Below, piece after piece: positions 1 through 64,000 of a stretch of 64,000 nt of DNA. The first letter of the stretch is position 1; each line of letters starts with the position of its first letter. The notes below the pieces were generated by a model. It saw only the letters and a program-made list of their open reading frames with translations. It ran no database searches and was not told the DNA's origin. This stretch comes from Bacteroidaceae bacterium (GTDB lineage: Bacteria > Bacteroidota > Bacteroidia > Bacteroidales > Bacteroidaceae), in assembly GCA_017445925.1 (NCBI GenBank), contig JAFSRW010000021.1:1-64000 (forward strand), read 5' to 3'. The translations under genes and the position numbers were made by a program.

Positions 1-22
1 ATTCACGGACTTACGGAAATCC

Positions 23-60
23 AAACGTTAACGTTAACGCTAACCTTAACTAGTTAAGAA
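23..60. repeat. GTTAACG-type simple repeat
   Basis: A run built from AACGTTAACG units, drifting into CTAACCTTAAC. The same unit recurs at 370-434, at 44200-44223 and inside the clpC and P5-like genes. No gene is seen here. Confidence 0.7.
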
Positions 61-127
61 TTTAAGTGGTTTAAGAGGGGTGATGGCTGATGGAAGATGT
101 GAATTGAAATTGTTGATTATTCTGAAA

Positions 128-306
128 AACAGGTAACACCTAACCTGAAATAGCAATAAGCCCGATAACCATGCGGGATGAAAGAGTGTTACCTGTTTGC
201 CCAACAGGTAACTAACAGGTAACACAACACCTAACATCATGATGTTAAGATTATAATGAGTTACCTGTTAGTGAGGTGTTAGTGACCTGTTGCGACAACA
301 GGTAAC
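128..306. repeat. Cluster of six AACAGGTAAC decamers in both orientations
   Basis: AACAGGTAAC lies at 128-137, 203-212, 214-223 and 297-306, and its complement at 188-197 and 260-269. Opposed copies can fold into hairpins. The intervening bases are rich in GGTGTTA/TAACACC, which extends the same theme. The short minus-strand reading frame across it looks like a by-product of the repeat. The function is unknown. Confidence 0.75.
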
Positions 307-369
307 ATCAGTTGCAAGCGATAACCATCGGATCTCAACGTTCAGCAAGTGAGGTGTTGCAAAAAATTT

Positions 370-434
370 CAACGCTAACGTTAACGATAACGATAACCCG
401 TTTTAAACGATAACGATAACGTTAACGATAACCA
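370..434. repeat. GATAACG/GTTAACG simple repeat
   Basis: An array of AACGATAACG and AACGTTAACG units broken by CCCGTTTTAAA. It belongs to the same family as the runs at 23-60 and 44200-44223. Confidence 0.75.
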
Positions 435-826
435 TTATCTGAACTGAAAATTTATAATTTACAAAAAATATCTTTGACAAACCGATAATCGGGTAAAATA
501 TCAAAGGATGTTCTTTAGCATAAGAATTTTTACTGCCTAACGTGGCGGTAAAAATTTCCTAACTAAGCGGCAAGTTTTTCTTAACGTGGAAAAAAAAGGA
601 TGGAAGAAAAGAGGATTGGAAAATTATTTACATTATTGAACTACGGCAAAAGTGGGCTATAACGCAGATATTAATAGAAACAATTGCTACTGTTAAGGGA
701 AAAATTTGGGCCCCTTAATAGTAGCTATATCGACTCTTAATAATGAATCTTGACTTTCGTGGGAAAAAGTATTACGTCGTTTTGTCTCGCCGGTTTCCGC
801 AGCCTTCGAACGAAGCGATAACTCCT
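435..826. other. Gene-free stretch with an inverted repeat
   Basis: No reading frame here looks like a gene on either strand. The visible structure is an imperfect inverted repeat, GCTACTGTTAAGGG at 686-699 against CCCTTAATAGTAGC at 712-725 (13 of 14 positions pair, plus one G-U). Further on, GACTC and AATAAT near 734-746 could pair with ATTATTGAGTC at 866-876, around the terminator described next. It might encode a small RNA, but I recognise no known RNA family. Confidence 0.4.
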
Positions 827-866
827 AAAAATTAGAGCGGCGGATACTCACGTATGCGTCGCTCTA
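827..866 (-). terminator. Intrinsic terminator downstream of the DASS transporter gene
   Basis: Read on the minus strand, TAGAGCG (866-860) pairs with CGCTCTA (839-833). An inner ATAC/GTAT stem closes a GTGA loop, and the stem is followed by ATTTTTAGG. It lies about 60 bases after the stop codon of the transporter gene. Confidence 0.6.
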
Positions 867-924
867 TTATTGAGTCAAAAAAAATCCTTTCAACTCAGCA
901 GATAGTATTTTAATTTAGGTATTG

Positions 925-2433
925 TTAACGAACCAAGAATAGGGTAAGCCATCCTAATACCAAACCCAAGATGCCTATGCAGATGCCCAGCTTTACCATA
1001 TCGCGCTGCTCTACAAGACCCGTGGAATGGGCTATGGCATTGGGAGGTGTACTGATGGGCAGACACATGGAAACGGAGGCTGCTATGGCAATGCCAATGA
1101 GTACGGTTTTTACACCGCCAATGGAATTGATGGAATCGCCCATACCCTTGCAGACGACAGCTAAAATGGGTACCAAAAGGGCTGCCGTAGCGGTATTGGA
1201 AATGAAGTTGGAGAGCGTATAGCACAACAGAAGGGCTACCACCAGAATCACCACGGGCGACCATGTTCCGAAGGGTATGCTATGAATGGCATTCTCTGCT
1301 AAGCCGGACTCGTTAAGTCCCACACCAAGGGCAAAGCCTCCGGCTACCATCCAGATAACGCTCCAGTTTATACGTTGCAGGTCCTTACTGGTTATAACGC
1401 CTGTAGCGGCAAAAACGGCTATGGGCAGCATGGCTACGGTATTGGCATTCACGCCTGTATGTTTATCAGTAAGCCAAAGCAGCAGGGTTACAATAAAGGT
1501 AACTGCCACAACCACCGTACGCCAGTTATGTTCTACCTCTCCCTCGATATTCAGGTCGATACGCTTCTGCTTAAAGGGGAACATCTTTAAGAGTAACCAC
1601 CAGCCAAGCAACAGCAACACTAAAGTAAGCGGTAACATGAACATCATCCACTCGCCAAAACCTATATTCATATTCGCGCCGTCGGGGTCGTTCAGGTACT
1701 TCAGGGCAATCATATTGGGCGGGGTTCCAATGGGTGTGCCTATACCACCGATATTGGCTCCCAAGGGGATGGCAAGGGTAAGGGCGATACGACCTTTACC
1801 ATCAGGTGGAAGGGCCTTGAATACAGGTGTCAGGAAGGTGAGCATCATGGCAGCTGTAGCTGTGTTGGAGATGAACATGGAGAAGACTCCCGTGATGAGG
1901 ATAAAACCCAGCAGCACCACCTCGGAGCGTGTACCGAAAGGCTTAAGCAGACAACGGGCCAGCACCACGTCAAGACCACTCTTGGTGGCTGCAATAGCCA
2001 GCACAAACCCACCCAGGAAGAGGATGATGATAGGGTCGGCAAAGGTGGCCATCAGCACCTTGTGGCTCAGCATCTCGGACTTTTCCAGTCCGGAGGTGTA
2101 AAAGTTCAGCGCACTGTCCGACGTAGCAAACAGCAGTAGCGCTATCAGCACCACCGAGGTAGCCCATGACGGTATGCACTCCGTAACCCACATGATGATA
2201 GCGAAGACAAAGATGGCAATGATGCGGCGCTGCACAATGTTCAACCCCTCGATGCCAAAGCAATCAAGAGGCAGATTCCAGACTATAACGGTAGCCGCAA
2301 TAGCCAACAAGAAATAAAGCATCAGCCTGAAACTGAAGTGAGGTGACAGATGGTTCTTGAACCAATCCGCACGCAGATGACTCTTCCCATACTTGTTCAG
2401 GAAAAAGAGTCTTCGATTAAGAAATGAAACCAT
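925..2433 (-). CDS. DASS/SLC13 family sodium:dicarboxylate transporter
   Basis: A 502-residue inner-membrane protein with about 11-12 hydrophobic segments. It carries the two diagnostic repeats of the divalent anion:Na+ symporter family: SNTATAA at 189-195 and 412-418, and GTPPN/STPPN at 236-240 and 461-465. In the family (VcINDY, SdcS, NaDC) the two SNT motifs hold the sodium ions and the substrate carboxylates, so succinate, fumarate or malate is the likely cargo. Transport direction cannot be read from sequence; succinate export is conceivable in a succinate-producing fermenter. The gene stands alone, with its own promoter (2810-2841), a cobalamin riboswitch in a leader of about 370 nt, and a terminator. 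Control by B12 is unusual for this family. Sulfate or citrate are less likely substrates. Confidence 0.88.
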   Translation of the reverse strand: MVSFLNRRLFFLNKYGKSHLRADWFKNHLSPHFSFRLMLYFLLAIAATVIVWNLPLDCFGIEGLNIVQRRIIAIFVFAIIMWVTECIPSWATSVVLIALLLFATSDSALNFYTSGLEKSEMLSHKVLMATFADPIIILFLGGFVLAIAATKSGLDVVLARCLLKPFGTRSEVVLLGFILITGVFSMFISNTATAAMMLTFLTPVFKALPPDGKGRIALTLAIPLGANIGGIGTPIGTPPNMIALKYLNDPDGANMNIGFGEWMMFMLPLTLVLLLLGWWLLLKMFPFKQKRIDLNIEGEVEHNWRTVVVAVTFIVTLLLWLTDKHTGVNANTVAMLPIAVFAATGVITSKDLQRINWSVIWMVAGGFALGVGLNESGLAENAIHSIPFGTWSPVVILVVALLLCYTLSNFISNTATAALLVPILAVVCKGMGDSINSIGGVKTVLIGIAIAASVSMCLPISTPPNAIAHSTGLVEQRDMVKLGICIGILGLVLGWLTLFLVR

Positions 2434-2565
2434 TTGAAATATAATTTAAAAATACCTATATACATACAACACAGCACACCTACGCTAAGGCGCACTCATT
2501 GGCAGTAGCAGCCAACATCTTGTTTGCAGTATTCGCGTTCCGCCCTTACATCGAGAGCGTTCAGC

Positions 2566-2741
2566 AGGTTTAATGAGCGGAAAGGCTGGTCTTCTGACTT
2601 TGCTCCACCCCGAAGCGCCTTCTCACCGTCTTTTTTTTATAGGCAATGGCTTTGTGCTTCAGGAGTTTAAAGGGAACTCACAGCTGCGGGACAGTTGAGG
2701 ATTTTCACCTCATTCCCAATTAATCGCGGTTAAGCAAACCT
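2566..2741 (-). promoter_or_regulatory. Cobalamin (B12) riboswitch in the leader of the DASS transporter gene
   Basis: Read on the minus strand the leader holds the conserved cobalamin core: GGGAATGAGGTGAAAATCC, then CTGTCCCGCAGCTGTGAG, then GCCATTG, then the B12 box AAGTCAGAAGACCAGCC (2600-2584). The outer P1 helix can form between AGGTTT (2741-2736) and AAACCT (2571-2566). Between the aptamer and the start codon (2565-2434) lies a TTGGC...GCCAA hairpin that may be part of the expression platform. There is no clear intrinsic terminator, so control of translation is more likely than attenuation. Cobalamin riboswitches normally switch genes off when B12 is plentiful. Confidence 0.92.
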
Positions 2742-2809
2742 TCTACTCAGTCCTCCTTAGGATGACATCAGCGTGTGTTGTTGGTGGCCAATCCATCGGA
2801 AAACGGCCA

Positions 2810-2841
2810 CAAATTTAGAACTTATTTCTAATATGTCCAAA
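2810..2841 (-). promoter_or_regulatory. Bacteroidota-type promoter for the riboswitch and DASS gene
   Basis: TAAATTTG (minus strand 2817-2810) is a perfect TAnnTTTG -7 box, with TTTG 20 bases upstream (2841-2838). The predicted start, near 2803, places the whole riboswitch in the transcript. Confidence 0.75.
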
Positions 2842-2915
2842 TAAAAAGGAAAAAAAATTATCGCCTCGCCAAAAAGTTATCTTCTTTAACTTCTTTAACT
2901 CCTATCAATGATCAA

Positions 2916-3470
2916 TTACTTTATAAATTTCACCTTCGAGGCATCACGGGGTTTGGCATCGGGCTGCTCGTCGGGGTAACCGATGGCGATGATATAGAGA
3001 AGTTTATAACCTTCGGGGATGTCGAGACTGTCGCGGAAGGCTTGGGCTTTCTCGTTGGTGGTGAGGAAGCGTACAGGACCTGTCTGGATGCAGGTGCCGA
3101 GACCTAGCGACTGAGCTGCCAACATCATATTCTCGCCTAAAAGACCGGCATCGAGGTCGAACCTGCCATCTGCCGGAGAACAGACACAGATAAGGTTAGG
3201 CGAATTGCGGCACATATCCTTCACATCGGCCATCAGTTTCTGGTCTTCAACAATCCGGACTGCCCAGTTCTGGCGGTTCATAGCACTGGGCGCATTGATG
3301 CCAGCAAGGGCTACCGCCTCCAACTTAGCATGTTCCACAGGCTTGTCGAGGTACTTACGTACGGAGCGACGCGCCATGATGTTGTTAATTACTGCATTGT
3401 TGTTCTCACTCTGTGCTGAAAGGGTCAGCACTCCAATCATTGCCATGAGGCATAGAATCAACTTCTTCAT
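2916..3470 (-). CDS. Nitroreductase-family FMN oxidoreductase with signal peptide
   Basis: 184 residues. The N-terminus (K-K, then the hydrophobic stretch LILCLMAMIGVLTL and Ala-Gln) looks like a cleavable signal peptide, so the enzyme is probably periplasmic; most family members are cytoplasmic. The mature part has nitroreductase features: the ARRSVRKY start of the FMN-binding region at about residue 33, APSAMNRQNW at about 60, and the late GLGTCIQTG segment. The family reduces nitro compounds, quinones or flavins with NAD(P)H, and the substrate here is unknown. It is monocistronic, with a promoter at 3499-3529. Export of an NAD(P)H-type flavoenzyme is odd because that cofactor is not expected in the periplasm. 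It could instead be a lipid-free membrane-associated form with an uncleaved leader. Confidence 0.8.
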   Translation of the reverse strand: MKKLILCLMAMIGVLTLSAQSENNNAVINNIMARRSVRKYLDKPVEHAKLEAVALAGINAPSAMNRQNWAVRIVEDQKLMADVKDMCRNSPNLICVCSPADGRFDLDAGLLGENMMLAAQSLGLGTCIQTGPVRFLTTNEKAQAFRDSLDIPEGYKLLYIIAIGYPDEQPDAKPRDASKVKFIK

Positions 3471-3498
3471 AATGGTAAGTAATTAGGTTCTTGAAGCA

Positions 3499-3529
3499 CA
3501 AAGGTAGGACATTTCAGGAAAAATCCAAG
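3499..3529 (-). promoter_or_regulatory. Promoter for the exported nitroreductase
   Basis: TACCTTTG on the minus strand (3506-3499), with TTG 20 bases upstream (3529-3527). The distance to the start codon is about 29 bases. Confidence 0.6.
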
Positions 3530-3544
3530 AAGAATGAATAAAAA

Positions 3545-3663
3545 TTTGTTTTTTCTCTCACTTATCCGTACCTTTGAGACTACGTCTCGAAAGTACTCTC
3601 GTTCGGAAATGAAAAGAAAAACACGCTTTTCTTTTGCATTTCTCTCACTTATCCGTACCTTTG
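3545..3663 (+). promoter_or_regulatory. Duplicated Bacteroidota promoter upstream of clpC
   Basis: Two copies of a 25-base identical segment (3552-3576 and 3639-3663) each end in the -7 box TACCTTTG (3569-3576 and 3656-3663). Each has TTTG 19-20 bases upstream (3545-3548 and 3633-3636). Between them lie two small hairpins: GAGAC-TAC-GTCTC, and an A/T-rich AAAAGAAAA/TTTTCTTTT pair. Confidence 0.65.
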
Positions 3664-3709
3664 CATTTGGAAACAAGGATGAAAAGACAAATAGACACGT
3701 TGATATTTA

Positions 3710-3726
3710 TTGGCACGGAATTTGTA
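3710..3726 (+). promoter_or_regulatory. Sigma-54-like motif upstream of clpC
   Basis: TTGGCACGGAATTTGTATTA starts at 3710. The TGGCACG half matches the sigma-54 -24 element, and the GG (3712-3713) to GT (3724-3725) distance is the 12 bases of sigma-54 promoters, though GT replaces the usual GC at -12. An almost matching motif lies upstream of dnaK (49400-49381). It could instead be a binding site for a stress regulator. Confidence 0.4.
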
Positions 3727-3770
3727 TTATACCTTGTGGATAGACATTAACGAAGAATAGAAATAACTGC

Positions 3771-6278
3771 ATGACAATAAAGTTTTCACCAGAACTAAAT
3801 ACGGTGCTGGCATTCAGCAAGGAAGAAGCCGAACGCCTGCACAACGATAGTGTGACACCCGTGCACCTGCTGCTGGCAATCCTGCGACACAAAGACCAGA
3901 ATCCTGCCAGGGATGCCTTGCTGCAACTACAGCCCGACCTGTCGCTGCTTAAGCAGGAACTGGAGGCTATGGCCAAGCAGAAACAGGTGCTGGTACCGCC
4001 ATCGCTGGCTGACATGGGCTTTGACATGACAGCATCACGCATCCTGAGAGTGTGTGTGCTGGAGGCTAAATCCATGAAGTCGGACTCGATATACATTATT
4101 CATGTACTGTTAGCCATGCTAAAACTGGGTGACAGCGATGCCAGTATGATTCTGGAACGCATGAACATTACCTATCAGGCCATTGCACAAATCCTTAACG
4201 TCAACAATAACGTTAACAATAACGAAAACAATGAGGATGACGAAGAGGAGGATGATATGGAGGCTGCTCAGGGCGATGATACAGGAGCCCTGTCTGTAAT
4301 ACAATTAAAAAAGAAGGCGGGCAGCAACAGCAATACGCCCGTTCTGGACAACTTTGGCACAGACCTGACATTGGCAGCAGCAGAAGGACTGCTCGACCCC
4401 GTGATAGGCCGACAAAAGGAGATAGAGCGTGTGGCACAGATTCTGAGCCGCAGAAAGAAGAACAATCCCATATTGATAGGTCAGCCAGGCGTGGGCAAGA
4501 GTGCCATTGTAGAGGGCTTGGCACAGCGCATAGTGCAGCACAGGGTAAGCCATCTGCTGTGGAACAAGCGTGTGATAGTACTGGATATGGCCAGCGTAGT
4601 GGCTGGAACAAAATACCGTGGACAGTTTGAGGAACGTATGCGTAGCATCATCCTGGAACTGCAGAAGAATCCTGATATCATAGTCTTCATAGACGAGATT
4701 CACACCCTTGTGGGCGCTGGAGCTGCAGCAGGATCGATGGACGCTGCCAACATGATGAAGCCTGCGCTGAGCCGAGGTGAATTCCAATGTATAGGCGCTA
4801 CCACAACGGATGAGTTCCGTAAGTCGATAGAGAAAGACGGTGCATTGGACAGACGTTTCCAGAAGGTAATGGTGGAACCCACAACACCGGAAGAGACGTT
4901 GCTGATTCTGCAAAACCTGAAAGACCGCTACGAGGAGCATCATACCGTTAAATATACACCCGAGGCGCTGGAAGCCTGCGTATATCTGACAGGCAGATAC
5001 GTTACAGAGCGCAGCTTCCCAGACAAGGCCATAGATGCCATGGACGAGGCGGGCAGCCGGGTTCATATCCAAGACATGCCTGTCCCCGATGAAATATCAC
5101 AACTGGAGGGTCACATTGCCGAACTGAACAGGCAGAAGAATGCGGCGGTGAAAGAGCAGCACTTTGAGATGGCTGCCGAATATCGCGACCAGATAAAGAA
5201 CATGGAACATGCCCTGCAGGAGTTGCAGAAGGACTGGGAGGCTCGCATTAAGGACAACCGCCCCGTAGTGGATGAAACGGTTGTGGCTGACGTGATAAGC
5301 ATGATGACGGGTATTCCCGTTCAGCGCATAGGCGAAGAGGAAAACCAGAAGCTGAGGAATCTGGCCAGCAACCTGAAGAATGCTGTAATCGGTCAGGATG
5401 ATGCCATCCAAACCATTGCCAGAAGCATTCAGCGTAGCAGAATAGGCCTGAAAGACCCCAAGAAACCCATAGGTACATTTATGTTTGTAGGTCCTACCGG
5501 CGTGGGAAAGACCTATCTTACCAAGTGTCTGGCACAGGAAATGTTCGGCTCGGCCGACAGCATTATCCGAATAGATATGAGCGAGTACATGGAGAAGCAT
5601 ACCGTTAGCCGTATGGTGGGTGCGCCTCCAGGATACGTGGGATTTGAAGAAGGCGGACAACTGACAGAGAAAGTACGCCGTAAGCCTTACAGCATAGTCC
5701 TGCTGGACGAAATAGAGAAAGCACACCCCGACGTATTCAACATTCTGCTACAGATGATGGACGAAGGAAGAATGACGGACGGCAACGGTTCCACCATCGA
5801 CTTTAAGAACACCATCATAGTAATGACCTCGAACTGCGGAACCAAGCAGATAAGGGATTTCGGCAGGGGCGTAGGATTCCAGAGCGGAACAGATGCCAGC
5901 CAGAACAAGCAGCTGAGCAGAGACCTGGTGCAGAAGGCGCTGAAGAAGCAGTTTGCCCCTGAGTTCCTGAACCGTCTGGATGACATCATCTACTTTGACC
6001 AGCTCAGCGAGGAGAGCATCCAGAAGATTGTGGACATTGAACTGAACCCCCTACTCCACCGAGTGGAAAACTTGGGCGTGACGTTAGAGGTTACACCAGA
6101 GGCGCGCCAGCTGTTGGGCAAGAAGGGTTACGATGTGCAGTACGGAGCCCGTCCGCTGAAGCGTATCCTGCAAACCATGCTGGAAGACCCCTTGTGCGAT
6201 ATGCTGATGCAAGATGAACATAGTACAGCCCTGAAAACAGAAGTTAAAGAAGATAAGATTGTTATTGTGGATAAATAA
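3771..6278 (+). CDS. clpC: ClpC-type AAA+ protease ATPase
   Basis: 835 residues, cytoplasmic. An N-terminal Clp repeat domain (about 1-140) is followed by AAA-1 with Walker [10 protein letters not shown] (237-245), a UVR-type helical segment near 460-480 ([15 protein letters not shown]), and AAA-2 with Walker [10 protein letters not shown] (about 574-582). The UVR segment and short middle domain mark ClpC rather than ClpB. ClpC unfolds substrates and feeds them to ClpP in protein quality control. Between the N-domain and AAA-1 (residues 143-163) is an Asn-rich then acidic linker; its Asn part is encoded by the AACAATAACG/GTTAAC repeat found between genes elsewhere in this window. htpG follows after 15 bases, so the two stress genes are probably co-transcribed from the duplicated promoter or the sigma-54-like site. 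Confidence 0.95.
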
Positions 6279-6293
6279 AATTTCAATATAAAA

Positions 6294-8345
6294 ATGAAAC
6301 AAGGTAATATCGGGGTTACAACAGAGAACATTTTCCCCGTCATAAAAAAGTTCCTGTACAGTGATCATGAGATTTTTCTGCGTGAGATTGTAAGCAATGC
6401 CGTAGATGCCACGCAGAAACTGAAAACCCTGAGCGGCAAGGGTGAATTTAAAGGCGAACTGGGCGACCTGAAAGTAACCGTTAGCGTTGACAAGGACGCC
6501 AAGACCATAACCGTTACCGACCGTGGTATAGGTATGACAGCCGATGAGATAGAGAAGTACATCAACCAGATAGCCTTCTCAGGTGCCAACGACTTCCTGG
6601 ACAAATACAAGGATGATGCCAACGCCATTATCGGCCACTTCGGACTGGGATTCTACAGCTCCTTTATGGTCAGCAAGCAGGTGGACATTATCACCAAGAG
6701 CTATCAGGATGCTCCTGCCATGAAGTGGAGTTGCGACGGCAGCCCATCGTTCACCTTGGAGGAAGTGGAGAAGGCAGACCGTGGAACCAGCATCGTTATG
6801 CACATTGATGACGACTGCCAGGAGTTTCTGGAGAAGAACAAGATAGAAGACTTGCTTCGTAAGTACTGCCACTTCCTGCCCGTACCCGTTGCATTCGGGA
6901 AGAAAACAGAATGGAAAGACGGCAAACAGGTGGATACCGAGGAGGATAACATTATAAATAATGTAGAGCCACTGTGGATTAAGAAGCCCAGCGAACTGAA
7001 GGACGAAGACTACAAGGAGTTCTACCGTCACCTCTTCCCCATGGCCGACGAGCCCCTGTTCTGGATTCACCTGAATGTGGACTACCCCTTCAACCTGACG
7101 GGTATTCTGTACTTCCCCAAGATTAAGAATAACATAGAGATGCAGCGCAACAAGATTCAGCTCTACTGCAATCAGGTGTTCGTAACGGATTCCGTAGAAA
7201 GCATTGTGCCTGAATTCCTGACCCTGCTGCATGGTGTGATAGACAGTCCGGATATTCCGCTGAACGTCAGCCGTAGCTATCTGCAGAGCGATGCCAACGT
7301 AAAGAAGATCAGTTCTTACATTACCAAGAAGGTAGCCGACCGCCTGCAGAGCATCTTCAAATCAGATCGTCCTGATTTTGAAAAGAAGTGGGACGACATA
7401 AAGATTTTCATCCACTACGGAATGCTATCAGAGGAGGACTTCTATGAGAAAGCCAAGGCATTCTTCCTGCTGAAGGACACAGAAGGCAAATACTTTACTC
7501 TGGATGAATACCAGACCCTCATTAAGGACAACCAGACCAATAAGGACGGTCAGCTTGTATATCTGTATGCCAACGACCCCGATGCCCAGTACACCTACAT
7601 TGAGGCTGCCAAGCAGAAAGGCTACAGCGTACTGTTGATGGACGGACAACTGGACACTCCACTGGTGGGAATGCTGGAGCGCAAACTGGAGAAGAGCACC
7701 TTCACCCGTGTGGATGGTGATGTAATAGACCGCCTCATCCAGAAGGAAGAGACCAAGCGCGAACTCTTGGAGGCAGAGAGAGGCGATAAACTGTCGAGCA
7801 TCTTCAACAGCCAGATGCCTCGCACAGCCAAGACCGACTTCCACGTAGAAGTTCAGGCGCTGGGCGAGGAGCAACTGCCCGTTATGATTACTCAGAGCGA
7901 ATATATGCGCCGTATGAAGGAAATGGCACGTCTGCAACCCGGTATGAGTTTCTACGGCGACATGCCAGATATGTACACATTGGTACTGAATACCGATGCA
8001 CCGCTTATCAAGCAGGTTCTGGAAGACAGTGAGGCCAATACTGCAGAAGCCCTGAAGCCCATTGAATCAGAAATCAAGGGTCTTACTGCACGTCAGGCTG
8101 TGCTGCGCCAAGAGCAAGATAAGAAGAAGCCAGAGGAAATCACTCAGGAGGAGAAGGACGACCTGAAGAAGTGCGGTGACGACATCCAGGCTGAGAACAA
8201 GAAGAAGAACGATGTGCTGAAAGCCTACGCCGACGGCAACGAACGCGTTCATCAGCTCATAGACTTAGCTCTCCTGCAGAATGGTATGCTAAAAGGCGAG
8301 GCTCTCACCCGCTTCGTAAAGCGCAGTGTGGAGATGATAAAGTAA
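6294..8345 (+). CDS. htpG: Hsp90-family chaperone HtpG
   Basis: 683 residues, a usual length for Bacteroidota HtpG. The N-terminal GHKL ATPase has the ATP-binding motifs EIVSNAVDA (about 22-30), DRGIGM (about 77-82) and GHFGLGFYS (about 116-124). The middle client-binding domain and C-terminal dimerisation domain follow, with a charged helical segment near 610-650. There is no signal peptide, so it acts in the cytosol. HtpG helps fold and remodel client proteins in an ATP-driven cycle, with DnaK as its usual partner. The start codon is 15 bases after clpC, and no separate promoter is seen, so it is most likely the second gene of a clpC-htpG operon. Confidence 0.96.
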   Translation: MKQGNIGVTTENIFPVIKKFLYSDHEIFLREIVSNAVDATQKLKTLSGKGEFKGELGDLKVTVSVDKDAKTITVTDRGIGMTADEIEKYINQIAFSGANDFLDKYKDDANAIIGHFGLGFYSSFMVSKQVDIITKSYQDAPAMKWSCDGSPSFTLEEVEKADRGTSIVMHIDDDCQEFLEKNKIEDLLRKYCHFLPVPVAFGKKTEWKDGKQVDTEEDNIINNVEPLWIKKPSELKDEDYKEFYRHLFPMADEPLFWIHLNVDYPFNLTGILYFPKIKNNIEMQRNKIQLYCNQVFVTDSVESIVPEFLTLLHGVIDSPDIPLNVSRSYLQSDANVKKISSYITKKVADRLQSIFKSDRPDFEKKWDDIKIFIHYGMLSEEDFYEKAKAFFLLKDTEGKYFTLDEYQTLIKDNQTNKDGQLVYLYANDPDAQYTYIEAAKQKGYSVLLMDGQLDTPLVGMLERKLEKSTFTRVDGDVIDRLIQKEETKRELLEAERGDKLSSIFNSQMPRTAKTDFHVEVQALGEEQLPVMITQSEYMRRMKEMARLQPGMSFYGDMPDMYTLVLNTDAPLIKQVLEDSEANTAEALKPIESEIKGLTARQAVLRQEQDKKKPEEITQEEKDDLKKCGDDIQAENKKKNDVLKAYADGNERVHQLIDLALLQNGMLKGEALTRFVKRSVEMIK

Positions 8346-8397
8346 AAAAAAATAACAGTCTCTAACCGCTAACCCATAACCGCTAACCGATTTAAGA
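8346..8397. repeat. CTAACCGCTAACC-type repeat between htpG and nadE
   Basis: The 52-base gap consists mostly of CTAACCGCTAACCCATAACC units. These are the complement of the GGTTAGCGGTTAG runs at 28556-28630, 47095-47118 and 60521-60570. Confidence 0.7.
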
Positions 8398-10323
8398 ATG
8401 AACCACGGATTTGTAAAAGTAGCTTCGGCAATCCCTTCTGTGAAGGTGGCCGATTGCCAGTACAACGTAGAGCAGATAGAATCGCTCATCGTTCAGGCAG
8501 AAGGACATGGTGTAGAAATCATCTGTCTGCCAGAGCTCTCGCTCACGGCATACACATGTCAGGACCTCTTTCAGCAGCAACTCCTCTTGGATGAAGCAGA
8601 AATGGCCCTCATACACCTGATGAACTTTACCCGCAGCCTGGATATCATCAGCATTGTGGGCCTGCCAGTGCCTTATAAGGGCTCGCTTCTGAACTGCGCT
8701 GCCGTTATTCAGAAAGGTAAGATTCTGGGTATGATTCCCAAAACCTATCTGCCTAACTACAAGGAGTTTTATGAAAAACGTTGGTTCACCAGCGGAACTG
8801 ACATACCTGCCGGCTCGCTGCTGGTATGCGGGCAACAGGTTCCCCTGAACCAGTTCATTCTGTTCCGCACTCCATCCTGCACGTTCGGCGTGGAGATTTG
8901 CGAAGATGTGTGGGCCCCTATCCCACCCAGCAGCTATCTGGCTATGCAAGGGGCAGAAATCATCTTCAACCTGAGTGCCGACAACGACTTGGTTGGTAAA
9001 TACACTTACTTGAAGAATCTGCTTGGGCAACAGAGCGCCCGAACCATCTCGGGTTACGTCTTTAGCAGTTGCGGATACGGCGAGAGCACACAGGATGTGG
9101 TGTACAGCGCCAAGGGGCTTATCTATGAGAATGGAATACTGTTGGCTGAAACACCTCGTCATGAGTTGAGCACGCAATTACTGGAAACAGAAATTGATGT
9201 GGAACGCATCAGAATGGAGCGCTGCATTAATACCACATTCGCCACTTGTGCCTCGCAGTCGCGTAAGGAAACAGCTGTTATTATAGATACTGAAAGAACT
9301 GTGGCACGCGAATTCAACCTGACAAGAAAGATAAATGCACATCCGTTTGTTCCAACAGGCAAAGGCCTTGACGAACGTTGCGAGGAAATCTTCAGCATAC
9401 AGACCGAGGGTCTTGCCAAACGTATCAGTCATACCAATTCCCAAACCGTGGTGGTAGGCATCAGCGGAGGCTTGGACAGCACATTGGCGCTACTGGTTTG
9501 CATAAAGGCATTTGACAGGTTAGGACTTAACCGCAGAGGCATAGTAGGAATTACAATGCCAGGATTCGGCACTACCGACCGCACCTATACCAATGCAGTA
9601 AATCTGATGAAGCTGTTGGGCATCACCATCCGCGAGATTAGCATCAAGGATGCGTGCATCCAGCACTTTAAGGATTTGGGCCACGACATGGAAAATCATG
9701 ATGTAACGTACGAGAATTCGCAGGCTCGTGAGCGTACCCAGATTCTGATGGATGCTGCCAACCAGATGAACGGTCTGGTAATAGGAACAGGCGACCTGAG
9801 CGAGTTGGCTCTGGGTTGGGCTACCTACAACGGCGACCACATGAGTATGTATGGCGTAAACACTTCTGTCCCCAAGACGCTGGTTCGCCATCTGGTGAAA
9901 TGGGTAGCATGGGGCATAGAGGACGACAGCACAAGAACTGTTCTGAGGGATATTGTGGACACGCCTATCAGCCCGGAACTCATCCCTGCCGACGATAATG
10001 GCAACATCACACAGAAGACAGAAGACCTGGTGGGGCCATACGAACTTCACGACTTCTTCCTGTACTATACGCTAAGATGGGGATTCCGTCCTGAGAAAGT
10101 ATTCTTCCTGACCAAGGAAGCCTTTGGCACAGCATATACAGATGATGTAATAAAGCATTGGCTGAAGACCTTCTATCGCCGATTCTTTGCACAGCAGTTC
10201 AAGCGCAGTTGTCTGCCAGACGGACCAAAGGTAGGAAGCTGTTCACTTTCGCCTCGCGGCGACTGGCGTATGCCTACCGATGCCTCATCTGCCTTGTGGC
10301 TGAAAGAATGTGAGACACTGTAA
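8398..10323 (+). CDS. nadE: Glutamine-dependent NAD+ synthetase
   Basis: 641 residues in two domains. The N-terminal nitrilase-fold glutaminase has PELSLTAYTCQD (Glu near 45) and the Cys nucleophile C168 in GVEICEDVW. The C-terminal ATP-pyrophosphatase synthetase has its P-loop GISGGLDST at about 354-362. It amidates nicotinic acid adenine dinucleotide to NAD+ using ammonia released from glutamine and passed through an internal tunnel. This long form, with a fused glutaminase domain, is distinct from the short ammonia-only NadE. It follows htpG on the same strand across a repeat-filled 52-base gap, so co-transcription is possible but not shown. The final segment carries the usual C-terminal KVGSCSLSPRGDWRMP motif, so the gene is complete. 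Confidence 0.95.
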   Translation: MNHGFVKVASAIPSVKVADCQYNVEQIESLIVQAEGHGVEIICLPELSLTAYTCQDLFQQQLLLDEAEMALIHLMNFTRSLDIISIVGLPVPYKGSLLNCAAVIQKGKILGMIPKTYLPNYKEFYEKRWFTSGTDIPAGSLLVCGQQVPLNQFILFRTPSCTFGVEICEDVWAPIPPSSYLAMQGAEIIFNLSADNDLVGKYTYLKNLLGQQSARTISGYVFSSCGYGESTQDVVYSAKGLIYENGILLAETPRHELSTQLLETEIDVERIRMERCINTTFATCASQSRKETAVIIDTERTVAREFNLTRKINAHPFVPTGKGLDERCEEIFSIQTEGLAKRISHTNSQTVVVGISGGLDSTLALLVCIKAFDRLGLNRRGIVGITMPGFGTTDRTYTNAVNLMKLLGITIREISIKDACIQHFKDLGHDMENHDVTYENSQARERTQILMDAANQMNGLVIGTGDLSELALGWATYNGDHMSMYGVNTSVPKTLVRHLVKWVAWGIEDDSTRTVLRDIVDTPISPELIPADDNGNITQKTEDLVGPYELHDFFLYYTLRWGFRPEKVFFLTKEAFGTAYTDDVIKHWLKTFYRRFFAQQFKRSCLPDGPKVGSCSLSPRGDWRMPTDASSALWLKECETL

Positions 10324-10331
10324 ATATATTA

Positions 10332-10398
10332 CGGAAGTTAAAAAGGAAGTTAAAAAGGAAGTTAAAAAGGAAGTTAAAGGGAAGTTAAAGGGAAGAAG
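10332..10398. repeat. 12-base tandem repeat (GGAAGTTAAAAA)
   Basis: Four to five head-to-tail copies of GGAAGTTAAAAA, grading into GGGAAGTTAAA, fill the gap between nadE and the next gene. The related TTTAACTTCCCTTTAACTCC occurs at 45739-45758. The last unit provides the AAGGA just before the next start codon. Confidence 0.85.
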
Positions 10399-10400
10399 GA

Positions 10401-10877
10401 ATGAGTCAGGATTTGGAAGATAGGATACAACGTGCCGTAGAGAATTTTATGAGCGGTTACGGCTGCGCACAAAGTGTGGTAGCGGCCTTTGCCGATCTGT
10501 ACGGTCTGGACGACACGATGGCAAAACGTATTGCCGCAGGTTTTGGAGGAGGCGTAGGCAGGATGCGTATGATGTGCGGCACCGTATCAGGATTGGTGAT
10601 TCTGGCTGGCTTGGATTGCGGACAGACGGAAGGTTCCGACCGTGAAGGAAAGGCTGCCTGCTACAAGGTGGTACAAGAGCTGCTGGAGACCTTCAAACAA
10701 AGGAACGGCTCCATTATCTGTGCCGAACTTTTGGGGCTGAACGGTTGTCCTGTGGTAAAAAACACCTATGTACCCGACGAAAGAAATGCAGCATATTACA
10801 AGAAACGTCCCTGCGCCCAGAAAGTAGAAAGTGCAGCACGAATATTCGCTGAATATCTTCAGGAAAAACAGAATTAG
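10401..10877 (+). CDS. C_GCAxxG_C_C family (redox-active) protein
   Basis: 158 residues with the pattern that names the family: GCAQSV (Cys 22-23 region), CGTVSG near residue 59, CAELLGLNGCPV near 104-116, and a last RPCAQKV near 136. The spaced cysteines and Gly-rich GFGGGVGRM segment suggest a metal or redox role. Members are often annotated as putative redox-active proteins, but no reaction has been established. There are no membrane segments and no signal peptide. It follows nadE behind a tandem repeat, and a strong terminator hairpin at 10906-10949 ends the transcript. Confidence 0.85.
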   Translation: MSQDLEDRIQRAVENFMSGYGCAQSVVAAFADLYGLDDTMAKRIAAGFGGGVGRMRMMCGTVSGLVILAGLDCGQTEGSDREGKAACYKVVQELLETFKQRNGSIICAELLGLNGCPVVKNTYVPDERNAAYYKKRPCAQKVESAARIFAEYLQEKQN

Positions 10878-10905
10878 CATATAATTTCCTGCAAAAATAA
10901 TACAA

Positions 10906-10949
10906 GATAGTACACAATTTCTGCAAAAAAATTGTGTGCTATCTTTTTT
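10906..10949 (+). terminator. Perfect-stem terminator overlapping the exuT promoter
   Basis: GATAGTACACAATTT (10906-10920) and AAATTGTGTGCTATC (10929-10943) form a 15-base stem with one G-U pair and an 8-base loop, followed by TTTTTT. This is a textbook intrinsic terminator. The right arm contains the -33 TTG of the promoter for the hexuronate operon, so the palindrome might also be an operator. Confidence 0.75.
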
Positions 10950-10962
10950 CTTGCTATATTTG
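10932..10962 (+). promoter_or_regulatory. Promoter of the hexuronate operon
   Basis: TATATTTG (10955-10962) is a perfect TAnnTTTG box, with TTG at 10932-10934, 20 bases upstream. It starts about 35 bases before the exuT ATG and overlaps the right arm of the palindrome at 10906-10943. Confidence 0.75.
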
Positions 10963-10996
10963 CAATCAATTAAACTAATAAACCTAAAAACAAAAA

Positions 10997-12454
10997 ATGA
11001 ACGCTAACGCTTCACAGAAGATGACCAATTACCGATGGGTTATCTGTTCTATGCTATTTCTTGCAACAACGGTAAATTATTTGGATCGTCAGGTACTTTC
11101 CTTAACATGGAAAGACTTTATTGCCCCCGAATTTCATTGGTCGCATTCCGACTATGGCAATATCACAGCAGCATTCTCCCTTTTCTATGCATTTATCAGT
11201 CTTTTCTCGGGCAAATTCATCGACTGGGTGGGAACAAAAAAAGGCTATATCATCGCCATCTTCATCTGGAGTCTTGGTGCCTGTCTGCATGCAGGTTGCG
11301 GTTGGTTGACGATGTATATTCATGAACTGGAGAGTAAAGAAGTCATGCAAGCCTTAGAGGCTGGCAGCACACTGGCTCTGGCCATCTCCACCACCAGCGT
11401 ATGGCTCTTTATGGTATGTCGTATAGTCCTTGCAATGGGCGAAAGCGGGAACTTCCCTGCTGCTATCAAGGTGACTGCCGAATACTTCCCCAAGAAAGAC
11501 CGTGCTTTAGCAACCAGCATTTTCAATTCAGGAGCCTCTGTCGGTGCACTCGTATCTCCCATCACCATCCCCTTTCTGGCCCGAGCCTATGGTTGGGAGT
11601 GGGCCTTCATCATCATTGGCGGACTGGGATTCCTATGGATGGGTTTCTGGTACTATTTGTATGATAAGCCAGAAAAGAGCAAGTATGTGAACAAGGACGA
11701 GTTAGCCTATGTCAATCAGGATGACGCCTATGTTGACGATGTACCCGCTGTTGTGGAAGAGCCTAAACAGACTGGTATCCCCATTTGGAAATGTTTCTTG
11801 CTTCGCCATACATGGAGCTACATCTGTGGTAAATTCTTCACAGACGGTGTGTGGTGGTTCCTGCTATTCTGGGCACCAGCCTACTTCAGTGTCCAATTCG
11901 GACATCGCAGTGACTCAACAATGGGTGCCACACTCATCTTTGTGGTCTATCTTATCGTAACGGTTGTTAGCATTGCAGCTGGCGGATACTTGCCCAAATT
12001 CTTTATCGTACGTCGCAGAATGGAAGCCTATTCGGGTCGTCTGCGTGCGATGCTGATGTTTGCCTTCCTTCCCATCTTTGTTATTTTGGCACAACCGTTG
12101 GGCCAATACAGCGCTTGGTGGCCTGCCATAATCATCGGTTTGGCTGGAGCCGGCCATCAGGCTTGGTCGGCTAACCTCTACTCCACCGTTGGTGATATGT
12201 TCCCCAAGGGTGCGATAGCCACCATTACCGGAATCGGCACAATGACAGGTGGTATTGCTTCCTTTGCTATCAATAAAGGTGCAGGTTGGCTTTTCGACCT
12301 AACAGAAAGACTAGGTTCCGATTTTCATTTCCTCGGATTCGAAGGATTGGAGGCCGGTTACATGATTATCTTTTGCTACTGTTCCGTTGCCTACCTTATC
12401 GCATGGGCTTGTATGAAGACCCTCGTACCGAGGTACAAGAAAGTTGAAATCTAA
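10997..12454 (+). CDS. exuT: MFS hexuronate transporter, ExuT type
   Basis: 485 residues with 12 predicted membrane spans, from the anion:cation symporter branch of the major facilitator superfamily. The start NYRWVICSMLFLATTVNYLDRQVLS and GESGNFPAAIKVTAEYFPKKDRA near residue 151 are typical of ExuT/GudP/UhpT-like carriers. It should bring glucuronate or galacturonate across the inner membrane with protons. An extra hydrophilic stretch, ELESKEVMQALEAG (about 112-125), lies between two membrane segments, and the central loop is acidic. It is the first gene of an operon with uxuA, an SDR, a second uxuA and uxaC; the enzymes supply the main evidence for the substrate. Confidence 0.88.
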   Translation: MNANASQKMTNYRWVICSMLFLATTVNYLDRQVLSLTWKDFIAPEFHWSHSDYGNITAAFSLFYAFISLFSGKFIDWVGTKKGYIIAIFIWSLGACLHAGCGWLTMYIHELESKEVMQALEAGSTLALAISTTSVWLFMVCRIVLAMGESGNFPAAIKVTAEYFPKKDRALATSIFNSGASVGALVSPITIPFLARAYGWEWAFIIIGGLGFLWMGFWYYLYDKPEKSKYVNKDELAYVNQDDAYVDDVPAVVEEPKQTGIPIWKCFLLRHTWSYICGKFFTDGVWWFLLFWAPAYFSVQFGHRSDSTMGATLIFVVYLIVTVVSIAAGGYLPKFFIVRRRMEAYSGRLRAMLMFAFLPIFVILAQPLGQYSAWWPAIIIGLAGAGHQAWSANLYSTVGDMFPKGAIATITGIGTMTGGIASFAINKGAGWLFDLTERLGSDFHFLGFEGLEAGYMIIFCYCSVAYLIAWACMKTLVPRYKKVEI

Positions 12455-12471
12455 AATAAACATATATACTT

Positions 12472-13647
12472 ATGATGGAGAAAACATGGCGCTGGTTCGG
12501 ACGCAAGGATAAGATAACATTAGATATGTTGCGTCAGATAGGCGTAGAGGGTATAGTAACGGCTCTTCACGATGTCCCTAACGGGGAAATATGGACTATA
12601 GAGAAAATAACAGAACTTAAAGACTATATTGAGAGTTTTGGCCTCAGATGGAGCGTGGTAGAAAGCCTCCCTGTATGTGAAAGCATCAAATATGGCGGTC
12701 CTGACCGTGACGAACTGATTGAGAAATATAAAGTTTCCCTTGCCAATCTGGGCAAATGTGGTATTCATACCATCTGTTATAACTTTATGCCTGTTCTGGA
12801 TTGGGCAAGAACCGACCTAGAAAATCCTAACGGCAATGGTACATCCAGCCTATACTTCAACCACGCAGAGTTTGCGTACTTCGACTGCCAGATTCTTAAA
12901 CGTAGCGGCGCTGAAGCTGATTATTCAGCAGAAACGATTGCAAAGGTTGAAGAAATGAAGAAGGTCTTCACACCAGCGGACGAACATCGTTTGGTGGATA
13001 ATATCATCGTTAAGACCCAAGGGTTTGTTAATGGTAACATAAAGGAAGACGAGGAGAAACCCGTTGAGATATTCCGTTCTCTGCTCGACCTATATAAAGG
13101 TATTACCAAGGAAAAACTTCGCGAAAACATGAAGTATTTCCTAGAAGCCATTATGCCAGTTTGTGACGAGTGGGACATGAATATGTGTGTCCATCCGGAT
13201 GATCCTCCTTTGCAAATATTAGGTCTGCCTCGTATCGTTACTTGTGACAAGGATATAGAGTGGTTCCTCAATGCAGTTCCCAACGAGCACAATGGACTGA
13301 CATTCTGTGCCGGTTCTCTCAGTGCCGGTGCCCACAACGATGTGCCTGCATTGGCTGAGAAGTATGCCAAGAGAACACACTTTGTTCATCTGCGCAGCAC
13401 AAACGTATTTCCTAATGGCGACTTCAAGGAAGCCAGCCATCTGGGTGGAAGAGCCCATATCATAGAACTGGTTCGCATCTTCCAGAAACAGAAACCCGGT
13501 CTGCCCATGCGTGTAGACCATGCTCCACTTATGCTTGGCGATGAGAAAATGGGCTATAATGCAGGCTACAGTTTCCACGGACGTATGCTGGCTTTAGGAC
13601 AGGTAGAAGGCGTTATGGCTGTTGTTGATAATGAATTAGGAATCTAA
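12472..13647 (+). CDS. uxuA: Mannonate dehydratase (first copy)
   Basis: 391 residues, TIM-barrel xylose isomerase-like fold. UxuA removes water from D-mannonate to give 2-keto-3-deoxygluconate. Visible family features are WRWFGRKDKITLDMLRQIG at the start, [14 protein letters not shown] (about 103-116), the metal-site segment VHPDDPPLQILGLPRIV (about 241-257), HLRSTN (about 305-310), and RVDHAP near 346. It starts 17 bases after exuT in the hexuronate operon. A second complete uxuA lies two genes downstream. The two share motifs but differ along much of the central insertion, so they are old paralogues, not a fresh duplication. Confidence 0.94.
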   Translation: MMEKTWRWFGRKDKITLDMLRQIGVEGIVTALHDVPNGEIWTIEKITELKDYIESFGLRWSVVESLPVCESIKYGGPDRDELIEKYKVSLANLGKCGIHTICYNFMPVLDWARTDLENPNGNGTSSLYFNHAEFAYFDCQILKRSGAEADYSAETIAKVEEMKKVFTPADEHRLVDNIIVKTQGFVNGNIKEDEEKPVEIFRSLLDLYKGITKEKLRENMKYFLEAIMPVCDEWDMNMCVHPDDPPLQILGLPRIVTCDKDIEWFLNAVPNEHNGLTFCAGSLSAGAHNDVPALAEKYAKRTHFVHLRSTNVFPNGDFKEASHLGGRAHIIELVRIFQKQKPGLPMRVDHAPLMLGDEKMGYNAGYSFHGRMLALGQVEGVMAVVDNELGI

Positions 13648-13663
13648 TAAACGTATATAAAAT

Positions 13664-14476
13664 ATGGAGAATCTATTCGATATTAAAGACAATGTGGTTG
13701 TTATCACTGGCGGAACCGGTGTTCTGGGTCGTGAAATCGGCAAGTACCTTGCCTTGCAGGGTGCACACGTTGTACTGTTAGGCCGTAAAGAGGAAATCGG
13801 AAAGGAGATTGTATCCGACATCCTTCAGCAAGGCGGAGATGCTATGTTCATGCAATGCGACGTTATGAGTCAGGAATCATGCGAGCAGGTATGCAAGACT
13901 GTTCTGGATAAATACGGAAAGGTAGATGCACTACTGAATGCAGCTGGCGGCAATATGCCTGGTGCAACTATTAGCCCCACAGGTACCTTTTTCGACGTGA
14001 AGATTGAAGAGTTCCAGAAAGTTCTCAATGTAAACCTTACAGGAACGGTAATCCCCACCCAGATATTCCTGAAACCAATGGTTGAAGCTGGGAAAGGCAG
14101 CATTGTCAACTTCAGCAGTATGGCAGCTTTCCGTCCCATGACTCGTGTCCTGGGTTATGCTGCTGCCAAAGCAGGTATCAGCAACTTTACAGCTTTTCTT
14201 GCCAACGAGGTGGCAAAGAAGTTCACACCCAATATCCGTGTTAATGCTATTGCGCCAGGTTTCTTCCTGACCAACCAGAACCGTGCCCTCCTTACAAACG
14301 AGGATGGTAGTCTGACAGCACGCGGAGCCGATGTCATCCGCCAAACCCCCTTCCAGCGTTTTGGAAAACCGGAAGAACTGTGTGGCACCATACATTACCT
14401 GATTAGCGAGGCATCAAGTTTCGTTACAGGAACCGTTGCTGTTGTTGACGGCGGTTTCAATGCGTTTGCCATGTAA
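13664..14476 (+). CDS. SDR-type D-mannonate oxidoreductase (fructuronate reductase)
   Basis: 270 residues. It is a short-chain dehydrogenase with the nucleotide-binding TGGTGVLG (about 16-23), NAAGG near 87, a catalytic Ser in NFSSMAA, and Tyr/Lys in GYAAAKAG (about 164-171). It is placed between two mannonate dehydratases and upstream of uxaC, exactly where an enzyme reducing fructuronate to mannonate is needed. In Bacteroidota this step is usually done by an SDR, not by the long-chain UxuB of E. coli. The function is therefore inferred from context. The nearest alternative is a 2-deoxygluconate-type dehydrogenase. Confidence 0.82.
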   Translation: MENLFDIKDNVVVITGGTGVLGREIGKYLALQGAHVVLLGRKEEIGKEIVSDILQQGGDAMFMQCDVMSQESCEQVCKTVLDKYGKVDALLNAAGGNMPGATISPTGTFFDVKIEEFQKVLNVNLTGTVIPTQIFLKPMVEAGKGSIVNFSSMAAFRPMTRVLGYAAAKAGISNFTAFLANEVAKKFTPNIRVNAIAPGFFLTNQNRALLTNEDGSLTARGADVIRQTPFQRFGKPEELCGTIHYLISEASSFVTGTVAVVDGGFNAFAM

Positions 14477-14482
14477 TCTTTA

Positions 14483-14536
14483 AACTATATACTTTAAACT
14501 TTAAACTGTCTTTAAACTATAAACTATAAACTTTAC
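14483..14536. repeat. CTTTAAACTATA simple repeat
   Basis: The gap between the SDR and the second uxuA is built from CTTTAAACT and ATAAACT units. It is one of the several families of low-complexity repeats that occupy gaps in this window. Confidence 0.8.
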
Positions 14537-14538
14537 AT

Positions 14539-15720
14539 ATGTATCTCTGCGAACAAAGTTTCCGTTGGTATGGACCCAACGATCCCGTCAGCCTGCAAGA
14601 TATCCGTCAAGCAGGAGCTACTGGCGTAGTAACTGCATTGCACCATATCCCTAATGGCGAGGTGTGGACTAAAGAAGAAATTCTCAAACGCAAGAAGATG
14701 ATTGAGAAGGCCAGGCTTCGCTGGGTAGCTGTTGAAAGTGTACCTGTACATGAGCATATCAAGACGCAGACAGGTAATTTCCAGCTCTATATAGACAACT
14801 ACAAACAAAGTATTATTAATCTGGGTGAATGCGGTATAAACGTTGTAACCTATAACTTCATGCCCGTTCTGGACTGGACGCGTACCAATCTGGCCTTCAA
14901 GATGCCAGACGGAAGTCTTGCCCTTCGGTTTGAACGTGCTGCAGTAGTAGCTTTTGACCTCTTTATCCTGCAACGTCCTAATGCAGAGAACGATTACACT
15001 CCCGAGGAGATTGCCAAGGCTAAAGCCCGCTATAAGAAGATGGACGAGGCCGAGAAACAGCTCATCACCCGTAATATAATTGCAGGATTGCCAGGTTCAG
15101 AGGAAAGCTTTACGCTGGAGCAGTTCCAGAAAGAGCTGAACCGATACAAGAATATCACACCCAGGAAGCTGCGGAATCACCTTATCTATTTCCTTAAGGA
15201 GGTTTGTCCTGTAGCAGAAGAAGCAGGAGTTAAGTTGGTTATTCATCCTGATGACCCACCAATGCCAATTCTGGGTTTGCCACGTATCCTCAGTACAGCA
15301 GAAGATTTTCAAGCGCTCGTTAAAGCCGTGCCAAGTCCTGCAAACGGACTTTGCCTGTGCACAGGATCATTTGGTGTAAATCCTAATAACGATTTGCCTG
15401 CTATGATGCGAATGTTTTGGGACCGCATAGATTTTGTCCATCTGCGCAGTACCCAGCGTGATGTAGAAGGCAACTTCTACGAGGCTAATCATCTGGAGGG
15501 TGATGTTCCTATGTATGATGTAATGAAGGCATTCCTGGAGATTCAGCAGGTACGTAAAAAGAACATCGTTATGCGTCCCGACCATGGTCATCAGATGTGT
15601 GACGACCTGAAGAAAAATACCAATCCCGGCTACAGCTGCATCGGACGCTTACGCGGATTGGCTGAATTACGTGGACTTGAACTGGCTATAGCAACTAGTA
15701 TGGAAAGGGGAAGAATATGA
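14539..15720 (+). CDS. uxuA: Mannonate dehydratase (second copy)
   Basis: 393 residues with the same fold and landmarks as the copy at 12472: [19 protein letters not shown] at the start, [14 protein letters not shown] (about 112-125), [17 protein letters not shown] (about 235-251), HLRSTQ (about 300), and MRPDHGHQM (about 351-359). The last motif matches the more common UxuA form (RPDHG) better than the RVDHAP of the first copy, so this copy is the more typical one. It overlaps uxaC by four bases (ATGA), so translation is probably coupled. Confidence 0.94.
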
Positions 15721-17141
15721 AAACATTTATGAATAAAGATTTCCTGCTTCAGACAGAGACAGCACAAAAACTGTTTCACGAGCAGGCCGAGAATTTACCT
15801 ATTATCGATTATCATTGCCACCTCAATCCAAAAGAGGTAGCTGAAGACCATCGATTCAGTTCTATTACAGAACTCTGGTTGGGTGGCGACCATTACAAAT
15901 GGCGTGCAATGCGCAGTAATGGCGTAGATGAGAAGTACATCACTGGCAATGCCTCCGACTGGGAGAAGTTCCAGAAGTGGGCCGAGACTATGCCCTACTG
16001 TATGCGCAACCCGCTTTATCATTGGACACACCTTGAACTCCGTACCGCCTTTGGCATTAATAAATTGCTGAATGCCAACACAGCTCGTGAGATTTTCGAG
16101 GAGTGCAACGAGAAACTGAAAGAACCAGGGTTCTCTGCCCGAGGCCTTATGCAGCGTTATAAAGTTGAGGTTGTATGTACCACCGATGACCCTGCCGACA
16201 CCTTAGAGTACCACAAAGCTTACGCTGACAATGTTCAATGTTCAATGATCAATGTTCAATGTACGAAGGTATTACCCACATGGCGTCCTGATAAGGCAAT
16301 GGCCATTGATAATCCTAAGAATTATAGAGCATACATTGAGAAGTTAGGCGAGACGGCAGGACGTAACATTTCTACTTACGAAGAGCTCCTCGATGTCCTT
16401 CAGGAACGCCATGATTTCTTTGCCTCTATGGGTTGCCGACTCTCCGATCACGGCATCAACGAGTTCTATGCCGAAGACTTCACAGAAACGGAGATAAAGC
16501 AAATCTTCCAGAACGTACTGGGAGGCAAGCAACCTACTGCCGACGAGGTAAACAAGTTCCGTTCCGCCCTGCTCCTTGAGTTTGCACGCCAAGACGCCAA
16601 GGCTGGTTGGACACAGCAGTTCCATTATGGTCCTATGCGTAACAATAACTCTCGGATGTTCAGGCAGTTAGGGCCAGATACTGGATATGATAGTATAGGT
16701 ACATTTAACACCGCCGAGGCAATGTCTCGCTTCCTCGACAAACTGGATTCCGAGGGCAATTTAGCCAAGACCATCCTCTATTGCATCAACCCTGCTGACA
16801 ACGAGATGATTGCCACCATGATAGGCAATTTCCAGGAAGGTCCCACTCCCGGCAAGATTCAGTTTGGCAGCGGATGGTGGTTCAACGACCAGCTCGACGG
16901 TATGGAACGTCAGATGAATGCCCTCAGTGTTCTGGGTCTGCTCAGCAGATTCGTTGGAATGCTTACCGATAGCCGTTCGTTCCTCTCCTACCCGCGTCAC
17001 GAGTATTTCCGTCGTTGCCTGTGCAACCTCATCGGACAGGATGTTGAGGATGGCAAATTGCCTGCAGAGGAAATGCCATTCATTGAACAGATGGTAAGAG
17101 ACATTTCTTATTATAATGCAAAGAGGTACTTTAACTTCTAG
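15717..17141 (+). CDS. uxaC: Glucuronate (uronate) isomerase
   Basis: 474 residues, amidohydrolase-like TIM barrel. It converts glucuronate to fructuronate and galacturonate to tagaturonate, the first step of the pathway in this operon. Typical features are [16 protein letters not shown] at about 29-44, the conserved [14 protein letters not shown] (about 154-167), LPTWRPDKA (about 186-194), HYGPMRNNN (about 303-311), and [12 protein letters not shown] near 428. Residues 172-182 ([11 protein letters not shown]) come from 33 bases of the TTCAATG repeat that is common between genes. They sit in the loop just before the conserved LPTWRPDKA strand, where other UxaC proteins have a short variable loop. 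The frame is kept and the protein is otherwise complete, so I judge it functional. Confidence 0.94.
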
Positions 17142-17150
17142 GGTTTAAGA

Positions 17151-18521
17151 GTGTTTCCATTAACAGACCAACAGCTTCATAATGTACTCTCCACCGCTCT
17201 TAGCAGAGGTGGAGAGTATGCTGATATATTCCTGGAGGACACTCACCTCAGCAGCCTGGAGTTGCAGGATGGCACCGTCAGTCAGGCTCAGCAGGTGATG
17301 CTCTACGGAGCCGGAATACGAGTTGTTCAAGGCACGCAGACGGGCTACGCCTACACCATGGACCTCGGTCCCGAGGCTCTGCATCAGGCAGCACGTTTTG
17401 CAGGAAGCATTCCAGGCACTTGCGCTGCACCAGATATTCCTATGCTACAAGCTACGCCGCTCCTTACACCAGAAACACCAATGCTGGAGCCCGATGCGTC
17501 AAAGAACATTCTGCTTGCCATCAATCGTAGGGCACACGAAATATCACCCCTTGTGGTTCGTGTGAAAGCTACCATAGCCCAACGAATGCAGCACATCAGG
17601 TTTGTCTGTTCCGAAGGCAACGGCTTCTCTGACAACCGTCCCCGCACTACCCTTTTCATTTCTGTTGTTCTGCAGAAAGACGGGAAGACACAGATGGGAT
17701 TCGGCAGCCGTATGTACCAGAGGGGAGCCGAATTCATTACACCCGAACTTACAGAAGAACTCCTGCAAGATACCATCTCGCAAGCACTGTTCCTCTTCGA
17801 TGCCATACAGATTGAAGGCGGCGAGATGCCCGTTGTTATGGCTGCCGGAAGCAGTGGCATCCTTATGCACGAGGCTATCGGACACGCCTTCGAAGCCGAC
17901 TTCATCCGCACAGGCGAGAGTATCTTTACAGGCAAACTGGGTCAGCGCATCTGCGATAGCCATATCACTATCGTTGATGATGGCACCCAACCCTACGATG
18001 CAGGAATGCTCCGTTACGATGATGAAGGAACACCTGGTCAACGGACTACATTGGTGGAGAAAGGCATCCTCACCAGCTATCTGCACGATCGCATCAGTGC
18101 CCGTCATTTTGGCGTTCAGAGTACAGGTAACGGTCGCCGCGAGAGTTTCCGTCACATGCCCCTGCCTCGTATGCGCAGCACCTATATGTGCGCTGGAGGG
18201 GCTACAGAAGAGGATATAATACACAGCGTCAAGCGCGGAATCTATGCCCAGACCTTTACCAATGGGCAGGTACAGATAGGGGCAGGCGACTTCACCTTCT
18301 TTATGAAGAAAGGCTACTTGATAGAGGACGGTCACCTCACTACCCCATTGCGCGACATGAACATCATTGGTAACGGACCACAGGCACTCCAACACATCAG
18401 TATGGTAGGTAACAACCTGAAGATTGACCACAGTGCCGGAATATGCGGTAAAGGCGGTCAGCGTGTAGGCGTAAGCCAGGGACTCCCCACTGTTCTGGTA
18501 GATAAATTAGTGGTAGGATAA
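17151..18521 (+). CDS. tldD: TldD-type metalloprotease subunit
   Basis: 456 residues with a GTG start nine bases after uxaC. The zinc motif HEAIGH (about 240-245) is the HExxxH signature of TldD, and the GAGIRVVQGTQTGYAYTMDL segment near residue 50 is typical of the N-terminal domain. TldD pairs with TldE/PmbA in a heterodimer; in E. coli the pair degrades unfolded peptides, processes microcin B17 and inactivates CcdA. The partner pmbA lies 207 bases downstream. No role in hexuronate use is known, so its position behind uxaC may be incidental. Confidence 0.93.
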   Translation: MFPLTDQQLHNVLSTALSRGGEYADIFLEDTHLSSLELQDGTVSQAQQVMLYGAGIRVVQGTQTGYAYTMDLGPEALHQAARFAGSIPGTCAAPDIPMLQATPLLTPETPMLEPDASKNILLAINRRAHEISPLVVRVKATIAQRMQHIRFVCSEGNGFSDNRPRTTLFISVVLQKDGKTQMGFGSRMYQRGAEFITPELTEELLQDTISQALFLFDAIQIEGGEMPVVMAAGSSGILMHEAIGHAFEADFIRTGESIFTGKLGQRICDSHITIVDDGTQPYDAGMLRYDDEGTPGQRTTLVEKGILTSYLHDRISARHFGVQSTGNGRRESFRHMPLPRMRSTYMCAGGATEEDIIHSVKRGIYAQTFTNGQVQIGAGDFTFFMKKGYLIEDGHLTTPLRDMNIIGNGPQALQHISMVGNNLKIDHSAGICGKGGQRVGVSQGLPTVLVDKLVVG

Positions 18522-18728
18522 TGACCCCCTCTAACCCTTCGGGCCCCAACGTCGCGAATGGGGATTCGCTCCCCTTTGTGGGGCCGCAGCCACATTCAGT
18601 GGCTACTCTAAAGACCCCAGTCGCCCTTTAGGGGGAATAAACTTTGGCTATTGGCCATTGGCCTTTGGCTCATAAGACCCATAAGACCTATAAGACCTAT
18701 AAGACTCATAAACAGTAAACAGTAAACC
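18522..18728. repeat. Mixed repeats between tldD and pmbA
   Basis: The gap holds a C/G-rich block (CCCTCTAACCCTTCGGGCCCC), the palindrome CGCCCTTTAGGGGG (18622-18635), TTGGC-ATTGGCC units, five CATAAGACC/TATAAGACC units (18670-18711) and AAACAGTAAACAGTAAACC. At least three of these families recur elsewhere: 44274, 45779, 56705 and 61562. Confidence 0.8.
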
Positions 18729-20033
18729 ATGAACATATTAGATTTCGCAGCCGAGGAAATCAGACGCGTTTGCGGAGATGTAGATTTCAAACTTGTTCTC
18801 ATGCTGAATAACGAGGACGATATCAACATCCGCAACGGACAGATAGAGAAGATGTTACACGCTTCTGCTACTTCATTGGCCATGAATCTGCTCATAGATG
18901 GGCGCGACGGCTTCTTCTACACCAACAACGTGCAGCCCGAAGCCCTACGTCCATTCATCAGGAATGCGGCAGAAACAACCCGTATGCTGGAGCCCGATGA
19001 GTCACGCACACTTGCCGACCCCTCCAGATATTATAAAGGGGGAGGCCCTGACCTGAAGATTTTCGATGCTACGCTCTCAACCATTGACCCAGCAGAGAAA
19101 CTACGTCTGGCAAAGCAGAACAACCAAGAGGGTTTGTTGCTCCAGCCCAATCTCATCAGTTTCCAGACACATTATACCGACCGCCAGCATCAGGCCCACT
19201 ATCTTATCAGTAACGGATTCCAGGGCTACGAGGAAAGCAGCCGGTGTACCCTTACCAGCATTGCTACGGCAGAAGGAGCAGACGGGCAGCACCCTGCTGA
19301 CGGATGGGGAGAGACACGAATTTTCTTCCAAGACATGCCTCTGGAAGGTATTGCTAAAGTAGCTATAGACCGTACCTTGCGTAAGATAGGCGGTAAGCCT
19401 ACACGTAGCGGTCAATACCAGATGATTCTGGAATCGCCCATTGTTGGCAGTTTTCTTCAACCCATCCTCAACGCTATGAACGGCCAATACCTGCACGGTA
19501 AGATGTCGTTCCTGGCAGACAAGCTCCACCAGCAGGTGCTCTCACCATTAATCAATATTGTCGATGACCCGCTTATCCCTGGTACCCGAGGTGCCTGCTA
19601 TTTCGATTATGACGGTGTTGCCACAGAACGACGCACCCTGTTCACAGAGGGCGTTTTAGACACCTATTTCATAGATACCATATTTGCCAAAAAGTTGAGA
19701 ATGAAGCCTACCACACAGGGTGCGCACCACCTTGTTATGCAGAGTGGTGAGCAGACCTTGCAGCAACTGATAGTCAACGCTGAGAACGCTATCATGGTAA
19801 CCGATTTCAATGGTGGAAACTGCGACCCCAGTACAGGCAACTTCTCATACGGTATAGAAGGATTCCTTATTCAGGACGGACAGATAGTACAGCCCGTCAG
19901 CGGTATGAATATCACAGGAAATATCTTGGATGTATGGCAACGTGTTACGGCACTTGGCAACGATTTCGACCCTTGGGAAACAGAACTCCTGCCCAGTATT
20001 GTGTTTGCCGATGTCAACTTTGGCGGCCTTTAA
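18729..20033 (+). CDS. pmbA: TldE/PmbA family protein
   Basis: 434 residues. It is homologous to TldD but lacks the HExxxH zinc site, as expected for the TldE/PmbA half of the heterodimer. The N-terminal region has MNNEDDINIRNGQIEKM-like residues, while the C-terminal region has the GNCDPSTGNFSYGIEGFLI motif near 360 and ends with FADVNFGGL. It follows tldD across a repeat-rich gap of 207 bases. It ends four bases inside the oppositely oriented gene at 20030. Confidence 0.92.
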   Translation: MNILDFAAEEIRRVCGDVDFKLVLMLNNEDDINIRNGQIEKMLHASATSLAMNLLIDGRDGFFYTNNVQPEALRPFIRNAAETTRMLEPDESRTLADPSRYYKGGGPDLKIFDATLSTIDPAEKLRLAKQNNQEGLLLQPNLISFQTHYTDRQHQAHYLISNGFQGYEESSRCTLTSIATAEGADGQHPADGWGETRIFFQDMPLEGIAKVAIDRTLRKIGGKPTRSGQYQMILESPIVGSFLQPILNAMNGQYLHGKMSFLADKLHQQVLSPLINIVDDPLIPGTRGACYFDYDGVATERRTLFTEGVLDTYFIDTIFAKKLRMKPTTQGAHHLVMQSGEQTLQQLIVNAENAIMVTDFNGGNCDPSTGNFSYGIEGFLIQDGQIVQPVSGMNITGNILDVWQRVTALGNDFDPWETELLPSIVFADVNFGGL

Positions 20034-20722
20034 GCCATCCTATCGCAGAAAGCTTTGTACGAGGTTTCCAGACGTGCCAATTCAAAAGGCTTCAGTTGCA
20101 GCGAGAATGTACCCTTTAGTTCCTCCAATCCGAAGTACGCCTTCATCAGACTGGCCAAGTTGAACGATAGTCCATCGCCCCGTTTCATCAGATAGTAGGC
20201 AATCCTTACCAGGTAATCCCTTTCGTGCTCAATGTAGCGCAGACTGGAGAACAGCACAAAGGCACATGGCAGTGTGTTCACCTTTATCAGGTACGGAATC
20301 CACTCGTTGGCCTCCATCGAGAAGCACCGGAAGAGGTACCTCACCTGCTCCTCGTCTTTCAGATATGGTAGCAGAAACTGGAGTGTCTTCTGTCGGTCCA
20401 CCTCATTCATTATATGGCATAGGTTCTTAAAACCCTCGTCTTGTATGCTCGCTTCGCCCTTCTCCATCCGTTGCACCAGGGCTTTCAGCATAACTATCAG
20501 AAAAGCCTTTGAATCGCGCTGGAGCAACACAGAAAAAAGCCTCCAGAATCCGTCAGCAGGCAGTTCCAGCGCATATCTCTCGCCTAGCATATACACCGCA
20601 GTACGGAACTGGGAATTCGAGAAGGAATCCAGCAGTTTCAGAAGTTCGTCAAAATCCTCCTGACAGACTGCAGGTCTTATCCTTCTGTCTATCTGCACAC
20701 TATAATGTACATCCCGTATCAC
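20030..20722 (-). CDS. Unrecognised helical protein
   Basis: 230 residues that I do not recognise. The sequence is rich in Leu, Phe, Arg and Glu in helical spacing, with no signal peptide and no clear membrane segment. Stretches such as FDELLKLLDSFS and YLVRIAYYLMKRGDG suggest an alpha-helical repeat or adaptor. It overlaps the upstream YhhN gene by four bases (20719-20722), so translation is likely coupled and the pair may act together. Its end overlaps the end of pmbA on the other strand by four bases. Confidence 0.75.
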   Translation of the reverse strand: MIRDVHYSVQIDRRIRPAVCQEDFDELLKLLDSFSNSQFRTAVYMLGERYALELPADGFWRLFSVLLQRDSKAFLIVMLKALVQRMEKGEASIQDEGFKNLCHIMNEVDRQKTLQFLLPYLKDEEQVRYLFRCFSMEANEWIPYLIKVNTLPCAFVLFSSLRYIEHERDYLVRIAYYLMKRGDGLSFNLASLMKAYFGLEELKGTFSLQLKPFELARLETSYKAFCDRMA

Positions 20723-21342
20723 TTGGCTTCAATCTTATTCATATTCAGAACGCCTATAAAAAGCAAGCCCTGTCCCAGATAATAGGGAATCATAATTAAC
20801 AAGTGGGCATGAGGCATTCGCTGCACAAACAAGTGTGTGCCCAATATAAAATCAGAAACAACAAAGAGTGTAGCACCCAGCATCAGACAGATATTCCTAT
20901 GCCTGAGAGCAGAATAGCACATTCCCAGCAACAGAACAGCATATACAGCTATTCCAGATGCAATAATCTTATCCTCCACCTTGGGGAAAATCCAGTACAT
21001 GGCAATGCCGTATACCATTAACACGAACACCAGGAACAGCATTCTCACAGACTTGGGCCAAGCCACCCTGGGAGGCATCAGAAGAGTGAATAGTATAATG
21101 TACACCATCTGGGCAAGAGCAAAAGAGCCAATCTGAGGAATCAGCTCATTCTTCCAACCCATTACATCGCCCATGAAAGAGAAGAAGAGTGCAGCCGACA
21201 GAGCCCATTGCCTTTTATAAAGGGCACACATGGTGAGCCAGGCAAGAGGAAAAATCATCAGTGAAGGATAATGCAAAGGCATAAAATCCAACACCGAAAG
21301 AATGATATAGACCAAGATGGCCAAAGCAATTTGTCGCAACAC
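20719..21342 (-). CDS. YhhN/TMEM86 family membrane protein
   Basis: 207 residues with about eight hydrophobic spans. Features of the YhhN family (related to animal lysoplasmalogenase TMEM86) include LFFSFMGDVMGW near residue 56, with an Asp inside a membrane helix, and the later LGATLFVVSDFILG near 160 with a second such Asp. Animal members hydrolyse the vinyl ether bond of lysoplasmalogens. Many anaerobes make plasmalogens, but whether this protein acts on them is unproven. The start is GTG. The promoter TATTTTTG lies at 21377-21370 on the same strand, and the protein is co-transcribed with the unknown gene at 20030. Confidence 0.85.
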   Translation of the reverse strand: MLRQIALAILVYIILSVLDFMPLHYPSLMIFPLAWLTMCALYKRQWALSAALFFSFMGDVMGWKNELIPQIGSFALAQMVYIILFTLLMPPRVAWPKSVRMLFLVFVLMVYGIAMYWIFPKVEDKIIASGIAVYAVLLLGMCYSALRHRNICLMLGATLFVVSDFILGTHLFVQRMPHAHLLIMIPYYLGQGLLFIGVLNMNKIEAK

Positions 21343-21369
21343 TAAATCTTCAATTTTGGTTTACGGGTG

Positions 21370-21429
21370 CAAAAATACAACTTAATCTTTATTTCATGAT
21401 AGGTTAAGCAGAAAAAAATTGTATCTTTG
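21370..21429. promoter_or_regulatory. Divergent promoters: YhhN (minus) and BASS transporter (plus)
   Basis: The minus strand has TATTTTTG (21377-21370), and the plus strand has TATCTTTG (21422-21429). Both match the Bacteroidota TAnnTTTG box and sit about 27-30 bases before their start codons. Confidence 0.65.
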
Positions 21430-21458
21430 CGGTGTAAAATAAAGATAAGATATAAGGA

Positions 21459-22409
21459 ATGAAGAAAGTATGTGATTTCATTGCCCGGTGGATGGGATTA
21501 ATGGTACTACTCGTAGCAGCATTCTCACTTATAGTACCCGAATCTTTCACTTGGATTGAGACAAAAGCCATCAATCCTATGTTAGGCGTCATCATGTTCG
21601 GTATGGGACTGACACTCTCAGCCAAGGATTTTCGTATTGTATTAAGCAGACCCAAGGATATTCTAATAGGATGTCTGGCACAGTTCACAGTCATGCCCCT
21701 GTTAGCATTCGGACTGTCGTGGGCATTTTCGCTACCCAAGGAGTTGGCACTGGGAGTTATTCTGGTAGGATGCTGTCCGGGCGGCACAGCCTCCAATGTC
21801 ATTACCTATCTGGCAAAGGGCGACCTTGCCCTCTCCGTAGGAATGACAGCCACATCTACCCTACTCGCCCCCATACTCACACCCTTATTAGTATGGCTGA
21901 TGGCAGGAACCATGGTTCATGTCGATACGCTGGGAATGTTGCTGAGCATCGTCTATGTAGTCATTGCCCCCATTATATGCGGACTGTTCTGCCAGAACTA
22001 TCTGCCCAAGCTGACTAAAAGCGTCATGCCCTATCTGCCCGCATTCTCATCTATAGTGATTGCATTTGTGGTCGGAATCGTTGTAGGGCATAATGCCGAC
22101 CGTCTGTTACTCGGCGGAATGATAGTTGTGGTGGTAGTGATAGCCCATAACCTGCTGGGGCTTTTACTCGGCCTCCTCATCGGTCGGGCACTCCATCTGG
22201 CCAAGCCCAAGTGTGTAGCCCTCAGCATCGAGGTAGGTATGCAGAACTCCGGTCTTGCCTCCTCATTAGCAGTAATGCATTTTGCCGCCTATCCTCTTGC
22301 CACCATCCCAGGTGCCGTCTTTAGCGTGTGGCACAACATCAGCGGAGCATTAGCTGCAAAACTATATCAACATGTCCCTAAGGAATCCCCTAAAGTCCTA
22401 TCTGAATAA
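21459..22409 (+). CDS. Bile acid:sodium symporter (BASS) family transporter
   Basis: 316 residues with about ten membrane helices. The MFGMGLTLSAKDF motif near residue 47, GCCPGGTASNVITYLAKGD (about 107-125) and the later EVGMQNSGLASSLA (about 253-266) are typical of the BASS family (ASBT, YocS). In this fold the crossing helices of the two core repeats bind sodium. Bacterial members carry varied organic anions such as pantoate, keto acids or bile acids, so the substrate cannot be named. It has its own promoter at 21422. The next gene, an SDR, follows after 87 bases of repeat. Confidence 0.9.
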   Translation: MKKVCDFIARWMGLMVLLVAAFSLIVPESFTWIETKAINPMLGVIMFGMGLTLSAKDFRIVLSRPKDILIGCLAQFTVMPLLAFGLSWAFSLPKELALGVILVGCCPGGTASNVITYLAKGDLALSVGMTATSTLLAPILTPLLVWLMAGTMVHVDTLGMLLSIVYVVIAPIICGLFCQNYLPKLTKSVMPYLPAFSSIVIAFVVGIVVGHNADRLLLGGMIVVVVVIAHNLLGLLLGLLIGRALHLAKPKCVALSIEVGMQNSGLASSLAVMHFAAYPLATIPGAVFSVWHNISGALAAKLYQHVPKESPKVLSE

Positions 22410-22470
22410 GTTGTGGAGAAAAGAGAATTGAGTTGTGGAGAAAAGAGGGATGAGAGTTATGGAGATTATC
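22410..22470. repeat. GTTGTGGAGAAAAGAG tandem repeat
   Basis: Two close copies of GTTGTGGAGAAAAGAG and a degenerate third (GAGTTATGGAGATT) lie between the BASS gene and the SDR gene. Confidence 0.75.
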
Positions 22471-22496
22471 TGAATAAAGAAAAGTGACAGAAGTAC

Positions 22497-23234
22497 ATGA
22501 ATACTACTAAGGGTAAGAAAGCAATCATTGTTGGTGCAAGTTCCGGCATTGGAAGGAAAGTTGCACAATTATTAATAGCTGATGGATGGCATTTGGGCGT
22601 TGCAGCACGAAGAGAGGAATCCCTGATGGAGTTGAAAACGATGGCTCCAGAACGTGTTGAAGTGATGACAATTGATGTAACAAAGCCTCAAGCCGGTGAG
22701 CAGCTGATGACCCTCATAGAAAGAATTGGCGGGATGGAATTATACTTCCATGCTTCAGGTATCGGCAAACAGAACCGAGACTTGGATACTGACATAGAGT
22801 TGCGTACAATGGAAACCAATGCCGTAGGATTCACGAGGATGATAGACACTGCCTTCAGGTATTTTGCAGAACAGGGCAAAGGGCACATTGCTGCTATTAC
22901 GTCAATTGCTGGAACCAAAGGTCTGGGCCCTGCCCCAGCCTACTCTGCCACAAAAGCCCTGCAAGCTACATACCTGCAAGCATTGGAACAACAGGCTCAT
23001 CAACGAGGACTGAACATCCGCATTACTGACATCCGTCCAGGTTTCGTTGACACAGCGCTACTCAATGGAGACTTCAAATATCCCATGCTGATGCGGCCAG
23101 AAACTGTAGCTGGTGAAATTGTCCGTAGTATCTATCGCAAACGCCATATCCGTGTAATAGACTGGCGCTATCGGATAATGACCTTCTTCTGGCAACTCAT
23201 CCCCAACTGGATCTGGCGCAGGATGAGATTATAA
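22497..23234 (+). CDS. Short-chain dehydrogenase/reductase
   Basis: 245 residues. The classical SDR features are GASSGIG (12-18), the catalytic Tyr in PAYSATKALQAT (about 144-155), and a hydrophobic C-terminus, TFFWQLIPNWIWRRM, which may associate with the membrane. The substrate is not evident. Such SDRs with a hydrophobic tail resemble lipid- or sterol-related oxidoreductases. It lies behind the BASS transporter with a repeat-filled gap, possibly in one transcript. Confidence 0.82.
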   Translation: MNTTKGKKAIIVGASSGIGRKVAQLLIADGWHLGVAARREESLMELKTMAPERVEVMTIDVTKPQAGEQLMTLIERIGGMELYFHASGIGKQNRDLDTDIELRTMETNAVGFTRMIDTAFRYFAEQGKGHIAAITSIAGTKGLGPAPAYSATKALQATYLQALEQQAHQRGLNIRITDIRPGFVDTALLNGDFKYPMLMRPETVAGEIVRSIYRKRHIRVIDWRYRIMTFFWQLIPNWIWRRMRL

Positions 23235-23244
23235 ACCACAAAAA

Positions 23245-23266
23245 AGGGAGCCGCTAAAAGCTCCCT
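23245..23266 (-). terminator. Terminator of the tRNA-Gly transcript
   Basis: AGGGAGC (minus 23266-23260) pairs with GCTCCCT (23251-23245), and a T run follows on the minus strand. It lies 12 bases beyond the tRNA 3' end. It may also mark the end of the plus-strand SDR transcript. Confidence 0.75.
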
Positions 23267-23277
23267 AATCTATTTAG

Positions 23278-23350
23278 AGCGATAGACGGGACTCGAACCC
23301 GCGACCCTCGGCTTGGGAAGCCAATGCTCTACCAACTGAGCCACTATCGC
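23278..23350 (-). tRNA. tRNA-Gly (anticodon CCC)
   Basis: 73 bases. The acceptor arms GCGATAG/CTATCGC pair perfectly. The D-arm GCTCAGTTGGTAGAGC, anticodon stem-loop (stem TTGGC/GCCGA, loop TTCCCAA) and T-arm GCGGGTTCGAGTCCCGT are all present. The anticodon CCC reads GGG. CCA is not encoded. TAATTTTG upstream (23374-23367) serves as promoter. Confidence 0.95.
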
Positions 23351-23354
23351 ATTC

Positions 23355-23411
23355 ACTAAGACGATGCAAAATTACAGTATTTTCTGCATTTACACAAGAA
23401 ATCGTCTTAGT
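23355..23411. promoter_or_regulatory. tRNA promoter inside an 11-base inverted repeat
   Basis: ACTAAGACGAT (23355-23365) and ATCGTCTTAGT (23401-23411) are perfect inverted repeats, 35 bases apart. Between them lies the minus-strand promoter TAATTTTG (23374-23367) with its TTG (23397-23395), 20 bases apart. A TTTTTTT run follows the right arm on the plus strand, so it may also stop plus-strand transcription. Confidence 0.6.
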
Positions 23412-23415
23412 TTTT

Positions 23416-24060
23416 TTATTTGGTAGCATGAGTCCACCATGCATCGTTCTCATCTTTGAGGGAATGCTGCTTGGCATTGTTCTGCACACTTCCATTGCGG
23501 ACACGTGAAAGTGTCTCAGGTGTCATCTGCAGGAAACTGGCTATATGTACCATAGGGGCACGCAGAATAATCTCTGGCTTCTCGCGCAACAATCGCTCAT
23601 AACGCTCGGTGGCGTTCTCAAACCTCTGGCTATCGGCATGCTCCTGCGAGCTGATAGCCACATGCTCCAAGATTTTACGATAAAGCATCTCTATTTCCTG
23701 ATTACGTACCATAAGGTTATTCAGGTCGTCATAAGGAATGGCATATAGTTTAGTGTTCTCTAATGCCTCAACAATAAGGCGACTGGGCTCCTGCTTCAGG
23801 AAACTCTCTATGCAGAAGACGATACGGCCCTCGAAACTGAAGTGTTCCGTAACATCCTTCTTGTTCTTATAATAATATTGGCGAACCATACCCTTATCTA
23901 CAAAGTAAAGGTTACGGCATACCTGACCTTCTTGCAAAATGGTGTCCCCCTTCTGAAATTTCATGGGCACAAGGATGCTACCCAGAATATGTACTGCAGA
24001 TGGCGTAAGTGTGCAGTATATCCGGGATATCTCTCGTGCAATGTCTCTTCTTCTATCCAT
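23416..24060 (-). CDS. Crp/Fnr family transcriptional regulator
   Basis: 214 residues. The N-terminal cyclic-nucleotide-binding-like barrel (about 20-130) includes FQKGDTILQEGQVCRNLYFV and ITE-like elements. The C-terminal winged-helix HTH reads APMVHIASFLQMTPETLSRVR (about 168-188). The effector is unknown. The barrel has no evident arrangement of cysteines for an iron-sulfur cluster, so it is not a classic FNR. Bacteroidota have many such proteins responding to unknown signals. The gene is alone between lepA and the tRNA. No signal-binding residues can be assigned with confidence from the sequence. Confidence 0.88.
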   Translation of the reverse strand: MDRRRDIAREISRIYCTLTPSAVHILGSILVPMKFQKGDTILQEGQVCRNLYFVDKGMVRQYYYKNKKDVTEHFSFEGRIVFCIESFLKQEPSRLIVEALENTKLYAIPYDDLNNLMVRNQEIEMLYRKILEHVAISSQEHADSQRFENATERYERLLREKPEIILRAPMVHIASFLQMTPETLSRVRNGSVQNNAKQHSLKDENDAWWTHATK

Positions 24061-24135
24061 CGTTCGTATTAATTATGGTACTAGTTACAATTCAAAAATC
24101 ACAATCAAAAAATTCACAATAGGCTGAATGGCATT

Positions 24136-25917
24136 TTAATCCAACTTCAAGACGGCAAGGAAGGCTTTCTGGGGCACTTGCACGTTGCCAATCTGTTTCA
24201 TGCGTTTCTTACCCTTCTTCTGTTTTTCCAGCAGTTTACGCTTACGACTGACATCACCTCCATAACACTTGGCAAGCACATCCTTACGTACCTGCTTTAC
24301 GGTCTCACGGGCAATAATCTTGGCACCGATAGCGGCTTGGATAGCAATATCGAACTGCTGACGAGGCAGGAGCTCTTTAAGTTTCTCGCACATACGACGA
24401 CCGAATGTTTCGGCATTATCAACGTGCGTCAGGGTACTCAGTGCATCTACAGGCTCTCCGTTTAACAGGATATCCATCTTAACCAGTTTGCTGGGACGGA
24501 AGCCCGACTGGTGGTAATCAAACGAAGCATAGCCCTTGCTGATACTCTTAAGCTTATCATAGAAATCAATTACTATCTCGCCCAAAGGCATAGCGTACTG
24601 AATTTCTACACGGTTTCCGCTGATGTATTCCTGCTTAAGCAACTCGCCTCGTTTCCCAAGACAAAGCGTCATGATGTTACCGATATATGCTGTATGCGTG
24701 ATTACGGTTGCATGAATATAGGGTTCCTCAATGTGGTCAATGAGCGTGGCGTCGGGCATCCCTGAAGGATTGTGCACTTCCTTTACCTCGCCCTGCTTAT
24801 CATATACAAGGTATGACACGTTGGGAACTGTGGTGATGACGTCCATATTGAACTCACGGTCCAGACGCTCCTGAATAATCTCCATGTGCAGTAGACCCAG
24901 GAATCCACAACGGAAACCAAAGCCCAAAGCCACAGAACTCTCTGGTTGGAAAGTAAGACTGGCATCGTTGAGTTGCAACTTTTCCAGACTGGCACGCAGA
25001 TTCTCAAAGTCCTCCGTCTCAATGGGATAAACACCTGCAAAGACCATAGGCTTAACCTCCTCAAATCCAGCAATTGCCTCTTTACAAGGATTCTCCACCG
25101 TAGTAATGGTATCACCCACCTTAACTTCGGTAGCCGTCTTGATACCGGAAACAATATAGCCTACATCTCCACAGTGCAGCACCTTACGCGGCACCATATC
25201 CATCTTAAGCACACCTATCTCCTCGGCCTTGTACTCTTTGCCTGTATTGATGAACTGAACCTGATCTCCACTCTTTATGCTTCCGTTGACTATCTTGAAG
25301 TATGCAATGATGCCGCGGAAGGAATTGAAGACAGAGTCGAAGATAAGTGCCTGAAGCGGAGCATTCTCATCGCCCTTTGGACAAGGAATACGCTCTACAA
25401 CGGCCTGTAGAATATCCTCAACACCCATACCAGTCTTTCCGCTGGCACGGATAATCTCCTCGCGCTTACAGCCAATAAGTTCTACAATCTCATCTTCTAC
25501 CTCCTCAGGCATCGCGTTGGGCATATCGCACTTATTAATGACGGGGATAATCTCCAAATCATGGTCGATAGCCATATACAGGTTACTGATGGTCTGTGCC
25601 TGAACGCCTTGCGTAGCATCTACCACCAACAGCGCACCCTCACATGCGGCAATGCTGCGAGAGACCTCGTAAGAGAAGTCTACATGGCCCGGAGTGTCAA
25701 TAAGATTAAGGATGTATTTCTCGCCCTGATGGTTATATTCCATCTGTATAGCGTGGCTCTTAATGGTAATACCACGCTCCTGTTCCAAATCCATATCGTC
25801 AAGCATCTGCCCCTTAGTAACCTCAATGGTATGGGTGTACTCCAGCAGACGGTCGGCAAGAGTGCTCTTTCCGTGGTCGATATGAGCAATGATACAGAAA
25901 TTTCTTATATGTTGCAT
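24136..25917 (-). CDS. lepA: Elongation factor 4 (LepA)
   Basis: 593 residues. It is a translational GTPase with G1 AHIDHGKST (about 10-18), DTPGH (about 74-78) and NKCDMPNA (about 128-135), followed by EF-G-like domains and the LepA-specific C-terminal domain with [13 protein letters not shown]. LepA back-translocates or remodels stalled ribosomes and is linked to 30S assembly. The length and domain order are standard. It is divergent from the phosphohexomutase gene, with separate promoters at 25955-26033. Confidence 0.96.
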
Positions 25918-25954
25918 TAAACTGTCAATTCAATTGTATAGTATTTCAAGATTG

Positions 25955-26033
25955 CAAAAGTACAAAAAAACTGGAAATCTGCAAAAGATAGGTAGGAATT
26001 TCTTGGCGTATTCACAACTTTTCAATACCTTTG
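25955..26033. promoter_or_regulatory. Divergent promoters for lepA and the phosphohexomutase
   Basis: For lepA (minus), TACTTTTG lies at 25962-25955 with TTTG at 25985-25982. For the plus gene, TACCTTTG lies at 26026-26033 with TTG at 26003-26005. Both have 19-20 bases between elements. Confidence 0.7.
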
Positions 26034-26064
26034 CAATGAAAATTTATTTCATAAAACAAAGAAT

Positions 26065-27804
26065 ATGGATATACAGTTAATAAAAGAATGTGAAGAAAAG
26101 GCTCTATCGTGGCTGAATTCACCTTATTATGATGAAGAGACAAAGGCTGAAATTAAGGCCATGTTGGATAACGAAGACAAGAACCCTCTTGTTGATGCTT
26201 TCTATCAGAGTCTGGAATTTGGTACAGGCGGTCTGCGCGGTATTATGGGTGCCGGCACCAACCGCATGAACAAATACATTGTGGGTATGGCTACCCAGGG
26301 GTTTGCTAACTATATCAACAAGGCATTCCCTGAGGGTGGTAAGAGTGTGGTTGTGGGACACGACTGCCGTAACAACGGTCGTATGTTTGCCGAGAGCGTA
26401 GCAGACATCTTCAGTGCCAATGGCATTAAGGTTTATCTGTTTGAGAGCCTCCGTCCCACCCCCGAAATCAGTTTCGCCATCCGTCAGTTGGGCTCTGTTG
26501 CCGGTGTGAATGTTACTGCCAGCCACAATCCCCGTGAGTACAACGGATACAAGGCTTACTGGAGCGATGGTGCTCAGGTACTGGCTCCACATGACACTGG
26601 TATCATTGACGAGGTGAACAAGGTGAAAATTGAGGATGTTAAGTTTGAGGGTAACAAAGACCTTATTACCATCATTGGCGGCGAGATGGATTATGACTAT
26701 ATGATGGCTGTCAAGGAAGCTATGATAGACCCGGATGTTATTCAGCGCCAGAAGGACCTGAACATTGTATATAGCCCTATGCACGGAACGGGTCGTGTTA
26801 TTGTTCCTCTATGCTTGCGCAGCTGGGGATTCCAAAACATTAACGTAGTACCCGAGCAGATGGTTATCGATGGAAACTTCCCCACCGTGGTAAGTCCCAA
26901 CCCCGAGAACGCCGAGGCAATGACATTGGGTATGAAACTGGGAACCAAGTTGAATGCCGACCTGGTGATTGCTTCCGACCCCGATGCCGACCGTCTGGCT
27001 ATTGTCTGTCGCGACCCCAAGGGTGAGTGGATCATCATCAACGGCAACCAGACTGCTATGATGTTCTGCTATTATATCATCAAGAACAAGTTGGCTCTGG
27101 GTACACTCAAGCCATCTGATTTCCTGGTAAAAACCATTGTAAGCACCGAGGTTATTGCCAAGATGGCAGAGAAGAATCATGTTGAGCTACGCGACTGCTA
27201 CACGGGTTTCAAATGGATTGCTCGTGAAATTGCACTTAGCGAGGGCAAGCAGAAATATATTGGCGGTGGCGAGGAAAGCTTCGGCTTCCTTCCTTATGAT
27301 AAGGTACGCGATAAGGATGCACCAGCATCAATCTGCCTTATCTGCGAGATTGCAGCCTGGGCAAAGGATCAGGGTAAGACACTTTACGACCTGCTGATGG
27401 ATATCTATCTGGAGTACGGTTTCAGTTTTGAGCACACCATCAATGTAGTAAAGCCTGGTAAGACTGGTGCCGATGAAATTAAAGCCATGATGGAAAACTT
27501 CCGCACAAACCGTCCTAAAGAGATTGCTGGCAGCAAGGTTATACTGACACGCGACTTCAAGACACTCAGGAAGTACGATGCGCTGGGCAATGAGTCGCCT
27601 CTGGTGATGCCTGCAACCAGCAACGTACTGCAATACTTCTGCGAGGATGGCACCAAGGTAAGCGTTCGTCCCAGCGGAACAGAACCCAAGATTAAGTTCT
27701 ATCTGGAACTGAAGGACACCATGGGTTGTGTCAACTGCTACCAAGGTTGCGTAGAACGCGCCAAGGCCAAGGTAGAAGAGGTTAAGAAGTCATTGGGAAT
27801 CTAA
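26065..27804 (+). CDS. Phospho-sugar mutase (phosphoglucomutase/phosphomannomutase)
   Basis: 579 residues, alpha-D-phosphohexomutase family. The motifs in order are the phosphoserine loop VTASHNPREYNGYK (about 151-164), the Mg2+ loop DPDADR (about 305-310), the sugar-binding GGEESFG (about 407-413), and the phosphate-binding RPSGTEPK near 535. It interconverts hexose 1- and 6-phosphates. Bacteroidota-type long members usually act on glucose, but mannose cannot be ruled out. nudC begins one base after its stop codon, so the two are probably co-transcribed. Confidence 0.92.
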   Translation: MDIQLIKECEEKALSWLNSPYYDEETKAEIKAMLDNEDKNPLVDAFYQSLEFGTGGLRGIMGAGTNRMNKYIVGMATQGFANYINKAFPEGGKSVVVGHDCRNNGRMFAESVADIFSANGIKVYLFESLRPTPEISFAIRQLGSVAGVNVTASHNPREYNGYKAYWSDGAQVLAPHDTGIIDEVNKVKIEDVKFEGNKDLITIIGGEMDYDYMMAVKEAMIDPDVIQRQKDLNIVYSPMHGTGRVIVPLCLRSWGFQNINVVPEQMVIDGNFPTVVSPNPENAEAMTLGMKLGTKLNADLVIASDPDADRLAIVCRDPKGEWIIINGNQTAMMFCYYIIKNKLALGTLKPSDFLVKTIVSTEVIAKMAEKNHVELRDCYTGFKWIAREIALSEGKQKYIGGGEESFGFLPYDKVRDKDAPASICLICEIAAWAKDQGKTLYDLLMDIYLEYGFSFEHTINVVKPGKTGADEIKAMMENFRTNRPKEIAGSKVILTRDFKTLRKYDALGNESPLVMPATSNVLQYFCEDGTKVSVRPSGTEPKIKFYLELKDTMGCVNCYQGCVERAKAKVEEVKKSLGI

Positions 27805-27805
27805 A

Positions 27806-28555
27806 ATGATCAAATATTTAGCATATTGCCAAGGGGATATTCTTCTCACAACAGAGGGGAGTATCCCCTTTGGTTTGGAGCCTCCCGTCACACTCAAAGA
27901 ATGGAATTATATTACCACACTGCGCTCCGGAGCCGACGAGGTTAAGATTATCCGTCTGGATAATCCCATCGTTGGCAAAGAAGGGCTTCAGATGGTTGGT
28001 TTACGTAAAACACATGCCATTCTTAGCCCCAAAGATTACCAACTGGCAGGCAAGGGAGCCGAACTCATATATTGGGACCAGAACACACGCTATTGCGGTG
28101 TTTGCGGTGGCACCAACAAATGGATGACCAACATCAGCAAGAAATGTACGGAGTGTGGCAAGGAATGGTGGCCCTCAGCAGCTACAGCTATTATTGTACG
28201 CATTCAGCGTGACGACCGTATTCTGTTGGTCAGGGCACGTAACTTCAGAGGGAACCATTACGGCTTGGTGGCAGGTTTCTTAGAGACCGGAGAATCCTTG
28301 GAGCAATGTGTAGCACGCGAGGTACGCGAGGAGGTGGGCATTAACATTAAGAATCTGCGTTATTTTGGCAGTCAACCTTGGCCCTACCCCTTTGGTCTGA
28401 TGGTAGGATTCACCGCAGAATATGACGGAGGCGAATTAAACCTTCAGAAGGAAGAGCTATGCGAGGGCAACTGGTTCACTCGCGAAAACATGCCCGCTAT
28501 TCCAGACAAAGCATCAATAGCCCGTCGTCTAATTGATGACTGGCTTTTAGAATAG
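27806..28555 (+). CDS. nudC: NAD+/NADH diphosphatase NudC
   Basis: 249 residues. The four-cysteine zinc ribbon (CGVCGGTNKW...CTEC, about 98-118) is followed by a Nudix box, GFLETGESLEQCVAREVREEVG (about 156-177), and by the SQPWPYPFGLM motif (about 192-202) that separates NADH diphosphatases from other Nudix enzymes. It cleaves NADH to NMNH and AMP, and in E. coli removes NAD caps from RNA. Its N-terminal domain is intact. Confidence 0.93.
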   Translation: MIKYLAYCQGDILLTTEGSIPFGLEPPVTLKEWNYITTLRSGADEVKIIRLDNPIVGKEGLQMVGLRKTHAILSPKDYQLAGKGAELIYWDQNTRYCGVCGGTNKWMTNISKKCTECGKEWWPSAATAIIVRIQRDDRILLVRARNFRGNHYGLVAGFLETGESLEQCVAREVREEVGINIKNLRYFGSQPWPYPFGLMVGFTAEYDGGELNLQKEELCEGNWFTRENMPAIPDKASIARRLIDDWLLE

Positions 28556-28655
28556 GTTAGCGGTTAGGGGTTAGCGGTTAGAGACAGTTTTTAGAGGTTA
28601 TTGGTTAGAGGTTAGAGGTTATAGAATTTAGTAAACGGTAAACAGTAAACTGGAT
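28556..28655. repeat. GGTTAGCGGTTAG and GTAAACAGTAAAC repeats
   Basis: About eight GGTTAG(A/C)GG-type units (28556-28622), then AGTAAACGGTAAACAGTAAACTGG. The two families recur at 8346, 47095, 60521, 18715 and 61562. Confidence 0.8.
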
Positions 28656-28661
28656 TAAACT

Positions 28662-31331
28662 TTATTTTACCATCTTCTTTCCGTCCTTTATTACAATGCC
28701 CCTTTGTTGTTGAGGATTGACTTTACGTCCAGTAAGGTCGTAAGTGTCATTATTGTGAATTATGAATTGTGAATTATGAATTGATTCCATTCCATCATAA
28801 TAATCAGGCAGGGGCTGATATAGCAGAGAGAAGTTATCAAAGCAGCACCAACTGCTGCCATTGTTTTTGTCGCATTTTAGACCAAAACGCAACGTTCCTT
28901 TCTCCTGCAACGTATAAGCCACCTCATTTGGGTAACAGCCTTCTTCAAACCGTATTCCGGCAGCACGCATACTATGCGGATATCCATTCTGATTATCTAC
29001 TGAGCCATACTGAGCAGCATCGGGCCACTTTTCGGAATACAATGATTTCAGTTTCTTTACCTTATTATTAATGTAAAGATAAGCCTGAATATTTTCTTTA
29101 CCTGAGCGATATGCAGCACCGCCGTCATTGCCTCCTGTACGATAGAACGCATTGCAACGGACAGTATATACACCTGGGCGCATACTGGCGAGCGTCTGAT
29201 ACATGTCAAACGACTTGTTGAATTCCTCGCCACAACCATCACGATAGGTTGGCTCTCCTTCCCATCCATCTTTGGTAGAGAAATCATAGTTGGTAATGAA
29301 GAGTGTCATATCCAGATATTCGCCCTCTTTGGGCACAGCCGATGATGCTTTCAGATACGTTGTTACTGCCGCCTTCAAGTTGTTCAGCGCCGTACTAACC
29401 TGTGATTCTGTAGTGGCTTGTGAAAGTGTGGACTCAGAATTTGCAATTTTCTTCACAAAAGATGTAAGAGCAGAAGATTCCATGCTGGCCTCAACATTCT
29501 TTTCGGCATAAGCTTTCCAGAAAATGTACTCATCGCAGAGTGGCATAATCTTGGCAATGGTATTCTGAATATTCTGCGCTTCTGTAAGTATCGACTTTAT
29601 CTTAGTCTCTGTCAGGCCCTCCGCTTGAGATCTTGCCAAAAGACTCTCAACGTTCTTACGTAACTTTGCGGGAATCAGGTCGTTATGAGTCAGTACCTCA
29701 AGGTGATGAATAGCCTCTTCCAACCTACGGGTCAGAATAGCGCTCTCCCCTGCCTTCTCCAGACTCATATAGTCCATGTTGGGCATCCAACCCTTCTCAT
29801 TATACAGCTCTATACTGTTGGAACCAGCATTGAGGTGAAGCGTCATATTATACTCCTTGAAAGTCGACCAGTTAGAAGTATTCATATTTATCTTGCCCTT
29901 CTCCTCGCCATTCAGTACAACATTTAACGAACGAGCTTCTGCAGAACTACCACAGAAGTGAACCGTGTAATCGGCCTCCTCTGCCACAAAGACATCGCGC
30001 CATAACAACGAGTTGCTCCTCTTTCCACCCAGCCAACTCGCATAAGCACCTCCGCTGGCTGCAGAGTTGGTTTCATAGATAGCAGAACCTACCGACTGAT
30101 TGTTATAGATTTCCTGATAGTCGTGCATAAAACCTGTCTCAGCCTCATAGATATAACGGTCCATACGATTTTCAGCCTCCAACTTGTAGATGCGTGTTCC
30201 ATGTGGTGGAACCACAACGGACAGTGAGCCCTCCTTCTCTCCCAAGTCCTGATTTTCAAAAAGGTCGCGCACCTTCACCTTACCGCCTAAGTCCACCTCG
30301 CTGAAGCTGATGCACATCTCCTCTTCTCTATCAGACGGATTATAGAGTGCCACAGCACGCGTGTTGCCATGCAACGTAAGAATATCCTTAACCAACACGT
30401 ATGTTTCGCCCACATGCTGTATTACGTATGCCTGTAGGCCCAAGGGGTCTTGGTTCAGGGCTATCAGTTCAGGGTTCTTCAGCAACGCCAATGGGCGCTC
30501 CTTAATGGTAGCCATATTGCAGCCAATCAGCAAGGGGCTGGACATAATGCACCACATACCAAAGTGCGTCTTGTCCTCTTCCTCCGTCATAGAACGGCCC
30601 ACCTCAAGCATATCCATATCGTTGTAAGTGCCGCCATAGCAATAAGCTGAAAGGTACAGATTTTCTGCCAGAATACCCTTTACAGAAGCCCAGCCATCGT
30701 AAATATCGCCCGTGGTTCGCCACGAAGTAGAGATATCATGGCACCAAGTACCTGGGTATGCCCATCGGCACAGGTTGTAGCGTACGTCTCGACCTGTATT
30801 CACAATAGCATTGTGGATGGCCGTATATTGCTCCTGCTCATTCAAACTCAAATGACGGCCTCCACAATAATCCACCTTAATGAAGTCGAATTCACACTCC
30901 TTGAAGTAATAGTCGGCATCCAACTGCTCATACCCATACATGCCCACATTAGTGTTTTGCGTATCACCGTTACTGATACTACCGCAAGTACAGTCGCCAG
31001 CATCGCTGTAAATACCTGCCTTAAGACCTTTTGAGTGAATATAATCACTTACCACCTTCAGCCCGTTAGGAAAGCGCTGAGGATGAATGCGCACCTTACC
31101 GTTGGATAAACGACCATACTGAAAGCCGTCATCTATATTAATATACTGATAGCCGGCATCCTTCAGTCCCTGAGAGACCATTGCGTCAGCTTGTCCTTTA
31201 ATAATATTCTCAGAGATATTAACGGCAAAAGTATTCCATGAGCTCCACCCCATGGTCGGGCCTTCAACCTGCGCACTCAGATATAAAATACATGAAGCCA
31301 AATAGCAAGAAAGAAAGAAATAACGTTTCAT
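28662..31331 (-). CDS. GH27 alpha-galactosidase, multidomain, secreted
   Basis: 889 residues. A signal peptide (about 1-20) is followed by a GH27 catalytic TIM barrel with nucleophile D154 (IKVDYCGG) and acid/base D209 (RTTGDIYDGW), then its beta domain (to about 380). Next come a carbohydrate-binding-like module that starts YIYEAETGF (about 390-520), a helical linker (about 535-665) and a second beta-sandwich-like region (about 670-840). The C-terminus, YDLTGRKVNPQQQRGIVIKDGKKMVK in pattern, resembles the T9SS-type tail. It should remove alpha-galactosyl side chains from galactomannans or related polymers. Residues 849-860 (H-N-S-Q-F-I-I-H-N) derive from an AATTCATAATTCACAATTC repeat. It follows the nitroreductase gene by 21 bases. 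An arabinopyranosidase activity is a plausible alternative. Confidence 0.88.
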   Translation of the reverse strand: MKRYFFLSCYLASCILYLSAQVEGPTMGWSSWNTFAVNISENIIKGQADAMVSQGLKDAGYQYINIDDGFQYGRLSNGKVRIHPQRFPNGLKVVSDYIHSKGLKAGIYSDAGDCTCGSISNGDTQNTNVGMYGYEQLDADYYFKECEFDFIKVDYCGGRHLSLNEQEQYTAIHNAIVNTGRDVRYNLCRWAYPGTWCHDISTSWRTTGDIYDGWASVKGILAENLYLSAYCYGGTYNDMDMLEVGRSMTEEEDKTHFGMWCIMSSPLLIGCNMATIKERPLALLKNPELIALNQDPLGLQAYVIQHVGETYVLVKDILTLHGNTRAVALYNPSDREEEMCISFSEVDLGGKVKVRDLFENQDLGEKEGSLSVVVPPHGTRIYKLEAENRMDRYIYEAETGFMHDYQEIYNNQSVGSAIYETNSAASGGAYASWLGGKRSNSLLWRDVFVAEEADYTVHFCGSSAEARSLNVVLNGEEKGKINMNTSNWSTFKEYNMTLHLNAGSNSIELYNEKGWMPNMDYMSLEKAGESAILTRRLEEAIHHLEVLTHNDLIPAKLRKNVESLLARSQAEGLTETKIKSILTEAQNIQNTIAKIMPLCDEYIFWKAYAEKNVEASMESSALTSFVKKIANSESTLSQATTESQVSTALNNLKAAVTTYLKASSAVPKEGEYLDMTLFITNYDFSTKDGWEGEPTYRDGCGEEFNKSFDMYQTLASMRPGVYTVRCNAFYRTGGNDGGAAYRSGKENIQAYLYINNKVKKLKSLYSEKWPDAAQYGSVDNQNGYPHSMRAAGIRFEEGCYPNEVAYTLQEKGTLRFGLKCDKNNGSSWCCFDNFSLLYQPLPDYYDGMESIHNSQFIIHNNDTYDLTGRKVNPQQQRGIVIKDGKKMVK

Positions 31332-31352
31332 TGTTATATAGCTTTGTCTTTA

Positions 31353-31856
31353 TTATAAGAGAACACTTATTTCATCAATAGCCTTGCGTTTCTTCTCTTG
31401 AGACATATCGGCGGCATAACCGATGGGAATCAAAACGGCAGGTTCCTCATTCTCGGCAAAGGAAAAGAGTTGCTTACATTTCTCTGCATTGAAGTTGCAA
31501 ACCCAACAGGTGGCTAAACCTTGCTCAGTTGCTGCCAGACAGAGATGCTCCACAGCTATGGCAATATCTATATCGCCATGATGCTTGCTGTCTGAACGTA
31601 CCCATTCCTCGTTGTGGAGGATAGAGCAAATGATGTACATAGGAGCCGTATTGAACCACTCACGGTTATAGCATTCGTGCAGTTTTGTCTTATCGGCCAC
31701 ATTTTTAACTATGCGAAACATCCACGGCTGTTTGTTCACTGCTGAGGGTGCAAAACGGACGCATTCCATCACATAGTCCAGTTTCTCCTGCTCAACACTT
31801 TTCTCTTGATAGCTCCTACAGCTATATCTTTGCTTAATTAAATCCAACAAGTTCAT
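31353..31856 (-). CDS. Nitroreductase-family protein, short
   Basis: 167 residues, cytoplasmic. The start DLIKQRYSCRSYQ and APSAVNKQPWMFRIV are FMN-binding segments of the nitroreductase family; GLATCWVCNF near 116 and IPIGYAAD near 145 follow. It is probably an NAD(P)H-dependent flavin reductase-like enzyme with unknown substrate. It precedes the GH27 gene by 21 bases, possibly as one transcript, although a functional link between a flavoenzyme and a glycosidase is not evident. A TATATTTG box upstream (31895-31888) serves as promoter. Confidence 0.85.
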   Translation of the reverse strand: MNLLDLIKQRYSCRSYQEKSVEQEKLDYVMECVRFAPSAVNKQPWMFRIVKNVADKTKLHECYNREWFNTAPMYIICSILHNEEWVRSDSKHHGDIDIAIAVEHLCLAATEQGLATCWVCNFNAEKCKQLFSFAENEEPAVLIPIGYAADMSQEKKRKAIDEISVLL

Positions 31857-31887
31857 AGATCATTATTTTAGATGTTGCTTTTTGCTG

Positions 31888-31947
31888 CAAATATACGAAA
31901 AAAAGGGAATTCTTAATTCTCTTTGCAAAAAAAAATGTGTATCTTTA
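31888..31947. promoter_or_regulatory. Divergent promoters: nitroreductase (minus) and GH5 (plus)
   Basis: TATATTTG on the minus strand (31895-31888) and TATCTTTA on the plus strand (31940-31947) are close to TAnnTTTG. Their -33 elements are weak, so the plus-strand call is tentative. Confidence 0.45.
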
Positions 31948-31968
31948 CACCCCTAATGAATAAAAAAG

Positions 31969-34479
31969 ATGAAACTGTGGTTATTTTTGCTTGTTGCTGT
32001 TACAAGCGTTTTATCTGCTGATGCAAGTGATAATTTTGTACGAGTATCCAGTTCAAAACTGTTGGCACGTGACGGTCGGAATCTTGTTATTCGAGGCTCG
32101 AACTGTGGCAACTGGATGGTGCGTGAACCCTATATGATGAACACATCGGGGAATCTGGACCGACAGTTCAAGTTCGACAAGATGATTGCCGATGTATGCG
32201 GAGAAGATAAGGTAGAGGAGTTTGACCGCCTTTGGATGGACAACAACTTCTGCGAGGAGGATATGAAGTTTCTTGCAGAGCAGGGTTTCAACACCCTACG
32301 CGTACCTATGCATTATAAATACTTTACCTTACCTATTGAGAAGGAGCCTGTAGCTGACGAACAGACATGGGTACAAGAGGGTTTCGACCGCATTGACTCA
32401 ATGTGTATTTGGGCAGAACGATATAATATTCTGCTTATTTTGGATATGCATGCGTGTCCTGGTGGCCAATCCTCGGGCGATATCTGCGATTATGATTCCA
32501 GCAAGCCATCGTTATGGGAAAGTGAAGCAAACCGAGTGAAACTCATTGCTTTGTGGCGAAAGATAGCCGAAAGGTATAAAGAGCAAAAATGTGTGGCTGC
32601 ATACGACCTTATCAATGAAACCAACTGGACGCTTGCCAACAGTAATAAGTTGCTGTGGGATACCTTCAAGGCTATCATCAAGGCTATTCGTGAGGTTGAC
32701 ACCAATCATATTGTTATTCTGGAAGGAAACTCTTACAGCAATGACTACACGGGTTTTCCCTCGACAAAGATGGACTCTAAGATGGTGTTGCAATTCCATC
32801 GCTATGGTGTTTACAACACCAAAAGTCAAGTACAATACATGGCAGATATGGCCAGTAAGTACAATTGCCCAGTGTATATAGGCGAGTTTGGCGAGAATAG
32901 TAATTCATGGACAGCAGGATGCGTTAACCTCTACGAGGAAGCGATGAAGTTTGCGGGATGGACTTGCTGGCCCATGAAGAAGAGCAATATCAATACTATC
33001 CTGCAAGTAAAAAGAGTATCCAGCTACGACAATGTCATCAGCCAATGGCAGAACGGTACCAAACCTTCGGCTACATCATTATGGAATGCTTGCAAAGCAT
33101 GGGCCGAAGCACAGCACATCAGCAAGTGTTCCGTTAGAACCGACTATATTGATGCACTCTTACGCCGACCCTTCAACGATGACTGTATACCATTTACAGC
33201 TTATCAGACTGGAGACTATATATATGCCGCACATTACGACATGGGACCTACGGGTAAGGCTTACTGGGACACCGACGATGCATCCTACCAATACAGCGGT
33301 GAGAGTTTCACCAACTGGCAGACGGGATGGGTATATCGCAATGATGGCGTGGACCTGTATAGCAACCCGAACGATACTAAGAGCTGTGGATATTATGTAG
33401 GAGAGACAAAGGATGGTGAATGGCTTCAGTACACAATAGAGAATTCCAGTGAACCAGGCAGTTGGCAATTGCAACTACGCTATGCCATCAACTCTGGCTC
33501 ATCAACTGTGCGTATTACCATCAACGACCGACCTGTTACAGCTTCCACCAAACTGTCATCAACAGGCGGCTATACCACATGGGCTACCAAAACTTTCACA
33601 GGTATTGTCCTGCCAAAGGGAACCTTGCGCATCCGCTTATATATAGAAAAAGGTGGATTGAACATTAACTGGTTACGCATTACCAACAGGAAAGCAGCTT
33701 CGGAGAAGGAGCTAGAAACGTTGGAACCTGACAAAGACGAGGGACGTAACAACCTGATAAATAGCGAATGTGAATTCCAGGGTGCCTGGCTGACTGCAGC
33801 ATTGGGTTCTATAAACAATACCAAGTATGTATGGAACTCCACTACCAACACTCCCTCAGAAGGTAACAGAGGGGCATTGTGCATTTCCAACTCACGTAGT
33901 AAAGCACTCAATACTGTGGTTTACCAGCCAGTAGAGGTGATAGCAGGACATACTTATTCTGCAGACGTAGCTGTGCGGGGGACCAGTGGAAACGGCGATT
34001 TCTGGATACAAGCCTTCATGGTTGCCGATAAGCCTAAAGACTATGCCGATGTAGGGTTGGAAGAGGCCAACACTATAGGCCAGTTGAATTCCTGGAAAGA
34101 TGCTACACTTGCCAATTATAACGGAATGATGTCTGCCAAAGCTAAGGCTGGCAGCAACCACTCTACGGGTGTAATGAAATGGAAGGCAAAAACTACGGGT
34201 ATCGTTTACTTTGCCCTGAAGGTAGGTACCAACAAGACATCCTTCAGCTATTCTTTTGATAACTTTACCCTCACCGACCTAACAGCAATAAACGAGACCT
34301 CTGTGAACCAGATTCATACTGACGATGCGTTTCACTCGCTTGACGACTCAGAACCTTCGTTAGGTAAGGAAATCCATGCCTATAACATGAGTGGACAGGC
34401 TATAGGTAAGGAACAAATGCAATCTGGCATTTACCTCATTACCAATGGGAAACGTACTCAAAAGGTAATGGTAAGATAG
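31969..34479 (+). CDS. GH5-family glycosidase with C-terminal CBM modules, secreted
   Basis: 836 residues. The signal peptide covers about 1-17. The GH5 barrel (about 20-390) has acid/base E217 (LINETNW) and nucleophile E305 (YIGEFGEN). A CBM6-like beta-sandwich follows (about 400-580, with TGKAYWDTD and VGETKDGEWLQYTIENSS), then a second beta-sandwich domain (about 600-760). The C-terminus, AYNMSGQAIGKEQ...YLITNGKRTQKVMVR in pattern, is T9SS-like. The subfamily is not decided from the sequence: the N-terminal NLVIRGSNCGNWM and PGGQSSGD segments resemble the glucan 1,3- or 1,6-beta-glucosidase branch more than the endocellulase branch. It is transcribed alone, convergent with mfd, nine bases apart. 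Confidence 0.85.
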   Translation: MKLWLFLLVAVTSVLSADASDNFVRVSSSKLLARDGRNLVIRGSNCGNWMVREPYMMNTSGNLDRQFKFDKMIADVCGEDKVEEFDRLWMDNNFCEEDMKFLAEQGFNTLRVPMHYKYFTLPIEKEPVADEQTWVQEGFDRIDSMCIWAERYNILLILDMHACPGGQSSGDICDYDSSKPSLWESEANRVKLIALWRKIAERYKEQKCVAAYDLINETNWTLANSNKLLWDTFKAIIKAIREVDTNHIVILEGNSYSNDYTGFPSTKMDSKMVLQFHRYGVYNTKSQVQYMADMASKYNCPVYIGEFGENSNSWTAGCVNLYEEAMKFAGWTCWPMKKSNINTILQVKRVSSYDNVISQWQNGTKPSATSLWNACKAWAEAQHISKCSVRTDYIDALLRRPFNDDCIPFTAYQTGDYIYAAHYDMGPTGKAYWDTDDASYQYSGESFTNWQTGWVYRNDGVDLYSNPNDTKSCGYYVGETKDGEWLQYTIENSSEPGSWQLQLRYAINSGSSTVRITINDRPVTASTKLSSTGGYTTWATKTFTGIVLPKGTLRIRLYIEKGGLNINWLRITNRKAASEKELETLEPDKDEGRNNLINSECEFQGAWLTAALGSINNTKYVWNSTTNTPSEGNRGALCISNSRSKALNTVVYQPVEVIAGHTYSADVAVRGTSGNGDFWIQAFMVADKPKDYADVGLEEANTIGQLNSWKDATLANYNGMMSAKAKAGSNHSTGVMKWKAKTTGIVYFALKVGTNKTSFSYSFDNFTLTDLTAINETSVNQIHTDDAFHSLDDSEPSLGKEIHAYNMSGQAIGKEQMQSGIYLITNGKRTQKVMVR

Positions 34480-34488
34480 GAAACTTAA

Positions 34489-37400
34489 CTAAAGATGCAC
34501 AGACTGCATTTGAGACAGGAGTGCGTTTGCTTGCTCTACTGAATTAACGTCGGAAATAAGAAGTTTAAACTGGTTCTTGGAGTTGTCAACACGACAGATG
34601 TGGGCATTGGTTGTTGCAAAAGCAATGACCTTATGGAAAGCCTCACTATCATAGAAAGCGCTGTCGGGATTGGAAATGAACTGCATACGCATACGACCCG
34701 TTTTCAGGGTGATACGCTCACAACCAAAGTAACGACCCAGACGGCGTAGTTTAACCACCCCTATCAATTCTTCTCCTTCATGTGGCACAGGACCAAAACG
34801 GTCTATCATACGCTGACGGAACTGATCTACGTCTTCATCACGCTCCAAACCATCCAACTCACGATACAGGAGCATTCGCTCGCTGCTGGTAGGCACATAC
34901 TCTTCGCTGAACGACATAGGAAGATCGCTCTCTATGATGCATTCCTCCACAAAGTCCGTTCCGCTTGTGATATTGCCGGCCTTTACCTCCTCTTTATACA
35001 GGTCTTGGAACTCATCGTTACGCAGTTCCTTGACTGCCTGCGAGAGAATCTTCTGGTATGCCTCGTAACCTAAATCTGCGATGAAACCGCTCTGTTCAGC
35101 TCCTAAGAGGTTTCCTGCACCTCGAATATCCAGGTCTTGCATAGCTATATGAATGCCGCTGCCAAGGTCGGAGAAGTTTTCTATCGCCTGCAAGCGTCGG
35201 CGAGCATCGATGTTCAAGGAACTCATGGGAGGTGAAAGCAAATAGCAGAAGGCTTTCTTGTTGCTGCGCCCCACCCTGCCACGCATCTGATGAAGGTCGC
35301 TCAGTCCAAAGTTCTGTGCGCTATTAATAATGATGGTATTGGCATTAGGGATATCCAGCCCGCTTTCAATAATAGTGGTGGAGAGTAGCACATCATAATC
35401 ATAGTTGGCAAAGCCCATCATAATGTTCTCGAGTGTCTCTGGAGGCATCTGCCCATGTGCTATAGCCACTCGGGCATCAGGCACATGCTTGTGGATGAGT
35501 GCCTCCAAATCAGGCAAGTTGCTGATGCGATTATTCACAAAGAAAACCTGACCATTACGGCTCATCTCGAAGTTGATAGCCTCGGCTATAACCTCAGAAC
35601 TGAATACGCTGAGTTGCGTCTGAATAGGATATCGGTTGGGAGGTGGCGTTTGAATGACGCTAAGGTCGCGAGCCCCCATCAGACTGAACTGCAAGGTACG
35701 CGGAATGGGCGTTGCTGTAAGCGTTAGGGTATCTACGTTCACCTTCATCTGGCGCAGTTTCTCCTTGGTGCTGACGCCAAATTTCTGTTCTTCATCTATA
35801 ATCAGCAAGCCTAAATCCTTAAACTGCACACTCTTGCTGATGAGTTTGTGTGTACCGATTACAATGTTTACGGTTCCGTTCTTCAGACCTTCAAGGATTT
35901 CTTTGGTTTTGGCTGACGAACGGGCTCGACTCAGATATTCCACTTTAACAGGGAAGTCTTTCAGGCGAGCCGTAAAGGTACGGTAATGCTGATAGGCCAA
36001 CACGGTTGTGGGTACCAAAAGAGCCACCTGCTTATTATCAACACAGGCTTTGAAGGCGGCACGTATTGCAACCTCGGTCTTTCCAAAACCCACATCGCCA
36101 CATACCAGACGGTCCATAGGGCGGGCTCGTTCCATATCGGACTTTACATCCTGGGTAGCCTTCAACTGATCGGGCGTGTCCTCATAAAGGAAACTGGCTT
36201 CCAACTCATGCTGCATAAAGCTGTCAGGTGAATAAGAGAAACCTTTCTCCTCACGCCGACGACTATATAGCTTAATCAGGTCGCGGGCAATATCCTTAAT
36301 CTTGGTCTTGGTACGCTCTTTCATGCGTTCCCAGGCACCAGTTCCCAGAGTGCTGATACGAGGCGGTTCGCCCTCTTTGCCTTTATATTTAGAGACTTTG
36401 TGCAGGGCGTGAATGGAGACAAAGACCACATCGTCATGATTATAAATAATCTTGATAACCTCCTGCATCTTATCGCCATTGGGTATGCGAACCAATCCGC
36501 CAAACTTTCCTACACCATGATCCAAGTGCACCACATAGTCGCCAATCTCAAACTGCTGCAACTCCTTCAGCGTAAGGGCTACCTTACCGTTACGTGTTTG
36601 CTGACTGCGTAAATTGTACTTATGGAAGCGGTCGAATATCTGATGGTCGGTGAAAAGGCATATTTTCAGGTCATCATCTACAAATCCTGCATGAATGGTA
36701 TGGTCAACAGGCGTAAAGGTAATACCCGTCTGCTGGTCTTGAAAAATACTCTCCAAGCGAGCCGCCTGTTTCTGGCTATCTGCAAGGATATAAAGCTGAT
36801 ATCCATCCTCAAGATATTTGCTGAAACTCTGGAATACCAGATTAAAGTTCTTGTGGAAGACTGGTTGCTGATGGGTGTGGAAAGTAAAATTCACCCCTCC
36901 TTGGGAGGGGACGGGGGAGGCTTTTAATTCTATTCTTCTAAAGTTGAGCAACTCTTTGCAGAAAAGTTGCGGTTCCACCAGCATTTTTTCCTTTTCAAGG
37001 GGTTTTTCTTTTTCTTCCGAGGAAGCATTTTCTTCCGAATCCACCGTAACAGCCTGACGGCAGAAGCCTTCTTCCCATGCTATCTGTACAGATTCGGCAA
37101 CAAACGTGGGGTCGTGCATTACCAGAAGGGTCTCCTTGGGCAGGAAAGAGAGAAAACTCTCGTTCTGTTCCTCCTCAGAACACAGTTCTGGAACTATGCT
37201 AATCTGCTGCAACTTGGTCTTACTGAGCTGTGTCTGGACCTCAAATGTGCGAATACTATCCACTTCATCGCCAAAAAAGTCTATTCGATAGGGATATTCG
37301 CAGGAATAAGAATATACATCCAATATACTTCCTCTGACCGCAAACTGGCCTGGCTCATACACATAATCTACTCGTTTAAAGCCAAAGGAAATAAGTGTTT

Positions 37401-37914
37401 CCTGCACAAACACAATATCAACCTGCTCACCTACTTGTAACGGTAAAGTCTGTTCTGATAGCTTCTTGCGCGTCACTACGGATTGCGCTAAAGCCTGAGG
37501 GTGAGTGACTATGTAAAGTTGAAAAGCCCCCTCCGTCTCCCCCTTTAGGGGAGTGACTTTTGAAGATTTATTGTTTATGGCGCTTAGGACTTCGGTACGT
37601 AGGATCTCGTTGCCGGCATCACGTTGTCCGTATTTAATGGCGCGCTTAAAACTGCTGGGGAAAAAAAGCACCTTTTCATCGCCCAAAACCTGCGTAAGGT
37701 CGTGATAGAAATAGCCTGCCTGCTCCTCATCGTCCAAAATAAACACACAGACCGATGAAATGGTGTTTATAAGTGATGAGAATACCAAGGGGGCGGCACT
37801 CTCATGAAGACCGTCTATCTGTATTACACCCACATCAGTCCTTTGCAAGGCTGCACGCAGCTTGCCAACTGAAGGATGATGTGAGAAAATTGTCTGAAGC
37901 TCTTGTATCTTCAT
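34489..37914 (-). CDS. mfd: Transcription-repair coupling factor Mfd
   Basis: 1141 residues. The N-terminal UvrB-homology region comes first, then the RNA polymerase-interacting domain (EIGDYVVHLDHGVGKFGGL, about 460-480). The RecG-like translocase has Walker A GDVGFGKTE and Walker B DEEQ, then the TRG region and a C-terminal D7 domain. It removes stalled RNA polymerase and recruits UvrA. Two short segments, residues about 119-130 (T-P-L-K-G-E-T-E-G) and about 330-341 (K-A-S-P-V-P-S-Q-G-G), are encoded by palindromic repeats like those between genes, and both lie in variable loops of the N-terminal region. An E/K-rich segment near 290-310 is low complexity. It ends a tight operon and overlaps the upstream gene by four bases. 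Confidence 0.95.
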   Translation of the reverse strand: MKIQELQTIFSHHPSVGKLRAALQRTDVGVIQIDGLHESAAPLVFSSLINTISSVCVFILDDEEQAGYFYHDLTQVLGDEKVLFFPSSFKRAIKYGQRDAGNEILRTEVLSAINNKSSKVTPLKGETEGAFQLYIVTHPQALAQSVVTRKKLSEQTLPLQVGEQVDIVFVQETLISFGFKRVDYVYEPGQFAVRGSILDVYSYSCEYPYRIDFFGDEVDSIRTFEVQTQLSKTKLQQISIVPELCSEEEQNESFLSFLPKETLLVMHDPTFVAESVQIAWEEGFCRQAVTVDSEENASSEEKEKPLEKEKMLVEPQLFCKELLNFRRIELKASPVPSQGGVNFTFHTHQQPVFHKNFNLVFQSFSKYLEDGYQLYILADSQKQAARLESIFQDQQTGITFTPVDHTIHAGFVDDDLKICLFTDHQIFDRFHKYNLRSQQTRNGKVALTLKELQQFEIGDYVVHLDHGVGKFGGLVRIPNGDKMQEVIKIIYNHDDVVFVSIHALHKVSKYKGKEGEPPRISTLGTGAWERMKERTKTKIKDIARDLIKLYSRRREEKGFSYSPDSFMQHELEASFLYEDTPDQLKATQDVKSDMERARPMDRLVCGDVGFGKTEVAIRAAFKACVDNKQVALLVPTTVLAYQHYRTFTARLKDFPVKVEYLSRARSSAKTKEILEGLKNGTVNIVIGTHKLISKSVQFKDLGLLIIDEEQKFGVSTKEKLRQMKVNVDTLTLTATPIPRTLQFSLMGARDLSVIQTPPPNRYPIQTQLSVFSSEVIAEAINFEMSRNGQVFFVNNRISNLPDLEALIHKHVPDARVAIAHGQMPPETLENIMMGFANYDYDVLLSTTIIESGLDIPNANTIIINSAQNFGLSDLHQMRGRVGRSNKKAFCYLLSPPMSSLNIDARRRLQAIENFSDLGSGIHIAMQDLDIRGAGNLLGAEQSGFIADLGYEAYQKILSQAVKELRNDEFQDLYKEEVKAGNITSGTDFVEECIIESDLPMSFSEEYVPTSSERMLLYRELDGLERDEDVDQFRQRMIDRFGPVPHEGEELIGVVKLRRLGRYFGCERITLKTGRMRMQFISNPDSAFYDSEAFHKVIAFATTNAHICRVDNSKNQFKLLISDVNSVEQANALLSQMQSVHL

Positions 37915-40181
37915 TCCCTCTCCTTCTTCACATTATTGTAAAAAGCTTCGGCCTCGGCTATGGTTTCCATCTTGCCGACATCCATCAATTGCAATCCTGA
38001 CTGAACATAACCGTAAATGGGATGCTGGTTACAAATGCTCAGATAGAAATCGATAATGCTAAACTTATCTGGCCATTTAGAGAAATGGGCAAACAACGAT
38101 GGATTCATTACATGAATACCAGCAAAAGCAAATCTGCGATACTTCTTTGCATCCAGATTGGGGTATGGGCTCTTTACCTCACCCGTCTGGATATTGGTCC
38201 AGCCAACCAGTCGCATATCATCATCGAAGAGCAGATACCTACTGGTCTGTCGTTCAGATACCAACAATGCTGCCGATTTTCCATGAGCAAAGAGTTGGAG
38301 GGCACGTAAGTCGGCATTACTGAGAATATCCACATTATGAATAAGGAAGCCCTCTGTAGCATCCTTCAACAAGTGAGCCGCATGTTTAATGCCTCCACCT
38401 GTTTCCAAAAGTGCCGCACGTTCATCGCTAAACCATACATTCATACCCATAGGATGCTGGTTCACCCACTCCTCAATCATATCAGCAAAATGATGGACGT
38501 TGATAACAACATCACGAATGCCAGAATCCTTCAGTTTCTCCAATGTATGCTCCAAGAGCGGTTTTCCTGCCACAGGAACAAGCGCTTTGGGCATGGTATC
38601 TGTGAGCGGTTTCAGTCGGGTACCTAAGCCTGCAGCAAAAACCATAGCTCTGAAAGCGGGGAAAATAGTTGAGATACCCTGCTCACGATGGCAAACGTGC
38701 ACCTCAATACCGTATTTATAATGAATATGCTCTGCCAAATGCTGAGCGCTGTACACACTACGGTGCTGACCACCCGTACAACCAAATGAGAACATCAGAC
38801 TGGTGAAACCACGCTGCAAGTAGCGTTGCACATGGGCATCTGCCAACTTATATATACTGTCCAGGAAGGTAAGAATCTCGCCATCATCCTCAAGGAAACG
38901 GATTACGGGTTCATCAAGACCTGTAAGTTGTTTGTAAGGTTCATAACGCCCAGGGTTATGAGTGCTTCTGCAATCAAACACATATCCTCCGCCATTGCCG
39001 CTGGTATCTTCTGGAATTCCTTTCTTGAAGGAGAAACTGAAAACACGTACCACCAGAGGACCTTTGCCATCATACCTACTGAACGTAGCCGGACCATCTT
39101 CTGGGCGTGATACATAGGGATTATTCTCCGTTATCTTGTATCCATCGGCACGCTGTAGAGGCTTCTCGGGTTCTGGAGCAAACTGGGGAAGTTCTATCAG
39201 GCGGGTGAGCACTTCACGCAAATATGGGTAAGGGCATCCACCATCCTGCAATAAATCGCGCAGATTCTGGATGGCTGCCGGAATACTTTCAAGGAAGTGG
39301 TTCTTTCGTTCGAAATATCCACGGAAGCCGTATGCACCTAACACTTGCAGCAAACGGAACAGCACGCATAGCTTTAGGTTTTGGCGGAACTGTTTCTCGT
39401 TAACCTCAATATACTGCTTGAGGTTGTTGATATAGGTCTTAATAAGTTCCTCGCGTAGAGATTTGCTGTAACGGGCAGATGCCTGCCAAAGGAAACTGGC
39501 CACATCGTACTGTACAGGACCACGACGACCACCCTGGAAATCTATAAAATAGGGATTGCCATCCTTATCCAACATCACATTACGAGCCTGAAAATCTCTG
39601 TACATGAAGGCTTCGCCTGGAATTGCCACAATATCCTGCGCAACTAAGCGGAAAGCCGCCTCTAACTTCAGTTCATGAAAATCAATACCTGTAGCCTTTA
39701 GGAAACAGTACTTGAAATAATTAAGGTCGAAGAGCACATTGGTCTCATCCAATGCCTCCTGCGGATAGCATTTCTTGAAGTTCAGGCCTCTAGCTCCCTT
39801 AATCTGAAACCTTGGCAGAAGCGAGATGGTACGATGCAGCAACTGTTTCTCTGACTGTGTATACCTGCCTCCTGCATCACGTCCACCCTTTAAGGCATCA
39901 AAGAGGGAACGGTCGCCCAGATCCACTTGCAGGTAACGCAGTCCGTCAAGGCTCTGAGCCACCACTGCCGGAACGGGCAGCTTACGCTCTGTAAAATGCT
40001 GAGCCAAATAGCAGAAGGTGTTGTTCTCATCCTGGCTGGTGCCCACAACGCCTATCAGCGTGCTGCCGTCAGAGCCGTGCAGACGGTAATATTTTCGATT
40101 ACTGCCGGCACCTGGGAGCTCATCACATGCTACCACTTCCAGTCCCGTATGTTCTGTATATAGTATCTTCAGTTTTTCCAT
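37911..40181 (-). CDS. Three-domain fusion: APH/AmgK-like kinase, RapZ C-domain, MurU-like nucleotidyltransferase
   Basis: 756 residues, cytoplasmic. Domain 1 (about 1-330) is an aminoglycoside phosphotransferase fold with catalytic D196 (YRDFQARN) and metal-binding D214 (FIDFQGG). Domain 2 (about 376-500) matches the RapZ C-terminal domain, with TGLDEPVIRFL, FGCTGGQHRSV and FDCRSTHNPGR. Domain 3 (about 512-756) is a sugar-1-phosphate nucleotidyltransferase with AAGLGTRLKPLTDTMPKAL. AmgK and MurU are the kinase and uridylyltransferase that recycle MurNAc to UDP-MurNAc, and RapZ-C binds glucosamine-6-phosphate in E. coli. A cell-wall amino-sugar salvage role is therefore likely, but inferred. 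RapZ's own N-terminal P-loop kinase is absent. The gene overlaps its neighbours by one and four bases. A plain sugar-phosphate kinase plus transferase for another sugar is possible. Confidence 0.78.
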   Translation of the reverse strand: MEKLKILYTEHTGLEVVACDELPGAGSNRKYYRLHGSDGSTLIGVVGTSQDENNTFCYLAQHFTERKLPVPAVVAQSLDGLRYLQVDLGDRSLFDALKGGRDAGGRYTQSEKQLLHRTISLLPRFQIKGARGLNFKKCYPQEALDETNVLFDLNYFKYCFLKATGIDFHELKLEAAFRLVAQDIVAIPGEAFMYRDFQARNVMLDKDGNPYFIDFQGGRRGPVQYDVASFLWQASARYSKSLREELIKTYINNLKQYIEVNEKQFRQNLKLCVLFRLLQVLGAYGFRGYFERKNHFLESIPAAIQNLRDLLQDGGCPYPYLREVLTRLIELPQFAPEPEKPLQRADGYKITENNPYVSRPEDGPATFSRYDGKGPLVVRVFSFSFKKGIPEDTSGNGGGYVFDCRSTHNPGRYEPYKQLTGLDEPVIRFLEDDGEILTFLDSIYKLADAHVQRYLQRGFTSLMFSFGCTGGQHRSVYSAQHLAEHIHYKYGIEVHVCHREQGISTIFPAFRAMVFAAGLGTRLKPLTDTMPKALVPVAGKPLLEHTLEKLKDSGIRDVVINVHHFADMIEEWVNQHPMGMNVWFSDERAALLETGGGIKHAAHLLKDATEGFLIHNVDILSNADLRALQLFAHGKSAALLVSERQTSRYLLFDDDMRLVGWTNIQTGEVKSPYPNLDAKKYRRFAFAGIHVMNPSLFAHFSKWPDKFSIIDFYLSICNQHPIYGYVQSGLQLMDVGKMETIAEAEAFYNNVKKERE

Positions 40182-41386
40182 TACTCTTTCCTGTTCCAGA
40201 TTTTCATTACTCTGTTGCGTACAGCAACAATATTAATCATACTTACCACGATGAAAAGGCCGATTCCCAGACATATTGAAGGCCACATGCTACCATCCTG
40301 CATCTGGGGGAACATTACCCAAAGCATATTCATGTAGTACTTGCGTACAATATATAATATAGTAAGCGAGAGTATAAGCACAACACCATTCATGCCTACC
40401 GTAAGCATCTGATAAGGCAGAGAAACACGCACTGGACTATAACCAATAAGCAGCAGGTTGCGCAACTTTTCCGTGTTCTTCTGAACCAGCAGATAGATAC
40501 TAAGCATGAGAATGTAGAACGACAGAATACTGATGAGCATACCTATGCACATAACCAGTATGGTAACCAGCTTCAGGAAATAAGTTGCCTTGCCTGCATC
40601 CAGCTTATCATCCTCCAGTTCCAGGTTATGGTCGTTGATGTACTTTACAATAGCATCGTCGGTAGGATTCTTCACTTCCACAATCAGTCGGTTAGGTGTC
40701 AGGTCGGCCTCTGGAGCAAACTTGGCATTACTCCATTGTATGAAGGATTCTGGAACCAGAATGGTATTCAGACGGGTACTGAAACCTATCACCTTACCCT
40801 TCAAGCGTTGCTCCTGACCGTTTCCACGGAGTACCACCAGCATATCTATCATCCCCACAATACCTTCTGAAATCTTGGGCAACGACTGACTTTGTGCAAA
40901 CCCGAAGTTATATATAGCCAGATAAGTACGAGGCAGAATAATGGGTATGGTTCCTTCCTCAGGCGAGAACGTCCAGTTGCTGAGGTCGGTATCCACATAC
41001 TTGTCAGGCACACTCTCAAAAAACATATCTGTACCAAACCTGGCTACACCGTTCACTCCCATGCTGCATACCACCTTGTATTGGCTGGCAGTAAAAGCAC
41101 CCACACTCTTACAGAAAGACTGGCTGCTGATATCAGATACTTCTTTTTCGCTGAATCCGCAACTTTCTCCTGCCCCAAGCACACTCATGCCTGAGATTCG
41201 TTTGCTCACAATAAGGTATTCGGGCTTCAGGAAACCATCGTCCTGACTGAAGAGAGGCTTCACATCCGTATAGAACTGTAAGCCCAGCAGCACTATGAAC
41301 ATACCAAAGAGGTTGGCGAAGAAGAAGCCTGCCAACTGCGCTATGCTGATGTGCTGACGCAGTAATTTCCATACCAGCGACATCAT
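40181..41386 (-). CDS. ABC transporter permease, FtsX/MacB-like
   Basis: 401 residues. A first membrane helix is at about 17-40, a large extracytoplasmic domain at about 45-270, and three further helices lie near 283-310, 330-350 and 370-392. This layout is that of FtsX/MacB-like permeases, which mostly move or extract lipids, lipoproteins or peptides, or transmit force across the membrane. It pairs with the ATPase gene, which overlaps its start by four bases, and is followed by the kinase/RapZ-C fusion with a one-base overlap (TAATG). No substrate can be named. Confidence 0.82.
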   Translation of the reverse strand: MMSLVWKLLRQHISIAQLAGFFFANLFGMFIVLLGLQFYTDVKPLFSQDDGFLKPEYLIVSKRISGMSVLGAGESCGFSEKEVSDISSQSFCKSVGAFTASQYKVVCSMGVNGVARFGTDMFFESVPDKYVDTDLSNWTFSPEEGTIPIILPRTYLAIYNFGFAQSQSLPKISEGIVGMIDMLVVLRGNGQEQRLKGKVIGFSTRLNTILVPESFIQWSNAKFAPEADLTPNRLIVEVKNPTDDAIVKYINDHNLELEDDKLDAGKATYFLKLVTILVMCIGMLISILSFYILMLSIYLLVQKNTEKLRNLLLIGYSPVRVSLPYQMLTVGMNGVVLILSLTILYIVRKYYMNMLWVMFPQMQDGSMWPSICLGIGLFIVVSMINIVAVRNRVMKIWNRKE

Positions 41387-42024
41387 AAGCGGAACGTTTT
41401 TGTGTATGGCATTTCCATGTGCTTGCCAATACTGGTTACTATTACTCCTGCGCCCTGACGCTGTACCTCCTCCATCATAATGCTTGCCATAATGGCGCTG
41501 TTATCGTCGTCCAAGTGGCTGATAGGTTCATCTACCATCAGGAAATCAAAGGGCTGTACCAGAGCGCGTATCATTGCCACACGCTGCTGCTGACCAAAAC
41601 TCATACGGCCTACTTTAGCGTCCATTTTATCGGCAATGCCCAGACGTTCAAACCACTCTTCTATCTCCTTTCGGTTCTTATGGTTGGTAAGTCCGTTCTT
41701 AATCTCAATGTTCTCCATTGCAGTTAGTTCAGGAAAGAGACGCAACTCCTGAAATAGGAGGCTCAGCGTGTTCTTACGGATGGAAGTCCAGTCCGAAACG
41801 CCATACTTGCGGATATCTTTGCCGTCGAAACTGATGTTACCCAAATAATCTTTTCTGTATCCTATAATATAGCTGCAGAGCGAGCTTTTACCTGTGCCCG
41901 AACTGGCTTCTACAAGGTACGTTTCTCCTTTCTGGAAGACAACGTCCTGCAGCCAAATCTCACTCTGCACATCCCTACCTTCAAATACGCAGGGCAAAGT
42001 GTTATGTAATTCTATCCTATTCAT
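41383..42024 (-). CDS. ABC transporter ATP-binding protein
   Basis: 213 residues. The Walker A motif is SSGTGKSS (about 39-46), the signature is MSFGQQQRVAMIRAL (about 137-151), and Walker B with the catalytic Glu is FLMVDEPISHLD (about 155-166). The length fits the LolD/MacB/FtsE-like class that pairs with FtsX-type permeases. It starts one base after the stop of the upstream DUF4836-like gene and overlaps the permease gene by four bases, so a two-component exporter or effector complex is likely. Confidence 0.9.
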   Translation of the reverse strand: MNRIELHNTLPCVFEGRDVQSEIWLQDVVFQKGETYLVEASSGTGKSSLCSYIIGYRKDYLGNISFDGKDIRKYGVSDWTSIRKNTLSLLFQELRLFPELTAMENIEIKNGLTNHKNRKEIEEWFERLGIADKMDAKVGRMSFGQQQRVAMIRALVQPFDFLMVDEPISHLDDDNSAIMASIMMEEVQRQGAGVIVTSIGKHMEMPYTKTFRL

Positions 42025-43455
42025 TTACTTCAAAAACTGTTTTATGAAGTCTGAAATATCTTCCTTGGTGGTAAGCTCAATATCGTAGTGCAAGTAATCC
42101 GTAGCACTGACGGTAAATCTGTCCATTTTATCGAAAAAAACGTTGAGCATCTGGCTGTCTTTGCCCATCATGTTTTGTATCTCAGGAAGACGAGACAGTT
42201 TGTTCATACTGATAGAGGCATAGATTATTTTTCCTTCTATCTCAGACTTGTTATTTGACACGAAGTTATCTGAAGTATTACTTCCCTCGTTACTCGTAAC
42301 ATTCTGATTAGAAGAGAAATAAGCTATATTATCTTTTACACCAAAGTAGGTAGTGCTACCCGCGCCTTGTAGCATATAGTTGTTTTTGTCTATCGACTTA
42401 AAACTAAAGCTCTTACCCAGGAATCCTGTGTTCCATTCGTTGGCATTCTTAAGGAAATCCTGATTGGTAACCTGCGCTTTCAACGTATAATTAGCTTGCT
42501 GCGAGGTAATGTCGCTTAACTCAAAACACACATCACCGTCAACCGCTTTTAACATCATATCGGCATCCACACAAAGATTAACACCCACCAGAAACAGTCT
42601 GAGCACGCTGTTCTTTCTCATCCCCTCCAAAAGACTGGCGCCCTTGGCATTGAATCCAACCCAGAGCAGAGGATCGCTGGCAGAAGACCGTAGCTGACTG
42701 GCCTGAATTGGCTGGAGAATACCATCAGCCTTAGACACCAAGTCCTTTATTTCCTCCTCGTCAGACTCAACGGATGCCGACAGATGGAGCGATTTTTCCT
42801 TGATACTCAGTTCGGCATTCAGGAACACCTTATCCATATCAAACGGATTGTTCAGATATTGCAGAACCTGATGCATATATGAGCCAGGAACAACACTCAT
42901 CTTAGAACTCAAGCAGAGAGCACCATCCTGCTTAAGAACAGAAGAGAGCATGGGGTTCTTGGAAGAGCTTTGACTCATCCACTCCACCATCCTGGGGCGC
43001 ATATTATGGCTCTCAGTTTGCGAGATGGGGCCCAGCAGCAATGCCTTCTCATCATCGTAACAGACAATCATTTCCTTGTTATACGCCCACTTGAATCCAC
43101 GCTGCGACTCTACGGAAATGCCTTCCTTCTTGATTGCCTCTTCGAAATCATCGGCATCCGACAAGGCCATTACACCACATAGATAGCTTTCGTTGGAGAG
43201 GAAACCATATATGGGCGAGAGGAGATCAATACCTAAATCCTCTTTCTTATTCTTATCCGATTGCAGGAAACCCAAAATATCGCTGCTGTCGATTCCTATC
43301 TGTTTAACAAGTTGCTTGGAGTCCAGCACCATCACCGCCTTGGCATCTTCTGGGATTACATTCTTGCAGACATCTTTTTTACCAAAAAGGAAATAATAAC
43401 CGCCTATTGCCACAACAGCAACAATGGCCAAAATTATGAATATATACTTCTTCAT
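42025..43455 (-). CDS. Membrane-anchored extracytoplasmic protein, DUF4836-like
   Basis: 476 residues. A short basic start precedes one long hydrophobic helix (about 4-25), and the rest is soluble and extracytoplasmic. It shares features of DUF4836 proteins: the IPEDAKAVMVLDSKQL segment after the anchor, and repeated beta-rich parts with long variable loops. I do not know its function. It follows rsmE by three bases and is immediately upstream of the ABC ATPase, so it may be the external partner of the ABC transporter. The helix shows no lipobox Cys. The Asn/Ser-rich segment near 380-405 may be a repeat-derived loop. Confidence 0.7.
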   Translation of the reverse strand: MKKYIFIILAIVAVVAIGGYYFLFGKKDVCKNVIPEDAKAVMVLDSKQLVKQIGIDSSDILGFLQSDKNKKEDLGIDLLSPIYGFLSNESYLCGVMALSDADDFEEAIKKEGISVESQRGFKWAYNKEMIVCYDDEKALLLGPISQTESHNMRPRMVEWMSQSSSKNPMLSSVLKQDGALCLSSKMSVVPGSYMHQVLQYLNNPFDMDKVFLNAELSIKEKSLHLSASVESDEEEIKDLVSKADGILQPIQASQLRSSASDPLLWVGFNAKGASLLEGMRKNSVLRLFLVGVNLCVDADMMLKAVDGDVCFELSDITSQQANYTLKAQVTNQDFLKNANEWNTGFLGKSFSFKSIDKNNYMLQGAGSTTYFGVKDNIAYFSSNQNVTSNEGSNTSDNFVSNNKSEIEGKIIYASISMNKLSRLPEIQNMMGKDSQMLNVFFDKMDRFTVSATDYLHYDIELTTKEDISDFIKQFLK

Positions 43456-43458
43456 ATA

Positions 43459-44190
43459 TTACTTTTGATTCTTTAATTGCATCATGTGTACAGCCACCAG
43501 TGCAGCTGTTTCTGTTCTGAGTCGGCTTGTCCCTAACGACACGCTCCTATAACCGTTCTTCAGCGCCAACCTAACCTCATCTACGCTAAAATCGCCCTCT
43601 GGTCCAATCAAGACGGTCGTCTCCACACCCCGCCTTAGCACATCCATCAAGAATGGTTTGGCCCCGTCTTCCTCAATATCCTCCTCGTTATAACAGTGGC
43701 AGATGAATTTGTCTCCCTTGCGTTCAGCCTTCACAAAGCGTTCAAAAGGGGTCATCTCATTCAGGATGGGCTTCCAAGCCTTATGGCTCTGCTTAACAGC
43801 CGAGATGAGGATTTTATCTATACGCTCACATTTTATTACGCGCCTCTCGCTGAACCTGCAATCCAGGAAGGAAAGTTCATCCATACCTATCTCAGTAGCC
43901 TTCTCAGCAAACCATTCTGTACGGTCGTTCAGTTTGGTGGGTGCCATAGCCAAATGGATATGTCCTTCCCAGGCACGCTCCTGAGGCATCGTCTCCAGTA
44001 TCTTATAAAGGCAGCGATGCCCTGTAGCAACCGTTATCTCAGCACGATAGAAACTTCCGTTGCCATCCATCAGCAAAAGCTCATCACCAACGGTTAGCCT
44101 AAGCACACGAGTAGCGTGCTTAGCTTCATCCTCCGGCAGTTCAGAACCTTCTGCTGCGTCAGGAACATAGAAAAATCGCGTCTCCTTCAT
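43459..44190 (-). CDS. rsmE: 16S rRNA m3U1498 methyltransferase RsmE
   Basis: 243 residues. The N-terminal PUA-like part includes HATRVLRLTVGDEL near 26-39. The C-terminal SPOUT knot fold has the SAM-binding LIGPEGDFSVDEV (about 193-205) and SLGTSRLRTETAAL near 217-230. It methylates U1498 at the decoding region of 16S rRNA. It is the first gene of the minus-strand operon that runs to mfd. Its upstream gap contains only repeats, and no clear promoter was found there. Confidence 0.94.
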   Translation of the reverse strand: MKETRFFYVPDAAEGSELPEDEAKHATRVLRLTVGDELLLMDGNGSFYRAEITVATGHRCLYKILETMPQERAWEGHIHLAMAPTKLNDRTEWFAEKATEIGMDELSFLDCRFSERRVIKCERIDKILISAVKQSHKAWKPILNEMTPFERFVKAERKGDKFICHCYNEEDIEEDGAKPFLMDVLRRGVETTVLIGPEGDFSVDEVRLALKNGYRSVSLGTSRLRTETAALVAVHMMQLKNQK

Positions 44191-44287
44191 TTATTTCAAC
44201 GATAACGTAACGTTAACGATAACTTTTCACTGTTAATTGTTAATTATCGATTGCCAATTGTCAATTGTCAATTCCCCCTAAAGGGGG
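44191..44287. repeat. Mixed repeats between rsmE and the nucleoside transporter
   Basis: GATAACG/GTTAACG units (about 44200-44223), TTAATTGTTAATT (44232-44244), CAATTGTCAATTGTCAATTC (44254-44273), then the palindrome CCCCCTAAAGGGGG (44274-44287). The palindrome runs up to the stop codon of the transporter gene. Confidence 0.85.
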
Positions 44288-45562
44288 TTAGGGGGTCTTC
44301 TTCTCGTGTTTATATCTGAAGCAAACAGCAAAGAGGATGGCAACTACAAGGGCGTATGCCGCAAAGATGTACCAGCAAGTCTGCCAACCTGCTATAACCT
44401 CGTCACCCGTTGCTCCTGCATTCTGAGGCATGAAGACATAATGATTGATGACAGCCTGTGCTACAAGTGTTCCGATGAAAGAACCCAGTCCGTTTGTCAT
44501 CATCATGAACAAGCCTTGTGCACTGCTACGGATATCTTGAGTGGTTTCTTGATTGACAAACAGAGAGCCTGAGATGTTGAAGAAGTCAAAGGCCACACCA
44601 TATACAATCATAGAGAGCAAAAATAGCCACACACCACTGCCAGGATTACCCAATCCGAAGAAAGCAAAACGCAACATCCATCCCAACAGAGCAAAAATCA
44701 CCACCTTCTTGATACCAAAGCGAGAGAGGAAGAAGGGGATAAGCAGGATGCAAAGTGTTTCGCTTACCTGCGAAAGAGAGATAAGTATGTTGGCGTGCTG
44801 AACACCGAAGGTCGACTGATACTCAGGGATGCTGCCAAAGCTGGTGATGAAGGGATTGGCATATCCGTTGGAAATCTGCAGGCAGAAACCTAAGAGCATA
44901 GCAAAACCCAAGAAGACAGCCATACGCGGATTCAGGAACAGGCGGAAAGCATTCAGGCCAAGTGCCTCAGTAAGCGACTTGTGTTCGCCCTTCTTAATCA
45001 GCATACGAGGCATTGTCAGAGAATAGGCCGCCATCACAAGACTCAAGCAACCGCTTACCATCCACTGACCTGGTGTTGACTGCAACCCGAAAAGGTCCAC
45101 TATCCACATTGTTACGATAAAGCCTACCGTACCCCATACACGGATGGGAGGGAACGCCTTTACCGTATCTAACCCTGCCTTCTCCAATGCCGAATAAGCC
45201 ACAGAATAACTTAGGGCAATGGTGGGCATGAAGAATGCTACGGAGAGCGTATAAAGGGTAAACAACGTAGCAAAGTCAGGTGAAGGAGAAGCCTGATAGC
45301 CATAAGCAGAAGCAGCTATCATAAACAGGCCAGCAAAAGTATGGCAGAGACTCAGCACACGCTGTCCCTCCATCCAACGGTCAGCCAGAATACCCATCAG
45401 GGCAGGCATGAAGATGCTTACGATTCCCTGTACAGAATAGAACCACCCAATATGATGACCATGTTCAGCACCAGCCAGGTATGTTCCCATCGAGGTTAAA
45501 TAAGCTCCCCAGACAGCAAACTCCAGGAAGTTCAGCAATGTAAGTCTAAATTTAATGTTCAT
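44288..45562 (-). CDS. Nucleoside:proton symporter, MFS (NupG-like)
   Basis: 424 residues with 12 predicted membrane segments. It matches the nucleoside:H+ symporter branch of the MFS: the start RLTLLNFLEFAVWGAYLTSMG, then GFCLQISNGYANPF (about 227-240) and the VNQETTQDIRSSAQG loop near 338-352. Purine and pyrimidine nucleosides are the expected substrates. The last 12 residues are charged (RYKHEKKTP). A GTTTACTGTTTAC-type repeat sits directly upstream. Confidence 0.85.
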   Translation of the reverse strand: MNIKFRLTLLNFLEFAVWGAYLTSMGTYLAGAEHGHHIGWFYSVQGIVSIFMPALMGILADRWMEGQRVLSLCHTFAGLFMIAASAYGYQASPSPDFATLFTLYTLSVAFFMPTIALSYSVAYSALEKAGLDTVKAFPPIRVWGTVGFIVTMWIVDLFGLQSTPGQWMVSGCLSLVMAAYSLTMPRMLIKKGEHKSLTEALGLNAFRLFLNPRMAVFLGFAMLLGFCLQISNGYANPFITSFGSIPEYQSTFGVQHANILISLSQVSETLCILLIPFFLSRFGIKKVVIFALLGWMLRFAFFGLGNPGSGVWLFLLSMIVYGVAFDFFNISGSLFVNQETTQDIRSSAQGLFMMMTNGLGSFIGTLVAQAVINHYVFMPQNAGATGDEVIAGWQTCWYIFAAYALVVAILFAVCFRYKHEKKTP

Positions 45563-45596
45563 TTTATTTTAGTTTACTGTTTACGGTTTTATTTTA

Positions 45597-45690
45597 GAAG
45601 TTATCGCTTCGCTTGGAAGTTATCGGGCTTCCAGCCCTTGGAAGTTATCGGCCTTTCGGCCTTGGAAGTTATCGCCAGCTTCGCCGGCTT
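45597..45690. repeat. GAAGTTATCG units separated by different small palindromes
   Basis: GAAGTTATCG occurs at 45597-45606, 45616-45625, 45641-45650 and 45665-45674. Between them are different short stem-loops: GGGCTTCCAGCCC, CGGCCTTTCGGCC and GCCAGCTTCGCCGGC-like. A related unit, GAGTTATCGCTTCG, is at 823-810 on the other strand. This is not a CRISPR array, because the spacers are palindromes and the spacing varies. Confidence 0.75.
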
Positions 45691-45730
45691 GGACATCACT
45701 TTAGACTTCATGTTAGCACGTGTATACTAT

Positions 45731-45800
45731 CGTCCCTTTAACTTCCCTTTAACTCCTATTCATAATTATCAATTCCCTCCCCCTAAAGGGGGCCGGGGGT
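45731..45800. repeat. TTTAACTTCCCTTTAACTCC and CCCCCTAAAGGGGG repeats
   Basis: A TTTAACT unit run (45738-45758), AATTATCAATTCCC, then the palindrome CCCCCTAAAGGGGG (45779-45792). The palindrome borders the rlmI-like gene. Confidence 0.8.
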
Positions 45801-46985
45801 CTATTCAACATACACCACCAGCCCTTTCAAGTACTCACCTTCTGGGTGATAGATGTTAATAGGATGGTCGGCAGGCTGATGAAGCTGATGCAGGATGCGC
45901 ACCTTACGCTTAGCCATAGCAGCAGCTGTAAACACCGCCATACGGAACTGGTCCTTGTTCACAGCCTGCGAACAACTGAAGGTAAACAATATACCCCCAG
46001 CAGGAATCTTCTCGAAAGCCTTTACATTAAGCTTGGTGTAACCACGCAAGGCATTCTTCAGTGCATCCTTATGCTTGGCAAATGCTGGCGGGTCAAGGAT
46101 AATCAGGTCGTAAGCACCCTCCTTCATCTCATCCAGGAAGCGGAACGCATCCTCGGCAAAAGCCTTATGGCGCTTATCGTCTGGGAAATTCAGTTCTATG
46201 TTGGCATTCACCAAATCCACAGCTTTGGCACTGCTGTCAACCGAGTGAACCAACTCTGCCCCACCCCTCATGGCATAAACGCTGAAGCCGCCAGTATAGC
46301 AGAACATATTCAGCACTTTACGGCCACGGGAATATTTCTCCAGCAAGGAACGATTCTCGCGCTGGTCAACAAAGAAGCCCGTCTTCTGGCCCTTCAACCA
46401 GTCAATGTAGAACTTCAGTCCGTTCTCAATGGCAACATTATCATTACTCTCCCCAAGGATGAAGCCATTCTCCTGGCCCAGTGAAGCCTTAAAGGGCAGC
46501 GTCGTTTCGCTCTTATAGTAGATAGCCTTCAGCGTATCACCCATAACAGCTTTCAGCGCCTCAGCAATCTGCATCCTACTCACATGCATACCCACGCTAT
46601 GAGCCTGCATCACAGCATTCTCGCCATAGATATCTATGATCAGGCCAGGCAGATTGTCCCCCTCACCATGAACCAGACGATACATATTATTATAGGGTGT
46701 TCCCGCTACGCCAATGCTCTTGCGCACGTCAAGAGCCGTAGTCAGTCTTTTCTTCCAGAATTCCAGGTCAATCTTCTGACGGTTGAAAGTAAGCACACGA
46801 ACGGCAATACTTCCAACCTGCCAATGACCAAGGGCAACAAATCGGCCTTCATTGTTCAGTACCTCCACGATATCCCCTTCCGCAGGGTCCCCCTCGGTGT
46901 GATGCACCGCACCAGAGAACACCCAAGGATGAAAACGTTTCAGACTTTCCTCTTTGCCTTTTCGGAGTATTATCAACTTACTCAT
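45801..46985 (-). CDS. RlmI-like 23S rRNA cytosine-C5 methyltransferase
   Basis: 394 residues from the ATG at 46985. I choose this start because the promoter TAATTTCG (47017-47010) with TTTG (47040-47037) lies just upstream; a longer frame starting at 47039 would begin before the promoter. The N-terminal PUA domain (about 1-75) has RFHPWVFSGAV. The SAM-binding Rossmann domain has VLNMFCYTGGFSVYAMRGGA, and the catalytic region has LDPPAFAK (about 282-289) and FTFSCSQAV. It is probably an m5C methyltransferase of 23S rRNA. The RlmI/RlmK distinction is not decided here. Confidence 0.9.
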   Translation of the reverse strand: MSKLIILRKGKEESLKRFHPWVFSGAVHHTEGDPAEGDIVEVLNNEGRFVALGHWQVGSIAVRVLTFNRQKIDLEFWKKRLTTALDVRKSIGVAGTPYNNMYRLVHGEGDNLPGLIIDIYGENAVMQAHSVGMHVSRMQIAEALKAVMGDTLKAIYYKSETTLPFKASLGQENGFILGESNDNVAIENGLKFYIDWLKGQKTGFFVDQRENRSLLEKYSRGRKVLNMFCYTGGFSVYAMRGGAELVHSVDSSAKAVDLVNANIELNFPDDKRHKAFAEDAFRFLDEMKEGAYDLIILDPPAFAKHKDALKNALRGYTKLNVKAFEKIPAGGILFTFSCSQAVNKDQFRMAVFTAAAMAKRKVRILHQLHQPADHPINIYHPEGEYLKGLVVYVE

Positions 46986-47009
46986 CTGTATCTTTGTTAA
47001 TTGACGCTG

Positions 47010-47040
47010 CGAAATTACACAATTATGGACGGAAAACAAA
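47010..47040 (-). promoter_or_regulatory. Promoter of the rlmI-like gene
   Basis: TAATTTCG (minus 47017-47010) and TTTG (47040-47037), 19 bases apart. It decides the start codon of that gene. Confidence 0.65.
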
Positions 47041-47341
47041 ATAAATCACAAAAAAAAACTGCTACCTTATTATATTTAAGTTAGCAGTTTTTGGGTTAGA
47101 GGTTAGTGGTTAGCGTTACCTTCTTTGTTCTTTGTTTTTTGTTTTCGGTTTTTGTTGGCGCAGTTTAAAACTTCCGTGGGAAACCTGCGGCAGAGTCTTA
47201 GCTAAAAGCTGGTGCATATGCGGTACATAAAGAAATATTTTGGCAATTATATAGGGTTTGACATGTTTATCGGGCTTGGAATGTAGTTATAGCCTGAAAA
47301 ATGAACTATTGGTCGAAAATTACAAAGTTTAACTAAAAGCA
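47041..47341. other. Gap between the rlmI-like gene and dnaK: hairpin, repeat, no gene
   Basis: An inverted repeat of AAAAACTGCTACCTTA (47054-47069) and TAAGTTAGCAGTTTTT (47077-47092) has one mismatch and could stop transcription on either strand. A GGTTAGAGGTTAGTGGTTAG run (47095-47118) and T-rich TTTGTT units follow. The remaining 200 bases hold no recognisable gene, RNA or repeat. Confidence 0.55.
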
Positions 47342-47376
47342 AAATCCCGCATAACTACTTGAGTTATACGGGATTT
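47342..47376 (-). terminator. dnaK terminator
   Basis: AAATCCCG-T-ATAACT (minus 47376-47362) pairs with AGTTAT-G-CGGGATTT (47356-47342), with one G-U pair, and TTTT follows. It lies about 30 bases after the dnaK stop codon. Confidence 0.75.
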
Positions 47377-47406
47377 CTATAATTGCTTGTTATTTGCTTA
47401 TCAAAC

Positions 47407-49311
47407 TTACTTCACCTCCTCGAAGTCGGCATCCTGAATATCAGGACCAGCCTGCTGACCACCTTGAGTACCGCCTTGAGCACCAGCGTTCATATCAGGA
47501 CCAGGCTGTGGGCCTGCCTGCTGAGCAGACTGATACATCTTCTGGGCAGCATTATTCAATTCAGCAATAGCAGCATCAATGGCAGCGATATCCTGAGCTT
47601 TGTGAGCATCCTTCAGTTTACCAAGGGCAGACTCAACCTCAGCCTTGATGTCTGGAGAAATCTTGTCGCCGCTCTCCTTTAGCATGTTCTCAGTCTGGAA
47701 GATCATACTGTCGGCCTGATTCAGCTTGTCAATCTTCTCGCGCTCCTTCTTATCGCTTTCAGCATTAGCCTCAGCTTCTGCCTTCATACGCTCAATCTCT
47801 TCCTTGCTCAAACCAGAACTTGCCTCAATACGGATGGCCTGCTCCTTACCTGTAGCCTTATCCTTGGCACTTACCTTAAGGATACCATTGGCATCGATAT
47901 CGAAGCTAACTTCAATCTGAGGAACACCACGACGTGCGGGAGCAATACCCTCCAGGTTGAACTGACCTACGCTCTTGTTCTGGCTAGCCATAGGACGCTC
48001 ACCCTGCAGAACGTGGATGGTTACGGCTGTCTGATTATCAGCAGCGGTAGAGAATATCTCGCTCTTGTGGCAAGGAATAGTAGTGTTGGCATCAATCAAC
48101 TTGGTCATTACGCCACCCATGGTCTCAATACCCATTGACAGAGGAGTTACGTCGAGCAATACAATATCGCTCTTGTCACCTGCCAATACAGCACCCTGGA
48201 TAGAAGCACCTACGGCAACTACCTCATCGGGGTTAACACCCTTGCTGGGCTCCTTACCGAAGAAGTCGGCAACCAACTTCTGAACAGCAGGAATACGGCT
48301 TGAACCACCTACGAGAATTACCTCATCGATATCGCTATTGCTCAGACCGGCATCCTGCATAGCCTTCTGGCAAGGAACCTTACAAGCCTGAATCAGGCTG
48401 TCGGCCAACTGCTCAAACTTAGCACGAGTCAGAGACTTAACCAAGTGCTTAGGCACACCACCTACAGCAGTAATGTAAGGCAGGTTGATTTCTGTAGTAG
48501 TAGAACTTGAAAGCTCAATCTTAGCCTTCTCAGCTGCTTCCTTCAGACGCTGCAGAGCCATAGGATCTTGCTTCAGGTCGATACCCTCTTCTGCTTTGAA
48601 CTCGCTGGCCATCCAATCAATGATAACCTGGTCGAAGTCATCACCACCCAGGTGAGTATCACCATTGGTACTCAACACCTCAAACACACCGCTACCGAAC
48701 TCCAGTATAGAGATATCAAATGTACCACCACCCAAGTCGAATACGGCAATCTTCATATCCTTGTTAGACTTGTCAACACCATAAGCCAAAGCAGCTGCTG
48801 TAGGCTCGTTCACGATACGCTTAACATCCAGACCGGCAATCTGACCAGCCTCCTTGGTAGCCTGACGCTGAGAGTCAGAGAAGTAAGCAGGAACGGTGAT
48901 AACAGCCTCGGTAACCTCCTGTCCAAGATAAACCTCAGCAGTCTTCTTCATCTTCTGAAGAATCATAGCGCTGATTTCCTGAGGAGTGTATTGACGACCA
49001 TCGATATCAACACGAGGGGTGTTATTGTCGCCACGTACTACAGAATAAGGTACGCGTGCGATTTCCTTCTGAACCTGATCATAGGTCTCACCCATGAAAC
49101 GTTTGATACTGAAGATGGTCTTCTTAGGATTAGTGATAGCCTGACGCTTGGCAGGATCACCTACCTTGCGTTCACCACCATCAACAAATGCTACGATTGA
49201 GGGAGTTGTGCGCTTACCCTCGCTGTTAGCAATAACTGTGGGCTCGTTGCCCTCAAAAACGGATACACAACTGTTTGTAGTACCCAAGTCAATTCCAATA
49301 ATCTTTCCCAT
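47407..49311 (-). CDS. dnaK: Hsp70 chaperone DnaK
   Basis: 634 residues, cytosolic. The nucleotide-binding domain has [11 protein letters not shown] at the start, [10 protein letters not shown] (about 193-202) and GGSSRIP (about 338-344). The substrate-binding domain has [14 protein letters not shown] (about 388-401) and the helical lid. The C-terminus is a Gly/Gln-rich tail ending in QDADFEEVK. It folds and protects proteins with DnaJ and GrpE, neither of which is seen nearby. Upstream are four TGGCA/TGCCA boxes, two of which belong to a sigma-54-like motif shared with clpC. It is monocistronic with its own terminator. Confidence 0.97.
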
Positions 49312-49380
49312 AACTTTATCTTTTATTTTATTTGTACTTCAAAATTAAACTCACGTTGAGTCATGTTAACTCACTACAAA

Positions 49381-49426
49381 TAAAACAAACGGTGTGCCAA
49401 ATGGCAAAATGGCAAAAAATATGCCA
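49381..49426 (-). promoter_or_regulatory. Sigma-54-like motif and TGGCA boxes upstream of dnaK
   Basis: On the minus strand, TTGGCACACCGTTTGTTTTA (49400-49381) matches the clpC motif at 16 of 20 positions, with GG and GT spaced 12 bases. Further up, TGGCA (49426-49422) and TGCCA (49414-49410 and 49406-49402) boxes make inverted repeats with each other. A regulator-binding site is an alternative. Confidence 0.4.
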
Positions 49427-49443
49427 CATTGTCAGCCAGATTA

Positions 49444-51378
49444 TTATATGAAAGTGGATTGCTCATCCACATATTCCGCCAGACGCCTGTAAAATGGCAT
49501 TCTACATAGTGTAGATCGGTCGCCAAGTAATATCAGTTTCATACGGGCGCGTGTGATTGCAACATTCATTCGTCGCAGGTCACGCAGAAAGCCTATGTCA
49601 CCTTCCGCATTTGAACGCACAAGACTGATTACGATTACATCTCGCTCTTGTCCTTGAAAACCATCCACAGTGTTCACGGTGATAAGACTACGGAACGGAC
49701 GCCAATAGCGGTCTTTCTTCAGCAGCTGACGCAACAAGCGTATCTGTCCCTTGTAGGGTGAGATAATGCCCACGTCGATGCGTTCCTCTAATATGCGATC
49801 CTTGCCTATCTTGTCGAAATAGTTTTTTAATGACTCCATCGTCAGGGCTGCCTCTGCAGGATTTACACGAGAAAGGCCATCGTTCATCTCGCCTCCAGCA
49901 GTAAGATCCCCTTCCCCCTCGGTGGAAACTGGTGGGGGGCTTATCCATTCCACAGCCGTATCCCAGTCAAGGATGCCGCGGTACTTTACATCGGGTGAAC
50001 TCTCTAACATGCCACCATAGAACTCACGGTTAGGAAACTGCATGATGGTTTCGCACATTCGATATTGCACGCACAACAAAGATACCGCTTTGGGCTTATT
50101 TTCCACGATGGCCTGCATCAGTGTACGATCCAAACCGCCGCGTAGTGCTTCTGGGCTCTTTATCGTTGGAGGCAGTTGGCGGTGGTCTCCAGCAAACACC
50201 ACACGATGTGCTTTACGTATTGCAATCCAACAGGCAGCTTCCAACGCCTGTGCAGCCTCGTCAATGAATAGTGTACCAAACTTCATGCCCGTCAGTAAAT
50301 GGTTAGCTGACCCTGCCAATGTGCATGCTATCACTTTCGCATCATCAAAAAGAGTCTTGTTGATGCTATATTCTATTTCGGTTGCCCTATCCTTTAGGCG
50401 TGCTATTTTTTGATGTCGATTTTCGGTATTCCCGTTACTTGAGGCATATAACTCACGTATGGTTCTACGCACAGCCCACAGGTCTTGATAGAGAGGGTGG
50501 TCTTCAAAACGCCGTTCGTACGTGAAGCTCAGCATCTTGTCTGTGACCCTAGTGGGATTACCTATTCGCAGAACACTCACTCCACGGTCAACAAGCTTTT
50601 CTGCAATCCAGTCCACAGCCATGTTCGATTGTGCACATACCAGCACCTGATTCTCGCGACGCAGGGTCTCGTAGATGGCTTCTACCAGAGTCGTCGTCTT
50701 GCCTGTTCCCGGCGGGCCGTGAACCACAGCCACGTCCTTCGCCCATAGCACTTCGTTTACTGCGGCCTGTTGCGATGTATTTAACCATGGCATTCTTATG
50801 GGTGCAAAGATAAATTTCTGAGTTGGCAAAGTACTGTGGAAGATGTCGCGCAGTTCAGCCAGACGTCCAGTCTTTGCATTAATTACATCGTCCAATGCCT
50901 CAAACATCAACCGATACGTCTGTTCGTCGAAGTACAACTGTACACCAAGTCTGTGAGCCGACTGCAACTGCTCCAATGCCTCTCTGTTAGGAAGTGCAAT
51001 AACCATCATGTCCTCCTCTACGTAACTTACCTGTGCAAGAAACTTGTGGTAGTGTAGCATCCCTCCCGTTCCTTGTCGGGTGCCCGAAGCATCCTCAGTA
51101 AAGAAACATACAGGCTTGCCCGGCTCAAAAAGGGAAGGCTCTGCCCCCTCTGAATCTCCAACGATGGATGAAGCTTTCATTACCTCCACAACCAACTGAT
51201 CCAACGAGTTATGGTAGCTACGTCCCAGCATAATTGGATACCACGCCATCCCGCGGTGTACCTTTCTGTCGATGCCGGTTGCCTCAGTGAGTCGCTGAAA
51301 CTCCTCCTTTTCATAGGCATATTCTGTTTGCAGCAACGTCCGCTGTCGAATGAGGGTCGTTATTGGACTTTCTGTCAT
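49444..51378 (-). CDS. SF1 DNA/RNA helicase, IGHMBP2/UPF1-like
   Basis: 644 residues. Walker A HGPPGTGKTTT is near 220-230, Walker B IDEAAQALEAA near 370-380, and helicase motif III/IV VFAGDHRQLPPT near 392-405. The C-terminal helicase domain has DGFQGQERDVIVISLVRSN and NVAITRAR (about 575-630). The arrangement is that of the Upf1-like SF1B helicases (IGHMBP2, DNA2-type), which unwind 5'-3'. The partner and substrate are unknown. Residues about 479-496 (P-P-P-V-S-T-E-G-E-G-D-L) come from a C-rich sequence resembling the intergenic palindromes and may be a repeat insertion. Its promoter TAACTTTG is at 51416-51409. Confidence 0.88.
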   Translation of the reverse strand: MTESPITTLIRQRTLLQTEYAYEKEEFQRLTEATGIDRKVHRGMAWYPIMLGRSYHNSLDQLVVEVMKASSIVGDSEGAEPSLFEPGKPVCFFTEDASGTRQGTGGMLHYHKFLAQVSYVEEDMMVIALPNREALEQLQSAHRLGVQLYFDEQTYRLMFEALDDVINAKTGRLAELRDIFHSTLPTQKFIFAPIRMPWLNTSQQAAVNEVLWAKDVAVVHGPPGTGKTTTLVEAIYETLRRENQVLVCAQSNMAVDWIAEKLVDRGVSVLRIGNPTRVTDKMLSFTYERRFEDHPLYQDLWAVRRTIRELYASSNGNTENRHQKIARLKDRATEIEYSINKTLFDDAKVIACTLAGSANHLLTGMKFGTLFIDEAAQALEAACWIAIRKAHRVVFAGDHRQLPPTIKSPEALRGGLDRTLMQAIVENKPKAVSLLCVQYRMCETIMQFPNREFYGGMLESSPDVKYRGILDWDTAVEWISPPPVSTEGEGDLTAGGEMNDGLSRVNPAEAALTMESLKNYFDKIGKDRILEERIDVGIISPYKGQIRLLRQLLKKDRYWRPFRSLITVNTVDGFQGQERDVIVISLVRSNAEGDIGFLRDLRRMNVAITRARMKLILLGDRSTLCRMPFYRRLAEYVDEQSTFI

Positions 51379-51408
51379 TGATTAACGCACTAATCTGAAT
51401 TTTGGCTG

Positions 51409-51499
51409 CAAAGTTAGCGAATTCCCTCTTTTTCATATCACGAATTATCTATTTTCTTTTTATATATTGTAAGAATATCAAGAAAAAGTCTTAACTTCG
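51409..51499. promoter_or_regulatory. Divergent promoters: helicase (minus) and GH78-like gene (plus)
   Basis: The minus strand has TAACTTTG (51416-51409). The plus strand has TAACTTCG (51492-51499) with TTG (51467-51469). Both resemble TAnnTTTG. Confidence 0.6.
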
Positions 51500-51518
51500 C
51501 AGCGAAAAAAGTGTTATC

Positions 51519-53297
51519 ATGAAAAGAACTATATTTTCTCTTATTGCTTTGGTTCTGACGTGCAGCCTGACCATTATCTATTGCCTGAAAGCAGAAGCGC
51601 AAGAAGTAGATAAAAAGCTGTATTTACCCCTGACCTTCGGAAACGATATACTGCAAATGCGTCAGGACAGGATGACAAGAGTCTATATTGCACCCAAGAA
51701 GATACTTTGGTCGCAGGGTATCGTTCGCAACCTTGAGAATCTGCTGGATGTCGATAACGGACAGGCAGATTTGGTAAATGCCAGTTCATGCTTCATGCAA
51801 CGCACAAAGGAGAAAGACGCTTCCATCATCCTCGACTATGGACGTGAATTGCATGGTGCGCTGAAACTAGTTGTCGGTTCAGGGTCTGCTGCCAACTTCA
51901 GGATGCGTATAAGATTGGGAGAATCCGTTAGCGAGACTTGCAGTGAGATAGAAGGCGGCACTGCTACCAACGACCACGCCACCCGCGACATAGTACTCAC
52001 AGTTCCGCGTTATGGACAGATCGAGATTGGCAATTCGGGATTCCGATTTGCCCGTATCGACCTGCTCGACGAAGCTTCCCTCTATCTAAAGGAAGCTACA
52101 GCCGTTTTCCGCTATCGCAACATCCCTTATTTGGGCACATTCCAATGTTCCGATAATCAATTAAACGACATCTGGAATACTGGAGCCTACACGGTTCAAC
52201 TGAACATGCAGGAATACATTTGGGATGGTATAAAGCGCGACCGACTGATCTGGCTGGGAGATATGCACCCTGAAACAAATACCATCAGTACTGTCTTCGG
52301 CGATGAAGAAAGTTTCTATGCCAGTCTGGACTTGGCCATAGAACAATATCCCCTACCCAACTGGTTCAATAGTATGAGTGCCTACTCCATGTGGTATCTG
52401 ATTATTCAGTACGACTGGTACAGGCACTTTGGGAATCTGGATTTCCTGAAAAAACATGCCAACTATATACTGGGGCTCATCGACCTCATCGACTCATGTG
52501 TTGAAGAGGATGGCTCTGAGCATCTGGCAGACAGTCGTTTTCTAGACTGGCCGTCGAGTCCAAACAAAGAAGGAGTAGAGGCTGGCTACAGGGCTCTTCT
52601 TTGCTGGGCTTTGCAGGATGGAAGACAACTGTGTTCTCTCCTTGGGAACGATGAAAAAGCACAGAAATGCATTGAGATAGAAAATCGTCTGAAAAAAAAG
52701 GTGTTACCTCCTAACAACCTGAAGCAGGCTGCCGCACTGATGGCAATTGCAGGCTTGATGGAACCAGAAAAAGCTGCTCAAGACTTCCTGCTGCCAGGCG
52801 GCCCCAAGGGTTTCTCCACCTTTTACGGCTACTACATGTTAGAAGCACTGGCAATGGCTGGGCACTACGAGGAAGCAATGGACATCATTCGTAAGTTCTG
52901 GGGTGGCATGCTCAACATGGGAGCCACCACCTTCTGGGAAGATTTCGACCTTGACTGGACAAAGAATGCAGGCAGAATTGATGAATTAGTACCCAAGGGC
53001 AAGGACGATATACATGGTGATTTCGGAGATTATTGCTACGTGGGATACCGACATAGCCTTTGTCATGGTTGGGCCAGCGGCCCCACAGCTTGGCTTAGCA
53101 ACCACGTACTGGGTGTAGAGATTCTGGAACCCGGCTGCAAGAAAGTACGTATTACTCCTCATCTGGGTAATTTGCAATGGGCTAAAGGCACTTACCCCAC
53201 TCCTTACGGACAAATCAAGGTTCATCACCAGAAAATGGCCGACGGTACAGTAAAGTCATCCATAGAGGTCCCTAAAGGAGTAAAGGTGGTAAAATAA
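51519..53297 (+). CDS. Alpha-L-rhamnosidase-like protein (six-hairpin barrel)
   Basis: 592 residues. The signal peptide (about 1-27) is followed by a short N-terminal beta region (about 40-180) and an (alpha/alpha)6 barrel with WDGIKRDRLIWLGDMHPE (about 231-248), WEDFDLDW (about 470-477) and CHGWASGPTAWLSNHVLGV (about 514-532). These are landmarks of GH78-type alpha-L-rhamnosidases, and the acidic residues in them are likely catalytic. The extra beta domains of large GH78 enzymes are missing, so this is a short form. It is probably periplasmic or outer-membrane associated, and acts on rhamnose-bearing pectin or glycosides. Confidence 0.82.
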   Translation: MKRTIFSLIALVLTCSLTIIYCLKAEAQEVDKKLYLPLTFGNDILQMRQDRMTRVYIAPKKILWSQGIVRNLENLLDVDNGQADLVNASSCFMQRTKEKDASIILDYGRELHGALKLVVGSGSAANFRMRIRLGESVSETCSEIEGGTATNDHATRDIVLTVPRYGQIEIGNSGFRFARIDLLDEASLYLKEATAVFRYRNIPYLGTFQCSDNQLNDIWNTGAYTVQLNMQEYIWDGIKRDRLIWLGDMHPETNTISTVFGDEESFYASLDLAIEQYPLPNWFNSMSAYSMWYLIIQYDWYRHFGNLDFLKKHANYILGLIDLIDSCVEEDGSEHLADSRFLDWPSSPNKEGVEAGYRALLCWALQDGRQLCSLLGNDEKAQKCIEIENRLKKKVLPPNNLKQAAALMAIAGLMEPEKAAQDFLLPGGPKGFSTFYGYYMLEALAMAGHYEEAMDIIRKFWGGMLNMGATTFWEDFDLDWTKNAGRIDELVPKGKDDIHGDFGDYCYVGYRHSLCHGWASGPTAWLSNHVLGVEILEPGCKKVRITPHLGNLQWAKGTYPTPYGQIKVHHQKMADGTVKSSIEVPKGVKVVK

Positions 53298-53362
53298 ATG
53301 GTAAATCAGCGAACCTGAACAATTATAATATTTGAATAAATTCCAAAATAATTGGTATTATT

Positions 53363-53395
53363 TTTGCACATATTGATAGTTTTTTTGTACTTTTG
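53363..53395 (+). promoter_or_regulatory. Promoter of the xylanase-esterase gene
   Basis: TACTTTTG (53388-53395) with TTTG (53363-53366), 21 bases apart; the start codon is about 40 bases on. The xylanase thus has its own promoter and need not be read from the GH78-like gene. Confidence 0.7.
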
Positions 53396-53423
53396 CCACA
53401 TAAACATTATAATTAATCATTAA

Positions 53424-55586
<2,163 letters not shown>

Positions 55587-55597
55587 TATCTCTATTG

Positions 55598-55630
55598 CTA
55601 AGGGGCATAAGCCCCGTAACGGTCTCAGAG
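55598..55630 (+). terminator. Convergent hairpins between xylanase-esterase and recA
   Basis: GGGGCATAAGCCCC (about 55601-55614) and GTCTCAGAGAC form short stems in the gap between the two converging genes. No clear T run is seen, so termination may be weak. Confidence 0.45.
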
Positions 55631-55631
55631 A

Positions 55632-56681
55632 CTATTCCTCTGAGGCCGCTACGGGAGCACCCTTAGCATTTATAACTTCATATAACTTAGCGGTAAGTTC
55701 CTCGCACAATTCGGGGTTGTCCTTCAGAACCTTTTTGGCAGCCTCTTTACCTTGTGCCAACTTACTGCCATTATAGCTGAACCAAGAGCCGCTCTTCTCC
55801 AAGATGCCGTATTGTACGCCAAGGTCTACAATCTCGCCTACTCGACTGATACCTTCGCCAAAGAGTATCTCGAACTGAGCACGACGGAATGGAGGAGCTA
55901 CCTTGTTCTTAACCACCTTTACCTTAACCTCGTTACCGATGACTTCATCACCGTCCTTGATAGGTGAGCTTTTACGGATATCAAGGCGTACGCTGGCGTA
56001 GAACTTCAGGGCATTACCACCAGTAGTTGTCTCAGGGTTACCAAACATCACACCAATTTTCTCACGCAACTGGTTGATGAAGATGCACGTGGTGTTTGTC
56101 TTGTTGATGGTGGCTGTAAGCTTACGGAGAGCCTGACTCATAAGGCGAGCCTGAAGACCTACCTTATTGTCACCCATATCACCTTCTATCTCGGCTTTGG
56201 GAGTAAGGGCTGCAACAGAGTCAACAACCACAATATCGATGGCAGCACTACGTATCAGTTGGTCGGCAATCTCCAATGCCTGCTCACCGTTATCAGGCTG
56301 GGAAATCAACAGGTTATCTACATCAACGCCCAGTTTCTCAGCATAAAAGCGGTCGAAAGCGTGCTCCGCATCTATGAAAGCAGCTATACCACCAGCCTTC
56401 TGTGCCTCAGCAATAGCATGAATGGCCAATGTGGTCTTACCTGATGATTCAGGACCGTAAATCTCAATGATACGACCCTTGGGATAACCTCCAACACCTA
56501 ATGCCACATCCAATGAGATGGAGCCGCTGGGGATTACCTCTACATTATCTATTTTCTCTTCGCCAAGTTTCATGATAGAACCCTTACCAAAATCCTTCTC
56601 TATCTTGGACATTGCTTCCTGTAGGGCCTTAAGCTTGGCGGTCTTCTCGTCTAAAATCTCGTCTGTTTGTTTTTTTGCCAT
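55632..56681 (-). CDS. recA: Recombinase RecA
   Basis: 349 residues. Walker [11 protein letters not shown] is near 75-84, the RecA signature [14 protein letters not shown] is near 223-236, and the L2 region holds [14 protein letters not shown]. It makes ATP-driven filaments on single-stranded DNA and promotes strand exchange and LexA cleavage. It follows the GH31 gene on the same strand by 57 bases of repeat. No separate promoter was identified there, so it might be read from upstream. Confidence 0.97.
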
Positions 56682-56738
56682 AATTTTGTATTTTAATTTA
56701 ATTAATGAGTCTTATAGGGCTTATAGGTCCCATGAGAC
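56682..56738. repeat. TATAAGACTCAT-type repeat between GH31 and recA
   Basis: TTATAGGGCTTATAGGTCCC and GAGACCTATAATTT are the complement of the CATAAGACC/TATAAGACC family at 18670-18711. Confidence 0.7.
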
Positions 56739-59117
56739 CTATAATTTAATTTTCACTTCCTTACCTGAATACTCTACGCGCTGCGTATTCCCATCTGGGG
56801 TAATGATATTGAAGCTACGCTGCTCCAGCATACCTGGATAGTTACCTTTGCGCTCACCTATGGTTAGGGTATGGGTGCGTTCCGACCAACTGATGGGAAT
56901 GGTAGCATAGATGCCCTTTTCATAGTTGTAGTTGTCGCCCTCATCCTCATAAAGTGTGAAGGTGGCATCTGCACCAGGATATACACGCAGTTCCAGATTG
57001 TCCCACTTCTTCTCCCCTACATATTGCATAACGGGCCCCATGGGTACAATGCTTCCTGCACGAACAAACATCGGCACGCGGTTCAACTGAGTCTCCTGCG
57101 TCACAGTCTGTCCTCCCTGATAGCGCTTACCCGTCCAGAAATCGTACCAGCTAGCTCCCTTAGGCAAATACTTTGTCGCTGTCTTAGTCTCAGTCCAATT
57201 AACACCTCTTACATCTTCCTTCTGACTTCTTACATCATTTCTGTTCCATCCCGTCATAGCATCGGTGCGGATAATCTTTTCCTCTGTGTACTGAGGGTTC
57301 AGGATGGGAGCTGCCAGAATGCTACGTCCAAACATAAACTCGTCTGTCATATCCCACACTTGGCGGTCTTGAGCAAAGTCGCTGAACAACGGACGCATAT
57401 AGCTATCGTTGTTGCTGGTCACCTGCCAAGCTGTACTATATAAATAAGGTAAGAACTGGTAGCGCAGTTGGATAGCCTCTTCTATAGCATCATATACGGG
57501 CTCTCCCTTCTGACCGAACTGCCAGATTTCTCGTGGTGCATCAGCACCATGACTACGGAATACAGGGCAGAAGAGTCCGTACTGCATCCAACGCACATAC
57601 AATTCCTGGAACTGCGGATTGCGTGGAGCCGAACCGCCACCACGGGTATTGTAAGCACCGCAGAAGAAACCGCCAATATCGGTATTGAAGTTGGGGTTGC
57701 CAGTCAGAGAGAAACTCAGTCCTGCTGGCACCTGTTTACGCAGCATATCCCACGATGAGTTTACATCACCGCTCCACATGTTAGAACCGTAGTGCTGCTG
57801 GCCCGCAAAACTGCTTCGCGTCATGATGAAGACTCTCTTCTCTAATTGTACATTATTAATTGTTAATTGCTCATTGCGCTGAGCTTGGTAAACACCACGG
57901 ACGGTTTCCAGGGGGAAAGCATTACGCAGAGAACGCCATGTACCCCCTTCCTGACCAGCCTTGTGAGCGTATGTAGCAAGAGAGCCATCAAAGCAGTCGG
58001 GGTCGGTTGAATCCATCCACCATGCATCTGTGCCATAATCGTACAGCGTCTTCAGGTACTTCCAGTAGATGTCTCTTGCCTCTGGGCTGAAAGCATCATA
58101 TACCCTAACGCCTGATGGATAATCCTTACGTGGGGGCCAGAAGGTCAGTCCGCTCTGGGGCCAAGTTTCAAACTCAAAAAGCAAATCCTTTGCCTCCAAC
58201 TCCTTGAAGGCTTTGGTCTTGGGACCGAAGCTAGCCCATATTGAAATCATGAAGTGGCCATTCAGCTTGTGTACCTCGTCAATCATCTGTCGTCCGTTGG
58301 CAAATTCTTCACAAAGGAAATCCATGCCGTTCCACAGATAGTTAGAGCCCCAGTACTGCCAGTCCTGAATGATACCATCCAGAGGCACACCCAGTTTACG
58401 GTACTGCTGTACAATGCCCAGTGTCTCGTTGGCCGTCTTGTAGCGCTCCTTGCTCTGCCAATAGCCGTAGGTCCACAAGGGGAACATAGGCACATCACCT
58501 GTAAGGAAACGCATCTGCGCAATTACTCCATCGGCTGAGCCGCCATACATGAAGTAGTAGTCGATAGCCTCGCCCACCTCGGATGTCAGCGACATACCGT
58601 TCTCATCATCATCAAACTGCGTAGGCGAATAGTTGTCCCAGTACAAGCCCCACCCTTTTATGCTTTGGATGACGCTCTGGAAATCCTCCAGATTCGACTG
58701 TTCCATACGTTTGTGCTCGCCTCTGCGGTTTATCTTCCCGTTCTGGATGGTCCCCAGACCGTAGATAGCTTCATCCTTATCCAGTTTGAATACCTGCTGA
58801 ATGCCATTCCATTCGCCCGCATTCAAGTCCATACCCTTCTCCTGCAGCAGCACTTTGCCTTTGGCTGTCAGGAAAGTCAGACACTTCGATGCAGCATCCT
58901 GCTTCACCGTCAGTTCACTACTTTTCCAAGTATTTCCACTATGGGCCACAGCCACCTGCTGAGGTTTTGCTATCACCACAAGGCTCTTGGGTTGCTTACC
59001 ATCCGCAGACTTTACTACATGTACAATACTAGGCGTGATAAACTCAATCTTAGTCTCTTGACACCAGACAAGCGTTCCGCTCATCAAAGCTACTAATGCG
59101 AGGAATAGGCGTTTCAT
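56739..59117 (-). CDS. GH31 glycosidase (alpha-glucosidase or alpha-xylosidase), secreted
   Basis: 792 residues. The signal peptide covers about 1-19. The GH31 N-terminal beta domain comes next, then the barrel with the nucleophile Asp near 368 (WWMDSTDPD) and acid/base Asp near 523 (FRSHGADAPRE), and two C-terminal beta domains. The barrel sequence TYGYWQSKERYKT is common in alpha-xylosidases acting on xyloglucan, but alpha-glucosidase cannot be excluded. Residues about 414-426 (N-E-Q-L-T-I-N-N-V-Q-L) and 626-638 (N-D-V-R-S-Q-K-E-D-V-R) are encoded by repeats of intergenic type (AATTGTTAATT and AAGAAGTCAGAAGG). Both lie in surface-like segments. It lies 28 bases after the carboxyspermidine dehydrogenase gene, maybe in one transcript. 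Confidence 0.86.
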   Translation of the reverse strand: MKRLFLALVALMSGTLVWCQETKIEFITPSIVHVVKSADGKQPKSLVVIAKPQQVAVAHSGNTWKSSELTVKQDAASKCLTFLTAKGKVLLQEKGMDLNAGEWNGIQQVFKLDKDEAIYGLGTIQNGKINRRGEHKRMEQSNLEDFQSVIQSIKGWGLYWDNYSPTQFDDDENGMSLTSEVGEAIDYYFMYGGSADGVIAQMRFLTGDVPMFPLWTYGYWQSKERYKTANETLGIVQQYRKLGVPLDGIIQDWQYWGSNYLWNGMDFLCEEFANGRQMIDEVHKLNGHFMISIWASFGPKTKAFKELEAKDLLFEFETWPQSGLTFWPPRKDYPSGVRVYDAFSPEARDIYWKYLKTLYDYGTDAWWMDSTDPDCFDGSLATYAHKAGQEGGTWRSLRNAFPLETVRGVYQAQRNEQLTINNVQLEKRVFIMTRSSFAGQQHYGSNMWSGDVNSSWDMLRKQVPAGLSFSLTGNPNFNTDIGGFFCGAYNTRGGGSAPRNPQFQELYVRWMQYGLFCPVFRSHGADAPREIWQFGQKGEPVYDAIEEAIQLRYQFLPYLYSTAWQVTSNNDSYMRPLFSDFAQDRQVWDMTDEFMFGRSILAAPILNPQYTEEKIIRTDAMTGWNRNDVRSQKEDVRGVNWTETKTATKYLPKGASWYDFWTGKRYQGGQTVTQETQLNRVPMFVRAGSIVPMGPVMQYVGEKKWDNLELRVYPGADATFTLYEDEGDNYNYEKGIYATIPISWSERTHTLTIGERKGNYPGMLEQRSFNIITPDGNTQRVEYSGKEVKIKL

Positions 59118-59145
59118 TGGGTAATTCTTTAAGGGTTGTTTTATT

Positions 59146-60381
59146 TTAGAGTTCCAGGTCTACATCGTGCAACTCATGCCAGGGAAGTCCCTGCTTGTTC
59201 AGTTGTTCCATGAATGGATCGGGGTCAAACTCCTCCACGTTGTGTACACCCGGCTTGCTCCACTTGCCTGTAAGGAACATCATAGCGCCAATCATAGCAG
59301 GAACGCCAGTGGTATAGCTAACACCCTGCATACCAGTCTCCTCGTAAGCAGCCTGGTGCGAGCAGTTGTTATATACATAATAGGTATGTTCCTTACCATC
59401 GTTGCCAATACCACGAATGCGGCAGCCGATACTGGTCTCACCATCGTAGTTCTCACCCAAATCCTGAGGATTAGGCAGAACAGCCTTCAGGAACTGCAAA
59501 GGAACAATCTTCACCACCTCCTCGCCAGAGCCGTCAGCCTTGGGGGCCTTGTATTCCACCTCATCAATACGACTCATACCAATGTTCTGAATCACATCCA
59601 GGTAAGTCAGATACTGTTGGCCGAAGGTCATCCAGAAGCGTGCACGCTTGATGGTGGGATAGTTGATAACCAGCGATTCTATCTCCTCGTGGTGTAGCAG
59701 ATAGCTCTCCTTAGGACCGATATTAGGATAGTTCAGAGGTTTGTGAATCTCCATCGGCTCCGTCTCTATGTACTTGCCATTCTCGTAATAGAGGCCCTTC
59801 TGAGTAATCTCGCGGATATTAATCTCAGGATTGAAGTTCGTTGCAAATGCCTTGTGGTGGTTACCTGCATTGCAGTCCACAATATCCAGATACTGAATCT
59901 CCTTAAAGTGATGCTTCGCAGCGTATGCCGTAAAGATGCTGGTTACACCTGGGTCAAAACCACAACCAAGGATAGCACAGAGGCCAGCCTTCTCGAAACG
60001 CTCACGGTAAGCCCACTGCCAGCTATACTCAAAGTGAGCTTCATCCTTAGGCTCATAGTTAGCTGTATCCATGTAGTTACATCCCGTCTGCAGACAAGCC
60101 TCCATAATGGTCAAGTCCTGATAAGGCAGCGCCAGGTTGATAACCAGTTCAGGCTTGTAAGCACCCAGCAGGGCAACCAGTTGCTCCACGCTGTCAGCAT
60201 CCACCTGAGCCGTTTTCACCTGTGTGCCATATTTCTTGTTCAGCACATTAGCCAAATCAATGCATTTCTTCTCTGTACGGCTTGCAATCATCACTTCTGT
60301 GAAGATATTGCTGTTCTGGCAAACCTTGTGTGCAGCTACCGTAGCCACACCGCCAGCACCAATAATAAGTACTCTTCCCAT
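59146..60381 (-). CDS. Carboxynorspermidine/carboxyspermidine dehydrogenase (saccharopine dehydrogenase family)
   Basis: 411 residues. The N-terminal Rossmann GxGGV motif is VLIIGAGGVATVAAHKV (about 4-20), and the central region holds ILGCGFDPGVTSIFTAYAAKHHF (about 137-159) and YLDIVDCNAGNHHKAFATNFNPEIN (to about 190). These are the marks of the CASDH family, which joins aspartate semialdehyde to putrescine or diaminopropane to make carboxy(nor)spermidine, the alternative route to spermidine in Bacteroidota. Lysine-type saccharopine dehydrogenase is less likely. No decarboxylase partner is in this window. Promoter TATCTTTG lies at 60432-60425. Confidence 0.85.
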   Translation of the reverse strand: MGRVLIIGAGGVATVAAHKVCQNSNIFTEVMIASRTEKKCIDLANVLNKKYGTQVKTAQVDADSVEQLVALLGAYKPELVINLALPYQDLTIMEACLQTGCNYMDTANYEPKDEAHFEYSWQWAYRERFEKAGLCAILGCGFDPGVTSIFTAYAAKHHFKEIQYLDIVDCNAGNHHKAFATNFNPEINIREITQKGLYYENGKYIETEPMEIHKPLNYPNIGPKESYLLHHEEIESLVINYPTIKRARFWMTFGQQYLTYLDVIQNIGMSRIDEVEYKAPKADGSGEEVVKIVPLQFLKAVLPNPQDLGENYDGETSIGCRIRGIGNDGKEHTYYVYNNCSHQAAYEETGMQGVSYTTGVPAMIGAMMFLTGKWSKPGVHNVEEFDPDPFMEQLNKQGLPWHELHDVDLEL

Positions 60382-60424
60382 AATTATAATGTTTTATGTT
60401 TTCCTTCTTTCTAATATCAGCATG

Positions 60425-60432
60425 CAAAGATA
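60425..60432 (-). promoter_or_regulatory. Promoter of the carboxyspermidine dehydrogenase gene
   Basis: TATCTTTG (minus 60432-60425) matches the TAnnTTTG box, 43 bases before the start codon. No convincing -33 element was identified. Confidence 0.5.
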
Positions 60433-60482
60433 AGCATTTTCTGTAAGACAGAAAACATATTGCCAACAAAATTAAAGAAAAA

Positions 60483-60520
60483 ACAAAAAAAGGCATCTGC
60501 TTTCGCAAACGCCCTTTTTG
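60483..60520 (-). terminator. Terminator downstream of the P5-like gene
   Basis: GGCGTTTGC-GAAA-GCAGATGCC (minus strand) with two mismatches, followed by a run of T. It would end the transcript of the genes at 60593-64000. Confidence 0.55.
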
Positions 60521-60604
60521 CTGGTTAGAGGTTAGCGGTCCAAAACGGTTAGAGGTTAGTGGTTAGCGCTAATAATTTTCAACTTTCAACTTTCAATTTT
60601 CAAC
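60521..60604. repeat. GGTTAGAGGTTAG and TTTCAACTTTCAAC repeats
   Basis: GGTTAGAGGTTAGCGG units, then TTTTCAACTTTCAACTTTCA-type units up to the stop of the P5-like gene. The last residues of that protein (V-E-N, then TGA) are read from the repeat itself. Confidence 0.8.
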
Positions 60605-61054
60605 TACTAAGGCGAAGCCTTTCAGCATCGCCACCGCTGGGAGAGCCTTACCGTTTTCCACTACCGCCATTGCGTAACCTATCAGTAGCCATTGGGTAGG
60701 ATGCTCTTGCGGGGAACCTAACACCTTGTTGGGCGAGATACCCGTGTAGTCCGAAACATGACGGATGTACGCCTCTGTGTTATTCTCCTTGGCTGGAGCC
60801 CATCGGGACACAATGTCCCTGATGGTCTTCAACCCATACTTCCCGTAGTAGGTTCGGCAGAGAATCACAAAGGCGGCTCTCCACCCATATTCCATACTAT
60901 AAAACTGGACAAATTCAGCATCTCCCTTGGGAGAAGAGTTGTTCCCGTTCCCGTTAACGTTCCCGTTACCCGAAGGGTTTATTTGTCCTTGCCATTTATC
61001 CTTTGAACGTCTAATGTTCAATGGATTGTTATTCCTAATTCCTCTTGGTTCCAT
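60593..61054 (-). CDS. Phage structural protein P5-like (lysozyme-like) protein
   Basis: 153 residues. The start MEPRGIRNNNPLNIRRSKDKW and the core FYSMEYGWRAAFVILCRTYYGKYGLKTI, then APAKENNTEAYIRHVSDYTG, match the small proteins annotated as phage structural protein P5-like (PRD1 P5 name). They often lie near Bacteroidota replication or defence loci, but their role is unclear. Residues 27-43 (S-G-N-G-N-V-N-G-N-G-N-N-S-S) come from a CGTTAACGTTCCCGTTACCC repeat and replace a short variable segment after WQGQ. There is no signal peptide. Confidence 0.72.
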   Translation of the reverse strand: MEPRGIRNNNPLNIRRSKDKWQGQINPSGNGNVNGNGNNSSPKGDAEFVQFYSMEYGWRAAFVILCRTYYGKYGLKTIRDIVSRWAPAKENNTEAYIRHVSDYTGISPNKVLGSPQEHPTQWLLIGYAMAVVENGKALPAVAMLKGFALVVEN

Positions 61055-61055
61055 A

Positions 61056-61160
61056 ATCGGCCCCTCTCCCTAACCCTCCCCCAAATGGGAGGGGACTGCA
61101 AGCAGGGGTATGGGCAGTCTTGATTATTATTTTTGAAGTTAGCACTTAGAAGTTAAAAGG
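61056..61160. repeat. C/G-rich palindromes and AAGTTA repeats
   Basis: CCCTCCCCCAAATGGGAGGGG (61072-61092) is a near-perfect palindrome. TTTGAAGTTAGCACTTAGAAG and CTCCCCTTTGGGGGAG (61164-61179) follow. They flank the start of the P5-like gene and overlap the 3' end of the gene at 61139. Confidence 0.8.
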
Positions 61161-61561
61161 CCCTCCCCTTTGGGGGAGCGGGGAGAGGGGCCCTTTTTGT
61201 TCACATTTATCGCTGTTGAATTTGGGAACGCCACACTGTAAGCGGCATCCAAGGCTTTCAGGTTCACCCTATAGAAGCTGATGCCTAAACGCACCGCCAC
61301 TATAGCCCGTAGAAACTCGCGGTGCCTACGCGGATAGAGCATAGGCGTTGGAAGTTCATCCCAACCCTCCTGCGGCTCATCGTCGACGGCAGCCTGATGG
61401 CATACTTTCCAGATAAATTCATCATTGGCTTCATGGCCAAACCATGACTTCAGTACGTTACGGATGCAGTATCGCTTGTGTTGCACCCACAGCAGTCGCC
61501 TTGTGTGCTCCAGCCGTAGCCAGAGCTCCACAAAGCACTCTTGAGTATTGTCTAATTCCAT
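61139..61561 (-). CDS. Small unknown protein with repeat-derived C-terminus
   Basis: 140 residues, no signal peptide, not recognised. The body (about 1-118) is helical and rich in Trp, Arg and His (HTRRLLWVQHKRYCIRNVL, FIWKVCHQAAVDDE). From about residue 119 onward (N-K-K-G-P-S-P-R-S-P-K-G-E-G) the sequence is read through the C/G-rich palindrome at 61164-61179, and the stop codon lies in an AAGTTA repeat. The original C-terminus may be shorter. It lies between the P5-like gene and the DUF3987 gene in the same direction, which suggests one operon. Confidence 0.7.
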   Translation of the reverse strand: MELDNTQECFVELWLRLEHTRRLLWVQHKRYCIRNVLKSWFGHEANDEFIWKVCHQAAVDDEPQEGWDELPTPMLYPRRHREFLRAIVAVRLGISFYRVNLKALDAAYSVAFPNSTAINVNKKGPSPRSPKGEGLLTSKC

Positions 61562-61698
61562 TTTAGTTTACTGTTTACTGTTTACCGTTTACTGTTAATA
61601 ATGTTCAATGCTCAATGTTCAATGCTCAATGTTCAATGTTCAATGTTCAATGCTCAATGTTCAATGTTCAATGTTGAAAATGACACTCATGACACACT
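61562..61698. repeat. GTTTACTGTTTACC, TTCAATG and ACTCTAAACTCT repeats
   Basis: AGTTTACTGTTTACTGTTTA (61565-61596), then about twelve ATGTTCAATGCTCA units (61600-61676), then ACACTCTAAACTCTACACTC (61691-61725), which enters the 3' end of the DUF3987 gene. The TTCAATG unit is the one inside uxaC. Confidence 0.9.
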
Positions 61699-64000
61699 CT
61701 AAACTCTACACTCTAAACTCTCAACTTTACGATACCGTCCTGCTTCCGTCTGCACTACGAGGCCCTGCTTCTTCCAGTTCTTCAGCATCTGACGGACGCT
61801 ATTGCGCGAGACGCTGGCACCCTTCACGCTAACGCTGTGCTGGTAGGCGCCCTCGATACCGAACTCCACGTCCAGACGCTCAAAGATTGTGTCATTCTTT
61901 CCCATGCGATGGCGGTCGCCGCCTCCTGCATAGTCGCGACTCATAAAAGCATTCTCTATGCGGTCACGGAAGAAGTACAGAGCCGTCTCTATCAGATAGT
62001 CGGCCACCACATCGTAGATGTCCAATAGTTGTGGTGTCTGTGCCTTCTGAAGCATAGTCTTCCATAGGTTAGGATTCGATTTCAGCTGCTTCTCGGCACC
62101 GCTGTAACCGTGTTTCTGAATCAGTTGCTCAGCCACCTTGCAGAGCATGATGCAACAGGTCATTCGCTGAGCCGTCACACAGACGCGGAAGCGCTGACGG
62201 GCACGGGTGCGGTCATCGTTCTTCATTGTTTCCAGACGCACCTGTTCCAGCCATTCACGACCCCTTGCCTCCAGTTTCGGCAGCTCCACCGTTCCCTGCA
62301 TCAGCGGTAGCAAATGGGCTATCTGCTGAATACGTTCCTGCTGGCGGTCGGTCAGCACATAAGGCTTATCCTCCAGCGGCGCGAAGGTGTTGTCCGGCGT
62401 GCGGGCAATGGCGATACGGCTCTGGAATCCGTCGGTATAATTCGATACTACGCGGTAGAGGGCGTCAGGCGTTCCGCACATTGTTACGTTCCATAGCAGG
62501 TGATCAATGTGAACGTTCACGGCATCGGCACTCTTGGCTTCGCGGTCGTACTTCGAGCCATCGTAGCTCTGACGCAGCATGACGGAGAAGTCGCTCATGG
62601 CCGACCTCCACTTCTGAGCCACCGTATCGGCCTCAGGCGTAAACGAGAAGGCGTGTTTGCCCTCCGTATTCGCCAGTCGTTCAGCCAGATTGGCAACGGT
62701 GTTATTCAGCGTCAGAAAGCGCACGGGTAACTTCGGTTCCTCGGGCTGCTCCTTCTTGTTCTTGGCAGCCCGCTTCTTGGCACGCCACTCATCCTCCTGT
62801 TGCTGATACATGGTGTCCAATGCCTTAACCTCACCTAGCCAGGCATCTATCACGGGGTCAATGCTGCCCTTGCCGCTGGCAAAGTCACCTGCTATGTAGC
62901 TGATAAGGTTGAGCCCCTTCTTCTGGCCGTGTACATCCAGTTGCACGCCTGTTGCCAGCATACCGATAACCGGGCAGATAGCTGTCATTACAGGCATTGA
63001 AAGCGTAGGACCGACGGCCTCTATCGATTCGCGAACACCCTGCGGCATACGCGGCAGACGGTTGTAATAGAAGCGCTCATCCTCCTGCACGGCCTCCTCC
63101 AAACCCTCACTGCCAGTGGCGTCAATGCCTTCGTTCATGCGGTCGCGATGTACCTGAAAGAGCACATCCTTCAGCCGCTTAGGCATCTGTGTACGCTTCT
63201 CTGATAAGGCCGAGTCGATGCACTTCATCTTCTGTGTCTCAGAGAACCCGTCGTAACAAGGAATGACGGCGTCCATCAGCTCGCGGTCGAAGCCGCAGAT
63301 ATGGCGCAGATTCACGGCCAGCTCGAAGGTCAGTACGTCGCGATTCGACTTGATAGGCTCCTTGCCCTCGTTGTAGAGTTCCCACCATTTACGGATAATT
63401 TCCGCATAGGGAATGCCGTTGTAGCTGGTCGGGTAAAGTTGAGAGTTTAGAGTTGAGGGTTTAGAGTCAGTGGTTAGTTGAGAGTTGTCAGTGGCGCCAG
63501 CCGATTCTTCACTCTTCACTCTTTCTTGATCCCCTTGAACTCCTTGAACTTTTTGAACTTCTTCCAGCTCAAAGAGCTGAGGAGAGAGGTACACCAGCTC
63601 TGCTGCCGTAGTAGTGTAGAACACGCGGGTGATGTCCTTTGCGTTATCATCGAACTTCACGCCTAAGAGTTCGCTAGCCCACTTCAGGTTTTCCTCCTGA
63701 CTGAGTTCTGGGCGGCGACGGAAAGCCAAGTGATAGCCCTTTGTTGCCGAGTGTTCCAGCATCTGCAAGCCCAGCTCGTCCTTCTTGCTCAGCACCAGTT
63801 GGGGTACTGACTTCAAGCGCTCGTCGAGCCACGCTTTCTGTTCCTCAGCCGAAAGTTCCTTAGGTGCTACAAAGTCGATATCCATACCCACGGAATTGCT
63901 CATGCGTGTACTGCCCTTCAGCGAACCATCCTCGTTGGGCAGGCAACTATAGTTCATCTGTACCAACTTACGCTTCAGTTCTACCTCGCCCTCACGGATG
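61699..64000 (-). CDS. VirE-N/BT4734-like and DUF3987 protein, N-terminus cut by window end
   Basis: At least 767 residues; the frame stays open to 64000, so the true start lies beyond the window. A BT4734/VirE N-terminal-like domain (VGMDIDFVAPKELS, then GYHLAFRRRPELSQ and GVKFDDNAKDITRVFY) covers the first 150 residues or so, followed by a linker. A middle domain with YNGIPYAEIIRKWWELYN and a DUF3987 domain with DYLIETALYFF at its end follow. Such proteins recur in Bacteroidota next to small hypothetical and phage-like genes and have no known function; a primase or helicase relation has been suggested by annotation only. The linker (63436-63575) is made of at least three intergenic repeat families. 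It may form an operon with the two genes downstream. Confidence 0.75.
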   Translation of the reverse strand, partial: IREGEVELKRKLVQMNYSCLPNEDGSLKGSTRMSNSVGMDIDFVAPKELSAEEQKAWLDERLKSVPQLVLSKKDELGLQMLEHSATKGYHLAFRRRPELSQEENLKWASELLGVKFDDNAKDITRVFYTTTAAELVYLSPQLFELEEVQKVQGVQGDQERVKSEESAGATDNSQLTTDSKPSTLNSQLYPTSYNGIPYAEIIRKWWELYNEGKEPIKSNRDVLTFELAVNLRHICGFDRELMDAVIPCYDGFSETQKMKCIDSALSEKRTQMPKRLKDVLFQVHRDRMNEGIDATGSEGLEEAVQEDERFYYNRLPRMPQGVRESIEAVGPTLSMPVMTAICPVIGMLATGVQLDVHGQKKGLNLISYIAGDFASGKGSIDPVIDAWLGEVKALDTMYQQQEDEWRAKKRAAKNKKEQPEEPKLPVRFLTLNNTVANLAERLANTEGKHAFSFTPEADTVAQKWRSAMSDFSVMLRQSYDGSKYDREAKSADAVNVHIDHLLWNVTMCGTPDALYRVVSNYTDGFQSRIAIARTPDNTFAPLEDKPYVLTDRQQERIQQIAHLLPLMQGTVELPKLEARGREWLEQVRLETMKNDDRTRARQRFRVCVTAQRMTCCIMLCKVAEQLIQKHGYSGAEKQLKSNPNLWKTMLQKAQTPQLLDIYDVVADYLIETALYFFRDRIENAFMSRDYAGGGDRHRMGKNDTIFERLDVEFGIEGAYQHSVSVKGASVSRNSVRQMLKNWKKQGLVVQTEAGRYRKVESLECRV

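Follow-up and report, generated by a model that had tools for sequence, protein, structure and literature searches.

The window, that is, the whole 64-kb stretch of DNA analyzed here, carries clpC, uxaC, mfd, and GH27, GH31, and DUF3987 genes, along with small genes of 140 and 153 aa. An array scan revealed 22 direct-repeat arrays (score of at least 13), 10 of them with a period of 7 nt; by chance, 0 to 0.1 arrays per period and 0.2 overall would be expected (means of 10 order-3 Markov sequences). The claim of a prior sequence-only reading that the gaps between genes are made of short repeats was borne out by the gap sequences and the scan, these being direct repeats with a period of mostly 7 nt. 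That reading counted about eight families, which is too few, as 52 heptamer classes occur in a 1.0-Mb sample of the same genome. The gap arrays include (CTAACCN) at 8346..8397, which is 100% identical in the relative L050, a 12-nt GGAAGTTAAAAA array at 10333..10389, of which L050 has one unit fewer, and TAAACTT/TAAACTA arrays at 14477..14538, where L050 differs. The composite gap island at 18522..18728 comprises a GC-rich composite element and TTGGCCA, CATAAGACC, and AAACAGT arrays; L050 keeps the final AAACAGT array only, and a relative of the 5' part of the island was found in the DUF3987 loop of L413. Paired arrays of GGTTAGN and AAACAGT lie at 28555..28654, of GGTTAGN and TTTCAAC at 60523..60605, with the latter extending into the 153-aa gene, and of GTTTACT and a long AATGTTC stretch (76 nt; CATTGAR on the minus strand) at 61566..61675. 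Direct repeats and palindromes also stand side by side, with a TAACGAT repeat, an AATTGTC array, and the palindrome CCCCCTAAAGGGGG at 44191..44287 and a 25-nt CTTGGAAGTTATCGGCCTTCCAGCC repeat, a TCCCTTTAACT repeat, and the same palindrome at 45612..45800.

The further claim that such repeats lie in frame inside genes holds for uxaC, clpC, GH27, two sites in GH31, mfd, and DUF3987; the "P5-like" gene was not confirmed, nor was a second mfd insert. In a comparison with 29 relatives, the window has just two insert blocks in mfd, one spanning aa 116-128 and one of 3 aa (296-298). In clpC, the linker after Clp_N holds a TAACGT/TAACAA repeat with a 6-nt pitch (4196..4232, plus strand; array scan and alignment). 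The uxaC insert at aa 171-182 (16229..16262, plus strand; array scan and relatives) consists of one 32-nt unit, which carries five CATT cores when read on the minus strand, and an extension. The remaining sites are all on the minus strand. An AATTATG-class array forms the C-terminal tail of GH27 (28752..28783; array scan), a site with a different repeat in L054, the one relative compared. Alignment with relatives placed the palindrome CCCCTAAAGGGGG as a loop insert of mfd at aa 116-128 (37531..37569), an AATT-core array at GH31 site 1 (57852..57877), and a GAAGATG-like repeat at GH31 site 2 (57204..57236). The DUF3987 loop has an AAACTCT-class array at 63434..63467 (comparison with relatives) and, at 63506..63563, AAGAGTG-class heptamers (63506-63523) followed by 9-nt CTTGAACTC repeats (63525-63563); another AAACTCT-class array runs from the C terminus of this gene into the gap (61696..61726; array scan of the window only). 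Read from the window sequence are a palindrome, CCCCTTTGGGGG, inside the 140-aa gene (61165..61176) and a GTTCCC/GTTAAC repeat with a 6-nt pitch inside the 153-aa gene (60941..60970).

In the orthologue comparison, relatives either lacked the segment or had another repeat at the site, never the same segment with unrelated codons, the outcome that would have refuted the prior reading. At one site, different species have other repeats, palindromes, or nothing in uxaC, mfd, GH31, clpC, and DUF3987, which shows the in-gene loops to be recurrent slots. It is not proven that each in-frame case is an insertion event, and some inserts, as in uxaC, take the place of host residues and are not clean insertions. 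The uxaC insert is absent from L050, though the neighboring genes are 90 to 99% identical to those of the window; LepA reverses this pattern, with an insert in L050 and none in the window; and other relatives have different repeats at the uxaC site. With states labeled by hand, the 94 of 96 distinct uxaC sequences scored imply no fewer than 9 changes of presence and 12 of state. In the window, L048, and L049, the span stays at 34 nt, yet the units differ, and the AYAxE residues flanking the inserts are common to the near clade and a distant clade. This sharing suggests allele descent or exchange, and the uxaC pattern may arise in part from descent with rewriting and from allele exchange. A survey of 61 gene pairs against L050 and G099, the closest sister genome compared, returned 12 rows of indels of at least 4 aa: 4 heptameric, 1 scored as a palindrome (in fact an 18-nt tandem), and 7 other, with C/G-run sequence visible by eye in 4 of these 7 (2 LepA, 2 L373).

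By eye, L202, L203, L205, L208, L213, and L214 have heptamers of another kind or palindromes in the clpC linker; because the linkers of relatives are similar in length and different in content, replacement is as likely as insertion there. An automated test for inserted segments of at least 8 aa returned one segment in GH31 and none in clpC, as inserts there fall below that length or are frequent among the aligned sequences, and the calls in these genes rest on reading of the alignments. The 12 DUF3987 loops compared, taken as the best match per genome in a family with paralogues and hence from putative orthologues, are all distinct, and 9 of the 12 have an array or palindrome by score; because these features also occur in control segments outside the loop (29/509 and 55/509), the loop is less special than is apparent. 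A secretion-tail loop found by motif in 26 copies in one genome consists of a bare 5 aa in 13 copies and has arrays of 6 classes in 8. At the mfd site where the window has its palindrome, the sister L129 has a CTCTCAA array, and 16 state changes were counted for mfd loop A across 90 genus sequences. Inserts of at least 8 aa were found in 42 of these 90 selected Mfd sequences versus 0 of 29 controls. The 90 are a nonrandom set made up of the window, 29 other best matches with loci, and 60 chosen near-full-length sequences, of which 4 had split matches that make large inserts likely; all further partial or split matches were excluded. The controls, 28 of them from other families, are best matches of a search of the order.

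The 1.0-Mb sample contains 192 heptamer arrays, 130 in gaps and 62 in genes. Fifty-three of the 62 gene arrays have a unit that is also used in gaps (2.9 expected; maximum of 10 in 2,000 draws), and the 130 gap arrays use 46 classes, where 117 would be expected. When just one strand of the unit is stop free, gene arrays are oriented in the stop-free direction in 36 of 45 cases, versus a split of 43 to 36 among gap arrays of this kind. For 11 of the 62 gene arrays, neither strand of the unit class is free of stops (candidate causes are variant copies, gene ends, and doubtful gene calls); these count against a frame-filter interpretation. One five-copy unit has 128 overlapping hits here, 3 in G099, and none in 80 of 121 genomes. 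Arrays using classes of this genome make up 23/36 in G099, 25/45 in L048-L079, 6/11 in L080-L091, and 5/19 in L092-L127, and this fall with distance disfavors a universal generator bias. Shared ancestry of array sites may raise the share in near genomes. The relatives and the common unit vocabulary together support the proposal, already made from the window, of a process that spreads or copies short repeats and is frame filtered in genes.

The arrays have a preferred size, which is new here: lengths peak at 26 to 34 nt and are not open-ended. A frequent form has five copies of a tetramer at a 7-nt pitch, 32 nt in all, with three loosely fixed spacer bases, and in other classes a core of 5 to 7 bases is repeated four times over 26 to 28 nt. 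Because places with four copies (131) exceed those with five (52; six copies occur at 5 places, all counts excluding runs of N), five copies is the cap and mode in some classes and no rule. The CATTGAR unit is exactly 32 nt at 28 of the 41 loci listed. Array L037:9121 speaks for rewriting at constant length, measuring 32 nt in this genome as in G099 but differing at two positions that are 14 nt from each other. Two points tell against copying: few whole arrays (10 of 192) are identical at two places, and the overuse of one spacer variant is weak (P of 0.02, 28 loci). Ordinary long simple-sequence repeats, formed by slippage from local sequence with 7 nt favored and the frame kept by selection, would account for 7 as the dominant period, as reported for other genomes (PMC4679880, citing Mrazek 2007), for the perfect 14-nt alternation of 19 of 159 arrays (1.5 expected), which resembles ordinary higher-order slippage, and for some long arrays that reach 11 to 15 copies. 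However, the units are not local, given the gap classes shared by gene arrays; copy number drops tenfold between five and six instead of declining steadily; end phases are concentrated in several classes (CATT, 13/22; AACT, 9/11 and 8/9; others are less clear); and the hits of one unit outnumber those in a sister genome about 40-fold. We regard this explanation as unlikely.

Target-site duplications are at the chance level (1 of 156 arrays at k = 4; 1.3 expected), and no flank consensus was found, with AACATTG arrays sharing flank 8-mers in 5 and 4 of 231 pairs (1.1 expected). This small excess includes paralogous tails. No transposase linked to the arrays was found. As points against the proposed copying, no event that links a donor to a recipient copy was seen, and of the 9 arrays with both flanks in a relative, none had a cleanly empty counterpart that would mark a very recent insertion. 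Reverse transcriptases (PF00078) match in 37 of 121 genomes and were set aside as a driver, the genome studied having only one weak match. Among the C/G-run palindromes of the 1.0-Mb sample, strict hairpins that combine C4 and G4 runs number 20, with 15 lying in gaps and 5 within genes. A second rival splits the phenomenon in two: REP-type palindromes moved by a tyrosine transposase (RAYT) would be one thing and heptamer microsatellites another, the two meeting in loops only because loops tolerate anything. REPs are indeed described in genes of several species, many of them replication and repair genes (PMC3733652), and RAYT-type genes match in 51 of 121 genomes of the genus, 44 above the cutoff. 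Against this, the genome studied, which is 84% complete, has no RAYT (PF01797) match, and 10 RAYT loci of the genus have strict palindromes of other sequence (CCAGCC...GGCTGG at 4 of them) and none of the C/G-run type (strict search with arms of at least 8, which weaker ones would escape). RAYT was rejected as the palindrome driver on these two counts. The preferred size and shared heptamer vocabulary would also be left unexplained, and the combination seems rather improbable.

A third alternative holds that the units are functional DNA or RNA binding sites of a multimeric protein with a 7-nt pitch, spread by selection. The preferred copy number and pitch would fit this, as would the clustering of substitutions in certain phases (a conserved block of at least 4 in 77 of 95 arrays, with about 45 expected) and the regulatory role proposed for TAACTGA repeats (PMC4679880), but the many unrelated core tetramers (CATT, AACT, AATT, AAAC, ATAA, CATC, and AGCC), their occurrence in both orientations, and the copies in coding loops make it quite doubtful. 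Least probable by far are old hypervariable loops, i.e., fast-evolving linkers matching repeats by chance or composition, a reading that can call on the acidic clpC linker, variable in many relatives and for which it is possible, and on 55 of 77 mfd inserts with neither periodicity nor palindrome by score, but that is already refuted for uxaC, mfd, and GH31, with 22 of 77 mfd inserts versus 9 of 770 control segments from the same genes showing signs of repeats, no insert of at least 8 aa in the 29 Mfd controls, and opposite presence patterns of uxaC and LepA inserts between the window and L050.

The repeats are kin of REPs, Rickettsia palindromic elements (RPEs), and heptamer repeats but fail tested defining features of each. 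Cyanobacterial STRRs are heptanucleotide tandem repeats, and tandem 7-nt units are the likeness here. PMC4679880 describes heptanucleotide repeats as mostly intergenic, sporadic in Bacteroidetes, and in some cases within open reading frames, chiefly near their ends; unlike open-ended slippage of a local unit, the present arrays have a size peak and a shared vocabulary of many classes, with internal frame-keeping copies in conserved proteins and unit swaps among relatives, and the unit TAACTGA is found in 0 of 192. RPEs comprise several dispersed repeat families in frame in unrelated genes (PMC10969869, citing Ogata 2000, 2002). The Rickettsia precedent invoked earlier stands for such in-frame placement and falls for the heptamer units, as RPEs are palindromic, about 150 bp long, and encode a conserved peptide, whereas the heptad units are direct repeats of about 32 nt, their lengths peaking at 27 to 34 nt, and one loop has different families in different species. 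Likeness to REPs, described inside replication and repair genes (PMC3733652), extends to the C/G-run palindromes only, which are 20 to 40 bp long, in many copies, and mostly in gaps, with some in frame, including in mfd; however, the GTAG/CGTC tag that defines two large REP groups lies near the ends of just 2 of the 20 strict copies on either strand, and no cognate RAYT flanked by the same repeat was found in this genome (84% complete) or, in the strict palindrome search, at the 10 genus RAYT loci. MITEs are short, nonautonomous dispersed elements able to fuse in frame (PMC10969869); the heptad units are also short and dispersed but are direct rather than inverted repeats, with duplication at the chance level (156 arrays; flanks compared by shared 8-mers). 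No paper listed by the literature searches is described there as covering fixed-size heptad units or repeat replacement at one protein loop.

Taken together, these comparisons point to a hitherto undescribed process that would copy and swap short repeats. With a probability of roughly 0.55, we favor a pool of noncoding repeat units that are copied to new places, rewritten in place, and frame filtered in genes. Shared units at unrelated places, differing repeats among relatives at one and the same site, a preferred size, lineage-specific copy number, and an orientation bias in genes are direct observations; because no target duplication, flank consensus, or linked transposase was found, we infer copying templated by existing copies. 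The pool would include direct-repeat units of about fifty classes, often in the five-tetramer 32-nt form, and C/G-run palindromes of the REP type. Units would be copied to new places in either orientation, be overwritten in place by other units, and sometimes lengthen by 7- or 14-nt steps, most likely through microhomology-primed template switching or ectopic conversion during repair or replication. Per length, they are far denser in gaps than in genes, where most survivors would be copies that have no stops, keep the frame, and lie in loops, linkers, or tails, and an occupied slot could later be refilled or rewritten, such that related species would differ in the repeat there. More tentatively, and with less than even odds, size-fixed "heptad pentads" (five tetramers, 7-nt pitch, 32 nt, many sequence types) could be an undescribed class of dispersed bacterial DNA, written or copied by an enzyme of their own whose footprint is about 32 nt. 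They would spread in lineage-specific bursts, overwrite each other as well as palindromic REPs where slots persist, and continually rewrite the loops of core proteins.

Loop insertions are usually viewed as slow, random indels. One genus of rumen bacteria appears instead to supply protein loops from a shared pool of noncoding repeats, with an apparently fast turnover, as close species differ at the same loop of the core proteins Mfd, UxaC, and ClpC (and, in one comparison, LepA). This offers a natural series for studying loop tolerance and the entry of new peptide sequence into conserved proteins. A preferred size combined with a 7-nt pitch also opens the long-standing question of bacterial heptamer repeats to testing: they may be copied units rather than products of slippage.

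Gaps in the window (contig G000:C76, part of an 84%-complete genome of 3.3 Mb in 100 contigs) are strings of short repeats. A period scan of the whole stretch returned 22 arrays, i.e., short tandem direct repeats, at a score of at least 13; 10 of the 22 have period 7, and 10 order-3 Markov sequences averaged 0.2 arrays in all. The sequence-only reading had placed the same families in frame within many genes. We recovered them in uxaC, clpC, GH27, GH31 (two sites), DUF3987, and one site of mfd; the second mfd insert that it listed was not seen, nor could its "P5-like" case be matched to a gene. The first gap contains inverted repeats made of AACAGGTAACAC at 127-280, and a cobalamin riboswitch aptamer lies at 2567-2757 on the minus strand (89.9 bits). 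On the genome scale, 61 stretches totaling 1,003,706 bases, window included, with genes delimited by simple ORF calling, yielded 318 arrays. Gaps contain 213 of them (221 per 100 kb of gap) and genes 105 (12 per 100 kb of coding sequence). Of the gap arrays, 130 have a period of 7 or 14, as do 62 of the gene arrays. In 27 of these 62, more than 25 aa separate the array from each end of an ORF at least 200 aa long; others are C terminal or at possibly miscalled starts.

The array units are common to many places and not local in origin. The 130 gap arrays use just 46 of 1,170 possible heptamer classes, when draws from the composition of array-free gaps give a mean of 117 and a minimum of 108 in 500 draws. 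Likewise, 53 of the 62 gene arrays use a gap class, for which coding composition predicts 2.9 (maximum of 10 in 2,000 draws). For classes with a single stop-free strand, the sense strand is the stop-free one in 36 of 45 gene arrays, while gap arrays divide 43 to 36; both strands carry stops in the classes of a further 11 gene arrays, and neither strand does in those of 6. The share of arrays in own-genome classes declines with distance, from 23/36 in the sister genome G099 to 25/45, 6/11, and 5/19 in three non-random samples of loci around uxaC (L048-L079, L080-L091, and L092-L127, respectively). Array density also declines, from 192 arrays in 1.00 Mb of the own genome and 36 in 0.28 Mb of G099 to 45 in 0.57 Mb, 11 in 0.21 Mb, and 19 in 0.69 Mb of the same three samples. 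Period-22 arrays are frequent in L048-L079 (32 of 139 arrays); the window has one, at 22404-22465.

The heptamer component consists of units of preferred size. Array lengths peak at 31 to 34 nt in genes (32/62) and at both 26 to 27 nt (25/130) and 31 to 34 nt (47/130) in gaps. By span, 158 period-7 arrays divide into 24 of 20 to 26 nt, 93 of 27 to 33 nt, 24 of 34 to 40 nt, and 17 longer ones, a count in which short imperfect arrays are underdetected. An exact tetramer recurs at 7-nt pitch in four copies at 131 places, five at 52, and six, seven, or more at 5 each; the same copy series in G099 runs 20, 12, 2, and 1. Other pitches are rarer, with pitch 6 giving four copies at 42 places, five at 9, and more at 3. 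The conserved block comprises just four bases at 38 of the 52 five-copy places, a count biased by the definition; in an independent test on score-defined arrays, a conserved block of at least four phases was found in 77 of 95, with about 45 expected under random placement. Furthermore, 19 of 159 arrays repeat perfectly with a period of 14 though not of 7, where 1.5 would be expected. The commonest unit is (CATTGAR)4CATT, with five CATT cores in 32 nt; among the exact matches listed, it occurs at at least 41 loci and is exactly 32 nt long in at least 28. At L227, a five-copy unit with a CATC core occurs twice (4301 and 4402), 101 bases apart, with nearly free spacers (ATC, AGA, AAA, and AAA).

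Unit copy number rises in lineage-specific bursts. Overlapping matches to the CATTGAR unit with one mismatch allowed, counted in 121 genomes, number 128 in the own genome and only 3 in G099, which of the 121 is nearest to it by mfd, clpC, and GH31 (90 to 94% identity) and 72% complete. Two other genomes, G119 and G122, have 5 and 6, and high counts recur in G015 (73), G061 (40), G103 (33), and G106 (23). No match was obtained in 80 of the 121, although single zeros are unreliable in incomplete genomes. Our control, the reversed, uncomplemented pattern, matched nowhere in the own genome; G062 and G112 have 3 and 5 matches to it, possibly representing another unit class.

Individual protein loops carry different repeats in different relatives. 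Named relatives of the window's uxaC come mainly from rumen and gut Bacteroidales MAGs labeled Bacteroidaceae, Prevotellaceae, or Muribaculaceae. Most uxaC sequences have 22 aa between CTTDDP and WRPDK. This segment contains CAATGTT units in the window and L048; AAATCGT units in L049, L012, L013, and L016; GCAAATG in L062; and paired palindromes in L070, L082, and L077, with decayed forms in other kin of the window. The uxaC insert is a single CATTGAR unit with one spacer change, and it is absent from L050, a locus collinear with the window whose neighboring genes are 90 to 99% identical. On a tree of 96 distinct sequences from which the loop was excluded, the 94 that were scored, with hand-assigned labels, require at least 9 presence changes and at least 12 state changes. 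Since the flank AYAxE of the near-clade inserts recurs in a distant clade, the history of this site probably includes descent, rewriting, and allele exchange.

The mfd gene presents a comparable picture. Loop A has a C/G-run palindrome, a REP-type hairpin, in the window; a CTCTCAA array in the sister L129 (93%) and L130; two heptamer families in L137; and no insert in 74 of 90 sequences. Five mfd loops require 16, 11, 16, 8, and 12 state changes under score-based labels, with "other" counted as a state. Of the 90 selected sequences, 42 have inserts of at least 8 aa. These amount to 77 segments, 22 of which show periodicity or a palindrome versus 9 of 770 control segments; no such inserts were present in 29 control mfd sequences, 28 of them from other families and one from another genus of the same family.

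Read by eye, GH31 site 1 carries an AATTAAC, TCAACTT, or AATTGTC array or nothing, site 2 several repeat kinds too, and the clpC linker AAATTCA, AATGGTC, or ACAACAG arrays or palindromes. All 12 DUF3987 loops differ, 9 scoring as array or palindrome, as do at most 84 of 509 control segments elsewhere in these same genes. A GC-rich composite element (GCGAATGGGGATTCGCTCCCC...CTCTAAAGACCCCAG) in the window gap at 18522-18640 has a relative in the DUF3987 loop of L413 (genome G063), and LepA has a palindrome-bearing in-frame insert in L050 and none in the window. A motif search of the own-genome sample found 26 secretion-tail-like copies, one of which, L042, matches TIGR04183 weakly, under its cutoff. 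Thirteen of them have a 5-aa loop after LSGR(K/R), and the other 13 have a longer one; eight of the 26 bear heptamer arrays of six classes, and two longer loops resemble palindrome sequence.

Few 8-mers are common to the flanks of same-class arrays, the slight excess including paralogous tails, and target duplication was seen in none beyond 1 of 156 arrays at k=4. Both flanks could be traced in a relative for only nine arrays, several of which have another unit of similar length at the same site (uxaC in L048 and L049; L037:9121 in G099). Such slots get refilled or rewritten. Surveys of genus genomes for transposases and reverse transcriptases found no driver. RAYT-type transposase genes at L258-L260 and L264 have CCAGCC...GGCTGG palindromes nearby, possibly their cognate repeat.

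The spreading or copying process first proposed from sequence alone gains support from the shared units, variable loops, and lineage bursts, and its mechanism is most likely a putative templated copying from existing units. The heptad units lack tested defining features of MITEs, RPEs, and open-ended slippage repeats, as well as the one tested for TAACTGA repeats. The likeness to RPEs and REPs lies in behavior inside genes, and the system is a variant of small dispersed repeats that behaves there as they do.
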